This document shows positions 1-64,000 of a stretch of DNA of 64,000 bases, piece after piece; the stretch's first letter is position 1; each line of letters starts with the position of its first letter. The stretch is taken from assembly GCA_017447265.1 (NCBI GenBank), contig JAFSOA010000007.1:90095-154094 (forward strand). Reading direction: 5' to 3'. The notes beneath the pieces are model-generated. The model did not search any database. It worked only from the letters and a program-made list of their open reading frames with translations, and was not told the origin of the DNA. Origin of the DNA: Bacteroidales bacterium (GTDB lineage: Bacteria > Bacteroidota > Bacteroidia > Bacteroidales > UBA932). The position numbers were made by a program, and so were the translations under genes.

Positions 1-2
1 CC

Positions 3-530
3 GCCGATTTCGGCGTGCTCCTCCCGGTCGACCGCAACACGTCGCTCTGGCTCCGCACGGCGGGCGGGCACAATTTCGGTGATTTCCAGACGGCTTTCGG
101 CAACACCTATTTCGGTGGTTTCCGCAACAACCGGGTGGACTACCGCAACGCCTTCCAGTACCGCAGCTCCCTGGCCATGCCGGGTGCCAGCATCGACGCC
201 ATCAAGGCACATTCGTTCGCCAAGGCGACGGCCGAGCTCAACCTGCGCCCCATCCGCTTCAACAACTTCGGCGCCCTGGCCTTCTATCCCACCTGGCTCC
301 AGATCTCCCTCTTCGGCACCGGCCTTTCCGCCTGGAATCCGGTGGTGGAGCAAAAGAAGTGGCAACATGACATGTATTACAGCGCCGGTGTCCAGCTGAC
401 CACCGAGCTGGTGTTCTTCAATTATATGAAAACCACGCTGTCTGTCGGCTACGGACACCTCTTCGCGCCGGAAGGCTTTTCGGCAGGACGGCATGGCAAT
501 GAATGGATGGTCTCCCTCAAGCTGCTGTAA
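3..530 (+). CDS. Outer-membrane beta-barrel protein, C-terminal fragment
   Basis: The frame is open to the left edge of the window, so this is only the last 175 or so residues of a longer protein. It shows alternating polar and hydrophobic residues, many aromatic girdle residues (Trp, Tyr, Phe) and Gly/Asn-rich turns, and ends in a short amphipathic strand (MVSLKLL), all typical of the end of an outer-membrane barrel. No enzymatic motif is visible. Its TAA stop overlaps the ATG of the next gene by one base (TAATG), which suggests translational coupling with the PrsW-like membrane protease. The identity of the N-terminal part (for example a beta-propeller before the barrel) cannot be judged here. 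Confidence 0.6.
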   Translation, partial: ADFGVLLPVDRNTSLWLRTAGGHNFGDFQTAFGNTYFGGFRNNRVDYRNAFQYRSSLAMPGASIDAIKAHSFAKATAELNLRPIRFNNFGALAFYPTWLQISLFGTGLSAWNPVVEQKKWQHDMYYSAGVQLTTELVFFNYMKTTLSVGYGHLFAPEGFSAGRHGNEWMVSLKLL

Positions 531-1564
531 TGTCGTTCGTCGCCGCCCTTCTCCCTGTCGCCATTTACATCTTTGTCGTCTACAAACTCGACAAATTCTC
601 GCTGCTGAGCGTCCGGCGCCTGCTTCTGCTGGTCCTTTGCGGCATGGGGACGGCCCTGGCCTGCTACGGCATCTTCTGGCTGACGGACCCGCTTCTTCCC
701 GAAAGAGCGTCCGAACTGCTTGACCCGATAGTGGAAGAAGCCGTCAAAGCCCTTCCGCTCCTGATCCTGGCCCGGCACAAGAAGATCGTTTTCTTCATCG
801 ACAGCGTCATCTGCGGCGCGGCGGTGGGCGGTGGTTTCTCCATCCTGGAAAACATCTTCTACCTGCTGATGAGCGAAGGCATGAGCATGGGGACCGTGCT
901 GTTCCGCGGCCTGGAAGTGGCTCTGATCCACATGGGCTGCAGCGCCATCATCGCCGCCGGCCTCATGTTCGCCGTGCGCCTGGCAGAACGCCGCCGCGCC
1001 CGGCTCGACATCAAGACGAAAGACTGCCTGATGGCCGCTTTCCTGCTCGTCGCTGCACCGGCCCTGCATGTCTTCCACAACAGCTTCCACTTCAACCCGC
1101 TCATCCAGTATATCTTCGTGTTCGGTTCCATGGCCGGGCTGCTGGTTTGGACCTACACCTACGACGGCGACATGATCCACCGCTGGCTCGACAAGGGGCT
1201 CGACAAGCAGGTCAGCCTGCTTCGCTCCATCAACGAGGGGCACCTGGGCGAGACAAAGACGGGTTCTTTTCTGGTCTCGGTCAAAGAATCTTTTCCGCCG
1301 GAAGTCTTTTTCGACATCATCTGCTTTGTACAGCTGCATGTGTCGCTGTCCGTGGCGGCCAAGAGTCGTTTCATGATGCGGGAAGCGGGGATAGACCTGC
1401 CCCTGGACGATGCGCAAAAAGAACAGTATCTTTCTCAGTATAAAGAATATAATACTCTCGAAAAAACCCTGGGGCAGAGTGCCCGCATGACGATTGCCCC
1501 GGTCGTCAAATTCTATCCGGCCGACCGCAAGGCCCTCGAGGACCTGCTGGCGGAATGCCGCTGA
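530..1564 (+). CDS. PrsW-family intramembrane protease homologue
   Basis: 344 residues, starting at the ATG that overlaps the upstream stop; an in-frame ATG 27 bases earlier would lie inside the previous gene. The first 210 residues are a bundle of hydrophobic helices carrying the family hallmarks: a Glu pair in PIVEEAVKALP (about residues 67-76), ENIFY (about 107-111) and a membrane His (about 134), which in PrsW proteases form the active site. After the last helix there is a soluble tail of about 130 residues without a recognised domain. PrsW of Bacillus starts cleavage of an anti-sigma factor, but no sigma/anti-sigma pair is next door, so the substrate here is unknown. Confidence 0.8.
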   Translation: MSFVAALLPVAIYIFVVYKLDKFSLLSVRRLLLLVLCGMGTALACYGIFWLTDPLLPERASELLDPIVEEAVKALPLLILARHKKIVFFIDSVICGAAVGGGFSILENIFYLLMSEGMSMGTVLFRGLEVALIHMGCSAIIAAGLMFAVRLAERRRARLDIKTKDCLMAAFLLVAAPALHVFHNSFHFNPLIQYIFVFGSMAGLLVWTYTYDGDMIHRWLDKGLDKQVSLLRSINEGHLGETKTGSFLVSVKESFPPEVFFDIICFVQLHVSLSVAAKSRFMMREAGIDLPLDDAQKEQYLSQYKEYNTLEKTLGQSARMTIAPVVKFYPADRKALEDLLAECR

Positions 1565-1613
1565 TCGCGCGCATTTGCTTTTTTCGACACAAAAAGCGAA
1601 CTTTGTATCAGCG

Positions 1614-2702
1614 ATGACCTACACCTTCCCCCAACTGCTCCTGAGTGTGATGACAGCGATCTATGTGGCTGTCAGCGTTGTGGTTGCCGTTGTACGCTGG
1701 GGGCATCGCTGCACGGCGTATGCCAAGCATATGGACTATTACTTCCCGGACTGGCGGGCCTTCATCTTCTGTTTCCTGTCCAACCTGGTGCTTCTCCCGG
1801 TCGTTTTCCTGCCCAACGAGTCCGACGCTGTCATGCAGTTGCGCCTGATGCTGATCCTGGCATCGCCCTTCCATTGCGCCGTATTGATTTTCAACTATTT
1901 CGGACGGATTCTCAAAGCAAACTGGTGGCACGGGCCCATCTATATCCTGATGGGCACCTACTCGATGATGGCGGTCATCGGCGTGGTGACGACGCTCATG
2001 CCCGGTACACAGGTGCAGGGAGATTTCTTCCGCTGGTTCTTCATCATCGCCGACATCCTGGCCATGGTCTACCTGGTCAGTTTCGTGCTGGCCCTCCTGA
2101 TGCTCATCCGCGAGCTCACCCGCTTCTCCGACGAGAACTATTCCAACCCCGACGACTTCCCGAAGCAATACACAGAGTTCATCCTCCTGATTTCCGTCCT
2201 GCACCTGATCATGAGCTGGAGCATGGCCATCAACGGCCAGTGGTGGGCCCTTTCCTTCGGACTCTTCGTACTCTCCATCCTGGCCGTCGTCCTGCTGCTC
2301 GGCTCCCTGTCCCCGCACCGTACGGTGGAGGTGGACCAGCTGGAAGCCGCCATGAGCATTGAAAAGGACAAGAGCCTGGAAAGCGAGGTCCTGTCGCCGG
2401 ACAAAAAGGAAGAGATCCTCACCGCCATCCGCCAGCAGGTGGAAGAAAAGCAGGGCTATCTCGACAGCCACCTTACCCTCAACAAGCTTTCGCGCGACTG
2501 CGGCCTCAACCGCACCTATGTTTCCTGGGTGCTCAACGAGCGTCTCGGCGGCTTTTTCTTCTATATCAACCGCTGCCGCATGGCCCATGCCGACAACTAC
2601 AAGGCCGCGCATCCCGACGCCGATGTCGACGACATCGCCCTGGCTTCGGGTTTCAACAACCGCCAGTCCTACTACAACGCCCGCAAACGGGTTGCCGCCT
2701 GA
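1614..2702 (+). CDS. Membrane-embedded AraC-type transcriptional regulator (left paralogue)
   Basis: 362 residues from ATG 1614. An earlier in-frame start at 1494 is rejected because it lies inside the PrsW gene and gives no hydrophobic start. The N-terminal 225 residues contain about six or seven hydrophobic helices; the last 100 residues are an AraC-type double helix-turn-helix, with LTLNKLSRDCGLNRTYVSWV as the first reader helix region and the DDIALASGFNNRQSYYNARK part as the second. There is no periplasmic sugar-binding or kinase domain. It is a clear paralogue of the regulator at 9489-10577 (same length, same order of domains), and the two bracket the rhamnose operon. It converges on rhaD with six bases between the stops. 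A signal-sensing membrane regulator of rhamnose use is an inference. Confidence 0.8.
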   Translation: MTYTFPQLLLSVMTAIYVAVSVVVAVVRWGHRCTAYAKHMDYYFPDWRAFIFCFLSNLVLLPVVFLPNESDAVMQLRLMLILASPFHCAVLIFNYFGRILKANWWHGPIYILMGTYSMMAVIGVVTTLMPGTQVQGDFFRWFFIIADILAMVYLVSFVLALLMLIRELTRFSDENYSNPDDFPKQYTEFILLISVLHLIMSWSMAINGQWWALSFGLFVLSILAVVLLLGSLSPHRTVEVDQLEAAMSIEKDKSLESEVLSPDKKEEILTAIRQQVEEKQGYLDSHLTLNKLSRDCGLNRTYVSWVLNERLGGFFFYINRCRMAHADNYKAAHPDADVDDIALASGFNNRQSYYNARKRVAA

Positions 2703-2708
2703 TCCGGA

Positions 2709-3518
2709 TTATTTCGGAAGCTTGAAGGCTGCTTTCAATTCCTCCATCTGCGCGTCACGCATCCCTTCGGGTTCAAAACCCATGCTCCGCGCCGCGATAT
2801 AGATCTGGGCGGCTTTGTTGAGCACATCCACCTGGTCAAACGCGTTCAGGATATCGGTTTCAACGGCAAACACGCCGTGTTTTTCCCACATCACCACGTC
2901 GTAATCCTCATCCAGGGTACGGATGGTGGCTTCGGCGAGTTCGACGCTGGATGGCATCAGGTAAGGCACGATACCGAGGCCGCGCGGGCAGAAGGCCCGG
3001 GTCTCAGGAATCATCGACCAAAGCATACGCGTGGCGGCGTCTTTCTGCAGCCATTTCGGGCTGTGGGTGAGGGCCACAAGCTCGATGGGATGGGTGTGCA
3101 GCGAGGCGCGGTACGGCGAGCCTTTGGCCAGCAGGTAGTCGTGCACGGCCAGGTGCGACGGGAGTTCGGAGGTCGGTGCGACGGGGGCGTCGGCGACGAT
3201 TTCGTAGCTGTCGCAGCCGGGCAGGATGCGGATGATGGAGCCGTTGGCCATGGGGTCGCGGGCCAGGTCGCGCATGCGGCGGCCGGTGCCTTTGCAGTAG
3301 AACCAGCAGCCGGCCAGGTGGGGCAGTTTTTTGCCGATGGGGCGGGGCTCGGTGAGGGCGGGCAGGGCCTGCAGGGCCTCGTCGATATGGGCCGTGATGT
3401 TGATGGTGATATTGCCGCCATTGCGTTCGGCCCAGCCTTTTTGCCAAAGATATCCGGCAACTTCGGCGACCTTCTCGATTTCGGCCTGCAAGGCCGGTCG
3501 TGTATACGTTATATTCAT
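2709..3518 (-). CDS. rhaD: L-rhamnulose-1-phosphate aldolase
   Basis: 269 residues, class II (zinc) aldolase of the RhaD/FucA/AraD superfamily. It splits L-rhamnulose 1-phosphate into dihydroxyacetone phosphate and L-lactaldehyde in the cytoplasm. Visible family features are the substrate loop KGWAERNGGNITI (about 28-40), the metal-binding stretch with LHTHPIELVALTH (about 140-152) and WEKHGVFAVETD near the C-terminus. It is the last gene of the minus-strand rhamnose operon, separated from rhaT by 110 bp that hold a hairpin repeat. Length matches the family. The function is supported by its rhaB, rhaA and rhaT neighbours as well as by sequence. Confidence 0.95.
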   Translation of the reverse strand: MNITYTRPALQAEIEKVAEVAGYLWQKGWAERNGGNITINITAHIDEALQALPALTEPRPIGKKLPHLAGCWFYCKGTGRRMRDLARDPMANGSIIRILPGCDSYEIVADAPVAPTSELPSHLAVHDYLLAKGSPYRASLHTHPIELVALTHSPKWLQKDAATRMLWSMIPETRAFCPRGLGIVPYLMPSSVELAEATIRTLDEDYDVVMWEKHGVFAVETDILNAFDQVDVLNKAAQIYIAARSMGFEPEGMRDAQMEELKAAFKLPK

Positions 3519-3535
3519 TATTCGTCATTTATCGG

Positions 3536-3610
3536 ACTTCGCTGAGCTCTGGTTTCCGTCTCGCTCCCGAAAAAAGGTCGCTTCATCGGAAACCACCCGC
3601 TCAGCTACGC
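3536..3610 (+). repeat. Covarying hairpin repeat, copy A (rhaT-rhaD gap)
   Basis: Stem arms GGTTTCCG (3551-3558) and CGGAAACC (3587-3594) are perfectly complementary around a loop with TCTCGCTCCC, an A-run and GGTCGCTTC. An outer arm CGCTGAGC pairs with GCTCAGCT. It fills most of the gap between two cotranscribed genes, beginning about 19 bases after the rhaT stop in mRNA direction. The same architecture with different but still paired stems is seen at 35434, 41097, 43243 and inside rhaB at 6196. Confidence 0.85.
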
Positions 3611-3628
3611 CCTTACATCATTATTCTC

Positions 3629-4636
3629 CTATATCAACTGAGGCAGGAATGTACTGAAGATTAGGACGGCAAGGCCGATGAGCAAGACGATGACCGTCTT
3701 GCGGTCGGCGCCTTTCCATTCTTTCAGGATGATGCCCCATACATTGCTGAAGGTCACGTTCAGGGCCATCAGAATGCACCAGCTGAAGGTGATCAGGGTC
3801 GGGTAGTCGCGGAGGAAGCCTTTGCCGAGGCTCAAGCCGAAGAACTGGCTGTACCAGAGCAGGCCGGCCAGGGCGCAGAACAGCAGGTTATGGCGCCAGA
3901 GCGCTTTCTGCTTGTAGTCGCCCCAGGTCTTGTTCTTGCTGTTCTGGTAGAAGCAATATACAGCGTTGGTCAGGAAGCCACCGAAGGTCACCAGCAGGGT
4001 GGCAGGGAGGCTCTTGAAGATGTCGGGCGTCTGCTCCCAGGTCAGCGGTTCTCCGAAGCTGAGGCCAATGTTGAAGCAAGCGCTCATAAAGCCGGCCAGC
4101 AGCGCCACGGCGATGCCTTTGCCGAAATTGAAGTCCTTGACAGCTTTCTTCCGCTCTTCTTCGGGAAGGGCGGCGGCCTTCATCGCGCCGGCCACGCCGA
4201 TGATGGCGATGCCGATCAGGGTAACCACCACCCCAATGATGACCGAGGATGTCAGGTCGTGGGCATGGCCCGTGAAGACGGGGCCTAGGATGGCGCCGAG
4301 GGCGGAACAGGTGCCGAGGGCGATGCTCTGGCCCAAAGCGACGCCCAAGTAGCGCATGCTCAGGCCGAAGGTCAGGCCGCCGACGCCCCAGAGCATGCCG
4401 AAGAGGATGGTCAGGAGGCTGGCTTTCGGGTTGGAAGCGAAAAGGGCAAAGAGGCTTTCACCGCTCGGCACGGCGAGCAACGCGCCCAGCAGCGGGAAAA
4501 GCAGCCAGGCGAAAACGCCCTGGACGATCCAGTAGCTTTCCCAGCTCCAGGCCTTGATCTTGTTGATCGGCACGTAGCTGCTGCTCTGGCAGAACGCCCC
4601 GATGGCGATGATGACAAGTCCAATGATCAGGTTCAT
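3629..4636 (-). CDS. rhaT: L-rhamnose-proton symporter
   Basis: 335 residues with about ten hydrophobic helices and no soluble domain, of the RhaT family in the drug/metabolite transporter superfamily. The N-terminal helix (IIGLVIIAIGAFCQSSSYVP) and the KAWSWESYW segment are typical of RhaT. It imports L-rhamnose with protons across the inner membrane. The start ATG overlaps the rhaA stop by four bases (ATGA), so the two are probably translationally coupled. It lies between rhaA and rhaD, which fixes the substrate as rhamnose with good confidence. Confidence 0.95.
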   Translation of the reverse strand: MNLIIGLVIIAIGAFCQSSSYVPINKIKAWSWESYWIVQGVFAWLLFPLLGALLAVPSGESLFALFASNPKASLLTILFGMLWGVGGLTFGLSMRYLGVALGQSIALGTCSALGAILGPVFTGHAHDLTSSVIIGVVVTLIGIAIIGVAGAMKAAALPEEERKKAVKDFNFGKGIAVALLAGFMSACFNIGLSFGEPLTWEQTPDIFKSLPATLLVTFGGFLTNAVYCFYQNSKNKTWGDYKQKALWRHNLLFCALAGLLWYSQFFGLSLGKGFLRDYPTLITFSWCILMALNVTFSNVWGIILKEWKGADRKTVIVLLIGLAVLIFSTFLPQLI

Positions 4637-5883
4637 CTCTTAGACGTAATTTCTCTTTCGTATTTCTCGATTTCCGGGATGAAGGCTTCGCCGACAGGGA
4701 CGTTGTTCTTGTAGTTGAAGTAGTCGAAGACGGCGCCGAAAGGCAGGGTCTTGGCTTCTTCGAGGAGGGCGAGGCGCTGGAAGCCCCGGCCGGCGTCTTC
4801 GTATTCGCGGAGCTTGGCCAGCGGTTCCAGCAAGGCGCTCAACAGGCACTTCTGCGTAGCGCGGGTGCCGATCACATAGGCGCCGATGCGGTTGATGGCG
4901 GCATCGAAATAGTCGAGGCCGATGTGGCTGCGGCTCAGGGCGTCGGCCCGCACGATCTCCTTGAAGAGGTCGAGCGTCTGGTCGTTCATGATGGTCACAT
5001 GGTCGGAGTCCCAGCGGATGGGGCGGCTCACGTGGAGCATCAGTTCCGGCACGAAAAGCAGCAGCGAGGCTACCATGTCGGCCACGTTCTCCGTCATTTC
5101 ATAGTGCCCCGTATCGAGCGTGTATATCAGCTTGCGCGTGGCGCAGTAGCCGGCCACGAAATCGTGCGAACCCACGGTGTAGCTTTCCAGACCGATGCCG
5201 AAGAGCTTGGCCTCCAGGCAAGTCTTCATGCCGGGAAGCTTTTCCATAAGGATCTCGTCGAGGCTCTCGGCGAAGATCTCGCGGTAGCGCTTACGCTCTA
5301 CGGTCTGGTCTTTCGATCCGTCGTGCACCCAGATGTTCATGATGCAGGGGTCGCCCTGCGCGCGTCCCATCGCATCGGCGATGCGTCTGCAGCGCTTGGT
5401 ATGCTCGATCCAGAAGTCCCGGATTCCCTTGTCGGGATTGGCCAGCGAAAGGTCGCCGCTCTTGGCGTGGCCGAAGGAGGTGGAGTTGAAGTCGAGTTTC
5501 AGGCCGTTCTCCTTTGCCCACTGGATCCAGCTTTCGAAATAGCGCACGTCCACCTGGTCGCGGTCCACGAACTTGCCGCCGAAGTCGCCGTAGATTTCAT
5601 GGAGGTTCAAACGGTGGTTGCCGGCGATCAGGCTTTTGGCGAAGAGCACGTCGGCGCGCACTTCGTCGATGTTGCGAGCGCGGCCCGGATAGTTGCCAGT
5701 GGTCTGGATGCCGCCCGACAGGCCGGCTGCGCTCTCGAAGCCGATGACGTCGTCGGTCTGCCAGCAATGCAGCGAGATGGGGGTCTTTTCGAGGGTTTCA
5801 ACCGCCTTGTCGGTGTCTACGCCGAGGGCGGCGTAGCGTTCGCGGGCGTACGCGTAGGATTGGAGGATATCTTTTTCTTTCAT
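4633..5883 (-). CDS. rhaA: L-rhamnose isomerase
   Basis: 416 residues from the ATG at 5883; a longer reading frame reaches back into rhaB and is rejected. The enzyme converts L-rhamnose to L-rhamnulose. The N-terminal SLHCWQTDDVIGFE segment, the GGIQTTGNYPG motif and the metal-site region NLHEIYGDFGG are characteristic of the RhaA TIM barrel. The start overlaps the rhaB stop by ATGA and the stop overlaps the rhaT start in the same way, so rhaB, rhaA and rhaT form a tightly coupled series. Length is normal for the family. Confidence 0.96.
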   Translation of the reverse strand: MKEKDILQSYAYARERYAALGVDTDKAVETLEKTPISLHCWQTDDVIGFESAAGLSGGIQTTGNYPGRARNIDEVRADVLFAKSLIAGNHRLNLHEIYGDFGGKFVDRDQVDVRYFESWIQWAKENGLKLDFNSTSFGHAKSGDLSLANPDKGIRDFWIEHTKRCRRIADAMGRAQGDPCIMNIWVHDGSKDQTVERKRYREIFAESLDEILMEKLPGMKTCLEAKLFGIGLESYTVGSHDFVAGYCATRKLIYTLDTGHYEMTENVADMVASLLLFVPELMLHVSRPIRWDSDHVTIMNDQTLDLFKEIVRADALSRSHIGLDYFDAAINRIGAYVIGTRATQKCLLSALLEPLAKLREYEDAGRGFQRLALLEEAKTLPFGAVFDYFNYKNNVPVGEAFIPEIEKYEREITSKR

Positions 5884-7316
5884 TGGGGAAGATAGGTTTT
5901 GACTTGGAAGGTATCGGCGATGAGGCGGCGCATCTGCCAACGGTCGGTCACCAGGCCGGCCGTCCGGGCCTGGAGCATGAGGTTGCCGATGGCGGTGGCT
6001 TCGGTCGGACCGGTCACCACCGGCATGCCGAGTGCGTCGGCGGTCCACTGGTTCAGTAGTTCATTGGCGCTGCCGCCGCCGATGATATGCAGTTTTTCGA
6101 TCTTGAAAGGTGCAAAGTCTTGCAGCATATCCAGCACTTCTTTGTATCGATCGGCCAGGCTGTGATAAATACAACTGACGATTTGCGCATCGCGGTATAG
6201 CCACGGGCGGTTTTCGGATCGCGAGCATTTTTTCGCGAGCGGGACGGAAACCGGAGCGGCTGAAAGCGATGCGCTGATTTCCGCCACCATATCTTTCGGA
6301 TTCGCGAAACGCGGGTCGTCGGGATTGATGCGGCCAGGGAAGGCTTCTTCGGCGCGCGCCATCTCCACGAGCTGCGCATAACCATAGTCGCGCCCCTCGG
6401 CCTTCCAGCGCTGTCGACACTGCTCCAGCAGCCACATGCCCGTAATGTTCTTCAGGAAACGCGTCGTGCCGTCGATGCCGCCCTCGTTGGTAAAATTGGC
6501 CTTGGCCGAGGCCTCGTCGATGATCGGCGCCGGCACTTCGATGCCTATCAGGCTCCAGGTGCCGCTGCTCAGGTAGGCGAAACGCTCGTCGGCAGCCGGC
6601 ACGGCGGCGATGGCCGACGCGGTGTCGTGCCCCGCCACGGAAATGACCGGAATCCCTTGGTATTCCCCCACCTTCGTACCCGGCTGCACGATGGGCAGCA
6701 GCATGTCGGTGCGGATGCCCAGCTTCTCCAGCAGCGCGGTATTGAACTGGCGGCTGTTCTGGTCCATCATGCCCGAAGTGGAGGCGATGGTGTACTCGCA
6801 TACCTTCTTGCCTGTCAGCAGGTAGGCCAGCAGGTCGGGTACAAAAAGCAGGCTCTGCGCATCGCGCAGCGGCGCAAAGCCTTCCTGCGTCTGCGCATAG
6901 AGCTGGAAGATGGAGTTGAAGTTCATGACCTGGATGCCGGTGGCGGCATACAGCTCTTCGCGCGGCACAGTCTGGAACACCTTTTCCGGAATGCCCTCCG
7001 TATACGGGTCGCGGTAGGCCCGCGGCAGGCCCAGCAGCGTGCCGTCTGCGGCTACGAAGCCAAAATCCACGCCCCATGTGTCGATGCCGATAGAGTCGGG
7101 CCGCACGCCCCGGCCGGCCAGTTCCGCCAGGCATTTCTTGAAGTGCTCGCCAATGGCGACGATGTCCCAATAGTACTTGCCTTCCCGCTCGACAAGGGCG
7201 TTCGGGAAGCGGTACACCTCTTCCATGGAGAAGCGGCCCTCCGCAAACGTACCCAGCAGGGCCCGCCCGGAGGTCGCACCGCAGTCAAAAGCCAGAAAAG
7301 TATGCTTCTCTTTCAT
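5880..7316 (-). CDS. rhaB: Rhamnulokinase with an in-frame palindromic insertion
   Basis: 478 residues, FGGY-family sugar kinase that phosphorylates L-rhamnulose at O-1. The ATP-binding start FDCGATSGRALLG (about residues 8-20), the substrate segment IDTWGVDFG and the second phosphate motif SVAGHDTASAIAAVP are all present. The start is set at MKEKHTF, two bases after the GH3 stop; longer frames overlap GH3. Oddity: residues about 351-373 (around VPLAKKCSRSENRPWLYR) have the composition of an insertion and are encoded by a copy of the dispersed hairpin repeat (6196-6265). The insert lies between the conserved NPKDM and CIYHSLADRY parts, a surface region in FGGY kinases, so the enzyme is probably still active. 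Confidence 0.95.
   Translation of the reverse strand: MKEKHTFLAFDCGATSGRALLGTFAEGRFSMEEVYRFPNALVEREGKYYWDIVAIGEHFKKCLAELAGRGVRPDSIGIDTWGVDFGFVAADGTLLGLPRAYRDPYTEGIPEKVFQTVPREELYAATGIQVMNFNSIFQLYAQTQEGFAPLRDAQSLLFVPDLLAYLLTGKKVCEYTIASTSGMMDQNSRQFNTALLEKLGIRTDMLLPIVQPGTKVGEYQGIPVISVAGHDTASAIAAVPAADERFAYLSSGTWSLIGIEVPAPIIDEASAKANFTNEGGIDGTTRFLKNITGMWLLEQCRQRWKAEGRDYGYAQLVEMARAEEAFPGRINPDDPRFANPKDMVAEISASLSAAPVSVPLAKKCSRSENRPWLYRDAQIVSCIYHSLADRYKEVLDMLQDFAPFKIEKLHIIGGGSANELLNQWTADALGMPVVTGPTEATAIGNLMLQARTAGLVTDRWQMRRLIADTFQVKTYLPQ
6196..6265 (-). repeat. Covarying hairpin repeat, copy E, inside rhaB
   Basis: Plus-strand arms CGGTTTTCG (6208-6216) and CGGAAACCG (6245-6253) pair with a single G-T wobble, around a loop whose inner arms CGCGA and TCGCG also pair. 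The loop type matches copy D at 41097 rather than copies A, B and C. It keeps the rhaB frame open. Unlike the intergenic copies, it lies in the opposite orientation relative to transcription. Confidence 0.8.
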
Positions 7317-7317
7317 A

Positions 7318-9423
7318 TCAGTACGAATAGGCGACCCGCTGCAGGGCCTTGTCGGCCGAACTGCCGCCGACCAGCAACTCCCACGCACCCTTCACGGGCA
7401 CCATGTCACCGGCTTCGGGCGACCAGCCCAGGAAGGTTTCCGCCGTCAGCGGGAAGGAAACCGTGACGGTCGCACCCGCCGGGATATGGACCCGCCGGAA
7501 GCCGCGCAGGCTCTTCAGCGGCCCTTCCGCATCGGCGGGCTGCCGCACATACAACTGCACCACCTCATCGGCGTCGCAGGCACCGTCGTTCGTTACGGGA
7601 ACTTCCAGCACGCTTCCGTTCACGCGGGGAGCACCATAGGCAAAGTGCGTATAGCTCAAGCCGTAGCCGAAGGGGAAGAGCGCTTCGCCCTTGAAATAGC
7701 GGTAGGTACGGCCTTGCATGTCGTAATTCTCATAGTCCGGCACCTGCTCGATCGAGCGGTAGAAAGTGACAGGCAGTTTGCCGGAAGGGACCACGTCTCC
7801 GAAGAGAAGTTCCGCCAGCGCCGTGCCTCCTTCCTCGCCCGGATACCAGGCCTGAACAATGGCGTCGCAGTGCTGCGTTTCGGGCACCAGGCCCATGGCG
7901 GAACCGGAGAAATTGACCAGGACCACCCGCTTGCCGGCCTGGTGCAGGGCGGCCAGCAGCTGCCGCTGCACGGCGGGCAATTCGATGTCGGTGCGGTCGC
8001 CGCCCCGGAAGCCGGGCAGGTCGACAGGCATCTCTTCGCCCTCCACCTTCGGCGAGATGCCGCCGGCGAAGACCACGATGTCGATGTCTTTCAGTTGCTT
8101 GAGCACACCGGCTATCTCTTGGGCCGACAGCGGCTCCCTGCGCACTAGCTCGCAACCCTGGAAGCTTACCAGGCCGGGGATACGCTCGCGCATGGCTTCT
8201 GCCAGCGTCACAGTCTGTTCCGGAATCGGATTGTAGTTGCCCCAGAGCATTTCCTTGTCGTCGGCATTGGGGCCGATCACCGCGATGCGGGCGCCCGGCA
8301 CAAGGGGCAGGATCCCGTCCTTGTTCTGAAGCAGGACCATCGATTCCTGCGCCATCTGGCGGGCCAGGGCGCGGTGAGCAGGGCCTTCCACGATGTCGTC
8401 CGACAAGTCTGCCCATGCGGCATCATTGTCGTCCAGTTCGCCCAGGCGGATACGGGCGGCCAGGATACGGGTCAGCGCAGGTTCAAGCTCGGCTTCATCA
8501 AGCAGGCCGGCGGCGACGGTCTCGGGAATATGGCGGTACGATTCGCCGCAGTTGAAGTCGGTGCCGGCACGGACCGCTTCCGACACGGCCTGTGTCACAT
8601 CTTCACAGTAGCCGTGGCGTCCTTCCATGAAGAAGTCATGGATGGCCCAGCAGTCGGAAACCACCAGTCCCCGGAATTTCCACTCGCCCCGGAGCACCGT
8701 GTCGATGAGGAAGCGGTTGGCGCCGCAAGGCACGCCGCGGAAGCGGTTGTAGGCAATCATCACTTCCTGCACCCCGGCCTTGGTCACCAGGTCCTTGAAG
8801 GCGGGGAGGTAGGTTTCGCGCAGGTCGCGGTCGCTCACTTCGGCATCGAAACTATGGCGGTTCCATTCCGGTCCGGAATGGACGGCGAAATGCTTGGCGC
8901 AGGCATGCGTCTTCAGGACAGGCGCATCCAGCGGACCCTGCAGGCCCCGCACCACGGCCATGCCGAGCTGGCCGGTCAGGTAAGGATCTTCGCCATAGGT
9001 TTCCATGCCGCGGCCCCAGCGCGGGTCACGGAAGATATTGATGTTGGGCGTCCAGAAGGTGATGCCTTCGTACCAGTCGGAGACACCGTCGGCCATGCCC
9101 TGGCGGTGTTTGACCCGTCCTTCGTCGCTCACGGCCGTAAAGACCTGCTCAACCAGCGGCTCGTCGAACGAAGCCGCCATGCCGATGGGCTGCGGGAAAG
9201 TGGTCGCCTTGCCGTTGCGCGCCACACCGTGCAGTGCTTCGTTCCACCAGTTGTAGGGACGGATGCCGAGGCGTTCCACCCCGCCGTCGTCGTGCCGCAT
9301 CAGGGAGGCTTTTTCCTCGAGCGTCAATTGGGAAATCAGGCTTTGCGCCCGCTCTTCGGGCGTCGGATTGTGGGTGCATGCCGCCACGACAATGGCCAGC
9401 AGCAGGAGTTTCAGCTGTTTCAT
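7318..9423 (-). CDS. GH3 glycosidase lipoprotein (xylosidase/glucosidase-like)
   Basis: 701 residues. A lipoprotein signal with lipobox VVAAC places Cys16 at the lipidation site, so the enzyme is exported and membrane-anchored. The catalytic barrel runs from about 30 to 330 with the nucleophile Asp in GLVVSDCWAIHDFF, and with TFWTPNINIFRDPRWGRG and ETYGEDP, which are typical of the beta-xylosidase/arabinosidase branch of GH3. The second alpha/beta sandwich (KDGILPL, GPNADD) and a C-terminal fibronectin-like domain follow. It is the first gene of the rhamnose operon, one base before rhaB, so it may release a sugar from a rhamnose-bearing glycan; the actual substrate is not readable from the sequence. 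Confidence 0.9.
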   Translation of the reverse strand: MKQLKLLLLAIVVAACTHNPTPEERAQSLISQLTLEEKASLMRHDDGGVERLGIRPYNWWNEALHGVARNGKATTFPQPIGMAASFDEPLVEQVFTAVSDEGRVKHRQGMADGVSDWYEGITFWTPNINIFRDPRWGRGMETYGEDPYLTGQLGMAVVRGLQGPLDAPVLKTHACAKHFAVHSGPEWNRHSFDAEVSDRDLRETYLPAFKDLVTKAGVQEVMIAYNRFRGVPCGANRFLIDTVLRGEWKFRGLVVSDCWAIHDFFMEGRHGYCEDVTQAVSEAVRAGTDFNCGESYRHIPETVAAGLLDEAELEPALTRILAARIRLGELDDNDAAWADLSDDIVEGPAHRALARQMAQESMVLLQNKDGILPLVPGARIAVIGPNADDKEMLWGNYNPIPEQTVTLAEAMRERIPGLVSFQGCELVRREPLSAQEIAGVLKQLKDIDIVVFAGGISPKVEGEEMPVDLPGFRGGDRTDIELPAVQRQLLAALHQAGKRVVLVNFSGSAMGLVPETQHCDAIVQAWYPGEEGGTALAELLFGDVVPSGKLPVTFYRSIEQVPDYENYDMQGRTYRYFKGEALFPFGYGLSYTHFAYGAPRVNGSVLEVPVTNDGACDADEVVQLYVRQPADAEGPLKSLRGFRRVHIPAGATVTVSFPLTAETFLGWSPEAGDMVPVKGAWELLVGGSSADKALQRVAYSY

Positions 9424-9488
9424 ATCTCGGATTCGCTAGTCGGATTCACGAAGATACGAAAAATCCCGATTTTTATCTAAATTTGCAT
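9424..9488. promoter_or_regulatory. Divergent promoter and candidate operator of the rhamnose locus
   Basis: Only 65 bases separate the GH3 start (minus) from the right-hand regulator start (plus). A plus-strand -7 element TAAATTTG lies at 9478-9485, so close to the ATG that the transcript would be nearly leaderless. A minus-strand element TATCTTCG (9456-9449) is one base off TATCTTTG. Between them is an inverted repeat with perfect arms, AAAAATC-cc-GATTTTT (9459-9474), well placed to be a shared operator. The operator role is an inference. Confidence 0.5.
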
Positions 9489-10577
9489 ATGCCCTTTACG
9501 CCCATCTATCTGTACGGTCTGGCAGCGGCGGTCTATGTCACCACCTGCCTGATGGCGGCTGCGGTGCGCTGGTTCCACATGTGCAAGCCGTACAACCACA
9601 ACCCGGAATACTACTATCCGAGCCGGCCCTATGTCGTGGCAGCGTGGATCAGTTCTCTGTTTCTGCTGCCCTATGTGCTGAACCCGGCCAGTGCGGATGC
9701 ATGGTTCGTAGCGCGGCTCTATTTCCTGCCCGTGACAATCTATCACTTCTCGCTGCTGATCTTCTCGTTTTTCGGCAACGTGATGCAGTGGAAAAAATGG
9801 CAATGGCCTACCATCCTTTCAGGCGTGCCGGTGGTGGTGGCGCTGCTGGCCGCCGAGGTGGTCGCCATCCTGCCGGGCGACCAGCTGGGCGGAACCACCC
9901 TTTCGAATTATATCGTATATATCCTGGGCCTGCTCATCACGGGCGTGTGCTTCGCTTCCCTCGCCATGGTGCGGATAGGGGCCGGACGCTACGACAACGA
10001 CGAGTTCTCCAACCCCACCGATTTTCCTGTGACACAGGCACGGCGCTGGATCTCCATCATCCTGTTCAACACGGCGCTCTGTTGGGTGGGCGCACTCTTC
10101 GACAGTCCGGCGGTACTGGCGGTCATCCAGCTGCTGATCGCCGTCTCGTGCGTGGTCTTTGTGATCTCGGTGCTGCACCCCAACCGCAACCGTCCCGTGG
10201 AGGAAGCCAAGGAGGACGCAGCCGACCAGGAAGAAGAGCCCCGGACGCAGGGTTACCTGCGGTCCTTGTCGAAGCAGCGGCAGGCGGAAATCCTTGCCGC
10301 CGTGATCACGGTGGTGGAAGAGCAGGAGGCCTATCTCGATCCGCATCTTACCCTGCAGGACGTCGCGGACCGCTGCGGCTACAACCGCACCTATATTTCC
10401 GGCCTGGTGAAAAGTGAACTGGGCGGCTTCTTCGCCTATGTGAACCGCCTCCGCATGACGCATGCCGAACGGCTCCTGGCGGAGAACCCGGGCATGCCGG
10501 TCAGGGAAGCGATCGACGCCTCCGGCTTCGGCTCCTCCACCTCCTATTATAAAATCAAGCACCAGCTGGGAAGCTAG
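9489..10577 (+). CDS. Membrane-embedded AraC-type transcriptional regulator (right paralogue)
   Basis: 362 residues from ATG 9489; the frame extends upstream but that part lacks sense and would cross the divergent promoter. About six or seven membrane helices occupy the first 225 residues (opening MPFTPIYLYGLAAAVYVTTC), followed by an acidic linker and an AraC-type domain with LTLQDVADRCGYNRTYISGL and a second helix pair near EAIDASGFGSSTSYYK. It is the same length and layout as the regulator at 1614-2702. It is divergent from the GH3-rha operon and is the better candidate for its direct regulator. It converges on lolD with 26 bases between the stops. Confidence 0.82.
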   Translation: MPFTPIYLYGLAAAVYVTTCLMAAAVRWFHMCKPYNHNPEYYYPSRPYVVAAWISSLFLLPYVLNPASADAWFVARLYFLPVTIYHFSLLIFSFFGNVMQWKKWQWPTILSGVPVVVALLAAEVVAILPGDQLGGTTLSNYIVYILGLLITGVCFASLAMVRIGAGRYDNDEFSNPTDFPVTQARRWISIILFNTALCWVGALFDSPAVLAVIQLLIAVSCVVFVISVLHPNRNRPVEEAKEDAADQEEEPRTQGYLRSLSKQRQAEILAAVITVVEEQEAYLDPHLTLQDVADRCGYNRTYISGLVKSELGGFFAYVNRLRMTHAERLLAENPGMPVREAIDASGFGSSTSYYKIKHQLGS

Positions 10578-10603
10578 CGCTTGTTCTGCCGGGCCCGGGG
10601 ACC

Positions 10604-11254
10604 CTATCCGATCTGTCCGTCGTGGATTTCGACCGTACGGTCGCTCATCGCGGCCAGTTCCTTGTCGTGCGTCACGATGACGATCGTGATACCGAAACGG
10701 TCGCGCAGTTCGAAAAAGAGTTTGTGCAGTTCGCCCTTGGTCTTGCTGTCGAGATTACCCGACGGTTCATCGGCAAACAGCACCTTGGGCTGGTTGACCA
10801 GCGCCCGGGCAATCGCCACGCGCTGCTGTTCGCCGCCGCTGAGCTGCGATGGCTTGTGTGAAAAACGCTCGCCCAGCCCGAGGAGCGTCAGCAGTTCTTC
10901 CGCCTTTTTCCGGGCCGCGGCGCGCGGCACCTGGGCGATCAGCGCCGGGATCATCACGTTCTCCACCGCCGTGAATTCCGGCAGCAGGTGGTGGAACTGG
11001 AACACGAAACCGATCTGCTGATTGCGGAAAGCGGCCAGCGCCTTGTCGGAAAGCGCGAAGATATCGGTGCCGTCGATAGTCACTGTTCCCGCGTCCGGGC
11101 GCGACAGTGAACCAAGGATCTGCAGCAGCGTGCTCTTGCCGGCACCCGAAGCGCCGACAATGCTCACCACCTCGGCAGGGGCGGCCGTAAAACAAATATC
11201 CTTCAGGACCCTGAGGGTCCCGAAGGATTTGTCGATATGAAGGGCCTGGATCAT
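10604..11254 (-). CDS. lolD: ABC transporter ATPase, LolD/MacB type
   Basis: 216 residues, one complete ABC ATPase domain. Walker A GASGAGKS (about 34-41), Q-loop in [19 protein letters not shown], signature LSGGEQQR (about 138-145), Walker [13 protein letters not shown] and switch His in VTHD are all visible. The phrase [13 protein letters not shown] is typical of LolD, which powers release of lipoproteins from the inner membrane to LolA. No LolC/LolE permease is adjacent, so assignment to lipoprotein export rather than another MacB-like exporter rests on sequence alone. It begins eight bases after the EF-G2 stop and is likely cotranscribed with it. Confidence 0.8.
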
Positions 11255-11262
11255 CAGGAAGA

Positions 11263-13380
11263 CTAGTCTTCTTCCTGCTGTTCGGCCTCGTAAGCCTTGA
11301 GCAGCTTGTCCTGGACGTCGGCCGGCACCTGCTGGTATTCAATGAATTCCTGGGTGAACGTGGCACGACCGGAGGTCAGGGAGCTCAGGGTCGTCGAATA
11401 CTTGTAGAGTTCTGCGAGCGGAACGCGGGCGCGGAGGATCTGGAAGCCCTTTTCAGAGTTCATGCCTTCGATCATGCCGCGGCGGTTCTGGATGTCGCTC
11501 ATCACATCGCCCATGCAGTCAGCCGGGACCATGACTTCCACCATGTAAATCGGCTCGAGGATCTTCGGGGCTGCGTTCTTGAAGGCCTCGCGGAAGGCGT
11601 TGCGGCCGGCGATGATGAACGCGATTTCCTTGGAGTCCACCGGGTGCATCTTACCGTCGTAGACGAAGACGCGGATGTCGCGGGCGTAGGAACCCGTGAG
11701 CGGGCCTTCCTCCAGGCGCTGCTGGATACCTTTCTTGATGGCGGGCATGAAGCTGGCGTCGATGGCACCACCGACCACGCAGTTGATGAATTCCCATTTA
11801 CCGCCCCAAGGCAGCTCGAATTCCTCACGGCCCTTGATGTTGAGTTGGGTCTCCTTGCCGTCGATCTTGAATTTCGCGGTGGTGTCGACACCTTCCACGA
11901 TCGGCTCGACCACGAGGTGCACCTCACCGAACTGGCCGGCGCCGCCGGACTGTTTCTTGTGACGGTACATGGCGTTGGCCACCTTGGTGATGGTCTCGCG
12001 GTACGGGATCTTCGGCGCGATGAACTCGACGTCGATCTTATAGTTGTTGTTGAGGTTCCACTTGAGGATGTTGATCTGCTGCTCGCCCATGCCGTTGATG
12101 ATGGTCTGCTTCAGCTCGCGGGAGTACTCGACGCGGAGAGTCGGGTCTTCTGCACCGGCGCGGTTGAGGGCCTCGCCCAGCTTCTCCTCGTCTTTCTCGT
12201 CGGTGGCCTTGATGGCGCAGCGATACTTGAACGGCGGGAAGGTGATCGGGTCGACGACCTTGTCGTAGCCCGGTGCGTTGAGGGTCTGGTTGGTCTTGAC
12301 AGCTTTCAGCTTCACGGTGCAACCCATGTCGCCGGCCACCAGCTCCGTCACTTTCTCTTTCTTCTTGCCGGCCACGGCGTAGAGCGTGGTGATGCGCTCT
12401 TTCGTCTCGCTGGCCATGTTGATCACATCCTGGCCTTCCGTGATCTTGCCCGACATTACCTTGAAGTAGGTGACATCGCCCAGGTGCTGCTCCAGCGCGG
12501 TCTTGTAGACGAACAGCGAGGTCTGGCCCTTGGCGTCCAGCTGGGGAGCCGGGCAGAACTCAGTGATGAATTCCATGAGGCGGCGGACACCCATGTCTTT
12601 CTTCGAGCAGATGCAGAACACCGGATAGCTTTCACCCTTGTCGAAACCGACGCGGAGTCCCTGGTGCATCTCTTCCTCGGAGAGCTCGCCCTCGTCGAAG
12701 TATTTCATCATCAGTTCTTCATCGCCTTCAGCGGCCTTCTCCATCAGTTCGGCGCGCATATCTTCGGCTTTACCCTTGAACTCGGCCGGAATTTCGACTT
12801 CGTCGAAGTTGCCGTTCTCATCCTTGAACTTGTACATCTTCATCTTGAGGACGTCGACGATGCTGTCGAAGTTCACACCGGCGTTGACCGGGAACTGGAT
12901 CACGACCGGCTTGCCGCCGAAAGCCTGGTGCAGGCTGTCGAGGGTGTTGTCCCAGTTGGATTTCTCCGTGTCGAGCTGGTTGACCGCGATGATCACCGGT
13001 TTGTGGCAATCCTCGGCGTAACGGCCGTGGATCTCGGTGCCCACCTCAACGCCCTGACCGGCGTTGACCAGCATGACGGCCGATTCGCAGACATTGAGAC
13101 CGAGAACGGTTCCTTCCACGAAATCGTCAGCGCCCGGGGCGTCGATCACGTTGATCTTATGGTCTTTGAACTCAGCGTACAGCGGCGTGGAGTAGATGGA
13201 ACGCTGGTAGAGCTGTTCAACTTCCGTGTTGTCGGAAACGGTGTTCTTGGCTTCAACGGTACCGCGGCGGTCAATCACTTTGCCTTCAAAAAGCATGGCT
13301 TCGGCCAAAGTGGTCTTGCCCGACCGCGTACCTCCCAGCAGGACGACGTTCCGGATCTGTTCAGTGGTGTAATTCTTCAT
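11263..13380 (-). CDS. fusA2: EF-G paralogue of the Bacteroidota EF-G2 type, GTPase residues altered
   Basis: 705 residues with the full EF-G domain order: G domain (1-270), beta-barrel II, III, IV and a C-terminal V. The P-loop GGTRSGKT (16-23) is kept, but the switch I RGITI-type motif is missing, switch II reads DAPGADDF (80-87) where canonical EF-G has DTPGHVDF, so the catalytic His is Ala84, and the base-recognition motif is NQLD rather than NKxD. These are the changes expected of the EF-G2 paralogue that in Bacteroides thetaiotaomicron supports translocation without GTP hydrolysis during carbon starvation. A promoter element TAACTTTG lies just upstream. LolD follows in the same direction. 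Confidence 0.88.
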
Positions 13381-13426
13381 ATTGATATAAACGTTTATAT
13401 ATATTTGTTTTCAGCGGAATAGCCCA

Positions 13427-13434
13427 CAAAGTTA
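13427..13434 (-). promoter_or_regulatory. -7 element of the EF-G2 promoter
   Basis: TAACTTTG on the minus strand, matching the Bacteroidota TAnnTTTG consensus, about 46 bases before the EF-G2 start. The intervening leader is AT-rich. It sits between the EF-G2 start and the mrp stop, showing that EF-G2 has its own promoter. Confidence 0.55.
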
Positions 13435-13463
13435 TGGATTCTTTTCCATTAAAACAATACGTT

Positions 13464-14372
13464 TCAGTGAGTTTCTCCCGACATCATCGCTTCCGCGGCT
13501 GCGCGCATGGCATCGTAGATCGGGCCGTCGGCCAGCGCGGCGGGCGTACCTTCGTCGCCGCCTTCGCGGACGCTCTGGACGAGGGGGATCTGACCCAGGA
13601 GCGGAAGGCCGTACTTGTCGGCCATCATCATGCCGCCGTCGCGTCCGAAGATGTAGTAGCGGTTGTCGGGCAGTTCGGCGGGCGTGAACCAGGACATGTT
13701 TTCGATGAGGCCCAGGATGGGCTTTTCGACCTGCGGATGCCGGAACATGTTGACGCTCTTCTCCACGTCGGCCAGCGCCACGGCCTGGGGCGTGGTGACG
13801 ATGACGGCGCCGCTGAGCGGAATGTCGTGCACCAGCGAGATGTGGATGTCGCCGGTTCCCGGCGGCAGGTCGATCAGCAGGTAGTCGAGCTTGCCCCATT
13901 TCACCTGCAGGAGCATCTGCTTGAGGGCGTTGCAAGCCATGGGACCGCGCCAGATGAGGGCCTGTTCCGGCCGGGCGAAATAGCCGATGCTCATCCATTT
14001 CACGCCGTATTTCTCGATGGGGACGATGATTTCCTTGCAGCTGTCGTCGATCTCGGCGTCGATGGGCAGGGGCTGCCCCATCCCGTCGTAGACTTCCACT
14101 TCGGGGATGGCGCCTTCGGTGCCGGTCATCTTGGGAATCGAGGGTCCGTAGACGTCGGCGTCGGCCAGGCCCACCTTGTAGCCCATGCGGGCCAGGGTGA
14201 CGGCGAGGTTGACGGAAACGGTGGATTTGCCCACGCCGCCCTTGCCGGAGGCGATGGCGATGATGTGTTCCACGTCGGTGAGCTGTTCCATGCCGAGTTC
14301 AAGCGGCCGCTTCTTGGGCTGGGGCTTCGGCGGGTTGGGGTTATAGGGGCCTTTGATGTCGTAGGGATTCAT
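13464..14372 (-). CDS. mrp: Mrp/ApbC-type P-loop iron-sulfur carrier, no N-terminal MIP18 domain
   Basis: 302 residues. The deviant Walker A ASGKGGVGKSTVSVNLA (about 41-57) and DLPPGTGDIHISL mark the Mrp/NBP35 ATPase family, which carries Fe-S clusters to target proteins. Most bacterial relatives begin with a MIP18 (DUF59) domain of about 90 residues; here it is replaced by a short Pro-rich tail (NPNPPKPQPKK). The family's CxxC cluster motif is also absent after ENMSWFTPAELP. A free MIP18-type domain exists at 30323-31081, fused to SufE. The start is only 35 bases from the divergent glycerate kinase gene. Confidence 0.88.
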   Translation of the reverse strand: MNPYDIKGPYNPNPPKPQPKKRPLELGMEQLTDVEHIIAIASGKGGVGKSTVSVNLAVTLARMGYKVGLADADVYGPSIPKMTGTEGAIPEVEVYDGMGQPLPIDAEIDDSCKEIIVPIEKYGVKWMSIGYFARPEQALIWRGPMACNALKQMLLQVKWGKLDYLLIDLPPGTGDIHISLVHDIPLSGAVIVTTPQAVALADVEKSVNMFRHPQVEKPILGLIENMSWFTPAELPDNRYYIFGRDGGMMMADKYGLPLLGQIPLVQSVREGGDEGTPAALADGPIYDAMRAAAEAMMSGETH

Positions 14373-14381
14373 ATTTTTAAG

Positions 14382-14419
14382 TAATTTTGTAGGATCGTGT
14401 TTCGCTTATGACAAAGATA
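14382..14419. promoter_or_regulatory. Interlocked divergent promoters, mrp and glycerate kinase-RNase HII
   Basis: A plus-strand -7 element TAATTTTG (14382-14389) serves the glycerate kinase gene, and a minus-strand element TATCTTTG (14419-14412) lies inside the first codons of that gene and would serve mrp. The two promoters face away from each other but overlap in space, so polymerase on one should hinder the other. Confidence 0.5.
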
Positions 14420-16027
14420 CGCAATATTTTGATTGTTCCCGATAAATTCAAGGGTTCGCTGACGGCGGCAGGCGTGGCGGATGCGCTGGAGCGGGCGGTC
14501 CGCCGCTATATGGTGGGCGGCGCGCAGGCGCAAGTCGAGAAGCTGCCGATGGCGGACGGCGGCGACGGCTCGCTGGAGGTGGTGGAAGCGGTGCTGGGCG
14601 CTGCCTGCGAGCGGGTGATGGTCGATACGGTCGATGCGCTGATGCGTCCGGTCCAGGCACCGCTGCTGCTGTTCGACAAGGGCCGCGGGGCCTTCATCGA
14701 AATGGCGAAAGTCTGCGGCCTGGCGATGCTGGCCGAAGAAGAACGCAATCCGGAAAAGACGACGACCTACGGCCTCGGCCTCATGATGGCCGCCGCCCTG
14801 GCCCGCGGCTGCCAAAAGCTGGTGATCGGCATCGGCGGCAGTGCCACGAACGACGGCGGCGAAGGCTTGTTTCGCGCGCTTTCCGAGAGAGAGGCCTCTC
14901 TGAGGCGCGTTGAGAACCCTCGTGGCGAGCGCGTGACCATTACCGTCGCCTGCGACGTCGATAATCCCCTATTGGGGCCGAATGGCGCGACCATGGTCTA
15001 TGGCACACAGAAGGGAGCTGATCCCGCTATGCTGGAACGACTGGAAGGCCGGATGGAACGCTGGGCGGAAAAAGCGGAACTCGACGTGACGCTGCCGGGT
15101 GGCGGTGCGGCAGGCGGCGTGGGCGCAGCCCTTGCCAAACTGGGCGCCGAACTGAAGCCCGGCTGGCAGCTGTTCGGCGAAATGGCCGGCCTGGAAGCGA
15201 AGATCGCCGAAGCCGATGTCATCCTGACCGGCGAAGGCGCCTTCGACAGCCAGAGCCTCGACGGCAAGCTCATCAGCGGCATCCTGTCCTATTGCAAACC
15301 CTACAAGAAAAAACCCGTGGTCGTCTGCGGCTGCTGCACGCTGCCCGCCTCCGTCTGGAAAAAAGCCGGCGTCGCCGACGTCTATGCCTTGTCGGAGATC
15401 GAACCCGACAAGCAGCGCAGCCATACCGAAGCGGCACGCCTGCTTTCCGGTGTGGAGACACGCATCGCCGGCTGCGACGAAGCCGGCCGCGGCTGCCTGG
15501 CCGGACCCGTGTTTGCCGCCGCCGTCATCCTGCCCGAAGGCTTCGACCATCCGTTGCTGACAGACTCGAAACAGCTGACCGAAACCCAGCGCAACGAACT
15601 GCGACCCATCATCGAGCGCGAAGCCCTCGCCTGGGCCGTGACGCCCGTCGACGCCGCGGAGATCGACCGCATCAACATCCTCAACGCCTCGATCGAAGGC
15701 ATGAAGCGCTCCCTCGACCAGCTCACCGTCCAGCCCGACCTCGTGCTTGTCGACGGCAACCGCTTCAAGCCCTGGCGCGACATACCTTCCCATACCGTCG
15801 TCAAGGGCGACGCCACGGTCCGCGCCATCGCCGCCGCCAGCATCCTGGCCAAGACCCATCGCGACGAATACATGCGGAAACTCGCCCGGGAATATCCCCA
15901 GTACGGCTGGGACCGCAACATGGCCTATCCAACAGAAGAACACCGCGCCGCCATCCGGCAGCACGGTGTCACTCCTTATCATCGCAAGTCCTTCAACTTG
16001 CCGGGTTCCGAAGACACGCTCTTCTGA
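14408..16027 (+). CDS. Fusion protein: glycerate kinase + ribonuclease HII
   Basis: 539 residues in one uninterrupted frame. Residues 1 to about 345 are a type-1 glycerate kinase (GlxK/GarK family): VPDKFKGSLTA at the start, ADGGDGSLE, the GIGGSATNDGGEG nucleotide site, and LTGEGAFDSQSLDGK. It would make a phosphoglycerate from glycerate. From about residue 350 a full RNase HII follows, with GCDEAGRGCLAGP, TDSKQL, LVDGN and KTHRDEYM carrying the acidic active site that cuts RNA in RNA-DNA hybrids. A GTG at 15452 could act as an internal start for a separate RNase HII, but no stop separates the parts. The kinase is slightly short between GEGLFRALSE and VACDVDNP. Confidence 0.92.
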   Translation: MTKIRNILIVPDKFKGSLTAAGVADALERAVRRYMVGGAQAQVEKLPMADGGDGSLEVVEAVLGAACERVMVDTVDALMRPVQAPLLLFDKGRGAFIEMAKVCGLAMLAEEERNPEKTTTYGLGLMMAAALARGCQKLVIGIGGSATNDGGEGLFRALSEREASLRRVENPRGERVTITVACDVDNPLLGPNGATMVYGTQKGADPAMLERLEGRMERWAEKAELDVTLPGGGAAGGVGAALAKLGAELKPGWQLFGEMAGLEAKIAEADVILTGEGAFDSQSLDGKLISGILSYCKPYKKKPVVVCGCCTLPASVWKKAGVADVYALSEIEPDKQRSHTEAARLLSGVETRIAGCDEAGRGCLAGPVFAAAVILPEGFDHPLLTDSKQLTETQRNELRPIIEREALAWAVTPVDAAEIDRINILNASIEGMKRSLDQLTVQPDLVLVDGNRFKPWRDIPSHTVVKGDATVRAIAAASILAKTHRDEYMRKLAREYPQYGWDRNMAYPTEEHRAAIRQHGVTPYHRKSFNLPGSEDTLF

Positions 16028-16028
16028 A

Positions 16029-16053
16029 CGTCATTCCGGGCTTGACCCGGCAT
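16029..16053. repeat. Short palindrome, CCGGG-cttga-CCCGG, between convergent genes
   Basis: A hairpin with arms at 16036-16040 and 16046-16050 fills the 26-base gap between the stops of the glycerate kinase fusion and aspS. Similar hairpins lie at 21601 and 30647. It has no T-run, so a role as a bidirectional terminator is only possible, not shown. Confidence 0.6.
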
Positions 16054-17823
<1,770 letters not shown>

Positions 17824-17830
17824 AGTGCTG

Positions 17831-19138
17831 TTAAAAATTAGGATTCATCCGAGTGCCTTTCGCCAGTTCGGCCGCCCACTTGAAGTAGCCGATGGCCGAA
17901 AGGTGAATACCGTCGGTCGTATTGATTTCCGCCAGGTCGCCGTTCTCGTCGGACAGGAGTGAGGCAATGTCCAGATAAAAATAGCCGTAACGTTCCTTGC
18001 CGGCGTCAAGCAGCTTGTTGAGCTCCATCGCACGCTCGTTGAAGCCCTCGTAGAACTTCGATTTCGGGTTGAGTGGCAGGGTGCTCTGCACATAGAGCTT
18101 GGTGTCGGGCAATTCCGTCCGGATGGTCTGGATGAGCTTCTCGTAGCTGTTCCAGACCTCGATGGCCGGTTTCTCGGGATTGTTGATGAAATCGTTGGTG
18201 CCGGTAATCACGAAAATCTTGGCCGGTTTGTCGGGAATGATCTCGTCGAGCCGCTGGCAGACACCGTCAACCACGTCACCGCTGATACCGCGGTTGATGA
18301 GGTAGCCCATCGGGAAGAGTTCTTCCCAGAGCGCGTTGTTGTTGAGGCTGTTGCCCAGCATCACGATCTTGCCTTCCGTCTCGGGCAGCGAGCGGAAGAC
18401 CGACACGCGATGCTTGTAGTAATCCGATACCTGCAGGGGATATTCGCGGTCGTTCGCATGATTCAGGTGCGGCTTTCCTACCTGCGTCTCGATGCTGGCG
18501 GCCAGGGCTTCATAGCCGGCGCCGTTCAGATACGTGCCGCCGTCCCAGGAATACGTATTGTTCCGGATACCGGCGAGCAAGGCAGCCTGGATGTCGATCA
18601 CTTCGAACTTTCCTTTCTGGGAAAGCTGCTCGACAGCCTGGTTGACATAATCGATCACGGCCGTCATCTCCTCGGTCACGCCGTTGCTGGAGACAATGTT
18701 CATCCAGTAGCTCTTCGTAGCGGGCGACAGTTTGTGGATTTGCTTGAATATCTTTTCAATGTTCTCCACGATCGTCTCCTTCGGCACCTGGTTAAACACG
18801 TCGTTCCAACCCACGCTGACAAAGATCTTGGCAGGTTTCTGTGCGGCGATGTTGTGGATGCGGTACAGCACCTGTTCGCTGGCGTCGTAGGTGATGCCGC
18901 GATTCTTGATGGCCGTATCGCCGAAGAATTCGCTCCACATGCCCCGGTCGATATAGTCGTCGCCGACCATCACGATGCTGGTGGCATGCACGGGCATTTC
19001 TTCGTACATGCCGTTTTTCTCTTCAAAATAGTTGGCATTGGTAAACCGCTCCGGTTTGGCATACGGGTTGACAGAACCCTTCGAACAGCCGGCCAGCACG
19101 ACCGACATCAACGTCATGATAAAAAGAATTCTTTTCAT
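17831..19138 (-). CDS. Lipoprotein with two SGNH/GDSL hydrolase domains, the first degenerate
   Basis: 435 residues with lipobox VLAGC (Cys18). Two SGNH folds follow. The C-terminal one (about 245-430) has GNSL in place of GDSL, an ITGTNDF block and a C-terminal [11 protein letters not shown] block carrying the Asp-His pair, so it can have a catalytic triad. The N-terminal one (about 50-225) has the aligned blocks [17 protein letters not shown] and [13 protein letters not shown]: the nucleophile Ser is replaced by Asp and the catalytic His is missing, so it looks like a pseudoenzyme. Such proteins are esterases or lipases; the natural substrate at the cell envelope is unknown. It lies between ychF and aspS. 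Confidence 0.8.
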
Positions 19139-19153
19139 ATCAGTAGTTTAATA

Positions 19154-20257
19154 TTATACATTGAACAGGAAGTGCATGATGTCACCATCCTGCACCACAT
19201 ACTCTTTTCCTTCACTGGCCAGCTTGCCGGCGGCGCGGCATGCCGCTTCGCTGCGGAGTGACACGAAATCGTCGTATTTGATGACCTCGGCGCGGATGAA
19301 ACCCTTCTCGAAGTCGGTATGGATCACGCCCGCCGCCTGCGGTGCCTTGTCGCCTTTGCGGATGGTCCAGGCACGGCATTCGTCGGCACCGGCGGTAAAG
19401 AAGGTCTGCAGGTTGAGCAGCGCGTAGGCCGACTGGATGAGCCGCACCACGCCCGATTCCTCCAGCCCGATCTCACCCAGGAACATCGCGCGTTCCTCCG
19501 GATCTTCCAGCTCCGCGATCTCCGATTCGATCTTGGCCGAAATCACGAGCAACTGCGCATTCTCGCCCGCCACCGCCTGGCGCACCGCCTCCACATAGGC
19601 ATTGCCCGCAGCGGCGGAAGCCTCGTCCACGTTGCAGACATACATCACCGGCTTGTTGGTGAGCAGGCAGAACTCTCTGGCGATCCGCAGGTCCTCCGCA
19701 TTGTCGAGCTCCACTTCGCGGGCGTTGCGGCCCTGCTCCAGGACTTCCTTGTAGCGGAGCAGCACGTCCACGGCCTTCTTCGCCTGCTTGTCGCCGCCCG
19801 TCTGGGCCTGCTTCTGCAGCTTGGCCAGGCGGTTGTCGACCGTCTCCAGGTCCTTGATCTGCAGTTCGACATCGATGATCTCCTTGTCGCGCACCGGGTC
19901 GACGCTGCCGTCCACATGGGTCACGTTCGGGTCATCGAAGCAGCGCAGCACGTGCAGGATGGCGTCGGTCTCACGGATATTCGCCAGGAACTGGTTGCCC
20001 AAGCCCTCGCCGCGGCTGGCGCCCTTCACCAGACCGGCGATGTCCACGATTTCCACGGTGGCCGGAATGGTGCGCTTGGGGTGACAGATGTCGGTCAGCA
20101 CGCTGAGCCGGCGGTCCGGCACAGTGGTCGAGCCGACGTTCGGTTCAATCGTGCAGAAAGGGAAATTCGCCGCCTGTGCCTTCGAAGAGCTGATGCAGTT
20201 GAAGAGGGTCGATTTACCCACGTTGGGCAAGCCTACGATGCCGCATTTGAGTGCCAT
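19154..20257 (-). CDS. ychF: Ribosome-associated ATPase YchF
   Basis: 367 residues of the OBG-related YchF family. GLPNVGKSTLFNCIS (about 8-22) is the P-loop, DIAGLVKGASRGEGLGNQFL the G3/switch II region, and the C-terminal TGS-like domain contains GVIHTDFEKGFIRAEVI. YchF prefers ATP over GTP and binds ribosomes; it is linked to stress response. Length matches the family. Its promoter (TATCTTTG) lies in the gap to the divergent C69 peptidase. Confidence 0.95.
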   Translation of the reverse strand: MALKCGIVGLPNVGKSTLFNCISSSKAQAANFPFCTIEPNVGSTTVPDRRLSVLTDICHPKRTIPATVEIVDIAGLVKGASRGEGLGNQFLANIRETDAILHVLRCFDDPNVTHVDGSVDPVRDKEIIDVELQIKDLETVDNRLAKLQKQAQTGGDKQAKKAVDVLLRYKEVLEQGRNAREVELDNAEDLRIAREFCLLTNKPVMYVCNVDEASAAAGNAYVEAVRQAVAGENAQLLVISAKIESEIAELEDPEERAMFLGEIGLEESGVVRLIQSAYALLNLQTFFTAGADECRAWTIRKGDKAPQAAGVIHTDFEKGFIRAEVIKYDDFVSLRSEAACRAAGKLASEGKEYVVQDGDIMHFLFNV

Positions 20258-20281
20258 TTTCTACTTTTTAATTGTAACTCG

Positions 20282-20321
20282 CAAAGATAGCAAAATGTGC
20301 TTGATATTTTTATTAACTTTG
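20282..20321. promoter_or_regulatory. Divergent promoters of ychF and the C69 peptidase
   Basis: Minus-strand TATCTTTG (20289-20282) for ychF and plus-strand TAACTTTG (20314-20321) for the peptidase, both full matches to TAnnTTTG. Both lie in the 91-base gap between the two start codons. Confidence 0.6.
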
Positions 20322-20348
20322 TCAGGATATTGCTCCTCAACACGTGAA

Positions 20349-21593
20349 ATGATGAAAAAGCTTCTTCTCTCCCTCGCCATGCTGCTCGGCAGCCTTGGCC
20401 TTTCCCTCGCCCAATACGACAACTGTTTCTCCATCATCGCCGGTCGCCAGGCCACGGTCGACGGCTCCGTGCTGATGGCCCACAACGAAGACGAAAGCGG
20501 TGAACAGATGCTCAACATCTACGTCGTGCCGGCTACCGACCGGAACCTCCGCTACATCTGGTGCGAATTTCCGGGGATGGAAGTCGCGGACGTCTACATG
20601 AACCAGTTCGGCGTTTCCGTTGCGTCGAACGGCTGTCCGTCGCGCGAAGACAAGGGAGAACTGAGCGACGGCGGCGTCCTCTACGAAATCCGCGGCTCGG
20701 TGGCCAAATACGCGCATTCCGCACGGGAAGCTGTGGAAATCATCGGCTCGATGGTCGAGACCTTCGGCTACAAGGGCAGCGGACGTTCCTACATCGTGGC
20801 CGACCCGACCGAGGGCTGGGTGGTCTCGGTGGTCAAAGGCAAGCACTGGGTGGCCCAGCGCGTGCCGGACGACCAGGTGATGACCATTCCCAACTACTAT
20901 GTGATCGGGGAAGTGGATCTCGAGGACGAAGCGAATTTTGCGGGTTGCGAAGACCTGATCGAGTATGCCCTCTCCCGGGGCTGGTACGATCCGGAGAAAG
21001 ACGGCGCCTTCAACTTCGCCAAGGCGTATGCTTCCGAAAAATCCATGCAGTCTGTGAACAATATCTCCCGGCACAAGGAAGCCTGGGCTTATTTCTTCGG
21101 CCAGGACCGCCCCAACGAATTTGCCGCCGTGCCGCAGAAGAAAGTGTCGTTGCGCGACATGATGAACGTCCTTTCGCTCCATGAGAAACCCACGGCCGAT
21201 GGCAAGCTCGAGAACAGCATCTGCAACGACCGCACGGTGCTGGCTTCCGTCTTCCAGCTGCGGCCCTGGATGGGCTTCGACAAAGGCTGTGTCATGTGGA
21301 ACGCCATGGGTCACCCCTGCAGCCAGGTGTTCGTGCCCTGGTACGCCGGCATCACGGAAGCCCCGGCCGGCCTGGGACGCTACAACTCGCCTTTCGAAGC
21401 CGAGCTCAAGCACATGTCCAACACCAAGGACAAGCGCAAGAACTATCCCGACCATTTCTACTGGAAATATGTGGATGGCTGGAATGTGGAGACGGATCCC
21501 GGCGAACAGCAGCGCGAGGTCTTCAAGGAGCGCCGCAAGTTCGAAAAGGGTAACGACACCGATTTCAACGGCTTTATCCGGAAATTCTACTAA
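20349..21593 (+). CDS. Secreted C69-family dipeptidase
   Basis: 414 residues from ATG 20349; the upstream extension of the frame runs into ychF. A signal peptide (LLLSLAMLLGSLGLSLA) is followed almost at once by the Cys of YDNCFSIIAGRQATVDGS, the N-terminal nucleophile of the Ntn-hydrolase C69 family once the leader is removed, and by LMAHNEDES, the conserved Asn-Glu-Asp block. Relatives (PepD type) split dipeptides. It is likely periplasmic. Its stop faces the stop of the membrane protein gene at 21624, with a short palindrome in the gap. Confidence 0.85.
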   Translation: MMKKLLLSLAMLLGSLGLSLAQYDNCFSIIAGRQATVDGSVLMAHNEDESGEQMLNIYVVPATDRNLRYIWCEFPGMEVADVYMNQFGVSVASNGCPSREDKGELSDGGVLYEIRGSVAKYAHSAREAVEIIGSMVETFGYKGSGRSYIVADPTEGWVVSVVKGKHWVAQRVPDDQVMTIPNYYVIGEVDLEDEANFAGCEDLIEYALSRGWYDPEKDGAFNFAKAYASEKSMQSVNNISRHKEAWAYFFGQDRPNEFAAVPQKKVSLRDMMNVLSLHEKPTADGKLENSICNDRTVLASVFQLRPWMGFDKGCVMWNAMGHPCSQVFVPWYAGITEAPAGLGRYNSPFEAELKHMSNTKDKRKNYPDHFYWKYVDGWNVETDPGEQQREVFKERRKFEKGNDTDFNGFIRKFY

Positions 21594-21599
21594 GCCTCA

Positions 21600-21620
21600 A
21601 GCCGGGACCGACCCGGCATC
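21600..21620. repeat. Short palindrome, GCCGGG-accga-CCCGGC, between convergent genes
   Basis: Perfect six-base arms (21601-21606 and 21612-21617) with a five-base loop, the same design as the palindromes at 16036 and 30647. On the plus strand it is followed by CCTTTTA, a weak T-run, so it may also stop transcription. Confidence 0.6.
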
Positions 21621-21623
21621 CTT

Positions 21624-22160
21624 TTACTGCTGCAAACGGCGGATATACGTGCTGAGCGTAATATTCCGGTCGTTCTTCGACGTGTAATAGCCTTTTTTCT
21701 GCGACTTTTCAAGGCCTTCGATGATGGTGGTCAGCGGCGGGCATTCCAAGACTTCGTCATATTTGCGGATGGCCTCGACGTCGTAGTGGTTGACGGCGTC
21801 CCAGAGCCCTTGCAGCACCGGAATCTTCTCCATCTCCTCGCGGTTCCAGCGATTGTGCTTTGTCAGGTACGCCTTGCCCTCGGCACGCTCTTTCTTCGTG
21901 GTTTCCGACACTTCCGGCATCTTGGGCAGCGTGTCCGGCGCGGCTTCCACGACAGCGGTATCGGCAGGAAGCTCGACAGGAGCCAGAAAGCCGGACGTCA
22001 CGCTGTCGACCCTCGCCGCCGGCACATCTGCCGGGACTTCATTCCGGACGCGGTTACCTACCCAAAGACCCAGCACGAAGCCAAGAAGGATGGCGCCGCC
22101 AACACCTGCCGCACTCAGCAGATGCTTCAAAAGACTGGGATTCTTTGGTCTGTCCACCAT
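21624..22160 (-). CDS. Conserved membrane-anchored protein starting directly after tRNA-Pro
   Basis: 178 residues from the ATG at 22160, which lies one base beyond the tRNA-Pro discriminator base; a start further upstream would fall inside the tRNA. One hydrophobic helix (about 15-36, AAGVGGAILLGFVLGLWVG) anchors it, followed by an Ala/Pro/Val-rich linker of about 50 residues and a C-terminal globular part with HNRWNREEMEKIPVLQGLWD and a Tyr/Lys-rich end. I do not recognise a domain of known function. Its placement suggests cotranscription with the tRNA. Confidence 0.7.
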   Translation of the reverse strand: MVDRPKNPSLLKHLLSAAGVGGAILLGFVLGLWVGNRVRNEVPADVPAARVDSVTSGFLAPVELPADTAVVEAAPDTLPKMPEVSETTKKERAEGKAYLTKHNRWNREEMEKIPVLQGLWDAVNHYDVEAIRKYDEVLECPPLTTIIEGLEKSQKKGYYTSKNDRNITLSTYIRRLQQ

Positions 22161-22161
22161 G

Positions 22162-22234
22162 TCGGGATGACACGACTCGAACGTGCGACATCTTGGTCCC
22201 AAACCAAGTGCGCTACCAACTGCGCCACATCCCG
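22162..22234 (-). tRNA. tRNA-Pro (anticodon TGG)
   Basis: Cloverleaf on the minus strand: acceptor CGGGATG pairs perfectly with CATCCCG, discriminator A, anticodon stem CTTGG/CCAAG around loop TTTGGGA, T-arm with GTTCGAGT. The CCA end is not encoded. A minus-strand -7 element TACCTTTG lies ten bases before it. Confidence 0.95.
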
Positions 22235-22243
22235 AAGGAACTG

Positions 22244-22289
22244 CAAAGGTAAAAAAATTTTGCTTATTGCCGAAAACCCCCTATCTTTG
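22244..22289. promoter_or_regulatory. Divergent promoters of tRNA-Pro and of the repeat/tRNA-Ser transcript
   Basis: Minus-strand TACCTTTG (22251-22244) faces tRNA-Pro. Plus-strand TATCTTTG (22282-22289) faces the tandem-repeat region and tRNA-Ser, so the tRNA-Ser precursor would carry a leader of about 200 bases made almost wholly of repeat H. Confidence 0.55.
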
Positions 22290-22312
22290 CATTCCCTACG
22301 CCACCCCGGACG

Positions 22313-22487
22313 GCGTCCCGCGCCATCAGGCGCCAGCGGAAGCTGAGCAGGGACCATCCCGCGCCATCAGGCGCTAGCGGAGACCGAGCAGGGACCATCC
22401 CGCGCCATCAGGCGCTAGCGGAAGCCGAGCAGGGTTGGCCATGTGTGATAGCGAGGCTGGAGCGAGGGGCCCGGGGCAGTGCCCCGG
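22313..22487 (+). repeat. Composite repeat, copy H, with a 41-bp unit in three tandem copies
   Basis: Units start at about 22313, 22354 and 22395 and are nearly identical (core CCATCAGGCGCTAGCGGA). After the last unit comes a segment with GATAGCGAGGCTGGAGCG and then a hairpin CCGGGGC-agt-GCCCCGG (22471-22487). The same order of parts is found, with a single 5' unit, in copy G (35561) and copy F (33502). Confidence 0.8.
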
Positions 22488-22495
22488 TCAAATAA

Positions 22496-22582
22496 GGTGA
22501 GGTGGGTGAGTGGCTTAAACCACCAGTTTGCTAAACTGACGTACGGGCAACCGTACCGGGGGTTCGAATCCCCCCCTCACCG
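22496..22582 (+). tRNA. tRNA-Ser (anticodon GCT)
   Basis: 87 bases: acceptor GGTGAGG pairs with CCTCACC, anticodon stem CAGTT/AACTG around loop TGCTA region giving GCT, a long class II variable arm (GTACGGGCAACCGTAC), and T-arm GGTTCGAATC. Discriminator G. It is followed at once by a terminator hairpin. Confidence 0.95.
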
Positions 22583-22585
22583 CAA

Positions 22586-22621
22586 CAAAAAACACAGTCC
22601 TGAAAACAGGGCTGTGTTTTT
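22586..22621. terminator. Intrinsic terminator after tRNA-Ser, also facing the efflux operon
   Basis: Stem ACACAGtCCTG with loop AAAA and CAGGgCTGTGT, flanked by an A-run on the left and a T-run on the right, so it can stop transcription from both sides: tRNA-Ser (plus) and the OMF gene (minus). Confidence 0.85.
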
Positions 22622-22638
22622 GGTTTTAACAGGAAAAC

Positions 22639-24021
22639 TTACTTCGTAGACCCTCCCAGCGCGATGTAGAGGGCAACGACGCCGAGGGCGCCTTTGTACA
22701 TGTTCATCGCCTCGTTGAGCTGTGCGCTCAGCAAGCGCTCCTGGGCCGTGAGAACCTCGATGTAACTCGCCTTGCCGCTGTCCATCAGTTCGTGGGTGCC
22801 GACATAGGCGTTCTGCAGCACTTCCACCTGGCGATGGAACAAACCGTGCTTGTCGAAGGCGGCCTGGCAGTCAGCCAGCGCTTCATTCACCTGGTTGCCG
22901 GCATTGATGACGGTCTGCACATACTTCTGCTTCATGTCCTCCTCGTTCAGATCGGCGATCTTCTTGTTGGCCTTCAGCTGGCCACGGGCGAAGACAGGCT
23001 GCATCAGCGAAAGGGCGGCATTCAGCAGCAGCGCACCGGGATTCACGATCTGGCTGCCCGCATTGTTCGTCCAGCCGAGAATGCCGGAGAGCGTGAGGTT
23101 CGGATAGAAGGCCTGGCGTGCGGACTGCGTGTTGTAGAAGGCCTCAGCCATGGCATAATCCGCCATGCGGATGTCCGGACGGTACTGCAGCAACTCGGCA
23201 GGCACGCCGAGACGGACGCTTTCGGGCATCTGGTAATTTCCCCACGAGCTCCGCGCAATGTGCTGCGGCGGGATGGCCAGGAGCTTGCAGATGGCATTCT
23301 CCACACTGACGATGTTGCGGCGCACATCCACGATCTGCGTCTTCGCGCTCAGATAGGACGACTCCAGCTGGTCGACAGCGGTAGAGTAGGCTTTACCATT
23401 CTCCCACAGGGCCTTCTGGGTCTCCAATGAAGCATTCCAGAGGCTGTCCGTTTCCAGAAGGATCTCCAGCTGGCGGTCGAGGATCTGCAGCATGAAATAC
23501 TGCTGGGCGACTGTGCTGATGAGGTTGGCGCGGACATTCTCTTCCTGCATCCGGGCCTGCATGAACACAGCCTCGGACTTGCGCTTCTTGGTGGTGTTGG
23601 TACCGAACAGGCCGGGATCCCAGGAGAGCTGCAGCGGAAGGCTGTAGGTCCAGGCGGCGGCGCTGTTGTTGTAACTGGCCACATTGCCCGACGGTGCAAG
23701 ATTCAGCGACGGCAGATAAGCCAGGCGGGAAGCCTTGAGCGCCGCTTCCGACTTCTCGACGGCAATGCGGGCACTGTTCAGGTTCGTATTCTGCACCAGC
23801 GCTCTTTCAATCAGCGATTGCAGCACGGGATCGGTAAAGAATTCGCGCCAGGAAAGCTGCGCCATGGAACCGCTGTCACCGACGCTCACTTCGGTGCCGA
23901 AGACATCGGCCGGCGCCGTGCCTTCCGACTCATATTTGTTGTATATGCCGCAACTGGCGATCATCAGGCCCAAGGCGGCTATGGCTAGGATTTTCTTGTA
24001 ATTCATGGTCGTCAATTTCAT
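22639..24021 (-). CDS. Outer-membrane efflux channel lipoprotein (TolC/NodT type)
   Basis: 460 residues. Lipoprotein signal with LMIASC (Cys24 if translation starts at the ATG overlapping the pump stop; Cys19 from a second ATG at 24006). Two repeats of long helices and short beta segments follow, with family phrases WREFFTDPVLQSLIERAL, LQYRPDIRMADYAMAEA and SGKASYIEVLTAQ. As a trimer it forms the outer-membrane exit duct of the pump encoded just upstream. The start overlaps the RND stop by ATGA. It is the last gene of the MFP-RND-OMF operon. Confidence 0.94.
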   Translation of the reverse strand: MKLTTMNYKKILAIAALGLMIASCGIYNKYESEGTAPADVFGTEVSVGDSGSMAQLSWREFFTDPVLQSLIERALVQNTNLNSARIAVEKSEAALKASRLAYLPSLNLAPSGNVASYNNSAAAWTYSLPLQLSWDPGLFGTNTTKKRKSEAVFMQARMQEENVRANLISTVAQQYFMLQILDRQLEILLETDSLWNASLETQKALWENGKAYSTAVDQLESSYLSAKTQIVDVRRNIVSVENAICKLLAIPPQHIARSSWGNYQMPESVRLGVPAELLQYRPDIRMADYAMAEAFYNTQSARQAFYPNLTLSGILGWTNNAGSQIVNPGALLLNAALSLMQPVFARGQLKANKKIADLNEEDMKQKYVQTVINAGNQVNEALADCQAAFDKHGLFHRQVEVLQNAYVGTHELMDSGKASYIEVLTAQERLLSAQLNEAMNMYKGALGVVALYIALGGSTK

Positions 24022-27000
24022 TTCTCAGTCACTGCTTCAACGTCCGCCACGGGCTCTTCCTCCTTGTCTTTCCCCTGGAAACGCTCGTGCAACTTCTGGA
24101 ACACGATGAAGAAGAAAGGCGTAACGAAGAGCAGGGCGATGGTACCCACGGCCATACCGGCCGCTACACCGATCGCCAGCACACGGTTGCCGTTCGCACC
24201 GGCGCCACCGGCGATAATCAACGGGATCATACCTGCAATCATGGTGACAACGGTCATCAGAATCGGCCTCAGGCGCTCCTCGGCAGCAGACAGCGCCGCT
24301 TCGGGGATTGACAGGCCCTGTGCCCGGCGTTCGGAGGCGAATTCCGTGATCAGGATGGCCGTCTTGGCCAGCAAGCCGATCAGCATGATCACACCGGTCT
24401 GCAGATAGATGTTGTTCTCCATGCCCTGCAGGCCGCAAAGCGAGATCACGTAGACCGTGCCGAAACTGCCCATCAGGCCGAAAGGAACGGAGAGCAGCAC
24501 GGCCAGCGGCGTGAACCACGAGTTGTAGAGCGACGCCAGAATCAGATAGATCAGGATGACGCAGACGACATAGATCAGTGCGGTGGCACTGCTGCCGGAA
24601 GCTTCCTCCATTTCTCGCGACATGCCGCCGTACTCATAGCTGTAGCCGCGCGGCATCTCCTGCCTGAACACCTCGGCAATTGCCTTGTGGGCGTCACCTT
24701 CCGTATAGCCGTTGGCGGCCATCACACCGCAGGTGATGCTCTGGTAGAGGTTGAAGTGCTCCTCGGAGGACGAACCGACAATCTCTTTCAGCGTGACGAA
24801 CTCCGAAATGGGGGCCATCTTGCCGCCGCCCACCTTGACGAAAATGTTGTTGAGCGAGGAGACGTCGAGGCGATATTCCGGCGAAGCGTTGGCCATGATG
24901 CGGTACACCTTGCCGAACTGGTTGAAGTTGCCCACATAGGCACCGCCGCAGTACGCGCCCAAGGTCCGGAGCACGGCCGCCGGCGAAACACCGGCCCGGT
25001 CGCACTGGGCCGCATCGACGTCGACCTGGTATTTCGGGAAGCGCTCCGAATAGGTACTCGTCGCCATCATGATCTCCGGCCGCTGACTCAGCTTCGCGAG
25101 GAACTTGTTGGCGTCGGCGTTGAATTCCGACATCGGACGGTCATTCATATCCTGCAGCACCAGGTTGACGCTGTTGCTGCTACCATAACCAGGCACCTGC
25201 GGCATCTGGAAAGGAATTACCACCGCGTTCTTGATGTCGCTGCAACTGGCGGCGAAACGCGTGTAGACGGCGTTGATATTGTGCTTGGCACCAGGACGTT
25301 CGTCCCAGTTCTTCAGACGGATGATGAGGGTGGCATAACTGCTGCCCGCACGTCCGACCATCATGCCGTAGCCACTGACCATGGCGTAGTTCTCCATTTC
25401 CGGAATCGCCTTGATCTTTTCTTCCACGCGGTCCACAATCTCCTGCGTCTCATGCAGCGTGCAGCCCTCGGGGGCACGCACCTCGACGAAGAACACACCC
25501 TGGTCTTCCTGCGGCACGAGACCGCTCGGCAGGCGCATCATGAAGAAGACCAGCAGGACGGCCGCGGCGGTCAACAGCATCCAGGTGACGACCGGTTTTT
25601 TGATATATTTGGCAATGCCGCTCTTGTATTTCTTGAGGATGGCATTGTAGGTGGCCGTATAGGCCTTCTTGGTGTAGTAGTTGAGATTCTTGCGCTCGGT
25701 CTTGTCGTCCGAATACTTCAGCATAAGGGCGCACAGGGCAGGGCACAGGGTCAAGGCGCAGACGCACGAGAGGCCGACGGCCGATGCCAGCGTCACGCCG
25801 AACTGCAGGAAGAAGCTGCCGGAAGTGCCGGGCATGAAGGCCACGGGGATGAACACAGCCATGAAGACCAGCGTACAGGAGATGACGGCCGTCGTCACCT
25901 CGCTCATCGCTTCGCGGGTCGCTCGCCGGGAATCGCGCTCGCCGGCCTCCATCTTGCCCATGACCGCCTCCACCACGACGATGGCGTCATCCACCACGGT
26001 ACCGATGGCCAGCACCAGTGCGAACAAGGTCAGGATGTTGAGGGAGAATCCCGCCAGCGAGACGATGGCAAACGTACCCATCAGCGACACGATGATGCTG
26101 ATGGACGGAATGATCGTCGCCTTGAAGTTCTGCAGGAAGAAATACACCACCAGGATCACGAGGATGATGGCGATGATGAGCGTTTCCACCACGTTGTGGA
26201 TAGCGGCGAACAGGAAGTCGTCGGAGGTTTGCAGAATCTCGAATTCCAGGCCGGCGGGCATCGTGGGCGTCAGGTCTTCGTACAGTTTCCCGATGCGGGC
26301 GTTCACTTCGGTGGCGTTGGCGCCCGGTGCCTGGAACACCATGTAGATGGTGCCCGGCATACCATCAATCTTCGAAATGAAGTTGTAGCTCACGGCACCG
26401 ATCTCCACGTCCGCCACGTCGCTCAGGTGCAGCAGGTGGCCGCCGTCGCTCGAACGAAGGACGATCGCGTTGAACTCTTCGACCGTCTGGAGCGTGCCCT
26501 TGTACTCCATCGAGTACTGATAGGCGTTCTCCGACTGCTCGCCGAGCGAACCCGTTGCGGTCACGAAACTTTGGCCGCCGATGGCAGCGAACACATCGTT
26601 CGGGTCCAGGCCGTACTGTGCCATCACATCGGGTTTCAGCCAGATACGCAGGGCGTAGGTGTCACCCAGGGCCAGCACGTCACCGACACCGGTGATACGC
26701 ATCAGCTTCGGGCGCAAGTTGATGTCGATGTAGTTGGAAATGAAGGTGGCGTCATACTTTCCGTCGGTACTCTTCAACGCACCGACGTGCAGGATATTGC
26801 TCTGCTGTTTCTGAACCTGCACACCCACTTTCGTCACGTCCGCGGGCAACAGGGCCGTGGCGCGGCTGACGCGGTTCTGCACGTTCACGGCGGCGATATC
26901 CGGGTCGACACCCTGTTCGAAGTAGACCTGGATCGAGACGTCACCCGTCGACGCGGCACTGGCCGTAATATAAGTCATGCCCGGCACGCCGTTGATGTTC

Positions 27001-27203
27001 TCCTCCAGCGGACGGACCACCGCTTTCATGATGGTACCGGCGTCGGCGCCCGTGTAGCTCGTCGAGACGCGGACCGTCGGCGGCGCAATGTTCGGGTACT
27101 GCTCGATGGGCAGCCCGACGATGGCAATGAACCCCACCAGTGCAATGACGATGGAGATGGCGCATGCCATCACATATTTTTTGATGAAAATATTCCCTTT
27201 CAT
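24018..27203 (-). CDS. RND efflux pump, HAE1 family (AcrB-like)
   Basis: 1061 residues from ATG 27203 (a TTG three codons earlier is less likely). Twelve transmembrane helices in two repeats with two large periplasmic loops. The proton-relay Asp pair is in GTVVDDAIVVVEAV (about 405), and the N-terminal VGLPIEQYPNIAPPTV is the usual HAE1 opening. It exports hydrophobic drugs or bile-type compounds driven by protons. Downstream of the adaptor (28-base gap) and overlapping the channel gene, so all three parts of the pump are made together. No local repressor is adjacent. Confidence 0.95.
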   Translation of the reverse strand: MKGNIFIKKYVMACAISIVIALVGFIAIVGLPIEQYPNIAPPTVRVSTSYTGADAGTIMKAVVRPLEENINGVPGMTYITASAASTGDVSIQVYFEQGVDPDIAAVNVQNRVSRATALLPADVTKVGVQVQKQQSNILHVGALKSTDGKYDATFISNYIDINLRPKLMRITGVGDVLALGDTYALRIWLKPDVMAQYGLDPNDVFAAIGGQSFVTATGSLGEQSENAYQYSMEYKGTLQTVEEFNAIVLRSSDGGHLLHLSDVADVEIGAVSYNFISKIDGMPGTIYMVFQAPGANATEVNARIGKLYEDLTPTMPAGLEFEILQTSDDFLFAAIHNVVETLIIAIILVILVVYFFLQNFKATIIPSISIIVSLMGTFAIVSLAGFSLNILTLFALVLAIGTVVDDAIVVVEAVMGKMEAGERDSRRATREAMSEVTTAVISCTLVFMAVFIPVAFMPGTSGSFFLQFGVTLASAVGLSCVCALTLCPALCALMLKYSDDKTERKNLNYYTKKAYTATYNAILKKYKSGIAKYIKKPVVTWMLLTAAAVLLVFFMMRLPSGLVPQEDQGVFFVEVRAPEGCTLHETQEIVDRVEEKIKAIPEMENYAMVSGYGMMVGRAGSSYATLIIRLKNWDERPGAKHNINAVYTRFAASCSDIKNAVVIPFQMPQVPGYGSSNSVNLVLQDMNDRPMSEFNADANKFLAKLSQRPEIMMATSTYSERFPKYQVDVDAAQCDRAGVSPAAVLRTLGAYCGGAYVGNFNQFGKVYRIMANASPEYRLDVSSLNNIFVKVGGGKMAPISEFVTLKEIVGSSSEEHFNLYQSITCGVMAANGYTEGDAHKAIAEVFRQEMPRGYSYEYGGMSREMEEASGSSATALIYVVCVILIYLILASLYNSWFTPLAVLLSVPFGLMGSFGTVYVISLCGLQGMENNIYLQTGVIMLIGLLAKTAILITEFASERRAQGLSIPEAALSAAEERLRPILMTVVTMIAGMIPLIIAGGAGANGNRVLAIGVAAGMAVGTIALLFVTPFFFIVFQKLHERFQGKDKEEEPVADVEAVTEK

Positions 27204-27231
27204 ACTTGGCAATCGTCAATCCATAAGCTCA

Positions 27232-28332
27232 TCAGAAGAGTACGCGCTGGCCTTCCATCACGTTGTTGGCACCTACGGTGACGATCTTGTCGCCCTCGGA
27301 AAGGCCTGAGGTGACGATGATGTCCTGGCCGCTCGAGAAGGACTCCGTCGTCACGGTAACGGCGGTAGCGGTGCTGTCAGGCCGTACCAGATAGACCAGC
27401 GAACGGTCCTGCAGACGAACGAGCGCGTTCTGCGGGATCACGATCACGTCCTGCCGGTCTTCGGGAATCACAATCGTGCCCTGGATGCCGCTGTAGAGGA
27501 TGCCGTCGGGATTGGGGAACGAGGCCTTGCAGGCAATGGTACCCGTGGTGGCATTCACCACACCGGCGGCACGCGTGATGCGGCCTTTGTACTGATACTC
27601 CGTACCGTTCTTCATCAGGAATGTGACGTCCGGGAAGAATTTCAGGGCGTCTTTTATCTTTCCTTCGTAACCCATGGAATAGGCGTTTTCCAAAACCGCT
27701 TCCGGAAGGGAGAACTGCGCGTCCATCATCGCGTTGCCGCTGACAATCGTCAGGCGGGTACCCGGCGTCACCTGGTCGCCCGCGAAGACGGGGATATCCC
27801 CGATGATGCCAGCCACCGGCGAAGTGATGGTGCAGAAGCCCAGGTTCACCCGGGAACGGCTCACCGCCGCACGCGCCTGGCTCACAGCAGCCTGCGCCTG
27901 CTTATAGTTGTTTTCCGAATTGTCCAGCATGTAGCGGCTGACGATATTCTTCGCATACAGGTTCTTGTTCGACTCGTACTCCAGCTTCGCGCTGCTTTCC
28001 CGCGCCTCGGCTGCCAGGAGGTTCGCCTCGGCAGCTTCCAGGTCCAGCTGGGCGTTGCGCGAATCAATGACGAAAAGGACCGTGCCCCTTTCCACCTGCT
28101 GACCCTCGCTGACAGCGATTTTCATCAGCTGTCCGCTCACCTGGGGCGTGATGGTTACGTCGGACTGGCCTTTCAGCTTCGCACTGAACTTGATGGGGAC
28201 CACGATGTCCTGTTTCTTGATTGTCAGCGTCTCGTAAGACGTCGGAACCACCTTGGGCGTCTCCTGTCCGCAAGAGACCAGCACGACCAGGGCGCCGAGC
28301 AGCATGACCCACTTCATTGCATTTCTTTTCAT
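27232..28332 (-). CDS. RND periplasmic adaptor lipoprotein (membrane fusion protein)
   Basis: 366 residues with lipobox VLVSC (Cys21). Order: beta-barrel, half lipoyl (TITPQVSGQLMKIAVSEGQQVERGTVLFVID), alpha-hairpin (about 95-160, rich in Ala, Glu and Lys), second half lipoyl (CTITSPVAGIIGD), barrel and membrane-proximal domain. It links the inner-membrane pump to the outer-membrane channel. First gene of the efflux operon; a -7 element TAACTTTG overlaps the stop codon of glyS just upstream. Confidence 0.95.
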   Translation of the reverse strand: MKRNAMKWVMLLGALVVLVSCGQETPKVVPTSYETLTIKKQDIVVPIKFSAKLKGQSDVTITPQVSGQLMKIAVSEGQQVERGTVLFVIDSRNAQLDLEAAEANLLAAEARESSAKLEYESNKNLYAKNIVSRYMLDNSENNYKQAQAAVSQARAAVSRSRVNLGFCTITSPVAGIIGDIPVFAGDQVTPGTRLTIVSGNAMMDAQFSLPEAVLENAYSMGYEGKIKDALKFFPDVTFLMKNGTEYQYKGRITRAAGVVNATTGTIACKASFPNPDGILYSGIQGTIVIPEDRQDVIVIPQNALVRLQDRSLVYLVRPDSTATAVTVTTESFSSGQDIIVTSGLSEGDKIVTVGANNVMEGQRVLF

Positions 28333-28354
28333 ATGTCTATAATCTTGATTGTTT

Positions 28355-28362
28355 CAAAGTTA
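28355..28362 (-). promoter_or_regulatory. -7 element of the efflux operon promoter
   Basis: TAACTTTG on the minus strand, 23 bases before the adaptor start. It shares bases with the glyS stop codon, so the efflux operon has its own start of transcription despite following glyS in the same direction. Confidence 0.6.
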
Positions 28363-29913
28363 CAATGAAATCCTGTGAATTTTCTTGAAGAGCGGTTTCA
28401 TGCTCACTTTTTCGACGACGATTTCGCGCAGGCGTTCGATGGGAATGCGCTCCTGCTGCATGCTGTCGCGGTCCCGGAGTGTCACGCAGCCATCTTCCAG
28501 CGTGTCGTGGTCGATGGTGATGCAGTACGGTGTGCCGATGGCATCCTGGCGGCGGTAGCGCTTGCCGATGGAGTCTTTTTCGTCGTACTGGCAGTTGAAA
28601 TCGAAGCGCAGTTCGTCGAGGATCTCGCGGGCTTTCTCCGGCAGGCCGTCCTTCTTGACCAGCGGCAGCACGGCCAGCTTCACCGGCGCGATGCAGGCGG
28701 GCAGCTTCAGCACGACACGGTCCTCGCCGTTCTCCAGCTTCTCTTCCGTGTAAGCCGAGGAGAGGATGGCCAGGAACGTGCGGTCGAGGCCGATCGAGGT
28801 CTCGATGACGTACGGCGTATAGCTTTCGTTGGTCTCGGGATCGAAATACTGGATCTTGCGGCCGCTGAATTTCTGGTGCTGCGACAGGTCGAAGTCGGTG
28901 CGGCTGTGGATGCCTTCCAGTTCCTTGAAGCCGAACGGGAACTCGAATTCGATGTCCGTGGCGGCGTTGGCGTAGTGCGCCAGCTTCTCATGGTCGTGGA
29001 AACGGTATTTCTCGTCGCCCAGACCCAGGGCCTTGTGCCAGGCCAGGCGTGTCTCCTTCCACTTCGAGAACCACTTCATCTCTTCGCCGGGACGCACGAA
29101 GAACTGCATCTCCATCTGCTCGAACTCGCGCATGCGGAAGATGAACTGCCGCGCCACGATCTCGTTGCGGAAGGCCTTGCCGATCTGCGCAATGCCGAAA
29201 GGCACTTTCATGCGGCCCGTCTTCTGCACGTTGAGGAAGTTGACGAAGATACCCTGGGCGGTCTCGGGACGGAGGTAGATGGTACCCACGCCGCCGTCGA
29301 CGTTACCCAGCTGGGTGCTGAACATCAGGTTGAACTGCCGCACCTCGGTCCAGTTCTTGGTGCCGGAGATCGGGCAGGCGATCTCGCAGTCCACAATAAT
29401 CTGGCGGAGCTCCTTCAAGTCGTTGTCGTTGAGAGCCTTTGTCATCCGCGCGTGCACTTCGTCGTATTTGACCTTGCTGCGCTGGACGTTGGGGTTGGTG
29501 GCGCGGAACTGCGCCTCGTCGAAGGCTTCGCCCCATTTGCGGCGGCCCTTCTCCACCTCCTTGTCCATCTTCTCCTCGAGCTTGGCGAGGTAGTCTTCGA
29601 TCAGGACGTCGGCACGGTAGCGCTTCTTCGAGTCCTTGTTGTCGATGAGCGGGTCGTTGAAGGCACCCACGTGGCCCGATGCCTCCCAGATGCGGGGATG
29701 CATGAAGATGGCGGAGTCGATGCCCACGATGTTGTCGTTGAGGTGGACCATCGCCTCCCACCAATACTTCTTGATATTGTTTTTCATCTCGACGCCCATC
29801 TGTCCATAGTCATACACGGCGCTCAGTCCGTCGTAGATTTCGCTGGACTGAAAAATGAAACCATACTCTTTGGCATGCGCCACGAGCGTCTTGAATACTT
29901 CTTCCTGTGTCAT
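28360..29913 (-). CDS. glyS: Glycyl-tRNA synthetase, alpha2 (single-chain) type
   Basis: 517 residues from the ATG at 29913, which overlaps the folK stop by ATGA; longer frames lie inside folK. It is the class IIa form found in Bacteroidota, eukaryotes and archaea, not the four-subunit type. Motif 1 region GLSAVYDYGQMGVEMKNN, motif 2 with FRNEIVARQFIFRMREFEQME, and motif 3 in ETSIGLDRTFLAIL are visible; the last 120 residues form the anticodon-binding domain. An internal insertion (about 85-160, Lys/Glu-rich) is also usual for the family. Confidence 0.95.
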   Translation of the reverse strand: MTQEEVFKTLVAHAKEYGFIFQSSEIYDGLSAVYDYGQMGVEMKNNIKKYWWEAMVHLNDNIVGIDSAIFMHPRIWEASGHVGAFNDPLIDNKDSKKRYRADVLIEDYLAKLEEKMDKEVEKGRRKWGEAFDEAQFRATNPNVQRSKVKYDEVHARMTKALNDNDLKELRQIIVDCEIACPISGTKNWTEVRQFNLMFSTQLGNVDGGVGTIYLRPETAQGIFVNFLNVQKTGRMKVPFGIAQIGKAFRNEIVARQFIFRMREFEQMEMQFFVRPGEEMKWFSKWKETRLAWHKALGLGDEKYRFHDHEKLAHYANAATDIEFEFPFGFKELEGIHSRTDFDLSQHQKFSGRKIQYFDPETNESYTPYVIETSIGLDRTFLAILSSAYTEEKLENGEDRVVLKLPACIAPVKLAVLPLVKKDGLPEKAREILDELRFDFNCQYDEKDSIGKRYRRQDAIGTPYCITIDHDTLEDGCVTLRDRDSMQQERIPIERLREIVVEKVSMKPLFKKIHRISL

Positions 29914-30326
29914 ATCGTGATGTCGTTTAATAATTCTTGTACGTAAGGCCGCTCCCGGACTTGCGGGTGCGGAATGACCAGACGGTCGGTATGTATCTCT
30001 AAATCGTTGTATTTCAGAATGTCGATATCGATGGTGCGGTTGTGGAACACGCGCTGGCCGGCGGCGTCGAATTCCGGCGCGTGGCGCGGACGGCCCAGCC
30101 GTACTTCGATGTCCTGGCAAAGGTCGAGCAGCGCTTCGGGCGCGATGTCGCTCGCAAAGCACAGCGCCTGGTTGAGAAAGGCCGGCCCTTCGAAACCCAG
30201 CGCCCCGGTCTCGAGCACGCGCGAGCAGAGCATGTCGACCTTGAGCGCTTCGGCCAGCATGGCCTGCGCCTGCTCCAGGTTCCATTCCCGGTCGCCCAGG
30301 TTCGATCCGAGTGCCAGATAGATCAT
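29910..30326 (-). CDS. folK: 6-hydroxymethyl-7,8-dihydropterin pyrophosphokinase
   Basis: 138 residues from the ATG at 30326, overlapping the stop of the SufE-SufT gene by ATGA. The family start MIYLALGSNLGDREWNLEQA is clear, as is the catalytic HNRTIDIDIL block (about 95-104). It transfers pyrophosphate from ATP to the pterin before dihydropteroate synthase in folate synthesis. It is a single-domain form. It links the Fe-S genes upstream and glyS downstream in a fully overlapping operon. Confidence 0.95.
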   Translation of the reverse strand: MIYLALGSNLGDREWNLEQAQAMLAEALKVDMLCSRVLETGALGFEGPAFLNQALCFASDIAPEALLDLCQDIEVRLGRPRHAPEFDAAGQRVFHNRTIDIDILKYNDLEIHTDRLVIPHPQVRERPYVQELLNDITI

Positions 30327-31081
30327 AGCATGCCCAATTCCAGTTTCGCCTCTTCGCTCATGCGGTCGGTGGTCCATTCCGGCTCGAAAACCAGGTCCAC
30401 CTGCACCTCCTTCACGCCCGGCACGTCAGACACCGCCTCCTGCACCTGCGCCACCACCTCGTCGGCGATGGGGCAGTTCGGCGCGGTGAGCGTCATCTTG
30501 ATGAACACCACCCCGTCGGCATCGGCCTGGATATCATAGATCAAGCCCAGATCATAGACGTTCACCGGGATTTCCGGGTCATATACTTGCCTGAGTGCCA
30601 GGATGATTTCATCTTCCAGCCCTTTTCCGTCCTTCCCATCTCCGTCATGCCGGGCTTCACCCGGCATCCCGGCGTAATGCTTCGCATATTGCTTGACCGT
30701 CTCGATCATCGACACCAGGCCGTTGGCCCGGGTCGGCGAGAGGTTCTCTTTCAGGCCGATCTGCCCGATGAAGTCCTCGTCGGCCGCCAGGATGTCGGCG
30801 GGCGTCTGGTTGTCGTAGACCTTGAGCAGCAGCGAGATGATGCCCTTGGTGATGATGGCGTCGCTGTCGGCCGAAAAGCGAAGCCGCCCGTTCTCAGGCC
30901 GGCAGGCCAGCCACACGCGCGACTGGCAGCCTTTGATGAGGTGCTCATCCGTTTTGTCTTTCTCGTCGATCAGGGGCATTTCCTTGCCCAGTTCGATGAG
31001 GTACTCGTATTTGTCCATCCAGTCCGTGAAGACAGCAAACTCCTCCACGATGCCGGCTTGTATGTCTTGTATCGTATTCAT
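30323..31081 (-). CDS. SufE-SufT (MIP18/DUF59) fusion protein
   Basis: 252 residues. Residues 1 to about 132 are SufE-like: YEYLIELGKEMPLID and LIKGCQSRVWLA, with the sulfur-accepting Cys in KGCQS. Residues about 152-252 are a MIP18/PaaD-type (SufT) domain with YDPEIPVNVYDLGLIYDI and TLTAPNCPIADEV. In other Bacteroidota these are usually two adjacent genes. The joint, around residues 136-148 (AGMPGEARHDGDG), is encoded by a perfect palindrome of a type also found between genes here, so the fusion may have come from insertion of that element across the first stop codon. The start overlaps the sufS stop, and the stop overlaps folK. Confidence 0.88.
   Translation of the reverse strand: MNTIQDIQAGIVEEFAVFTDWMDKYEYLIELGKEMPLIDEKDKTDEHLIKGCQSRVWLACRPENGRLRFSADSDAIITKGIISLLLKVYDNQTPADILAADEDFIGQIGLKENLSPTRANGLVSMIETVKQYAKHYAGMPGEARHDGDGKDGKGLEDEIILALRQVYDPEIPVNVYDLGLIYDIQADADGVVFIKMTLTAPNCPIADEVVAQVQEAVSDVPGVKEVQVDLVFEPEWTTDRMSEEAKLELGML
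30643..30672. repeat. Palindrome at the SufE-SufT joint
   Basis: Arms ATGCCGGG (30647-30654) and CCCGGCAT (30660-30667) are perfectly complementary around loop CTTCA. It matches the design of the palindromes at 16036 and 21601 but has longer arms, and it lies fully inside coding sequence. Confidence 0.85.
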
Positions 31082-32304
31082 CGCAGCATGTTGATGGCGC
31101 GGCGGAGCGAAGCCATGAAGGCCTCACACTCCGCGAGCGTGTTGTAAGGGGCCAGCGAGGCCCGCAGCATGGACGTCTGTCCGTAGCGCCGCAGCAGCGG
31201 TTCGGCGCACATGTGCCCGGAACGCACCGCGATGCCCATCTTGTCGAGAATCTGGGCCAGGTCGCCTGCAAACGCACCTTCCACGGTAAAGGAGAAGAGC
31301 GGAATCTTGCGCTCCGCTTTGCGGGGTGTGCCATACAGACGCAGTCCGTCGATCTTCGTGAGTTCGGCCAGCAGATAGTCGCGCATGGTGCGCTGGGCGG
31401 CCTGCAGGCCCTCGTCTTCCGCCATGCGCTGCGCCAGCTCCAGGGCGGGCGCCATGCAGGCGGCGGCCACGTAGTTCTGGGTGCCGGCCTCAAATTTCAG
31501 GGGCAGCGGCGCATAGGTGGTCTTTTCGAACGTGACCGTTTCGATCATCTCGCCCCCGCCCATGTACGGCGGCATCGCGTCAAGCCATTTGCGTTTGCCG
31601 TAGAGAACGCCGATGCCGGTGGGCGCATAGATCTTGTGGCCGGAAAACACGTAGAAGTCGCAGTTGAGCGCCTGTACATCGACCGGTGCATGGACAATGC
31701 CCTGGGCACCGTCGAGCAGCACCGGGACGGCGTGTCGATGCGCCGTCTCCACGATTTCCCGCACGGGATTGACCACGCCCAGCACGTTGGAAATGTGCGT
31801 CAGGGCCACCAGCTTGATCCGCCCTTCCGCCGCCTGGAGGCGACGGTCCAGCTCCGGCAGCGAAAGCTCCCCGTCCTCGTCGACCGGCAGCACCTCCAGC
31901 GAGGCGCCGTGGCGTTCGCAGGCCAGCTGCCAGGACACGAGGTTGCTGTGATGTTCCGCCTCGGAGAGGAGGATGCGGTCGCCCGGAGCGAGGTAACGCT
32001 GTGAGAAACAACTGGCTACCAGGTTGATGGAAGCGGTGGTTCCGCTGGTGAAGACCACATTTTCCCGGGCCGGCGCGTTGATGAAACGCCGCACGGCTTC
32101 GCGGCCGGCTTCATACAGCTCCGTTGCGTAGGCGCTCAGCCGGTGCACGGCGCGATGGATGTTGCCGTTGGCCTCCACGCTCATCCGCTGCTGGAGTTCG
32201 AGCACGCTGCGCGGCCGCTGCGCTGTAGCAGCGTTGTCGAAATAGATCAGCGGTTTGCCGTAGATCTGCCTGTCGAGCGCGGGAAATAAAGGCCTTGTTT
32301 CCAT
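31078..32304 (-). CDS. sufS: Cysteine desulfurase, SufS type
   Basis: 408 residues from the ATG at 32304; a longer frame would cross its promoter. Class V aminotransferase fold: YFDNAATAQRP near the start, SEAEHHSNLVSW, the PLP-binding Lys in FSGHKIYAPTGIG (about 223) and the active Cys in RSGHMCAEPLL (about 361), in the short loop typical of SufS. It takes sulfur from cysteine and hands it to SufE, which is encoded next as part of the fusion. No SufBCD is in the window. A minus-strand -7 element lies just upstream, divergent from ruvA. Confidence 0.95.
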   Translation of the reverse strand: METRPLFPALDRQIYGKPLIYFDNAATAQRPRSVLELQQRMSVEANGNIHRAVHRLSAYATELYEAGREAVRRFINAPARENVVFTSGTTASINLVASCFSQRYLAPGDRILLSEAEHHSNLVSWQLACERHGASLEVLPVDEDGELSLPELDRRLQAAEGRIKLVALTHISNVLGVVNPVREIVETAHRHAVPVLLDGAQGIVHAPVDVQALNCDFYVFSGHKIYAPTGIGVLYGKRKWLDAMPPYMGGGEMIETVTFEKTTYAPLPLKFEAGTQNYVAAACMAPALELAQRMAEDEGLQAAQRTMRDYLLAELTKIDGLRLYGTPRKAERKIPLFSFTVEGAFAGDLAQILDKMGIAVRSGHMCAEPLLRRYGQTSMLRASLAPYNTLAECEAFMASLRRAINMLR

Positions 32305-32311
32305 AATCTCG

Positions 32312-32319
32312 CAAAAATA
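32312..32319 (-). promoter_or_regulatory. -7 element of the sufS-glyS operon promoter
   Basis: TATTTTTG on the minus strand, eight bases before the sufS start, in the 52-base gap shared with the divergent ruvA. The leader would be very short. Confidence 0.45.
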
Positions 32320-32356
32320 GTTATTTTTACAGAAAATTCTACAAAACCGAGCCGCT

Positions 32357-32950
32357 ATGTACGAATATATCACCGGTCGCCTTGAAGAAATCACCCCCAC
32401 CGACGCCATCGTGGAAGCCTGCGGCGTAGGCTACGACCTGCTCATCTCCCTCAGCACCTTCTCCAGGCTGCAAGGCGCCCAGGGCCGGCAGGTGAAACTC
32501 TACACCAGCCACCTGGTGCGGGAAGACGACGAGGCGCTCTACGGCTTTGCCGACAAGGCGGAGCGCAGCGTCTTTGTGCAGCTCATTTCCGTCAGCGGCG
32601 TCGGTCCCGGCTCCGCCCGGATGATCCTTTCGGCCATGACGGCCGACGAAGTGCGGGAAGCCGTGCTCGCCAACGACGTCAACAAATTCAAGTCGGTCAA
32701 GGGCATCGGCCTGAAAACGGCCCAGCGCGTGATCCTCGACCTGAAAGACAAGATCGGCAAGGGCGGCGACACGTTCAGCTTCGACACGCCGGGCGGCGGC
32801 GCATCGGCCGTTCGCGAGGAGGCCCAAAGCGCCCTGACCCTGCTCGGTTTCGCCAAGCCCGCTGTCGAGAAGACGCTCGACAAACTGCTCAAGGAGACCC
32901 CGGACGCTTCGCTTGAAGACCTGATCAAGCGGGCCTTGAAACTGCTGTAA
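32357..32950 (+). CDS. ruvA: Holliday junction branch-migration protein RuvA
   Basis: 197 residues: N-terminal OB domain (MYEYITGRLEEI), the two helix-hairpin-helix motifs (ISVSGVGPGSARMIL and FKSVKGIGLKTAQRVI) in domain II, and a C-terminal domain III that contacts RuvB. RuvA tetramers bind the junction and load the RuvB motor. ruvB lies 16 kb away at 49213, so the two are not an operon here, as is usual in this phylum. Confidence 0.96.
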   Translation: MYEYITGRLEEITPTDAIVEACGVGYDLLISLSTFSRLQGAQGRQVKLYTSHLVREDDEALYGFADKAERSVFVQLISVSGVGPGSARMILSAMTADEVREAVLANDVNKFKSVKGIGLKTAQRVILDLKDKIGKGGDTFSFDTPGGGASAVREEAQSALTLLGFAKPAVEKTLDKLLKETPDASLEDLIKRALKLL

Positions 32951-33002
32951 CTGCCTCAACACGCAGATTTTGGCTTTATTCGTAAAATGATTGTCAAATT
33001 TT

Positions 33003-33033
33003 TTGGCAGTCTGGAAAGGAATTTGTATATTTG
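33003..33033 (+). promoter_or_regulatory. gcvH promoter
   Basis: A -33 element TTGG at 33003 and a -7 element TATATTTG at 33026-33033 with about 20 bases between, a very good Bacteroidota promoter. The leader to the ATG at 33055 would be about 17 bases. Confidence 0.65.
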
Positions 33034-33054
33034 TGGCGCTGAATAGTGTGAACT

Positions 33055-33429
33055 ATGAAAACACCTGCTGAACTTAAATACACGAAAGATCACGAATGGG
33101 TCCGCGTCGAAGGCGACGTGGCCATTGTCGGTATTACCGATTTCGCCCAAAGCGAACTGGGTGACATCGTCTTCGTCGACATCCAGACGGAAGGCGAAAC
33201 CTTGTCCAAAGAGGAAGTTTTCGGCACGATTGAAGCCGTGAAGACGGTCGCCGATGCCTTCATGCCGGTTTCCGGTGAGGTGGCTGAGGTCAATCCCGCG
33301 CTCGAAGGCGCTCCTGAACTGGTGAACTCCGATCCTTACGGTGAGGGATGGATGATCAAGATCAAATTCTCCGACCCTTCGGAATTTGATACCCTCCTTT
33401 CTGCTGCGCAGTATGAGGAAATAATCTGA
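33055..33429 (+). CDS. gcvH: Glycine cleavage system H protein
   Basis: 124 residues, full length for the family. The lipoyl-carrying Lys is in [13 protein letters not shown] (about residue 63), preceded by the [12 protein letters not shown] strand. It shuttles the aminomethyl group between the P, T and L proteins. No gcvP or gcvT is near, so it is a lone gene with its own promoter and terminator; a role in lipoate relay cannot be excluded. Confidence 0.95.
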
Positions 33430-33457
33430 TTTGTAAAAATCAAAAATGTGATGTGTT

Positions 33458-33496
33458 CAAGGGGAATCTCAAACGAGGTTCCCCTTGGTTATTTTT
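33458..33496 (+). terminator. Terminator of gcvH
   Basis: Stem CAAGGGGAAtCTC / GAGgTTCCCCTTG with loop AAAC (33458-33487), followed by a T-rich stretch to 33496. Strong intrinsic terminator. Confidence 0.88.
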
Positions 33497-33501
33497 GTTG
33501 A

Positions 33502-33584
33502 CGGGGCTCTGCCCCGAACCCCGCCGCTACGGCCTGCTATTGCACAGGCTCTCACAACGGCCTCCGCTAGCGGCTGATGCTGCG
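33502..33584 (+). repeat. Composite repeat, copy F (downstream of the acyl-CoA ligase)
   Basis: Starts with hairpin CGGGGC-tct-GCCCCG, then GCCGCTACGGCCTGCTATTG, and ends in a palindrome CCGCTAGCGG within CGGCTGATGC. About 90 percent alike to copy G at 35561-35641, which is in the opposite orientation, so the pair brackets the ligase gene as an inverted repeat. Confidence 0.85.
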
Positions 33585-33614
33585 TGACGTTGACGGGGCG
33601 ATGCCGCGTGAAAG

Positions 33615-35396
33615 TCAGGCGTTTTTGTAGGTTTCGGCGATGAGGTCGGCGTAGAAGGTCTGGAGATTGCGGCGCTTGAGCTTGAGGGTCTGCGAGAGCA
33701 TGCCGTTGTCCGTGGTCCATTCGTCAAAGCGGAAGTGCACCTTCTTAATGTTCTCGTGGGCGGCCAACTGGGCGTTGACAGCATTGACGCAGTCTGTCAA
33801 AGCTTTGGCAATTGTTTGATTTTCAAGCAATTGTTCTTTTTTCTCCACCTTGATTCCCTTCTCGGTCGCCAAGGCGTTGAGTTTGCCGTAAGCCGGGATG
33901 ATGACCGCCGAAGCAAACTTCTCGCCGGCACCGAACACGAAGGCGTTCTCAATATAGTCTGTCTCCTTGAGCAGGGTCTCGATGACCTGCGGGGCAATAT
34001 ATTTGCCGGACGACAGCTTGAAGATCTCTTTCTTGCGGTCAGTAATCTTAAGGTATTTGCCGTCTTTCAGGAAGCCGATGTCGCCCGTATGGAGCCAACC
34101 GTCGCTGTCGATCATTTCACGGGTCGCTTCAGGGTTCTTGTAATAGCCCAACATCACGTGCGGGCCCCGCGTCAGGATCTCGCCGTCCTCGGCGAATGAA
34201 AGTTCCGTGCCGTCCATGGCCTTGCCCACCGTACCGATGACATTATACTTGTCGGCCGGGGAGTTCACGGCAATCACCGGGGAGGTTTCCGTCAGGCCGT
34301 ATCCTTCGAAAATATAGAGTTTGGCCGCATTGAAACAGCGCACGATCTTCGCCTGGATCGACGATCCGCCGCTGACGACCAGCATTTCATGGCCGCCGAG
34401 GTTCTCACGCCACTTGCTGTAGACCAGTTTGTCGAAGAGTTTCTGTTTCTGCAGGTAGAACCAGCCGGTATTCTCGTTATCGAAGTTATTGGCGTACTTC
34501 CAGGCCGCATCGTAGATCGTGTGTTTGAAGCCCGTCAGTTTCTTGCCGGCTTCTTCCAGCTTGCCATACATCATTTCCAGCACGCGCGGAACGGCGCAGA
34601 AGCCGTCGGAATGGCAGTCCTTGAGATCGGAAGCGATCGTAGCGAGACTCTCCGCGTAATAGATGCTGATGGCCAGCTCCTGATACTCGTAGTTCATGGT
34701 CCGCTCGTACATGTGGCAGAGCGGCAGGAAACTCACCATGCGATGACTGTAGTTCTTGGTCTGGCGGAGGGCGTGACCGTGGGAGTCAAACATCATGTTG
34801 CGGTGCGAGAGCATGACGCCTTTCGGCACGCCGGTCGTACCGGAGGTATAAACGATGCTGGCGCACTCGTCCGGGCTGATGGTCTTCTTGTTTTCTTCCA
34901 CCACGGGACCGAATTTCTCTTTGTTCTGGCGGCCCAGCTCATACAGTTTCGACAGGGTCATGACGTCCTGGACTTCGTCGCTTTCGTCGAAGAGCAAGAA
35001 TTTGATGTCACGGTCGACGGACGCGGCGATGGGCGCTACACGTTTATAAAGAGCGGCCGAGCCGACGGCGATGAGTTCGGCATCGGAGTGGGTGAAGATA
35101 TGGAGGTAGTCGTCCTTGCTGAGCGTACTGTAGACCGGCACGTGCACCATGTGGGCCAGGTTGATGCCCATGTCCATGAAGTTCCACTCGGGCCGGTTGT
35201 TGGTGATGGTGATCACCTTGGTCCCTGCCTTGTATCCCAGGGCGAGCAGGCCGTAAGCGACGGAATGGGCAATTTCATAATACTGGTCAATGCTGAATTT
35301 GATCCATTTTCCACGGGTGCGGCGTGCGAGGATGTCGTCTTTGGGCGGATAGGTTTTCAGGTTTTCGAGCAGGTCGAACGTACGAAGGATTTCCAT
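33615..35396 (-). CDS. Long-chain acyl-CoA synthetase (AMP-forming)
   Basis: 593 residues from the ATG at 35396; the frame runs further upstream but through a repeat. ANL-superfamily ligase: the P-loop-like YTSGTTGVPKGVMLSH (about 182-197), FEGYGLTETSP, WLHTGDIGFLKDGKYLKITDRKKEIFKLSSGK hinge region (split by the hinge Asp) and a C-terminal Lys region. It activates fatty acids to acyl-CoA. A minus-strand -7 element TATATTTG (35424-35417) lies upstream. The gene is flanked by two inverted copies of the composite repeat and has a hairpin repeat of the other family in its upstream region. Confidence 0.92.
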   Translation of the reverse strand: MEILRTFDLLENLKTYPPKDDILARRTRGKWIKFSIDQYYEIAHSVAYGLLALGYKAGTKVITITNNRPEWNFMDMGINLAHMVHVPVYSTLSKDDYLHIFTHSDAELIAVGSAALYKRVAPIAASVDRDIKFLLFDESDEVQDVMTLSKLYELGRQNKEKFGPVVEENKKTISPDECASIVYTSGTTGVPKGVMLSHRNMMFDSHGHALRQTKNYSHRMVSFLPLCHMYERTMNYEYQELAISIYYAESLATIASDLKDCHSDGFCAVPRVLEMMYGKLEEAGKKLTGFKHTIYDAAWKYANNFDNENTGWFYLQKQKLFDKLVYSKWRENLGGHEMLVVSGGSSIQAKIVRCFNAAKLYIFEGYGLTETSPVIAVNSPADKYNVIGTVGKAMDGTELSFAEDGEILTRGPHVMLGYYKNPEATREMIDSDGWLHTGDIGFLKDGKYLKITDRKKEIFKLSSGKYIAPQVIETLLKETDYIENAFVFGAGEKFASAVIIPAYGKLNALATEKGIKVEKKEQLLENQTIAKALTDCVNAVNAQLAAHENIKKVHFRFDEWTTDNGMLSQTLKLKRRNLQTFYADLIAETYKNA

Positions 35397-35416
35397 AATA
35401 TAAACGATTGATTCTA

Positions 35417-35424
35417 CAAATATA
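35417..35424 (-). promoter_or_regulatory. -7 element of the acyl-CoA synthetase promoter
   Basis: TATATTTG on the minus strand, 21 bases before the start codon and immediately after repeat B in the direction of transcription. Confidence 0.5.
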
Positions 35425-35433
35425 ATAAAAAAC

Positions 35434-35552
35434 TGCTCCGCTTCGCTATGGCATTTGTCTCGCTCCCAAAAAAAGGTCGTTTCGCCTCGCTCTGGTATTT
35501 GTCTCGCTCCCAAAAAAAGGTCGCTTCGCCAAATACCACCCGCTCGGCTACG
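35434..35552 (+). repeat. Covarying hairpin repeat, copy B, with a partial 5' duplication
   Basis: Arms GGTATTTG (35494-35501) and CAAATACC (35530-35537) pair perfectly. The loop TCTCGCTCCC, A-run, GGTCGCTTC is the same as in copies A and C. A 44-base segment holding the 5' arm and loop is duplicated in front (the first TTTGTCTCGC at 35454, the second at 35498), but that extra copy has no partner arm. Confidence 0.85.
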
Positions 35553-35560
35553 CTTTACAC

Positions 35561-35641
35561 AGCGGCATCAGCCGCTAGCGGAGGCCGTTGCGAGAGCCCT
35601 TGCAATAGCAGGCCGAAGCGGCAGGTCTGGGCAGAGCCCAG
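35561..35641 (-). repeat. Composite repeat, copy G (between mnmG and the acyl-CoA ligase)
   Basis: Reverse-oriented partner of copy F. Its end hairpin reads CTGGGC-aga-GCCCAG, differing from F by a compensated base pair, and its other end has GCGGC-atca-GCCGC where copy H has GCGCC-atca-GGCGC, again compensated. Confidence 0.85.
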
Positions 35642-35649
35642 TAGACACA

Positions 35650-35665
35650 TGTTCCACGTGGAACA
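35650..35665. promoter_or_regulatory. parS-type centromere site 1
   Basis: TGTTCCACGTGGAACA, a perfect 16-base palindrome that equals the Pseudomonas-type parS sequence and is close to the general parS consensus (TGTTtCACGTGaAACA). It lies nine bases beyond the mnmG stop. ParB binding is inferred from sequence only. Confidence 0.8.
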
Positions 35666-35673
35666 TTCAGTAC

Positions 35674-37542
35674 TTAGCGGCCGAAGTAGACGAGGAGGAC
35701 GGATATGTCGGCGGGGGAAACGCCGGAGATGCGGGAGGCCTGGGCGATGGTGCGGGGACGGTAGCGGTCGAGCTTGATACGGCACTCCATTGAGAGGGCT
35801 GTGATTTTGAAGAAATCAAAGTCGGCGGGAATCTCCAGGTCTTCGAGACGGAGTATCTTTTCCGCGAGCCGCCTTTCCCGGTCGATATAGCCGGCATACT
35901 TGATACGGATCTCGGCCGTATCGCGCACTTCTTCGTAAGTTTCGGGAATTGTTCCACGTGGAACATTTTCCAGCAAACCAGACAAGGTAACATCCGGACG
36001 AACCAGCAGATCGGCAGCCCGACGGGAATTTTTGAGAGGAGTAGAACCCACGGACGTCAAATAGGGATTGACGGTCTCGGGTTTGAGAGAAAGCTCCTGC
36101 AGGGTATCGACCAGCGTATTTACACGGCTATACTTATTTATAAATGTTTCCCACCGCTGATCTGAGACAAGGCCGAGATCACGGCCAAGGGGCGTCAGGC
36201 GCTCGTCGGCGTTATCCTGACGCAAAAGAATACGGTACTCGGCACGAGAGGTAAACATACGATAAGGCTCATCGACACCTTTCGTCACCAGATCGTCGAT
36301 CAGGACTCCGATATAGGCCTGGTCGCGCTTCAGGATGAAAGGTTCTTTGCCCGCCAGACGCAGATGGGCGTTGATGCCGGCCATCAAACCTTGGGCGGCC
36401 GCTTCCTCGTACCCGGTCGTGCCATTGACCTGGCCGGCCAGGAACAGGCCGTCAATTACTTTGGACTCGAGGGAGGGCTTGAGCTGAGTAGGATCGAAAT
36501 AATCATATTCCACGGCATACGCCGGTCGGAAAATCTTGGCATGTTCAAGACCTTTGATGGCCCTCAAGGCAGCCAGCTGGGTTTCCAACGGCAACGACGA
36601 AGAGAAGCCCTGCAGATAGTATTCATAGGTATCCCAGCCCTCAGGCTCCAGAAAGAGCTGGTGGGAATCCTTACCGGCAAAAGTGCGCAACTTGTCTTCG
36701 ATGGACGGGCAATAACGCGGGCCTATGCCCTGAATCCGGCCTGTAAAGAGCGGCGAGCGGTCAAAGCCTGTACGCAGAATTTCGTGTACCTCGGGATTGG
36801 TATGCACGAGGTAGCAGCACTTCTGCGGGCGGCCCTGCTGGATTTGCGTCGGTTGCGCAAGAAAAGAGAAACGGGCCGGACGCTCATCGCCATCCTGTCG
36901 CTCGAGTTTCGTCAAGTCGAGTGATCGCGCGTCGATGCGGGGCGGCGTGCCGGTCTTCATCCGGCCGACGGTCAGGCCGGCCGCCGCCAGGCGACCCGAC
37001 AGACCCTTAGCCGGAAGCTCTCCGATGCGGCCGCCTTCCGAAGTCTCGGTCCCGACGAAAAGTCGTCCTTCGAGGAAAGTGCCGGCCGTTAAAACCACAC
37101 TTTTGGCCGAAAATTCTGCGCCCATCGATACACGCACACCTGAAATATTCGATTCTCGGAGCGTTATATCGACGACCGTATCTTGCCAAATATCTAAGCC
37201 ACAGGTATTTTCAAGCACCGAACGCCAGTTCGTCGAAAAGAGGCGTTTATCACACTGGGCGCGGGGACTCCACATGGCGGGTCCTTTCGACCGGTTCAGC
37301 ATGCGGAACTGGAGCGTCGAGGCGTCGGTCACAAGGCCCGAAAATCCCCCCAACGCATCTATCTCTCTGACCAACTGACCTTTAGCAATGCCGCCCATCG
37401 CCGGATTACACGACATCTGGGCGATTTTGTTCATGTCTTGCGTCACCAGCAGCACGCGCGAACCCAGCCGCGCTGCCGCCACCGCCGCTTCACAGCCGGC
37501 ATGGCCGGCCCCGATTACGATAATGTCATAGTCAGCAACCAT
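35674..37542 (-). CDS. mnmG: tRNA uridine-5-carboxymethylaminomethyl modification enzyme, FAD subunit
   Basis: 622 residues. FAD site [17 protein letters not shown] at the N-terminus, the family motif [31 protein letters not shown], and the C-terminal helical domain that meets MnmE. With MnmE it modifies the wobble uridine of several tRNAs. The start overlaps the ybeY stop by 11 bases. A second parS palindrome is inside the gene and is read as NVPRGT. mnmG (gidA) is close to the replication origin in many bacteria. Confidence 0.97.
35950..35965. promoter_or_regulatory. parS-type centromere site 2, inside mnmG
   Basis: The same 16-base palindrome as at 35650, exactly 300 bases away, within the coding sequence of mnmG where it encodes part of ENVPRGT. 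Confidence 0.8.
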
Positions 37543-37996
37543 GCTGCTTCGCGGCTCGCATCTGCTCGAACAGCAGCAAGGCCCGGTTCTCGGCCGTGCG
37601 CATCCGCTGCTGTTTCCTGGGCGTCGTGTCGTCGTAGCCGATCAGGTGCAGCAAGCCGTGCACGATCACCCGGTGCAACTCACGCTCGAACCCTTCGCAA
37701 TAGGCCTTGCCATTGATCCGCACCGTGTCGATGCTGATATAGATGTCAGCGCTCACGCCCCGGCGTCCGGTCTCTAGATAGTAGTCGTCTGAGTTGTCGA
37801 ACGTGATGATGTCCGTCTCGTAGTCATGGCCCAGGAATTGCTGGTTGATGGCTTTCAGATACGGGTCGGAACAAAAGATGTAGTTGAGTTCGCCAATTTC
37901 GTAGCCACGTGCGGCGGCAACTTCCTGTAACCAGCTACTTATCAGACGTTTCCCCTTCGGCGAGAAAGACGTGTCTTCCTTGAAATAACGTATCAT
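37532..37996 (-). CDS. ybeY: Endoribonuclease YbeY (rRNA maturation)
   Basis: 154 residues, UPF0054 family. The metal site [11 protein letters not shown] (about 114-124) shows the spaced His pair; the usual third His is replaced by Asp, as often in this phylum. It takes part in 16S rRNA 3' processing and ribosome quality control. Its stop overlaps the mnmG start, so the two form an operon. A -7 element TATTTTTG (38043-38036) lies upstream on the minus strand. Confidence 0.93.
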
Positions 37997-38005
37997 AAAA
38001 TTTTA

Positions 38006-38043
38006 TACCTTTGCGTGATGCTACTGAAAGCACGACAAAAATA
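38006..38043. promoter_or_regulatory. Divergent promoters of mdh and ybeY-mnmG
   Basis: Plus-strand TACCTTTG (38006-38013) before mdh and minus-strand TATTTTTG (38043-38036) before ybeY. This is where the main gene direction of the window switches. Confidence 0.55.
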
Positions 38044-38069
38044 CAAAAAACTACGTAAACCATAACATT

Positions 38070-39017
38070 ATGTCTAAAGTTACAGTCATCGGCGCCGGCA
38101 ACGTGGGCGCTACCTGTGCAAACGCCATTGCACACATGAAAATTTGCTCGGAACTCGTTCTTCTCGACATCAAGGAAGGTCTTTCCGAGGGTAAGGCTAT
38201 CGATATGATGCAGACCGCGAAGATGTACGGCTTCGACACCCGGATCAAGGGCGTGACCAGCGACTATGCCGCCACCCGCAACTCCGACGTGATCGTCGTC
38301 ACCTCCGGTATTCCCCGCAAGCCGGGCATGACCCGCGAGGAGCTCATCGGCGTCAACGCCGGCATCGTCAACGGCGTGGTCAGCAATGCGCTGAGATACT
38401 CCCCGAAAGCCATCTTCATCATCATCTCCAACCCGATGGATACGATGACCTACCTGACTCTCAAGGCTACTGGCCTGCCGAAGAACCGTGTGGTCGGCAT
38501 GGGCGGACAGCTCGACAGCAACCGCTTCTGCTACTACCTGAGCCAGGCCCTCAAGGCCGCTCCGAGCGACGTGGAAGGCATCGTGATCGGCGGTCATGGC
38601 GACACGACGATGATTCCGCTCATCAGCAAGGCTACCTACAAGAGCCAGCCTGTCACCAAGAAACTCAGCAAGGCTGTGGCCAGCAAGGTGGTCGCTGACA
38701 CGATGGTCGGCGGCGCTACCCTGACCAAGCTCCTCGGCACCTCCGCCTGGTACGCTCCGGGCGCTTCCTGCGCTGCCATGGTGAAGTCCATCCTCCTCGA
38801 CGAGAAGAAGGTATTCCCTTGCTGCTGTTACCTGGAAGGCGAGTACGGCCACGAAGACCTCTGCATCGGCGTCCCCGCCGTCATCGGCAAACGCGGTGTC
38901 GAAAAGGTGGTCAAATACGACCTGACCCAAGAAGAGAAGGCTGCGTTCGACAAGAGTGCCGCCGCTGTGAAGAATGTTAATAACGTGCTGTACGAGAGCA
39001 AGATTTTATCTCGCTAA
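38070..39017 (+). CDS. mdh: Malate dehydrogenase
   Basis: 315 residues of the LDH-like malate dehydrogenase group. NAD site VIGAGNVGATCANAIAHM at the start, active loop GIPRKPGMTREEL with the malate-specific Arg pair, and catalytic His in GGHGDTTMIP. It interconverts malate and oxaloacetate and fits with the fumarate reductase genes at 46 kb as part of the reductive, succinate-forming branch. Codon use is biased (many GCT, AAG, CTC), as expected for an abundant enzyme. Confidence 0.97.
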   Translation: MSKVTVIGAGNVGATCANAIAHMKICSELVLLDIKEGLSEGKAIDMMQTAKMYGFDTRIKGVTSDYAATRNSDVIVVTSGIPRKPGMTREELIGVNAGIVNGVVSNALRYSPKAIFIIISNPMDTMTYLTLKATGLPKNRVVGMGGQLDSNRFCYYLSQALKAAPSDVEGIVIGGHGDTTMIPLISKATYKSQPVTKKLSKAVASKVVADTMVGGATLTKLLGTSAWYAPGASCAAMVKSILLDEKKVFPCCCYLEGEYGHEDLCIGVPAVIGKRGVEKVVKYDLTQEEKAAFDKSAAAVKNVNNVLYESKILSR

Positions 39018-39099
39018 CTATCAGTAAGTTATAAAAAATCCTTCAAAAGTTTTGAACAATTTTCTGCAAGAAAAATTGGATTAATTGATTTTTTCTTCT

Positions 39100-39107
39100 T
39101 AATTTTG
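39100..39107 (+). promoter_or_regulatory. tonB promoter -7 element
   Basis: TAATTTTG at 39100-39107 with a TTGG at 39076 about 21 bases upstream. The leader to ATG 39168 is about 55 bases and A-rich. Confidence 0.5.
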
Positions 39108-39167
39108 GGTATTGTACTATTGTATACGGCGCAATAATTGATAAGCAATAACAAAAAACGTAACGAT

Positions 39168-39860
39168 ATGGAAAGCAAAATTTCTCCCAAAGCTGACCTT
39201 ACGAAGAAGAACGCACTGTTCCTCGAGATTGGTCTGATTGTCGCTCTCGGCATCTGCCTGCTCGCGTTCGAATGGTCTTCTTCCGACAAGGTTGAAACGA
39301 TGGACCTTACGGCCCAGACCGTGGCTATCGAAGAAGAAGAGATCATCAACACCCAGGAGCAGCAGGAAATTCCCCCGGAAGTTCCCAAGATCCCGGTTCT
39401 TTCCGACATCATCGACATTGTGGACGATGACATCCAGGTAAATGACGACCTTTTCATCGACATGGAGGACAATGCAAACCTCGGTGTGGAAATCATGGAC
39501 TACCACGCTGCTGTCGAGGAAGAAGTGGTCGAAGAGGAAGCCATCCCGTTCGCGCTCGTCGAGGAGAAACCGAAATTCCAGGGCGGTGACGCCAACACGT
39601 TCTCCGCTTGGGTGAACAAGAACCTCCAGTATCCGGAGATCGCCAAGGAGAATGGCATCCAGGGTCGTGTGACGCTGCAGTTTACGGTCAACACCGACGG
39701 CTCCGTCAGCGACGTGAAGGTGCTCCGCGGCGTGGACTCCTCGCTCGACAAAGAGGCTGTCCGTATCGTCTCGATGTCTCCGAAGTGGACGCCGGGCAAA
39801 CAGAGAGAGCGTCCGGTGAAGGTGGTTTACAACTTCCCGGTCGTATTCCAGCTCCGCTAA
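39168..39860 (+). CDS. TonB-type energy transducer
   Basis: 230 residues from ATG 39168 (an ATG ten codons upstream gives a weaker start). One transmembrane helix (about 17-34, LEIGLIVALGICLLAFEW), then a long acidic, Val/Glu/Ile-rich spacer rather than the usual Pro-rich one, and a TonB C-terminal domain (about 145-230) with KNLQYPEIAKENGIQGRVTL and DKEAVRIVSMSPKWTPGKQ. It passes proton-motive energy to outer-membrane receptors. No exbB or exbD adjoins. Flanked by its own promoter and a strong terminator. Confidence 0.92.
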   Translation: MESKISPKADLTKKNALFLEIGLIVALGICLLAFEWSSSDKVETMDLTAQTVAIEEEEIINTQEQQEIPPEVPKIPVLSDIIDIVDDDIQVNDDLFIDMEDNANLGVEIMDYHAAVEEEVVEEEAIPFALVEEKPKFQGGDANTFSAWVNKNLQYPEIAKENGIQGRVTLQFTVNTDGSVSDVKVLRGVDSSLDKEAVRIVSMSPKWTPGKQRERPVKVVYNFPVVFQLR

Positions 39861-39882
39861 GCGGAAGGGTTTTTACAACACG

Positions 39883-39912
39883 AATGGCCGCCTTTTCGGG
39901 CGGCCATTTTTC
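39883..39912 (+). terminator. Terminator of tonB
   Basis: Stem ATGGCCGCC / GGCGGCCAT with a short TTTTC-containing loop, followed by TTTTTCG. Strong intrinsic terminator. Confidence 0.9.
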
Positions 39913-39929
39913 GTTTCCTAAAATAAGAC

Positions 39930-39937
39930 TATCTTTG
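39930..39937 (+). promoter_or_regulatory. -7 element of the S58 peptidase promoter
   Basis: TATCTTTG, 10 bases before ATG 39948, so the mRNA leader would be only a few bases long. Confidence 0.55.
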
Positions 39938-39947
39938 TAGAAAATCT

Positions 39948-41090
39948 ATGTCCATGAAAAGGCTTCTCGTCTCCATATGCCTGCTGGCGCTGTGTGTCGG
40001 CGTCGTTGCGCAGGAAAACGGCCGCGGCCGGATCCGTGATTTCGGCATTGAGCCGGGCATATTCAAGCCGGGCGAATACAACGCCATTACCGATGTACCG
40101 GGCGTGAAAGTGGGTCAGGTGACCCTCATCGAAGGGGAGGACGTGCGCACCGGCGTGACGGCGATCGTCCCGCACGAGGGCAACGTGTTCCGCAAGAAAT
40201 GCCCCGCCGCCGTGTACGTGGGCAACGGCTTCGGCAAACTGGCAGGCGTGACGCAGATCCGCGAGCTGGGCAACATCGAGACGCCCATCGTTCTCACCAA
40301 CACACTTTCCGTGGCTCAAGGCATCGAGGGTGTACTGAACTACTCCCTCAACGTAAAAGGCAATGAAAACGTGCGCAGCGTCAACGCCGTGGTGGGCGAG
40401 ACCAACGACGGACAGCTCAACGACATCCGCGGACGGCACGTCACCGCGGACCACGTGGTCAAGGCCATCCTGAGCGCGAAATCGGGCCCTGTGGAAGAGG
40501 GCTGCGTGGGCGCTGGCACCGGCACCGTCTGCTTCGGCTGGAAAGGCGGCATCGGCACCTCCTCACGCGTGCTGCCGAAAGACCTGGGCGGCTATACGGT
40601 CGGGGTCCTCGTCCAGACGAACTACGGCGGCATCCTGGAAATCGACGGTGCGCCAGTCGGCCGGCGCCTGGGCCAATACAGCTTCAAGAAGAGCGTTGAA
40701 AATCCTGACTACCAGCTCAATCCGGATGGATCGTGCATGATGGTCGTCTTCACGGACGCGCCCCTTGACGCCCGCAACCTCGAACGCATGGCCAAGCGCG
40801 CCATGCTGGGTCTGGCCAAAACCGGCGGCATCGCCTCGAACGGCAGCGGCGACTATGTGATTGCCGTGAGCGTAGCGCCTGAAAACCTGATCGATGAAAG
40901 CACCGACAAATACTACCCGACGCTCCTGCACAACGACGCCATGAGCCCGCTCTTCGAAGCCACGATCGAAGCCTGCGCCGAAGCCCTTTGGAATTCTCTC
41001 TTCATGGCTACCGACATGACCGGCCGCGGCGGCCTCACAGTCGAAGCCCTGCCGATCCCGTCGGTGCTGGAAGTGTTGAACAAAAAATAA
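39948..41090 (+). CDS. Secreted S58 (DmpA/P1) family aminopeptidase
   Basis: 380 residues (a second ATG two codons in is equally possible). A signal peptide with CLLALCVGVVA is followed by RIRDFGIEPGIFKPGEYNAITDVPGVKVGQ, typical of DmpA-type peptidases (quoted in part: ITDVPGVKVGQVT). The self-cleavage site and nucleophile Ser is in GGIGTSSRVL (about 205), and the C-terminal NGSGDYVIAVS and Thr/Gly-rich end are usual. Relatives release N-terminal amino acids, including D-residues. Likely periplasmic. A hairpin repeat follows directly, then hflX. Confidence 0.9.
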   Translation: MSMKRLLVSICLLALCVGVVAQENGRGRIRDFGIEPGIFKPGEYNAITDVPGVKVGQVTLIEGEDVRTGVTAIVPHEGNVFRKKCPAAVYVGNGFGKLAGVTQIRELGNIETPIVLTNTLSVAQGIEGVLNYSLNVKGNENVRSVNAVVGETNDGQLNDIRGRHVTADHVVKAILSAKSGPVEEGCVGAGTGTVCFGWKGGIGTSSRVLPKDLGGYTVGVLVQTNYGGILEIDGAPVGRRLGQYSFKKSVENPDYQLNPDGSCMMVVFTDAPLDARNLERMAKRAMLGLAKTGGIASNGSGDYVIAVSVAPENLIDESTDKYYPTLLHNDAMSPLFEATIEACAEALWNSLFMATDMTGRGGLTVEALPIPSVLEVLNKK

Positions 41091-41096
41091 CGATAA

Positions 41097-41174
41097 GCGT
41101 AGCTGAGCGGGTGGTTTTTGGAGCCGCGAGCATTTTTCGCGAGCGGGACAAAAACCAGAGCGCAGCGAAGCGAC
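41097..41174 (-). repeat. Covarying hairpin repeat, copy D
   Basis: Arms GGTTTTTG (41113-41120) and CAAAAACC (41149-41156) pair perfectly. The loop has its own inner pair (CGCGA / TCGCG), as in copy E. It begins six bases after the peptidase stop and ends 18 bases before hflX, in the same orientation relative to transcription as copies A, B and C. Confidence 0.85.
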
Positions 41175-41192
41175 AATCGATGACGACAGACA

Positions 41193-42410
41193 ATGTACGA
41201 AACCGTAGATAACAGAATACCCCAGGCAGCCTTCGTCGCCCTGATCACCCGGCAACAAGACGAAGACCAGGTCAAAGAATACCTCGATGAACTCCAGTTC
41301 CTCGCCACGACCGCCGGCGTCGAAGGCACGAAACGCTTTACCCAGCGCCTCGACCATCCCGACTCCCGCACCTACATCGGTTCAGGTAAACTCCAGGAAA
41401 TCAAGCAGTACGTCCGCGAAAACGAACTCGACTACGTCATCTTCGACGACGAACTCTCCCCCTCACAGATGCGCAACGTCGAGCGCGAAATCAACGACCA
41501 CTGGCCCGACCACCACTGCGTCGTCGTCGACCGCACCGGCCTCATCCTCGACATCTTCGCTGAACGCGCCCAAACCGCCTACGCCAAGACCCAGGTCGAG
41601 CTCGCCCAGTACCAGTACCTCTATCCGCGCCTGACCGGCATGTGGACGCACCTCGAACGCCAGCGCGGCGGCAAAGGCGGCCTCAACATGCGCGGCCCGG
41701 GTGAGAGCCAGCTGGAAACCGACCGCCGCATCGTGCTCGACAAGATCACCCGCCTCAAGGAGCAGCTGCGCAAAATCGACCGGCAGATGGCCTCCCAGCG
41801 CTCGAACCGCGGACAGATGGTCCGCATCTCGCTTGTGGGCTATACCAACGTCGGCAAGAGCACCCTCATGAACCTGCTGGCCAAGAGCGAGGTGTTCGCC
41901 GAAAACAAACTGTTCGCGACACTCGACACCACCGTTCGCAAGGTCGTCATCGAAAACGTCCCCTTCCTGCTGAGCGACACTGTGGGATTCATCCGCAAAC
42001 TGCCCACCCAGCTCGTGGAATCGTTCAAAAGCACGCTCGACGAGGTACGCGAAGCCGACATCCTGATGCATGTGGTCGACATCTCGCACCCCAACTTCGA
42101 AGACCAGATCCGCGTCGTGAGCCAGACCCTCAAGGAGATCGGCGCCCAGGACAAACCGGTCTACATGGTGTTCAACAAGATCGATGCGTACCGCTACGAG
42201 CCCTACGACGAGTTTTCGCTGCAGGAAAAAACAGAGAAGAACTTCACGCTGGAAGAGCTGAAGAACAGCTGGATCTCACGGGAACACACGCCGTGCATCT
42301 TCCTGTCGGCACGTGAGAAAATCGGTGTCGACAAGCTCCGCAACGACCTCTACAAGATGGTCGCGGAGATCCATGCCGGGCGCTATCCGTTCGACAACTT
42401 TTTGTGGTAG
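41193..42410 (+). CDS. hflX: Ribosome-associated GTPase HflX
   Basis: 405 residues. N-terminal HflX domain with FDDELSPSQMRNVE and the glycine-rich GGKGGLNMRGPGESQLETDRR-type signature (in part GPGESQLETD), then a G domain: GYTNVGKSTLMN, DTVGFIRKLP and NKID. HflX splits stalled or hibernating ribosomes under stress. Length is normal. It ends exactly where the convergent hydrolase gene ends, with no gap between the stops. Confidence 0.96.
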   Translation: MYETVDNRIPQAAFVALITRQQDEDQVKEYLDELQFLATTAGVEGTKRFTQRLDHPDSRTYIGSGKLQEIKQYVRENELDYVIFDDELSPSQMRNVEREINDHWPDHHCVVVDRTGLILDIFAERAQTAYAKTQVELAQYQYLYPRLTGMWTHLERQRGGKGGLNMRGPGESQLETDRRIVLDKITRLKEQLRKIDRQMASQRSNRGQMVRISLVGYTNVGKSTLMNLLAKSEVFAENKLFATLDTTVRKVVIENVPFLLSDTVGFIRKLPTQLVESFKSTLDEVREADILMHVVDISHPNFEDQIRVVSQTLKEIGAQDKPVYMVFNKIDAYRYEPYDEFSLQEKTEKNFTLEELKNSWISREHTPCIFLSAREKIGVDKLRNDLYKMVAEIHAGRYPFDNFLW

Positions 42411-43232
42411 CTACGCGAAGCGCAAAATGGCATCGATGCACGCCGCCGGCTGCTCGATGAACGAATTGTGCCCCGCGTTCGGAATCAGCGCATACTGCAC
42501 CGCCGGGAAGAGTTTCTTCATCTCCCCGACCCGCTCCAGCGGCAGGAAGGCGTCGTGATCGCCATGGATGAGCAGCACCGGCACCGGCGGCTGTTTCAGT
42601 ACGTCCGACAGGTCGTCGCGGCGGCGCAGGCCTTCGATCGAAGCGATAATGCCTTCGGGGTCGTGCGTCTCGCAAAGCTCCACCGTCTCGCGGATTTTTT
42701 CGTCACACGCGCGCAGGTTTTCCGCATAATACATGTTCGGGATCGAGAGGTCGGCTACGGTGAACAGCTTGCCCTGGGCCACGAATTGTTTTTCACGGCC
42801 GCGGTCCTCGATTTTCTGGGGAGAATCAGGATAGGGATGCGAGTGCAGCAGGATGGCTTTTTCCATGCGCCCGGGGTACTCGCGCAGGGCCTGGAGCGTA
42901 ACGTAGCCGCCCATGGAATGTCCGGCCAGGATGGCTTTGTCGACGCCGCACTTGTCAAGCACGCCCATGACGACGGCGGCGTCGAAAGAAAGGGTATTGA
43001 CGCGTTCGCCGTCGGGTCCTGCGGGGGCGTAGTCGGTGAGGCCGTGGCCCGGCAGGTCCAAGGTAATCAGCCGGAAATGTGGTTTCAACACCTCGATGAG
43101 CTCGTTGAAGATATACATGGTCTCGAGATAGCCATGCAACAAAACGAGGGTCTTCGCTCCGGCGGGCGATTTTTCGTCTTTCGTATCCCAAACGTGAACG
43201 GTTATTCCGTTCGCAGTCGTGAAAAATTCCAT
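42411..43232 (-). CDS. Alpha/beta hydrolase
   Basis: 273 residues, single alpha/beta-hydrolase domain without a signal peptide. Oxyanion region LLHGYLETMYIF (about 31-42), nucleophile elbow AGHSMGGYV (Ser near 107), Asp in HGDHDAFLP and His in PNAGHNSF complete the triad. The cap region is Tyr-rich (PNMYYAENL). The substrate is not evident; relatives include esterases and small C-C hydrolases. It follows the GH20 gene on the same strand with hairpin repeat C between them. Confidence 0.88.
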   Translation of the reverse strand: MEFFTTANGITVHVWDTKDEKSPAGAKTLVLLHGYLETMYIFNELIEVLKPHFRLITLDLPGHGLTDYAPAGPDGERVNTLSFDAAVVMGVLDKCGVDKAILAGHSMGGYVTLQALREYPGRMEKAILLHSHPYPDSPQKIEDRGREKQFVAQGKLFTVADLSIPNMYYAENLRACDEKIRETVELCETHDPEGIIASIEGLRRRDDLSDVLKQPPVPVLLIHGDHDAFLPLERVGEMKKLFPAVQYALIPNAGHNSFIEQPAACIDAILRFA

Positions 43233-43242
43233 GTCATTTATC

Positions 43243-43326
43243 TATTTGCTCCGCCGAACTCTGGTGTTCGTCTTGCTTCCAAAAAAGGTCGCTTCACCGA
43301 ACACCACCCGCTCGGCTACGCAAATA
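43243..43326 (+). repeat. Covarying hairpin repeat, copy C
   Basis: Inner arms GGTGTTCG (43263-43270) and CGAACACC (43298-43305) and outer arms TATTTGC (43243-43249) and GCAAATA (43320-43326) are both perfect. The loop is the A/B type. It lies in the 105-base gap between GH20 and the hydrolase. Confidence 0.87.
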
Positions 43327-43337
43327 CGTACGCAATA

Positions 43338-45533
43338 TTATTCAATAATTAACGGTTGAATGTACACCGCCTTCCCTTCGCAGGGGCCGTCGATGACGAT
43401 GCGGACGGCCAGCACGGGGCGGCCGCCTGCCGGCACGACGACGCGGTTGTACATATCGAATGTGCCGCAATTCACAAAGTCCTTGGCGTCAGCATATTTC
43501 ACCTCCACGTGTCCTTGCGTGACACCGTAGAAATTGTTCACTGCGTCGGCGGTCTGGACGGTGATCCGGCTGCAGTTCAGGGGCGCTTCGAAGCTGAACA
43601 GCACCTGGTCGCCGGCTTTGGGGGCACCGGCGCTGCGCAGGGGCTTGCGGGCCTCATAGAGGCTCAGGTTCTCTACCGGATAGCGCGGGTTGACCTGAAG
43701 GGTCGTTTCGACGCGCACGGCGGGTGTCAGGTACTTCCGGGCGCCCGGCACTTCCACTGTCTGGCTCTTGATATCGCCGTAGAACGTGGCGAAGCGAAGC
43801 TTCTCAGGCTGGTCGGTCACGACCGGACCCGTCACGACGGGAGAGGCGAGAGTAGGTTCCGTGCCGTCGAAGGTATAGCGCACCACCATGTTGGGATAGG
43901 GGCTGCGGACATTTCCGCGCACATCGACTTCCGGCATCGGAATGCGGAACTGGATGCCCATGTTGCGCAGGCGCTCGAAATGCGTGCGCATCAGGCGCCC
44001 GTCGAAATCGGCGTAATCGCGCTTTTCCTGCGGCGTCCAGCCCACTTCGGCCAGCGCGCTGAGGCGAGGATAGAGCTGATATTCAGAGAAATGCGGCGGA
44101 TAGTACAACAGTTCTGCCCAGAGCCCGCCTTGCAGGCCCTTCACCAGGTGTTCCCTGCCGCCCGACAGGTCGAGTTCCTGCAGCGGGTCGAAGGAGTAGA
44201 CCCGCTCCACGTCAATGATCGTGGCCCAGCTGTGACCGCGCTCGGCCGGCGTCTGCTTCATGTCGAGGTAGAGATAGAAGCAGTTCTGTGTCACCACGGG
44301 GAAACCGGCGTCGATGGCTTTCTGCATCACGTTCTGGTTGTGCCACACCAGGACCAGGTCGTTGCGCGACAGGGTCTCGGTCGGGATGATGTCTTCCCAG
44401 CCTTCCAGGGTTTTGCCGTATTTGGCCAGGATGGTTTCCATCCGCTGGGCAAAATAGCCCTGCAGCTGGCTCTCGTCCGTATAGCCCATCTTCTTCATCA
44501 CGGCCTGGCAGTCCGGGCAGTGCTTCCAGGACTCCGTGGCCACTTCCTCCACGCCGATGTGGAAATATTTCGACGGGAAGATCGAAGCCATCTCCTTGAT
44601 GATGTTCTCGAGGATCACATAGTTCTTCTCACGGCCGACGCAGAGCACGTTATGGACTTCGCCCTGTACGCTCTTGATCTCGGCGTCGTGCCGGCAGACC
44701 ATTTCCGGATAAGACACGGCCAGTGCCTTGGAATGGCCCGGCAGGTCGAATTCGGGAATGATCTCGATGTTCCGCTCGGCGGCATAAGCCACGATCTCCT
44801 TCATCTCCTCCTGGGTGTAGTAACCGCCGTAGCGCTCGTTCCCGGAGTTGAAAGCCGGCTCCAGCGCCTCGTCGGGACCGCGCCAGGCACCGACCTGCGT
44901 GAGTTTGGGATATTTCCTGATCTCCATGCGCCAGCCGTTGTCGTCGGTCAGGTGCCAGTGGAACTTGTTGATCTTGTGGTAGGCCAGCCAGTCGAGGTGA
45001 CGCAGGATATACGCCTTGTCGAAGAAGGTGCGCGACACGTCGAACATACTGCCGCGCCAGGGAAACCGCGGCTGGTCGACAATCTCTACGCAAGGGATTT
45101 CCCACTGCCGGAGGAGCAGGGCGTCGGGGCCGGAGACACGCCGGTACACCTGCGGCGGAAGCATCTGCAGCAGCGTCTGGATGGCGTAGAACTCCCCTTC
45201 GCGGGTCGTGGCGCTGACCACGATGCGGCCCGGCTTCACGCTGATGGCGTAACCCTCCCGGGGAAAGGACTTGGTGCGGACGAACTCGATGCGGCCGGGC
45301 TGGCTGTTCCAGCTGTCGCCGCGGCGGTCGAACACGCGGTCCAGGTGCTGCTGGAGATACTGCACGTTGAACGGGTCGCCGCCCGTGATCTGCAGGTTCT
45401 TGTCGAAGACGAAACTGGCGCCTTCATCGACCTGCACCGAAGCCGGTTTCGGAACGAAATCGAACTGCGCCATCGCGGGCAGGCAGGACGCCAGCAACAC
45501 GGCAGCGGCCAGAAAGAGTCTGTGAACGCTCAT
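43338..45533 (-). CDS. GH20 beta-N-acetylhexosaminidase, catalytic Asp replaced by Glu
   Basis: 731 residues with a signal peptide (AAAVLLASCLPAMA; the Cys makes a lipoprotein possible but the lipobox is poor). An N-terminal GH20b domain (about 25-150) precedes the barrel with KINKFHWHLTDDNGWRMEI (about 187-205). At the active site the usual GGDE pair reads HIGVEEVATE (about 322-331): the acid Glu is kept but the Asp that orients the 2-acetamido group is Glu. A chitobiase C-terminal domain (YTFDGTEPTLAS) and a beta-sandwich tail follow. Expected to cut terminal GlcNAc/GalNAc in the periplasm, with altered activity possible. Confidence 0.9.
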   Translation of the reverse strand: MSVHRLFLAAAVLLASCLPAMAQFDFVPKPASVQVDEGASFVFDKNLQITGGDPFNVQYLQQHLDRVFDRRGDSWNSQPGRIEFVRTKSFPREGYAISVKPGRIVVSATTREGEFYAIQTLLQMLPPQVYRRVSGPDALLLRQWEIPCVEIVDQPRFPWRGSMFDVSRTFFDKAYILRHLDWLAYHKINKFHWHLTDDNGWRMEIRKYPKLTQVGAWRGPDEALEPAFNSGNERYGGYYTQEEMKEIVAYAAERNIEIIPEFDLPGHSKALAVSYPEMVCRHDAEIKSVQGEVHNVLCVGREKNYVILENIIKEMASIFPSKYFHIGVEEVATESWKHCPDCQAVMKKMGYTDESQLQGYFAQRMETILAKYGKTLEGWEDIIPTETLSRNDLVLVWHNQNVMQKAIDAGFPVVTQNCFYLYLDMKQTPAERGHSWATIIDVERVYSFDPLQELDLSGGREHLVKGLQGGLWAELLYYPPHFSEYQLYPRLSALAEVGWTPQEKRDYADFDGRLMRTHFERLRNMGIQFRIPMPEVDVRGNVRSPYPNMVVRYTFDGTEPTLASPVVTGPVVTDQPEKLRFATFYGDIKSQTVEVPGARKYLTPAVRVETTLQVNPRYPVENLSLYEARKPLRSAGAPKAGDQVLFSFEAPLNCSRITVQTADAVNNFYGVTQGHVEVKYADAKDFVNCGTFDMYNRVVVPAGGRPVLAVRIVIDGPCEGKAVYIQPLIIE

Positions 45534-45540
45534 ATGTCAG

Positions 45541-46056
45541 TTAGCGGAGAATAATGTTGGAGATATAATGCATGCTTCTGCCGTCATCGCAGTTGCAGTC
45601 GATATAGGCGTTGCCGTTGTCGTAGAGTTCCAGCTTGACTTCCCATTTGTAATAGCCTTCACCACCTTTGAACTTGTAGACATACTCGCCTTTGTCCGCC
45701 TTGGAAAAGTCTTTCTGCAGATCGACTTTCTCATGGTCGAAAACAATGGAAATCTCATCGATGCCACCCATGTGGGGCTCGTGGGACACGCCGATGAAAG
45801 GAAGGCGGGTATCCACTTCATTGCCTTTCAGCGTCAGGACAAACTCTCCGTTGCAGGATTTGGAGGGCATTCCGTTCGGGATGATGCGGCTCACTTCCAG
45901 TCGAAGGTTGGGTTTTTCAATGGCACGGACATAAGCGGCCTGGATTTTCTCGTCCACGGCGGCCTGTTTTTCTTTCGAAAGTCTGCCATAAGGGCTGCAC
46001 GAAACAAACATCATCGCTGCAAGGGCAACGAACAGAAGCTTTTCCACGTTTTTCAT
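45541..46056 (-). CDS. Small lipoprotein, DUF4251-like
   Basis: 171 residues with lipobox MMFVSC (Cys20). The mature part has SPYGRLSKEKQAAVDEKI, then a beta-rich fold with LPFIGVSHEPHMGG and ending in CNCDDGRSMHYISNIIL. This matches my memory of the DUF4251 family of Bacteroidota, which has no known function. It lies upstream of GH20 on the same strand with a seven-base gap, so they may be cotranscribed. The gap to frdA on the other side holds only promoters. Confidence 0.7.
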   Translation of the reverse strand: MKNVEKLLFVALAAMMFVSCSPYGRLSKEKQAAVDEKIQAAYVRAIEKPNLRLEVSRIIPNGMPSKSCNGEFVLTLKGNEVDTRLPFIGVSHEPHMGGIDEISIVFDHEKVDLQKDFSKADKGEYVYKFKGGEGYYKWEVKLELYDNGNAYIDCNCDDGRSMHYISNIILR

Positions 46057-46160
46057 CTTGGTAATTCCTTAAAAATTTGTCAGTAAAGATACAAATTATT
46101 GCAAATATCTGTGATAATTGCGATATTTGTATGTTATTGGAACAACTAATATAACGTTAT

Positions 46161-48104
46161 ATGACTGAATTGATTTCTAAGGTTCCGGAAGGACCGCTCG
46201 AACTGAAATGGTCGAAGCACAAAGCCGACATCAAAGTCGTAAGTCCTGCCAATAAGCGTAAAATGGAGATTATCGTGATCGGCACCGGTCTCGGTGGCGC
46301 CTCCGCAGCCGCTTCGTTGGGAGAACTGGGCTACAATGTCAAGGTCTTCTGCATCAGCGACTCACCACGCCGCGCACACTCCATCGCAGCACAAGGTGGC
46401 ATCAACGCTGCCAAGAACTACCAGAACGACAACGACTCGATCTACCGTCTGTTCTACGACACCATCAAAGGCGGTGACTACCGCAGCCGTGAAGCCAATG
46501 TCTACCGTCTGGCCGAGGTGAGCAACAACATCATCGACCAGTGCGTGGCCCAGGGCGTTCCTTTCGCCCGCGACTACGGCGGACTGCTCGACAACCGTTC
46601 GTTCGGCGGTGCACAGGTGTCCCGTACGTTCTACGCCCGCGGCCAGACCGGCCAGCAGCTGCTGCTCGGCGCGTACGCCGCCCTGAACCGCGCCGTGGCC
46701 AACGGCAAAGTCAAATCCTATCCGCGCCACGAGATGCTCGACCTCGTGATCATCAACGGCGAGGCCAAGGGCATTATCGCCCGCAACCTGACCAACGGCA
46801 AGATCGAGCGCTTCGGCGCCCACGCCGTGGTCATCGCTTCCGGCGGCTATGGCAACACCTACTTCCTCAGCACCAACGCCATGAACTCCAACGGCTCGGC
46901 CGCCTGGCAGTGCTACAAGAAAGGTGCTTTCTTCGCCAACCCGTGCTTCGCACAGATCCACCCGACCTGTATTCCGATCCACGGCAACCAGCAGTCCAAG
47001 CTGACCCTGATGTCCGAGTCGCTCCGCAACGACGGCCGCATCTGGGTGCCGAAGAAACTCGAAGACGCCAAGAAACTGCAGGAAGGCAAGATCAAAGGTT
47101 CGCAGATTCCGGAAGAAGACCGCGACTACTACCTCGAGCGCCGCTATCCCGCATTCGGCAACCTCGTCCCGCGTGACGTGGCTTCCCGCGCCGCCAAGGA
47201 GCGCTGCGACGCCGGTTTCGGCGTGAACAACACCGGCAAGGCCGTGTTCCTCGATTTCAAGGACGCCATCAGCCGCCTCGGCCGTGAAGTCGTGGACGCC
47301 CGCTATGGCAACCTCTTCGACATGTACAAGGAAATCACCGACGTCGACCCGCACGAAGAGCCGATGATGATCTATCCGGCCATCCACTACACGATGGGCG
47401 GCCTCTGGGTGGACTACAACCTGATGACCACCATCCCGGGCCTGTACGCCATCGGTGAAGCCAACTTCTCCGACCACGGCGGCAACCGCCTCGGCGCTTC
47501 GGCCCTGATGCAGGGTCTGGCCGACGGCTACTTCATCCTGCCGTACACCATCGGCGACTACCTGGCCAGCAAGTTCAAGGAGCCGAAGACCGACACCAAC
47601 GCGCCGGAATTCGAAGCGGCCGAGAAAGCCGTTCAGGAAAAGATCGACAAACTGATGAGCATCAAGGGCAAACGCACCGTCGACTCCATCCATAAGGAAC
47701 TCGGCCATATCATGTGGGAATATGTGGGCATGGCCCGCAACGAAGCCGGCCTGAAGAAAGGCATCAGCCTCATCCAGGACCTCAAGAAGGAATTCTGGTC
47801 CAATGTCTATGTGGCCGGTGAAACGGGCGTGTTCAACCAGGAACTCGAAAAAGCCCTGCGCGTGGCCGACTTCCTTGAGATCGGCGAGCTGATGGCCCGC
47901 GACGCCCTCAACCGCAACGAATCCTGCGGCGGTCACTTCCGCGAGGAGATGCAGACCGAAGAAGGCGAGACCAAGCGCGACGACGTCAACTACATGTACG
48001 TGGCCGCCTGGGAATACAAGGGAGAAGACAAGCAGCCTGAACTCCACAAGGAACCGCTCAAGTTTGAATTCGCCCATGTGGCAACCCGCAACTACAAAGA
48101 CTAA
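46161..48104 (+). CDS. frdA: Fumarate reductase/succinate dehydrogenase flavoprotein subunit
   Basis: 647 residues. FAD site [19 protein letters not shown] (about 38-56), the covalent-FAD His in [15 protein letters not shown], substrate residues in IHPTC and the [10 protein letters not shown] and [20 protein letters not shown] regions. It reduces fumarate to succinate at the inner membrane with FrdB and a diheme cytochrome b. In most relatives frdC lies directly upstream; here the neighbour upstream is an unrelated minus-strand lipoprotein gene. Codon use is strongly biased, fitting a highly expressed enzyme. The frdB start is 18 bases after the stop. Confidence 0.96.
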
Positions 48105-48122
48105 TTTAAAGGAAGAAGTGAT

Positions 48123-48908
48123 ATGAATTTTACTCTTAAGATTTGGCGTCAGAAAGACGCGAAAAGCAAAGGACATTTTGAGACCTATCAGGTGAAAGAC
48201 GTCTCGGAAGACACTTCTTTCCTGGAGATGATGGATATCCTCAACGAACAGCTCATCAATGAGAAAATCGATCCGGTGGCGTTCGACAAAGGATGCAAAG
48301 GACAGCACAGCGGTCCGGTCAGCTTCGACCACGACTGCCGCGAAGGCATCTGCGGCGCCTGCTCGCTCTATATCAACGGCCGTGCCCACGGTCCGGAGAG
48401 CGGTGTCACCACCTGCCAGCTCTACATGCGCAAATTCAAGGATGGCAGCACCATCACCATCGAGCCCTGGCGCAGCCGCGGCTTCCCGGTGATCAAAGAC
48501 CTGGTGGTTGACCGTGGCGCCTACGACAAGATCCTGCAGGCCGGCGGCTTCATCAGCGTCAATACGGGCGGTGTTCCCGATGCCAATGCCATTCCCATCC
48601 CGAAGAAGAATGCAGATGAAAGCATGGACGCCGCTTCCTGCGTCGGTTGCGGTGCCTGCGCTGCCACCTGCAAGAACGGTTCCGCTATGCTCTTCGTAGC
48701 AGCCCGCGTGAGCTCGCTCGCCATGCTGCCGCAAGGCAAGATCGAAGGAGCGCGCCGTGCGAAAGCCATGGTGGCCAAGATGGACGAACTGGGCTTCGGT
48801 GCCTGCACCAACACCCGCGCCTGCGAGATGGAGTGCCCGAAACACATTACCGTCAGCCACATCGCGCGCCTGAACCGCGAATTCCTCAAAGCCAAGTTCA
48901 AAGACTAG
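48123..48908 (+). CDS. frdB: Fumarate reductase/succinate dehydrogenase iron-sulfur subunit
   Basis: 261 residues. The [2Fe-2S] ligands are in [15 protein letters not shown] with a further Cys in TTCQLY, and the C-terminal ferredoxin-like part has [14 protein letters not shown] and [15 protein letters not shown] for the [4Fe-4S] and [3Fe-4S] clusters. It passes electrons between FrdA and the quinone site in the missing membrane subunit. Its stop codon touches the first box of the TTATCAAC cluster that follows. Confidence 0.96.
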
Positions 48909-49212
48909 TTGATAACTGGAAAGGATTGTTGAAAAATTATCCGCTTGTTGATAGAATCCGGTTTGATACCAAGCTGTACAGCGGTTTTCAACAAATCCTT
49001 TATCAACGCCTGCCTTTTACGCGGCTTATCAACAAAAGGGCACCCATTTCCTCCCGGCGATGAAATGGGTGTTCGTTTTCTGTTGAAACGCCTATGGATA
49101 TTTTCACATCCGTTTTTTATCAACCGTTTCAACAGGCTTAGAAATACCGGGAAAAAGAAATTTTAAATTTTTATTTTATTAATTTTGTGTTGTTGACAAC
49201 GTTTGTGGTGTT
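48908..49212. other. AT-rich gap with TTATCAAC box cluster, candidate replication origin
   Basis: A 304-base stretch without a gene. TTATCAAC-type boxes, one base off the DnaA box TTATCCACA, occur at 48915-48908 (minus), 48953-48946 (minus, TATCAACA), 49000-49007, 49026-49034 and 49117-49124 (plus). TTTCAACA variants are at 48985, 49127 and on the minus strand near 48928 and 49081. The right end (49150-49190) is almost pure A/T, as a DNA-unwinding element would be, and carries the ruvB -7 element TAATTTTG (49180-49187). The origin role is an inference. Confidence 0.45.
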
Positions 49213-50235
49213 ATGGCTGACTCTTTCAATCCCCGTACGGAGACCTCTTTCCGGGAGAGTGAATTCGACAAGGTGATCCGTCCGCAGAATTTCGACCAGT
49301 TCTCCGGACAGGAAAAGGTGCTCGAAAACCTCAAGATCTTCGTGAAAGCGGCGCTTTTGCGGGGTGAAGCGCTCGACCATGTCTTGTTTCACGGCCCTCC
49401 GGGCCTGGGCAAGACCACCCTGGCGCATATCGTGGCTTCCGAGCTGGGGGTCAACCTCAAGATTACATCCGGTCCGATTCTCGACAAGCCCGGCGACCTG
49501 GCCGGCCTGCTGACTTCCCTGGAAGAAGGCGATGTGCTGTTTATCGATGAAATCCATCGCCTGAGTCCCATTGTGGAAGAATATCTGTATTCCGCGATGG
49601 AAGATTACCGCATCGACATCATGATCGACAAGGGACCGGGTGCCCGCAGCGTACAGATTTCCTTGAATCCGTTCACGCTGATTGGTGCCACGACGCGCAG
49701 CGGCCTGCTGACTTCGCCGCTGCGGGCCCGTTTCGGGATCCAGTGCCACCTGGAATATTACGATGCGGAGGTGCTCTTCCACATTATTAAAAGAAGTGCG
49801 GCTATCCTGGATATTGAAATCGAAGATGCTGCCGCGAAAGAGATTGCGCTGCGGAGCCGGGGTACGCCACGTATCGCAAATTCACTCCTGCGGCGTGTAC
49901 GGGACTTTGCACAAGTGCGTGGAAACGGTGTCATTGACTTGGAAATCACCAAGTTTGCCCTCAATGCGCTGAATATCGATACGCGCGGACTTGACGCCAT
50001 CGACAACAAGATCCTCAATACCATTATCGATAAATTCAATGGCGGACCCGTGGGTGCCGGAACGATTGCGACGGCGATCAGTGAAGATGTGGGTACCCTG
50101 GAGGAAGTCTATGAACCTTTCCTGATCAAAGAAGGTTTCCTGACGCGCACCCCGCGGGGACGCGTCGTTACCGACCTGGCATACAAACACCTTGGAAAAT
50201 TCAACCAGAACCATGAAAAAGATCTTTTCTCTTAG
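49213..50235 (+). CDS. ruvB: Holliday junction branch-migration motor RuvB
   Basis: 340 residues, AAA+ ATPase. Walker [14 protein letters not shown] (about 61-73), Walker [11 protein letters not shown], sensor 1 GATTRSGLL and Arg finger region PLRARFG, then a winged-helix C-terminus. It drives branch migration with RuvA. Start ATG 49213 follows a promoter in the AT-rich gap. The next gene starts 22 bases before its stop. Confidence 0.97.
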
Positions 50236-51313
50236 TATCCTGCTGGCAGTGAGCCTGTTGGTTGCCATTCCATCAGATGCCTGCACTTCCGGCATCTGGA
50301 CCGGCAAATCCACCCCTGACGGCCGACCCTTGCTCTGGAAGCATCGCGACACGGGCGAACTCAACAACCGCATCGAGTTTTTCCCGGCCGGAAACGGACG
50401 TAAATACAGTTTTCTGGGTCTGGTCAACAGTCCGGTACAGGACGGTGAAGTCTGGACCGGTACCAATGAAGTGGGTTTTTCCATCATGAACACGGCTTCT
50501 TATAACCTGCAGAGCGAAAAAGCTGACTTCGAAGACCAGGAAGGCGCAGTGATGTATCAGGCGCTGGGCAGCTGCAAGACGCTCAAGGATTTCGAGAAAA
50601 TGCTCGACAAGATGAAAAAGCCCCGCGGCGTGGAAGCCAACTTCGGTGTGATCGACGCGGAAGGCGGTGCCGCCTATTACGAAGTCAACAACACCGAATG
50701 GCGCAAAATCGACGTGAACGATCCGAAGATCGCGCCGGAGGGATTCCTGATCTATACGAATCATTCCTATACCGGCCGGAAGGACGAAGGCATGGGATAT
50801 GTCCGTTACAACACGGCCAATATCATCACGCACCAGGCCTGGATCCGTGGTGAGCAATTCACGCCGCAGTGGATTTTCAACAACCTGTCGCGCAGCTATT
50901 ACAACTCGCTGCTGGGCATTGACTTGAACAAGAATCCTGAACTGGCGCCGGAAGGCTGGTTTGTGGACCAGGACTTCATTCCACGCCGCAGCACCAGTGC
51001 CTCCATTGTGGTGAAAGGTGTCAAACCCGGTGAAAACCCAGACAAGACGGTCATGTGGACCATCCTCGGTTATCCGCCGGTGGGTATCGCGGTACCGCTG
51101 CAGGTGGCCGACGGTTTCCATCAGCCGGAAGGTGTCATGAAGCAGGAAGGCAGCGACAACTGCCGCCTGTGCGACGAAGCCCTGGCCCGTCGTGCAGAGG
51201 TCTTCCCGCTGCAACGCGGCAATGGCAAGAATTATTTCAACGTGCGCAAAGCCCAGGAATACAGGCGCGAACTGGCTCCGATCGAAGAAGCTTATTTCCG
51301 AAAATTTAAATGA
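50213..51313 (+). CDS. Secreted Ntn-hydrolase of the C45/choloylglycine-hydrolase type
   Basis: 366 residues from ATG 50213, inside the end of ruvB. A signal peptide ([17 protein letters not shown]) is followed by Cys at the expected N-terminal nucleophile place in [10 protein letters not shown], then [16 protein letters not shown] with an Arg typical of the fold, and [13 protein letters not shown]. Relatives are amidases and acyltransferases (acyl-CoA:6-aminopenicillanate, bile-salt hydrolase group). The substrate is unknown. It is distinct from the C69 enzyme at 20349 but uses the same kind of self-made Cys nucleophile. Its stop overlaps the mfd start by ATGA. Confidence 0.8.
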
Positions 51314-54300
51314 TTCTTTCCTCCCAAGCCGTCCATATTGCGAATTCCGTGAAGCGCGCCGTCCAGGGTGCGCTTCATCTTGTGATTGCCGACAACAAGA
51401 AGGAAGCCTATTTTCTGGCCTCCGACCTCGACAATTTTTTCCGCGAAGAGAATTTGTTCTTTTTCCCGGCCACCAGCGAAAAATCTGAATACAAGAAGAA
51501 TACGGCCCTTCTTCAGCGTACCGCCACACTGTCGGCCCTGACCCGCTGGACCTCTTCCCCCGTCAGTCCGGAGACTCCGGAACAAGTCCGGGGTGACGAT
51601 GATCATGAAGATTATCTCATTACGAAGGAGTTACTGACGAAGGAACTGCTTCCTTCCGTTATCATCGTCACGTATACCGAAGCCGTTGAGGAAAAGGTCC
51701 TTCGGCCCAAGTCCATCCGTTCGGCGGTCCTGACCCTGCGGAAAGGAGAATCCCTGTCGCATGGCAGCATCAGCGACATCCTCTTCGAAGAAGGCTTCCG
51801 GAAAGTCGACTTCGTGACACAGCCGGGTGAATTCGCCTTGCGCGGCAGCCTGGTCGATATCTACAGTTTTGCCGACGAGCGGCCGCTCCGCATCGACTTT
51901 TTCGGCGACGAGATCGAGTCGATCCGCTGGTTCAACCCCGACAACCAGCTGTCCGCCGGCGATCCGCTTCCGGAAATTTCCATCTATCCGAACCTCGATG
52001 AAATCGGTGAAGCCCAGGAATATGCGAACTTCATGGACGTGCTTCCCGAAGGCACGGTCATCTGGGATTTGCGCGACGACATCCTGCAGAAAGAGGAAGG
52101 CAACATCGTGCCGCAGCCGGCTTTCGCCAAGAACTTCCAGCTGCTCTCCGACGACATCGTCCGCAAACAGATCGAAGGCTATACGGTCACGATCCTCTCG
52201 CCCAACGAAAGCCAGACCCGCCGCCTGAAAGAGATCCTGCGCAACGTCTCGCCGCAGTTTCTGCCCGTTTCGCTGCACGAAGGATACATCGACAAAGCCT
52301 CGAAGAACTGCTATTATACAGACCACCAGATCTTTGAGCGTTATCACAAGCTCAGTATCCACCGGCAGGTGGAAAAAGCCGAGCAGATGACCATCAACGA
52401 CCTCAACGCATTGCGCATGGGCGACTACATCGTGCATATCGATCACGGCGTGGGGCAGTACGGCGGCTTGGTGAAGACCCATGTGGGCGGCCGCACGCAG
52501 GAAGCCGTCAAGTTGATCTACCGCGACGGCGACGTGGTGTTCGTGTCGATCCATTCCCTGCACCGCATCTCGAAATACAAGTCGCGCGACGGGGAGCCGC
52601 CCAAAATCTACAAGCTCGGCAGCAAGGCCTGGGAAAACCTCAAGCGCGCCACCAAGTCGAAGGTCAAGGACATTGCGGAAGACCTCATCAAACTCTACTC
52701 GGAGCGGCAGCAGTCCCGCGGTTTCGCGTTCAGCGCCGACTCTTTCCTGCAGCAGGAACTCGAATCTTCTTTCATGTTCGAGGACACCCCCGACCAGGCC
52801 ACGGCCACCGAAGCCGTCAAGGCCGACATGGAAAGCATCCATCCCATGGACCGCCTGGTCTGCGGCGACGTGGGCTTCGGAAAGACCGAAGTGGCCATCC
52901 GGGCCGCCTTCAAGGCCGTGTGCGACAGCAAGCAGGTGGCCGTGCTGGTGCCTACCACCATCCTGGCCCTGCAGCATTGGCAGACCTTCCAGCAGCGGCT
53001 CAAGGATTTCCCCGTGAAGATCGACTATATCAGCCGCCTGCGCACCGCCAAAGAAATCAAGCAGATCGGTGAAGATATCGCCAGCGGGCGCACCGATATC
53101 CTGATCGGCACCCACAGTATCCTTAATAAAAACCTGCAGTTCAAGGATTTGGGTCTTCTCATCATCGATGAGGAACAGAAGTTCGGCGTGGCGGCCAAGG
53201 AGAAAATCCGGCAGATGAAGACCTCGGTCGACACCCTGACCCTCACCGCCACCCCGATTCCGCGCACCCTGCAGTTCTCGCTGCTGGGCGCCCGCGACCT
53301 CTCGATCATCAACACGCCGCCGCCCAACCGCATTCCCGTCACCACGGAAGTCATCCGCTTCGACGAAGACTATCTGGCCGATATCCTGAACCGGGAGCTG
53401 GAGCGCGGCGGACAGGTGTATTTCGTGCACAACCGCATCGAAGACATTTTCAAGATCTACGACATGCTGCACCGCATCTGCCCCAAGGCCGAGATCTGCG
53501 TGGCCCACGGGCAGATGGAACCCAAGGAACTGGAGGGCAAGATCCTCAAGTTCATTGCCGGCGACTACGACATCCTGCTCTCGACCACCATCATCGAAAA
53601 CGGCATCGACATTCCCAATGCCAACACGATGATCGTCAACCGGGCGCACCGCTTCGGCCTGAGCGACCTGCACCAGCTTCGCGGCCGGGTGGGACGCAGC
53701 AACGTCAAGGCTTTCTGCTACCTCATCGTCCCGGAGGAGGAGCGCCTGACCGACGACGCGCGCCGGCGCATCCGGGCCCTGGAAGCCTTCAGCGACCTGG
53801 GCAGCGGCTTCAACATCGCCATGCAGGACCTCGACATCCGCGGTGCGGGCAACCTGCTGGGCGCGGAGCAGTCCGGCTTCATGGCCGAGATGGGTTTCGA
53901 GACCTACATGCGGGTGCTGCGCGAAGCCATGAACGAACTGGTGCTCACGCACCCCGAGGCTCCGGAGCAAGCACGGATCACCTACGAGCTCGACACCCAG
54001 GTCGACACCGACCTCGAGATCATGATCCCCGACAGCTATGTCAACGTGCCGTCCGAGAAAATCCGGCTCTACAAGGAACTCGACAGCATCAAGTCGGAAG
54101 ACCTTCTGAAACGCTTCACCGCCAACCTGGCCGACCGCTTCGGCTCGCCGATTCCCACGCCTGTGCTCGAGCTGATCGACGTGGTGAGGCTCCGTATGAT
54201 GGGCAGCCGGATGGGTTTGGAGCGCATCGTGCTGAAGAACGGCGTGATGCTGGCCTACTTCATTTCGGACCGCAAGCATCCCTTCTTCGAATCCGAGCAG

Positions 54301-54441
54301 TTCGGCACGATCCTGCAGCAGATGGCCGCCCGCAAGAGCGGCATCAGCCTCCTCGAATCCAGCGGAAAACTCTACTTCAAAGTGCCGGATGTGCCTTCCG
54401 TGCAGGCCGCGGCACGCGTTCTGGCCCCGTTTTTGGTATAA
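51310..54441 (+). CDS. mfd: Transcription-repair coupling factor Mfd, with an in-frame insertion
   Basis: 1043 residues. UvrB-like N-terminal module, CarD-like RNA-polymerase-binding domain (MRMGDYIVHIDHGVGQYGG, about 370), RecG-like translocase with GDVGFGKTEVAIRAAFKA and DEEQKFGV, motif VI region GRVGRSNVKAF, and a C-terminal TRCF domain. It removes stalled RNA polymerase and recruits UvrA. Oddity: residues about 79-112 (around SSPVSPETPEQVRGDDD) break the conserved N-terminal module and are partly encoded by a palindromic repeat (51561-51598). The frame stays open, so the protein is likely active. Confidence 0.95.
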   Translation: MILSSQAVHIANSVKRAVQGALHLVIADNKKEAYFLASDLDNFFREENLFFFPATSEKSEYKKNTALLQRTATLSALTRWTSSPVSPETPEQVRGDDDHEDYLITKELLTKELLPSVIIVTYTEAVEEKVLRPKSIRSAVLTLRKGESLSHGSISDILFEEGFRKVDFVTQPGEFALRGSLVDIYSFADERPLRIDFFGDEIESIRWFNPDNQLSAGDPLPEISIYPNLDEIGEAQEYANFMDVLPEGTVIWDLRDDILQKEEGNIVPQPAFAKNFQLLSDDIVRKQIEGYTVTILSPNESQTRRLKEILRNVSPQFLPVSLHEGYIDKASKNCYYTDHQIFERYHKLSIHRQVEKAEQMTINDLNALRMGDYIVHIDHGVGQYGGLVKTHVGGRTQEAVKLIYRDGDVVFVSIHSLHRISKYKSRDGEPPKIYKLGSKAWENLKRATKSKVKDIAEDLIKLYSERQQSRGFAFSADSFLQQELESSFMFEDTPDQATATEAVKADMESIHPMDRLVCGDVGFGKTEVAIRAAFKAVCDSKQVAVLVPTTILALQHWQTFQQRLKDFPVKIDYISRLRTAKEIKQIGEDIASGRTDILIGTHSILNKNLQFKDLGLLIIDEEQKFGVAAKEKIRQMKTSVDTLTLTATPIPRTLQFSLLGARDLSIINTPPPNRIPVTTEVIRFDEDYLADILNRELERGGQVYFVHNRIEDIFKIYDMLHRICPKAEICVAHGQMEPKELEGKILKFIAGDYDILLSTTIIENGIDIPNANTMIVNRAHRFGLSDLHQLRGRVGRSNVKAFCYLIVPEEERLTDDARRRIRALEAFSDLGSGFNIAMQDLDIRGAGNLLGAEQSGFMAEMGFETYMRVLREAMNELVLTHPEAPEQARITYELDTQVDTDLEIMIPDSYVNVPSEKIRLYKELDSIKSEDLLKRFTANLADRFGSPIPTPVLELIDVVRLRMMGSRMGLERIVLKNGVMLAYFISDRKHPFFESEQFGTILQQMAARKSGISLLESSGKLYFKVPDVPSVQAAARVLAPFLV
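51561..51598. repeat. Palindromic element inside mfd
   Basis: Outer arms CGTCA (51561-51565) and TGACG (51594-51598) enclose CCGG-agact-CCGG and a further CCGG. Composition and layout resemble other short palindromes of this genome, and the encoded residues do not belong to the Mfd fold. Confidence 0.6.
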
Positions 54442-54457
54442 TGTTTGAATTTTTCAT

Positions 54458-54465
54458 TACTTTTG
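54458..54465 (+). promoter_or_regulatory. -7 element upstream of the outer-membrane protein
   Basis: TACTTTTG, with TTTG at 54432 about 22 bases upstream inside the end of mfd. It lies between an ATG at 54441 and the GTG at 54495, which argues for the GTG as the real start. Confidence 0.5.
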
Positions 54466-54494
54466 CAATTCGTACATTCCAAGAACCAGTCCCA

Positions 54495-55856
54495 GTGAAG
54501 AAGACAGCAAGCATACTGGTTGTGGCCGCTGCGCTGCTTTTCCTGTGCCCCGCGATCCTGCGGGCGCAGGACGACAATCCGCAAGCCAGCACCGGCTATT
54601 CGCCGTACTCCCTGTTCGGTTTTGGCGATCTCATCCAGCAGGGAACTTCCTACAACGCCATGATGGGCGGCATCGGTATCGGAGACCGCAATGTCCGCAT
54701 GATCAATATCCTCAATCCCGCCGGCGTGACGGCCCGCGAAGTCAAGTCCTTCATGGTCGATTTCGGCCTGGAGAACCGCAATACGATCTTCTACGGCAAT
54801 GCAGCCCGCTCCATGAGCCCCACGGCCACGGGCGTGCAGCGCTCCGCCAGCAACTCTTTCAACATGCACCACATCGTGGCTTCGTTCCCCATCTCCACCA
54901 TGGGTGCCTTCAAGGTAGGCATCATGCCCTACAGCACGGTGAACTACGATTTCAAGGCGAAGGAGACCTCCGACGAACTTGTGGCCAGCGTGGGCGACAT
55001 CACCTACGAACGCAGCGGCCGCGGCGGCTATTACAAAGCCTTCCTGGGCGCCGGCGTCACGCTTTTCAAGCGGCTCAGCATCGGTGTCGACGGCAACTAC
55101 TATTTCGGCAAGATCGTGCGCAGCAGCAGCGTGAACTTCAACAACGCCTCTTCGTACCGCTTCATCAACTCCGGCTGGCGCGACAATGTGAGCTGCTTCG
55201 GCGCCAAGGCCGGCCTGCAGTATACACAGCCGCTCTCCAAGGCGCTGGTCGCCACGGTGGGCGTGACCTACGATTTCCACACGAAACTGCGTGGCGACCA
55301 GACCCGTTTCGCCTACGGCGATACCCAGAACGAAACCCTGGACGTGTCGGATACCATCTATTTCGAGCGCTACAAACTGGAAAACTATGCGATTCCGGCT
55401 GAGATTGGTGCGGGTATCACGCTCCGCTACGCCGACCAGTGGATGGTGGGTTTCGACTATACGCGCCGGGACTGGCGCAAGGTTGATTTCGGCGGCTATC
55501 CGGGCGTGGATTTCTCCACGGGCGTAGAGCAGAATTTCCGTGCGGGCTTCGAACTGACCCCCAACCGCTACGATGTTCGCAGCGGCTTCGGCCATTTCCT
55601 GCGCCGGGTGACCTACCGCGGCGGCGCTTACCATCAGCGCTCGTTCATGCAGCTGGGAGGAAACCCCGTGGTGTCGACAGGCATCACCCTGGGCTTCGGC
55701 CTCCCCGTGTTCCGCTACTACAACAGCCTCAATTTCGGGGTTGACATCGGCCAGCGGGGCACTTTGAAGAGCAATCAGATCCGCGAACGATATTTTTTGT
55801 TTACCATCTCGTTCAATTTGCACGATATTTGGTTTATCAAACCGTTGTATAACTAA
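54495..55856 (+). CDS. Outer-membrane beta-barrel protein of the LptC-PpiD cluster
   Basis: 453 residues from a GTG start; an ATG at 54441 overlapping the mfd stop gives a longer form without a proper signal peptide. From the GTG, KKTASILVVAAALLFLCPA is a good signal sequence ending in RAQ. The mature protein is Gly/Tyr/Phe-rich with alternating strands, and opens with STGYSPYSLFGFGDL. It resembles the FadL/OmpP1-like porins found next to TPR and lptC genes in Bacteroidota. Function unknown; the conserved neighbourhood suggests envelope assembly. Confidence 0.75.
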   Translation: MKKTASILVVAAALLFLCPAILRAQDDNPQASTGYSPYSLFGFGDLIQQGTSYNAMMGGIGIGDRNVRMINILNPAGVTAREVKSFMVDFGLENRNTIFYGNAARSMSPTATGVQRSASNSFNMHHIVASFPISTMGAFKVGIMPYSTVNYDFKAKETSDELVASVGDITYERSGRGGYYKAFLGAGVTLFKRLSIGVDGNYYFGKIVRSSSVNFNNASSYRFINSGWRDNVSCFGAKAGLQYTQPLSKALVATVGVTYDFHTKLRGDQTRFAYGDTQNETLDVSDTIYFERYKLENYAIPAEIGAGITLRYADQWMVGFDYTRRDWRKVDFGGYPGVDFSTGVEQNFRAGFELTPNRYDVRSGFGHFLRRVTYRGGAYHQRSFMQLGGNPVVSTGITLGFGLPVFRYYNSLNFGVDIGQRGTLKSNQIRERYFLFTISFNLHDIWFIKPLYN

Positions 55857-55864
55857 ATATTTAC

Positions 55865-55872
55865 TAAATTTG
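55865..55872 (+). promoter_or_regulatory. -7 element of the TPR-protein promoter
   Basis: TAAATTTG, about 20 bases before ATG 55893, in a short AT-rich gap. Confidence 0.55.
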
Positions 55873-55892
55873 CCAACTAACTTGAGAACGAT

Positions 55893-57206
55893 ATGAAAAA
55901 GTTTGCCCTTATCCTCCTGACTCTGGTGCTTGCCGTACCGGCATTCTCCCAGGGAAGATTCGGAAAAGACAGCGCCGAATGCACAAAGTATCTCTCCTAT
56001 TACCAGGAGCTTTACAAACAAAGAAATATCGCGGAGGCTGCGCCTTTCTGGCGCAAGGCTTTCTCCCTCTGCCCGCCCACGGCCAGCCAGAACATGATCA
56101 TCAACGGCCAGTCGATCATCCGCTATGAGATCGCCAAGAACCAGAAGAACCCGGCCCGTTACAAAGAGTTGGTGGACACCCTGCTGATGCTCAACGATGT
56201 CCGCGCGGAGTACTTCCCGAAGTACGCCGTCAAGAGCAAGGACAACAAGGCCATCGACCTGATCAACTACTGCGGAGCCGACTATGAGCGCCAGTATACC
56301 CTGCTTACGAAGATTCTTGAAGAAATCAAGGGCGAAGCCAGCCCGGTCGTCTTCGTCAAGCAGATGCAGTCGAGCGTCGAGATGTACCAGAACCAGAAGA
56401 TCGACGCCGAGGCGGTGATGAACAACTACACCACCATCTCCGGCTACCTCGACGACAAGATCGCTTCGAGCAACGATCCGAAGTACCGCGACGCCAAGCG
56501 CGATGTCGAGACCATCCTCATCGAGAGCGGCGTGGCTTCCTGCGACAACCTGGTGGCCCTCTACACCCCGCGTTTCGAAGCCAATCCGAACGACGAGGCG
56601 CTCCTGGCCAACATGGTCAAGATGCTCTCCAAGAGCGAGTGCATGAACACCGACCTCTTCCTCAAGAGCATCGTCGCCCTCAACGAGATCAACCCGACCG
56701 CCAGCTCGGTCTACGGCCTGTACCGCCTCTACTCCTCGCGTGACGAGAACACCAAAGCCGCCGAGGCCCTGGAGCGCGCCATCAGCCTCCTCAACCCGGA
56801 CGACGTAGCCACGAAGGCGGAGTACACCTTCGAGCTCGCGACCTACTACTTCAAGAAATGCGGCAAGGCGGCTCCGGCCGTGGCCAAAGCCAAGGAAGTG
56901 GTGGAAATGGACGAGTCCTACAAAGGCAAGGCCTACCTGCTGATCGGTACCATCTGGGGTGGCCAGAAGTGCGGTGGCGACGAAGTGAACAGCCGCGCTA
57001 ACTTCTGGGTGGCCGTCGACTACCTGCAGCGTGCCGCTGCAGCCGATCCGACGGTGGCCGATGACGCCAACTCGCTGGCAGCCCAGTACCGCCGTTACTT
57101 CCCGAAGACGGAAGACGCCTTCTTCCTCGATATCACCGACGGCAGCGCCTACACCGTCAACTGCGGCGGCATGAGCGAGCGCACGACCGTCCGTACCAAC
57201 AAATAA
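55893..57206 (+). CDS. Periplasmic TPR protein
   Basis: 437 residues with a cleavable signal peptide (LILLTLVLAVPAFSQ). The mature protein is a series of helix pairs with TPR-like spacing; clear repeats lie in the second half (DENTKAAEALERAISLLNPD, AEYTFELATYYFKKCGKAAP, YLQRAAAADPTVADDANSLA). No catalytic motif. In Bacteroidota this gene commonly sits between the outer-membrane protein and lptC, so a role in envelope assembly or as a scaffold is plausible. Highly biased codon use suggests strong expression. The lptC start follows the stop directly. Confidence 0.8.
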   Translation: MKKFALILLTLVLAVPAFSQGRFGKDSAECTKYLSYYQELYKQRNIAEAAPFWRKAFSLCPPTASQNMIINGQSIIRYEIAKNQKNPARYKELVDTLLMLNDVRAEYFPKYAVKSKDNKAIDLINYCGADYERQYTLLTKILEEIKGEASPVVFVKQMQSSVEMYQNQKIDAEAVMNNYTTISGYLDDKIASSNDPKYRDAKRDVETILIESGVASCDNLVALYTPRFEANPNDEALLANMVKMLSKSECMNTDLFLKSIVALNEINPTASSVYGLYRLYSSRDENTKAAEALERAISLLNPDDVATKAEYTFELATYYFKKCGKAAPAVAKAKEVVEMDESYKGKAYLLIGTIWGGQKCGGDEVNSRANFWVAVDYLQRAAAADPTVADDANSLAAQYRRYFPKTEDAFFLDITDGSAYTVNCGGMSERTTVRTNK

Positions 57207-57839
57207 TTGGGCAGATACCAACAACTCCGACAATATGCGATGGCCGCCGCGTTTGCGGTGGCCATCCTCTTGTCGTTGCCCGCCTGCGACAAAGAAACGG
57301 AAAGTTTCATTGATTTCGAGCAGACGCCCGTCCAGGTGATCCACGACATGAACGTGCTGCAGACCGAAAACGGGGAGACCTCCATGCGCATGCATGCGCC
57401 CCTCATGCAGAAGTTCGAATATGTGAAGGATTCGCTACAGCAGTCCTACGAATACTATCCGGAGGGCTTTTTCGTGGACGCCTATACGGAAAACGGCGAG
57501 CTGGAGACTTCCATTGTCTCGCAACAGGCCAGGCACATCACCACCAAGGACCGGGAGTCCTGGAGCGCTTTCGGCAACGTGGTGATCATCAATCATTTGA
57601 AAGGGGAGAAAATCGAGACCGACACCCTCTACTGGAACCGCGCCGAAAAGAAAATCTACACGGACTGCTATGTGCGCCTCTCCTCCGACAGCGGCCTGAT
57701 GCAGGGCTATGGCATGACTTCCGACGAACGCGCCCGCAACTCCGTCATCCTCCGTCCCTTCGACTCCTATGCCATCGAGCGCGATTCCACCTACGCCTAC
57801 AACGACACTGTCAACTTTGTCGGACCCCGAAAAAAGTAA
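57207..57839 (+). CDS. lptC: LPS export protein LptC
   Basis: 210 residues if started at the TTG that touches the TPR stop, giving a basic n-region (GRYQQLRQY), hydrophobic stretch and lipobox LLSLPAC (Cys27). An ATG at 57240 would leave no charged n-region. The rest is a beta-jellyroll typical of LptC: TSMRMHAPLMQKFEYVKDS, VSQQARHITTKD, FGNVVIINHLKGEKIETDTL. It passes lipopolysaccharide from the LptBFG pump to LptA. The CorB/hemolysin-type gene that commonly follows in relatives is missing; ppiD comes next. Confidence 0.85.
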   Translation: MGRYQQLRQYAMAAAFAVAILLSLPACDKETESFIDFEQTPVQVIHDMNVLQTENGETSMRMHAPLMQKFEYVKDSLQQSYEYYPEGFFVDAYTENGELETSIVSQQARHITTKDRESWSAFGNVVIINHLKGEKIETDTLYWNRAEKKIYTDCYVRLSSDSGLMQGYGMTSDERARNSVILRPFDSYAIERDSTYAYNDTVNFVGPRKK

Positions 57840-57876
57840 AGAATTATTATTTTCCGACTCAACGTTTTACCGTCTT

Positions 57877-57910
57877 TTTGCATCTAGTAACTGATTTTTG
57901 TGTACTTTTG
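57877..57910 (+). promoter_or_regulatory. ppiD promoter
   Basis: -33 TTTG at 57877 and -7 TACTTTTG at 57903-57910, about 22 bases apart. The leader to ATG 57976 is about 60 bases and A-rich. Confidence 0.6.
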
Positions 57911-57975
57911 CACTTCGTCCCAAAAAGGGCATCCTTGAAAGTAACACAAAAATTAATAACTAAAACTAAACAAAA

Positions 57976-60033
57976 ATGGCGGTATTAGAGAAAATTCGCG
58001 TCAAATTCGGAATTTTAATCACAGTACTCGTCGCGCTGGCTCTTCTGTCGTTCATCCTTGATCCTCAGACACTTCGGTCGGCCGCCGATCGCTTTTCCTC
58101 AGACAACAAAGTGGGCTCCATGAACGGTAAGTCCGTTTCATACCGTGAGTTCTACGAAGAACTCAACAATTATACCGAGATCGCCAAGCTCCTGGGCCAG
58201 AACCCCAGCTCGGAAGCGGAGCAAGCCCAGCTTCGCGATGCAGCCTGGCAGTCGATTTTCGACAATGAGGTTTTCATCCCGAAGGCCACTGCAGCCGGCC
58301 TCGCCGTCGGTTCCGATGAAATGCTCGACCTGACCCAGGGTAACAACATCTCCCCCGTGCTCCTGCAGCAGGGTATCTTTGCGGACGCCAACGGCAACTT
58401 CAGCCGCGAGGCGCTGGTCAATTTCGTTCAGTCGATCGACGCCGACGAGACGGGCAACGCTGCCCGCTTCTGGTCCTTCCTCGAGGAGAGCGTCTATCGC
58501 AACCAGCTGTACAGCAAGTACGGCTCGCTGATCCAGAACAGTGACTTCCAGACCGAGCTCGAGAAGAACCGCCTGGTCGCCGAAAGCAACGTCACCGCCG
58601 ACGTCGACTTTGTCTTCTCCCCGATGCCCTTCGGCGCCGACAGCACCATCAGCGTCACCTCCGACGAGATCCGTCGTTTCTACAACGAGCATAAGGAGCA
58701 GTTCAAGCAGCCTGCCAACCGCGACATCGAATACGTGATGTGGGAGGTGGTTCCGTCCGCACAGGACTATGCCGACACCCGCGAGGAGTTCGACGCCCTC
58801 TACGAAGACTTCGCCAAGGCTGAGAACCTCAAGTCGTTCGTTACGCTCAACTCCGACAGCAAGTGGAATCCCTACTTCTTCTCCGAGGACCAGCTCGCCG
58901 CTACGCCCGAATTCCAGGAGACCGCGTTCCATCAGCCGGTCGGCACCATCAGCCCGGTGGTGCAGGAAGACCGTGCCTATGCCGCTGTCCGCGTGGCCGC
59001 CGTCCGCAACATGTCCGATTCGGCCCGTGTATATTATAAGGTATACGCCCTGAACCAGGAAGCCGACGCCGACGCATTCGTCGCCGAGCAGCTCCGCAAG
59101 CCCGACCCGTCGCAGTTTACCGAGATGGGCTGGCTCACCCAGGACATCATCATGGCCAACGGCCTGTCCGACCTCGACCCGGTGTTCGACGCCCAGCAGA
59201 AAGTCATCAAGGTGAAAAGTGTAAACAATCAGATTGTCTTCGTGCTCTATATCCCTGAAAAGACGAAGCCCGTGAAGAAAGTCCAGATTGCCACGCTCTA
59301 TAAGAATGTCCTCCCATCCGACGACACCTACCGCGACTTCCAGATGAAGGCCGTGGAGTTCGCCGACGCCTGTGACGGCAAGCTCGAGAATTTCGAGCGG
59401 ATCGCCCGGGAGCAGAATCTGCCCGTAATACCTCTTAATAATATGACGCAGGCCACCCGTCGCATCGGGCCGGCCGAGAATGCGCGCGAAGTGGTCTACT
59501 GGGTCTTCGACAAGAAGACCAAGGCAGGTGACGTGTCTGATCTCAAGAATGTCGACAACAAGTACTACTTTGTTACAGCTGTAACCAAGGCACGCAAGGA
59601 AGGCTACGCCGACTTGAAAGAGGTGGCGCCCGACATCCGTACGGTCCTCGTGGGCCGCAAGGCTCTTGACAAACAACTGGCCGACGTGTCCAACCAGATC
59701 GCCGGTCTCACGACGCTCGACCAGGTCGCCGACAAGCTCGGCACCACGGTGAGCCACTATCCGGGCCTGTCGTTTGGATCGGCCCAGTACACGCAGAACG
59801 ACCCTGCCTTCATCGGAGCGGCCTCCGTGGCCGACGAGGGAACTCTCCAAACCGTGAAGGGGAACATCGGGGTCTATGTCTTCGAAGTTACAAACCGTTC
59901 GACGGGTAACTTCTTCTCCGAGGCGGATGCAGCCACACAACAGGCCCGGAGCGCCTCGTACCACTCCAGCATATTACAGGATGTAATTGCCAATGAAGCA
60001 GAGATTAAAGATAATCGAGCGAGATTTTTTTAA
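57976..60033 (+). CDS. ppiD: PpiD/SurA-type membrane-anchored peptidyl-prolyl isomerase
   Basis: 685 residues. One N-terminal transmembrane helix (about 12-29, FGILITVLVALALLSFIL), a SurA-N-like chaperone region (GSMNGKSVSYREFYEELN), a parvulin-like central part and a second parvulin-like segment near ENAREVVYWVFDKKTKAGDVSDL. It helps fold outer-membrane proteins in the periplasm. It ends the envelope block of outer-membrane protein, TPR, LptC and PpiD. Active parvulin residues cannot be judged by eye, so isomerase activity is not certain; the chaperone role is. Confidence 0.88.
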   Translation: MAVLEKIRVKFGILITVLVALALLSFILDPQTLRSAADRFSSDNKVGSMNGKSVSYREFYEELNNYTEIAKLLGQNPSSEAEQAQLRDAAWQSIFDNEVFIPKATAAGLAVGSDEMLDLTQGNNISPVLLQQGIFADANGNFSREALVNFVQSIDADETGNAARFWSFLEESVYRNQLYSKYGSLIQNSDFQTELEKNRLVAESNVTADVDFVFSPMPFGADSTISVTSDEIRRFYNEHKEQFKQPANRDIEYVMWEVVPSAQDYADTREEFDALYEDFAKAENLKSFVTLNSDSKWNPYFFSEDQLAATPEFQETAFHQPVGTISPVVQEDRAYAAVRVAAVRNMSDSARVYYKVYALNQEADADAFVAEQLRKPDPSQFTEMGWLTQDIIMANGLSDLDPVFDAQQKVIKVKSVNNQIVFVLYIPEKTKPVKKVQIATLYKNVLPSDDTYRDFQMKAVEFADACDGKLENFERIAREQNLPVIPLNNMTQATRRIGPAENAREVVYWVFDKKTKAGDVSDLKNVDNKYYFVTAVTKARKEGYADLKEVAPDIRTVLVGRKALDKQLADVSNQIAGLTTLDQVADKLGTTVSHYPGLSFGSAQYTQNDPAFIGAASVADEGTLQTVKGNIGVYVFEVTNRSTGNFFSEADAATQQARSASYHSSILQDVIANEAEIKDNRARFF

Positions 60034-60035
60034 CA

Positions 60036-60060
60036 TTTTTTCAACAACCCGTTGAAAAAA
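60036..60060 (+). terminator. Hairpin after ppiD
   Basis: Arms TTTTTTCAAC (60036-60045) and GTTGAAAAAA (60051-60060) with a five-base loop, three bases beyond the ppiD stop. An A/T-rich stem without a trailing T-run; probable terminator or 3' stabiliser. Confidence 0.6.
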
Positions 60061-60106
60061 GCCTCAAAAATTTGGACAATCAAAATTTTATGTCTAATTT
60101 TGAGGC
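60061..60106 (+). promoter_or_regulatory. Promoter inside an inverted repeat, before the 1187-residue lipoprotein
   Basis: -33 TTTG (60071-60074) and -7 TAATTTTG (60095-60102) are 20 bases apart, the ideal layout. Both lie in the arms of an inverted repeat, GCCTCAAAAATT (60061) with AATTTTGAGGC (60096-60106). The transcript would have a leader of about 65 bases, A/T-rich. Confidence 0.65.
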
Positions 60107-60173
60107 GATAAACTGTGTGCAAATTTTTAATGTTTAACCAATAAATAATAAACACACTTAACAAATTTTTTTT

Positions 60174-63100
60174 ATGAAAAAGATTATTTATTCACTGGTG
60201 ATTATGATTGCTGCCGGCAGTCTTTTCACTTCCTGTATTGAGCAGGTGGAGCCCCTGGGTATCCAGGACATGCGCTTTGCCAAGGCTGAATACATCCGCG
60301 CACTGAAGGATCTGCGTGCAGCTGACGCAGAACTGCAACGTGCTCTCGCAGCCGTCGAGCTGGCCAACGCCCGCTATCGTGACGCCGAGACCGCCAACCT
60401 CAATGCTGACACTGAGTATCAGAAACTGCTGAACGAGTACCAGCAACTGATCAACGAAGCTCGTCAGGACACCAACGACTTCATCCACAATGCTACTATT
60501 AGCGCTATCGACTCCTTGAAGAAGGAAATCGAACTTCGCGAACTGACGCACGCCAAAGCTATGGTCGATGCCGAGAGAGAGCTTGCCCAGGCAAAAGAAG
60601 AACTCCGCGTCGCTCTCCGGAACATCAGCCTCGCCGCCGGTGACCTTACTGGTCCCGAGAAGGTTGCCTTAGCTGAAGCTGTTGCTGTCTACTACGGTCT
60701 GACGGAAGAGGTCATCAAGCAGGAATACAGGGTCTTCAAGGCTCAGCAGAAGGTTGACACCCTGACCGAGTACGCCCTCCGCTTCGCCGACACCGCTTGG
60801 AACGGCTACGCCCTTGTCGATGTGGATGACTATTACGAAGATGCCATCGCGTGGGAAGAAGCCAAGATCGCAAAATGGTTGGAAGACTATGAGGCTATCC
60901 CGGACAGCAGCGCAAGAGTTGCTGAATGGAAAGCTTATGTTGACAAATTTGCCGACAGAGAGAATAAGTTGAATTATGAATTAGCCAAAATTGATGCTGA
61001 AGAAACGGCCATCACTTCTCTGATGAAGGAAGGTATCCGCGATTTCAACATGGCAATTGCAGAGTTTATCGAAGAGAATTGGAACGAGAAGCCCGCTGGT
61101 ACGTTCACCGAGCCTACTGAACCTGACAAACCGGGTGCCGAACCGAAACCGACGGATAGCAAATACAAGGTAGAAAATTTCTATAGCGACTCCCTCGCTT
61201 TCACCGAGTTCCGCAACACCGATGAGATTTCCAACGCTTCTTTCGCCAAGTTCTCCTATCTGCTGAATAGCTATAAGGAAAAATACTCTCCGATTTCCGA
61301 TGCAGATCCGAAGAATAAGATTATGAGCGCAAGCAAACCCAAGGGTGATACCCTGTCCTTCGGTCCCGTCGATCAGAGCATGAAGACCTTCATTCTTGGT
61401 GCTGCTGGTAACGGTGAGAAATCGCAGAAGTACAACGATACCACCATCGCAAACTACGGTCTCTGGGGTGCTTACGATATTCTCGAGCGCGAACTCGTGA
61501 CGAAGGCTTCGAAGCCTGGTAGAACGGTTGAAGACATCCTCAAAGACCTGAATGAGGCCGACTCTGTCTGGGGTGCTCATCGTCAGATCCTGATCAACGG
61601 CCTCGCCGCTTACGAGCCGTTTACCGACACGGTTGCTCTCTTCGAGCTTGCCATTGCCCAGGAAATCGCTGATAAAGATGCAATGGATGCTGCTATTGAG
61701 GCACTTGCAAAAGCACTGAACCCGATCGTGACCAAAGATCCTACCTTAACCAAGGCGGATGGTGGTGCCTACATTGACTACCACGATTCCACGCAGGTTT
61801 TGAGGGCTCTCATCGATTTCGCCGCCGCTCGCAACGAATACTTTGATTATGAGTATGATCCTGAAAATGACGCTCACGACCTCAACTACTTCCGCTTTGC
61901 TACGGGTAAGAACAGCGTCACCGGTAAAGCTATCGTCGACTCTGTCCTGTTTACCGACCTGACTTTCGAGGCACTCTCCAATCATGTCTATGACTTTGAT
62001 GCAGAAGGTGCTGGTGACGAAAAGTATACTGCAGGTGGTGCTGGCAAACAGTATGGTCTTGCAAACATCATGAATCAGCTTCTCGGTGCCGCTTTCGCTA
62101 CGAAGCTCCAGACCAATCCGGTTCCCGCTTTTGTCTATGATCCTATGGAGTTCTTTGGTGGTCTTTATAAGATTGAAAGCGGTAAAGCTTATGTCAAAGA
62201 AAGTGGTTCTTGGGTTGCTTATACTCCGGAACTCTCTACCGACTATGAGGCCGCTCTCAAACGCGTCGCTCAGGAATATGTTGATGTCTATAACTCCTTC
62301 TGGGATGAGGCTGAAGCAGTGGGCACCGAACTGGATACCTACATTGCTACTGTCAAGACTGAGCTCCAGAAGACCTCTCCTGACTATGAGAAGATGGAAG
62401 AAGATCTCAACGATGCTATCGATGATATCGAAGGTCTCTTTGCCTATGACGTTGAGGATGTCCAGGGTTACACCAAGGCTACCTTCAAGCCGTACAGCGA
62501 TGAAGACAATACTCCGATCGTTGTGTTCGACGGTACGAATATTATTTACACCAATGCTATGGGTGCTATCCTCGCTTCGGTCGACCCGAAAGCTAACCCT
62601 CTCGATCCTACGGGCGCAGCTACTTTCGACAATTCTGGTGTCGTAAAAGGTGCCGCTATCTTCAAAGGTAGTGTTGACGCTGGTACCGATTTCTATAGCC
62701 TCTGCTACTATGAGTATGAGTACTGGACAGCTACCAACAAAGTGGCTGAGAAAGACCTTGAGTACATCAAGACTTGGATCGAAGGCGTTGAGGCTACCTT
62801 CACTGCCGACGAACAGGCTGCTCCTGGCGAAGCCACGAAGCAATATAACGATGATCACAAGGATTGGGAGACCACGAAGAAGAACTACGACACCAAGAAG
62901 GCCGCTTATGACGAGTACGTGGCTGCCAAGAAAGCCTTTACGGGTACTCGCACAGTTTCTGGCAAAACAGTAATTAACCCTGTCTACAAAGCCGCTGCTT
63001 CTTATACGAAGCCGATTACGCCTGCCTTCCTGACGGACGTTAAGGATCTCTTTGCTACGAACCTTGTTGGTGAGTATGTCGGTTGGATTGAAACTCTCGG

Positions 63101-63737
63101 TGGCGAACAGCTTGCAAATGCTATCAAAGCCTTCGGCGAAAAGCCTTGGGAACAGTTCAACGAATGGAATGAAACGAAAGCTCAGTACAATGCCCAGAAG
63201 ACCGATCTTGCTGGCCTGAAGACCAAAGCCGAGAATGTGTTCAAGGCAGAGGCCAAGATGGAAGGTTACGACCGCGTTGCATCCGCTGCTGACTTTGAAG
63301 CCGCTTACAAGGCTTATGTCCAAGCGTACAAGGCTCTCTGCGATGCCATCGTCGTCTACGACGAGTTCGGCAATATTGACATGAACAACACGACCGCCAA
63401 GGTCAACAAGGCCATGCAGGAGATCGAGAGACTGAGCCACGAGGCCGCTTGCTATAAGAGCGACGTTCCGGATTGGGAAGGTTTGATCGCTGAAGCTCAG
63501 AAAGACCTCAAGGTCCAGGAAGCTCGCCTGCAGTCCCTCAAGACCGCTTGCGAATATGCCAAGGCTAACTACGAGAAGCTGAAAGAGTATATCCTCAGCC
63601 AGGATGCCAGCTATTTGATCCCCGTGAGCGTTGCTGATATCCAGAACCTTCTCAAGGGTCTCGGTATCGACATCAATGCTCTTATCGGCACTTACCTCGG
63701 TAACGAAGAGGAAGTTGAACCTGTAGTCGAACCGTAA
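60174..63737 (+). CDS. Very large helical lipoprotein, unrecognised family
   Basis: 1187 residues with lipobox SLFTSC (Cys21). Residues about 35-300 and 1000-1160 are rich in Ala, Glu, Lys and Leu with coiled-coil spacing (for example KDLRAADAELQRALAAVELA), while the middle (300-900) is mixed, with many Tyr, Asp and Gly and a Pro-rich break at FTEPTEPDKPGAEPKPTD. It ends in an acidic tail (EEEVEPVVEP). I recognise no known domain. Codon use differs from its neighbours (many GCT, GGT, TAT, GAT), and it has a near-ideal promoter, so it is either very highly expressed or acquired. A surface or periplasmic scaffold role is a guess; the next gene codes for an exported protein. Confidence 0.75.
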   Translation: MKKIIYSLVIMIAAGSLFTSCIEQVEPLGIQDMRFAKAEYIRALKDLRAADAELQRALAAVELANARYRDAETANLNADTEYQKLLNEYQQLINEARQDTNDFIHNATISAIDSLKKEIELRELTHAKAMVDAERELAQAKEELRVALRNISLAAGDLTGPEKVALAEAVAVYYGLTEEVIKQEYRVFKAQQKVDTLTEYALRFADTAWNGYALVDVDDYYEDAIAWEEAKIAKWLEDYEAIPDSSARVAEWKAYVDKFADRENKLNYELAKIDAEETAITSLMKEGIRDFNMAIAEFIEENWNEKPAGTFTEPTEPDKPGAEPKPTDSKYKVENFYSDSLAFTEFRNTDEISNASFAKFSYLLNSYKEKYSPISDADPKNKIMSASKPKGDTLSFGPVDQSMKTFILGAAGNGEKSQKYNDTTIANYGLWGAYDILERELVTKASKPGRTVEDILKDLNEADSVWGAHRQILINGLAAYEPFTDTVALFELAIAQEIADKDAMDAAIEALAKALNPIVTKDPTLTKADGGAYIDYHDSTQVLRALIDFAAARNEYFDYEYDPENDAHDLNYFRFATGKNSVTGKAIVDSVLFTDLTFEALSNHVYDFDAEGAGDEKYTAGGAGKQYGLANIMNQLLGAAFATKLQTNPVPAFVYDPMEFFGGLYKIESGKAYVKESGSWVAYTPELSTDYEAALKRVAQEYVDVYNSFWDEAEAVGTELDTYIATVKTELQKTSPDYEKMEEDLNDAIDDIEGLFAYDVEDVQGYTKATFKPYSDEDNTPIVVFDGTNIIYTNAMGAILASVDPKANPLDPTGAATFDNSGVVKGAAIFKGSVDAGTDFYSLCYYEYEYWTATNKVAEKDLEYIKTWIEGVEATFTADEQAAPGEATKQYNDDHKDWETTKKNYDTKKAAYDEYVAAKKAFTGTRTVSGKTVINPVYKAAASYTKPITPAFLTDVKDLFATNLVGEYVGWIETLGGEQLANAIKAFGEKPWEQFNEWNETKAQYNAQKTDLAGLKTKAENVFKAEAKMEGYDRVASAADFEAAYKAYVQAYKALCDAIVVYDEFGNIDMNNTTAKVNKAMQEIERLSHEAACYKSDVPDWEGLIAEAQKDLKVQEARLQSLKTACEYAKANYEKLKEYILSQDASYLIPVSVADIQNLLKGLGIDINALIGTYLGNEEEVEPVVEP

Positions 63738-63804
63738 TCGACCTCAGCGACTAATCTACTGACTAATCTATCACAACTAAAAGAACGTTTATAAAACGGA
63801 CAAT

Positions 63805-64000
63805 ATGTTGAAAAGATTAAGCATACTAATCATGACGATCCTTCTGGTTGTGCCGGCAGTGGCACAACCGAAGGAGGGTTGTGAGTGTGTGTTTGCACCG
63901 AAGGCGGGCCAGGTCCAGTTCCAGCTGAACGTGGGCACGGGCCAGTTCTTCAACGACATGACGGGCCTGTACTACATGCTTCCCGACGAGGACGGCACGG
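63805..64000 (+). CDS. Exported envelope protein, N-terminal fragment
   Basis: The first 65 residues of a gene cut by the window end. It opens with a signal peptide (MLKRLSILIMTILLVVPAVA) followed by QPKEGCECVFAPKAGQVQF and QLNVGTGQFFNDMTGLYYML, a pattern of beta strands as in an outer-membrane barrel. It starts 67 bases after the large lipoprotein and may be cotranscribed with it. Family not recognisable from this part. Confidence 0.65.
   Translation, partial: MLKRLSILIMTILLVVPAVAQPKEGCECVFAPKAGQVQFQLNVGTGQFFNDMTGLYYMLPDEDGT

What the first reader, a model, noticed from the sequence alone, without database searches (positions are those of the whole stretch)
3536..43326. Dispersed hairpin repeat whose stems covary between copies
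Five copies: A 3536, E 6196 (in rhaB), B 35434, D 41097, C 43243. The 8-base stem arms are GGTTTCCG/CGGAAACC, GGTATTTG/CAAATACC, GGTGTTCG/CGAACACC, GGTTTTTG/CAAAAACC, and in E GGTTTTCG/CGGAAACC with one wobble. The sequence changes but pairing is kept, while the loop (TCTCGCTCCC, A-run, GGTCGCTTC, or its variant with an inner CGCGA/TCGCG pair) is conserved in two subtypes. Compensatory change in both arms is the classical sign that the folded form is selected, either as RNA or as a DNA hairpin read by a nuclease or transposase. I do not know a described family with this layout.
Basis: seen in the sequence. Interest (0 to 1): 0.82.

Follow-up and report, generated by a model that had tools for sequence, protein, structure and literature searches.

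The report
Shape-conserved hairpin repeat of Bacteroidales
An uncultured Bacteroidales bacterium and some of its close relatives carry dozens of copies of a short DNA hairpin whose stem letters differ from copy to copy yet nearly always still pair, and the hairpin sits at the ends of genes and even, without breaking them, inside housekeeping genes.

Summary
The five copies are real, and a covariance model finds 49 places in the 2.13 Mb genome (47 after removing an assembly duplication; five in the window). In 42 of them 17 of 20 stem pairs change on both sides and 93% of cells pair. What stays constant is unpaired: the internal loops, purine-rich on one strand. So the family is defined by a fold. 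It was found in one genus only (18 of 61 genomes; 0 of 392 others of the order, with a stricter search). Copies hug stop codons, favour convergent gene pairs, lie mostly in one orientation between co-directional genes, and twelve read in frame through open reading frames, among them rhaB, dnaX, hydF and cbiD. At orthologous sites copies can be inverted or overwritten by other variants, still paired. I read it as a non-autonomous palindromic element, working like REP, RPE or ERIC elements, whose shape is what is recognised. The mobilising enzyme is not identified: Y1 transposase genes co-occur with it but are, with one exception, not next to it. A regulatory mRNA role remains the main rival.

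The parts
3536..3613 (+). copy A: subtype I, arms GGTTTCCG/CGGAAACC, outer stem GCTGAGC/GCTCAGC; between two genes on the - strand (named by eye: rhaT-like and a class II aldolase)
6190..6267 (-). copy E: subtype II, in frame inside rhaB (27 residues); the same loop holds the element in G034, G026 and G023, and inverted in G001
5880..7388 (-). rhaB (L-rhamnulokinase) that hosts copy E; the FGGY_C domain match spans the insert
35434..35478 (+). truncated nested unit before copy B (GGCATTTG arm, subtype I loop, no 3' arm of its own)
35479..35556 (+). copy B: subtype I, arms GGTATTTG/CAAATACC; between two genes on the - strand
41094..41171 (-). copy D: subtype II, arms GGTTTTTG/CAAAAACC; 3 nt after a stop codon, 21 nt before the next gene (both on +)
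43248..43324 (+). copy C: subtype I, arms GGTGTTCG/CGAACACC; between two genes on the - strand; in L141 and L144 the matching genes abut or overlap at this place with no element

Best explanation
The repeats are copies of one non-autonomous palindromic element of about 75-80 bp (rarer form about 137 bp) that has spread in one genus of Bacteroidales. Its identity is a shape. Read on the GCGNAGC...GCGGGTGG...CCAGAGC...GCGNAGC strand, it is a long hairpin of Watson-Crick helices whose letters vary, separated by conserved purine-rich internal loops (GNA/GNA, GGG/GA, GA/GA) and capped by a T-run. Shown here: the fold, the covariation, the constancy of the loops, the genus restriction within what was searched, the placement at gene 3' ends and in frame in proteins, and reversal or replacement at orthologous sites. 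Inferred: a hairpin-reading enzyme acting in trans (a Y1/HUH single-strand transposase is the best guess) copies or moves it as folded DNA. Only copies that keep the loops spread, stems stay paired because the folded form is the substrate, and recombination between copies or between the two arms then flips and overwrites resident copies. Placement reflects where such an insert is tolerated.
For: Constant loop columns against variable stems (T13 40/41, C14 41/41, C73 42/42, C74 40/42, C75 42/42; stem columns up to 1.9 bits). Covariation. About 47 copies in this genome and patchy occurrence, 18 of 61 genomes, as expected of a spreading repeat. The same rhaB loop holds the element, the inverted element, other palindromes, or a plain loop in different species. 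Of 25 orthologous filled site groups five show a clearly reversed copy, and rhaB in G001 adds a sixth site. Variants swap at 94.6% and 96.8% flank identity: L012/L055, L020/L160. Y1 transposase genes in 17 of 18 carriers against 9 of 19 non-carriers (p=0.003), while RVT_1 (6/18 vs 4/19) and DDE_Tnp_1 (6/18 vs 10/19) show no such link.
Against: No mobilising gene is shown. In 34 Y1 loci the nearest model hits are about 1.8 kb from the Y1 gene, and RAYT genes have other hairpins; only one Y1-like gene was found in 130 element loci (L167). One carrier, G017, has no Y1 hit. The Y1 link is not corrected for phylogeny, and in a tree of 31 Y1 proteins from the first genomes searched no clade covers all their carriers. 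No target duplication was seen at the one empty site that I read (C). The orientation bias between genes (28:9 sites) is not predicted by a purely DNA-level element.
Confidence: 0.55

Rival explanations
1. A cis-acting mRNA element: the transcribed GCGNAGC-strand hairpin stabilises, processes or insulates mRNA at gene ends and is kept there by selection.
For: Between co-directional genes the GCGNAGC strand is the mRNA strand at 28 sites against 9, with 3 ties (p=0.0026; raw 47:13 copies; own genome alone 13:5). Convergent sites 19, divergent 5. 25 site groups stay filled in two or more species. Loops conserved as in structured RNAs. The GCGNAGC strand folds more stably (-34.5 against -28.4 and -35.7 against -30.5 kcal/mol, copies D and A).
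Against: No bias inside genes (8:7 sites, 1 tie). Wobble pairs nearly absent in the inner stem (14 of 1,141 cells) and without consistent strand preference (inner 3 GT/11 AC, outer 20/8). 19 of 36 genus relatives have no hit at this threshold, among them G003, 98% complete. Copies sit in frame in unrelated proteins in both orientations. No Rfam family at gathering score.
Confidence: 0.22
2. Neutral palindrome with arm-to-arm correction: template switching rewrites one arm from the other, so covariation arises by mutation without selection.
For: Near-perfect inner-stem pairing with few intermediates. In some loci the flanks beyond the element also pair and differ between orthologues (L067/L178, L025/L153). 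In-place reversals.
Against: It would erase mismatches, yet mismatched internal loops are among the most constant columns. Pairing beyond the ends is not general (own genome, 41 copies: mean 4.39 against 4.26 for mispaired flanks, p=0.26; though over all 126 copies p=0.0135). It does not explain about 47 dispersed copies.
Confidence: 0.12
3. A true REP/REPIN of a resident RAYT, mobilised by that enzyme.
For: Y1 genes track carriers. RAYTs of this genus are flanked by hairpins with a similar plan as judged by eye, a variable outer stem, a recurring motif and a variable inner stem. In L167 a Y1-like gene lies about 230 nt from a copy. [quoted passage not shown]
Against: No model hit within about 1.8 kb in 34 Y1 loci. 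In a scan for the two short end motifs in 400-nt flanks of 20 RAYT genes, one (L118, of a non-carrier, no model hit) had both in one flank. No fixed GTAG foot: N in GCGNAGC is free. Y1 genes occur in 9 of 19 non-carriers.
Confidence: 0.08

Closest known systems
REP/BIME/REPIN elements with RAYT (TnpAREP) transposases
   Same: dispersed palindromes near gene 3' ends, many copies per genome; Y1 genes present in 17 of 18 carriers
   Different: 75-80 bp instead of 20-40 (PMC3733652, abstract as listed); no fixed GTAG or CGTC tag; not found next to RAYT genes except one Y1-like gene in L167; stems variable around conserved internal loops
Rickettsia palindromic elements (RPE); also the 107-bp Correia element and ERIC
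   Same: palindromic repeat found between genes and fused in frame inside conserved protein genes (PMC2229807, passages)
   Different: other phylum; RPE 105-146 bp; no sequence relation was tested; the loop and stem pattern here is its own
MITEs in general
   Same: short, non-autonomous, palindromic
   Different: no parent transposon and no target duplication found; the end motif GCTNCGC reads in the same direction at both ends

Membership tests
REP/REPtron (RAYT-associated) | element flanks a RAYT gene | tested here: not met
   34 Y1 loci searched with the model: 4 hits, 2 at E<0.001, all about 1.8 kb or more from the Y1 gene; short end motifs together in one 400-nt flank in 1 of 20 RAYTs, a non-carrier. 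Against this: one Y1-like gene about 230 nt from a copy, L167
REP/REPtron (RAYT-associated) | GTAG (or CGTC) terminal tag | tested here: not met
   end motif GCTNCGC (model strand) has N free: 5' T36 C28 A7 of 71, 3' A31 T20 C14 G8 of 73; only N=A gives GTAG on the other strand
REP/REPtron (RAYT-associated) | Y1/HUH transposase in the genome | tested here: inconclusive
   17 of 18 carriers, 9 of 19 non-carriers; one carrier without, phylogeny not corrected
Rickettsia palindromic element | in-frame fusion in conserved protein genes | tested here: met
   12 of 12 in-ORF own-genome copies read without stop (the gene caller selects for this); 10 of 10 scanned host proteins hit Pfam; rhaB compared with relatives
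Rickettsia palindromic element | sequence relation to an RPE family | not tested
   no RPE sequence was fetched
MITE | target-site duplication and terminal inverted repeats shared with a transposon | tested here: inconclusive
   the one empty site read (C) shows no clean duplication; among own-genome element loci no neighbour family looks like a mobile gene
known structured RNA | Rfam match at gathering score | tested here: not met
   only two tRNAs in the window; five loci with lax threshold give six matches, each below its gathering score

The most novel reading that the evidence does not exclude
A mobile element that is encoded by shape: an enzyme reads the pattern of sheared G.A internal loops on one folded strand, so stem sequence is free to diversify by whole-arm rewriting, and resident copies keep flipping and being overwritten in place, inside coding genes too.
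Probability: 0.2. Interest if true: 0.8.

Novelty: new variant of a known kind. Interest (0 to 1): 0.56.

Why it matters
Short palindromic repeats are usually described by a consensus sequence, and families of this kind could be missed by sequence clustering. Here the conserved unit is the set of unpaired loops, while the stems vary and stay paired. The orthologous sites at 95-98% flank identity give a natural time series for asking how palindromes are moved, flipped and rewritten, and the in-frame copies in proteins such as RhaB, DnaX and HydF add a case of protein-coding palindromes in Bacteroidales.

Tried and rejected
Transposon with the hairpins as ends (two copies 1.3 kb apart on C8 and again on C9): rejected, ordinary genes between and an assembly duplication. 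Insertion into pre-existing hairpin loops as a general rule: rejected, pairing beyond the ends is not general, though L023, L032, L010 and L067/L178 have it. RAYT as flanking partner: not supported (exception L167). Reverse transcriptase or DDE transposase as driver: no tracking, and no hit in G000, G001 or G007, which are incomplete MAGs. Known RNA family: none at gathering score. Phage carriage: 0 viral contigs for one exact pattern. Strand inference from wobble pairs: inconclusive. Inversion count: the automatic figure is 7 of 25 site groups. I drop L038/L046 (two neighbouring copies cross-paired) and L024/L145 (L024 has a second, reversed copy next to it that may be the true orthologue), which leaves five; in the L072 group the reversed copy is also of another subtype and may be a replacement.
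Full report
What is there. I call 'model' strand the one reading TCTCGCTCCC or TCCCGCTCGC. Copies A, B and C have it on +, D and E on -. B has a truncated unit in front. A covariance model from nine copies (A1) gives 49 places at E<=0.1 in the own genome, a MAG of 2.13 Mb and 78.7% completeness (150 of 432 candidates scored). Two, on C9, repeat two on C8 inside 2,851 identical bases, which leaves 47. No sixth copy is in the window.

Fold and covariation. For 42 own-genome copies (E<=1e-8 in that search; the weakest, the long-form copies and the C9 duplicates left out) 93.3% of 818 cells pair, 17 of 20 pairs have double changes, and there are 134 double-change cells against 41.0 shuffled; no shuffle of 500 reaches any of the five measures. 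With partners slid by 1-3 columns pairing falls to 30-42%. That alignment is fitted to the structure. The first alignment was not, and gives 88.3% against 78.6% shuffled, though its number of further pair types equals the shuffles. A structure-blind alignment with corrected mutual information puts 5 of 11 predicted pairs in the top 25 of 2,628 ranked column pairs, 0.1 expected, the best being a stem pair; many other top pairs reflect subtype linkage. With two added end pairs the figures are 90.7% paired, the end pairs themselves only 65.5%.

What is constant. Unpaired columns are among the least variable: T13 40/41, C14 41/41 opposite C73 42/42, C74 40/42, C75 42/42; T35 38/42 and C36 39/42 opposite T51 41/42 and C52 40/42. 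A few stem columns are as constant (C12, G16, T18). On the other strand the loops are GGG/GA and GA/GA. The ends read GCTNCGC on the model strand, GCGNAGC on the other: 71 of 129 at the 5' end, 73 at the 3' end, 62 at both, with N free; six control motifs reach at most 20. From memory, GCGNAGC in DNA is an unusually stable mini-hairpin and tandem G.A pairs are stable in DNA and RNA; I tested neither. The two loop subtypes differ at a covarying pair, GC 28 against CG 14, so they are one hairpin. A rarer apex is a long G-rich form (L025, L098, L065, L153, L176).

Wobble. In 127 unique copies the inner stem has 1,115 Watson-Crick cells of 1,141, with 3 G-T, 11 A-C and 12 other; the outer stem has 660 Watson-Crick, 20 G-T, 8 A-C and 140 other. 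Structured RNAs usually carry more G-U (recalled). The two strands are not told apart by this.

Range. R1 hits 18 of 61 genomes at E<=0.01: the own, 17 of 36 of the same genus, 0 of 24 of other families of the order. A wider search of 393 genomes of the order at E<=1e-4 finds only the own genome; it scored only 12 candidates per genome, so weak copies would be missed; five of the 393 were listed as other genera of the same family. An exact pattern in the species-genome collection gives 46 stretches in seven assemblies, titled Bacteroidales or Bacteroidia; three titles name rumen or a ruminant, two are RUG genomes (rumen uncultured genomes, recalled), two do not say. Contig lengths tie these to G001, G006, G007, G026, G032 and G033. 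The source of the window's own genome is not shown. One viral scan gave none.

Placement. With a home-made gene caller, 121 distinct copies give 60 between co-directional genes, 23 convergent, 11 divergent and 27 in a gene. Grouped into 72 sites, the GCGNAGC strand is the mRNA strand at 28 co-directional sites against 9, with 3 ties (p=0.0026); in-gene sites split 8:7 with 1 tie; convergent sites number 19 and divergent 5, whereas the window's gene pairs have 6 of each. Of the 60 co-directional copies 31 start within 15 nt of the upstream stop codon and 10 end within 15 nt of the next start.

In proteins. All 12 in-ORF own-genome copies (of 47 examined) read through without a stop, a set that the caller selects for. 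The ten scanned match families of RhaB, DnaX, an HI0933-like flavoprotein, two ABC proteins, an HHH protein, an HU-CCDC81 protein, a cobalamin adenosyltransferase, CbiD and HydF. RhaB is the best case: of 40 genus genomes 26 have a hit, some only to distant kinases; I compared 23 loci and could read the loop in 21. The element is in G000, G034, G026 and (decayed) G023, and inverted in G001; palindromes that look to me like REPs occupy the loop in G014, G028 and G022, and plain short loops are seen in others such as G003 and G027. G001's rhaB match also holds one TGA outside the printed loop, so that gene may be broken or misassembled. Against the solved kinase 4c23 the insert falls where the solved chain has 12- and 2-residue gaps.

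Turnover. 62 orthologous pairs of filled sites with both flanks matched form 25 site groups; 49 pairs have the same orientation and 13 the opposite, in 7 groups. I discount two groups: L038/L046, cross-paired neighbours, and L024/L145, where L024 has a second, reversed copy beside the first. Five remain, and rhaB in G001 is a further site. L023 and L166, with flanks 95.7% identical, carry the same subtype and the same T-G mismatch, reversed. L065 and L176 are reversed together with their long neighbour. Subtype swaps occur at L012/L055 (94.6%) and L020/L160 (96.8%; L020 typed I by eye, the script left it open). Stems differ but pair: L135 GGTATGCG/CGCATACC, L008 GGTGTCCG/CGGACACC, L054 ATTGG/CCAAT against L057 TTTCG/CGAAA. 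Other pairs did not change, for example L025/L154 (identical, 97.8%).

Who moves it. Y1 transposase genes: 17 of 18 carriers, 9 of 19 non-carriers, p=0.003, not corrected for phylogeny. RVT_1 6/18 vs 4/19, DDE_Tnp_1 6/18 vs 10/19. In 34 Y1 loci the model gives four hits at E<=1, two below 0.001 (L098, L109), all about 1.8 kb or more from the Y1 gene. I printed the flanks of 20 RAYT-like genes: many show hairpins of their own; the two short end motifs occur together in one flank of one of them, L118 of a non-carrier. Of 130 element loci one, L167, holds a Y1-like gene, about 230 nt from the copy. Of 31 Y1 proteins in a tree one clade of 8 rows holds carriers only, but it does not cover G006 or G010. 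Among own-genome element loci the only recurrent neighbours are duplicates, overlapping loci and distant relatives such as two ABC proteins.

Literature. Six searches of the held library showed, in their listings, no paper on such an element in Bacteroidales. I saw passages of PMC3733652 (GTAG and CGTC repeats), PMC6006769 (Y1 superfamily; subclass 2.6, mostly Bacteroidetes, flanked by atypical structures) and PMC2229807 (RPE and other small mobile sequences, with in-frame fusions). The original RPE paper asked for is not held.

Verdict. A real, apparently undescribed, fold-defined repeat family of a known general kind. Mobility by a hairpin-reading enzyme is inferred; an mRNA role is the main alternative. 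The corrections made on re-checking (five reversed groups instead of six; the L118 and L167 cases) did not call for a change of odds.

Noticed in passing
L098, L105, L112, L118, L120 (RAYT flanks): RAYT genes of this genus are flanked by their own long hairpins, whose stems also differ between RAYTs while a TGATNATCA-like motif recurs in several (by eye).
   Followed up: partly
L025 1587-1723, L098 4886-5024, L065, L153, L176: A long (about 137 nt) G-rich apex form with GGGAGGGG-hairpin-GGGAGGGA and a GACGCGAAGCGTC hairpin; its outer arms differ but pair between orthologues, and it is reversed between some of them.
   Followed up: partly
L165 5971-6083 and L151 about 4700-4810: A similar short insert (about 36 nt) interrupts the 3' arm of copies at two different loci in two genomes: a nested repeat.
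   Followed up: no
rhaB loop in L186 (G014), L191 (G028), L194 (G022): Other palindromes resembling REPs (CGTCATGCCCGG...) sit in the same rhaB loop in other species, so this loop tolerates repeated insertions.
   Followed up: partly
G000 contigs C8 and C9 (L083, L084): 2,851 identical bases on two contigs, probably an assembly duplication.
   Followed up: yes
L167 5997-7142: The only copy in the 130 element loci with a Y1-like gene, about 230 nt away (RUG12415).
   Followed up: no
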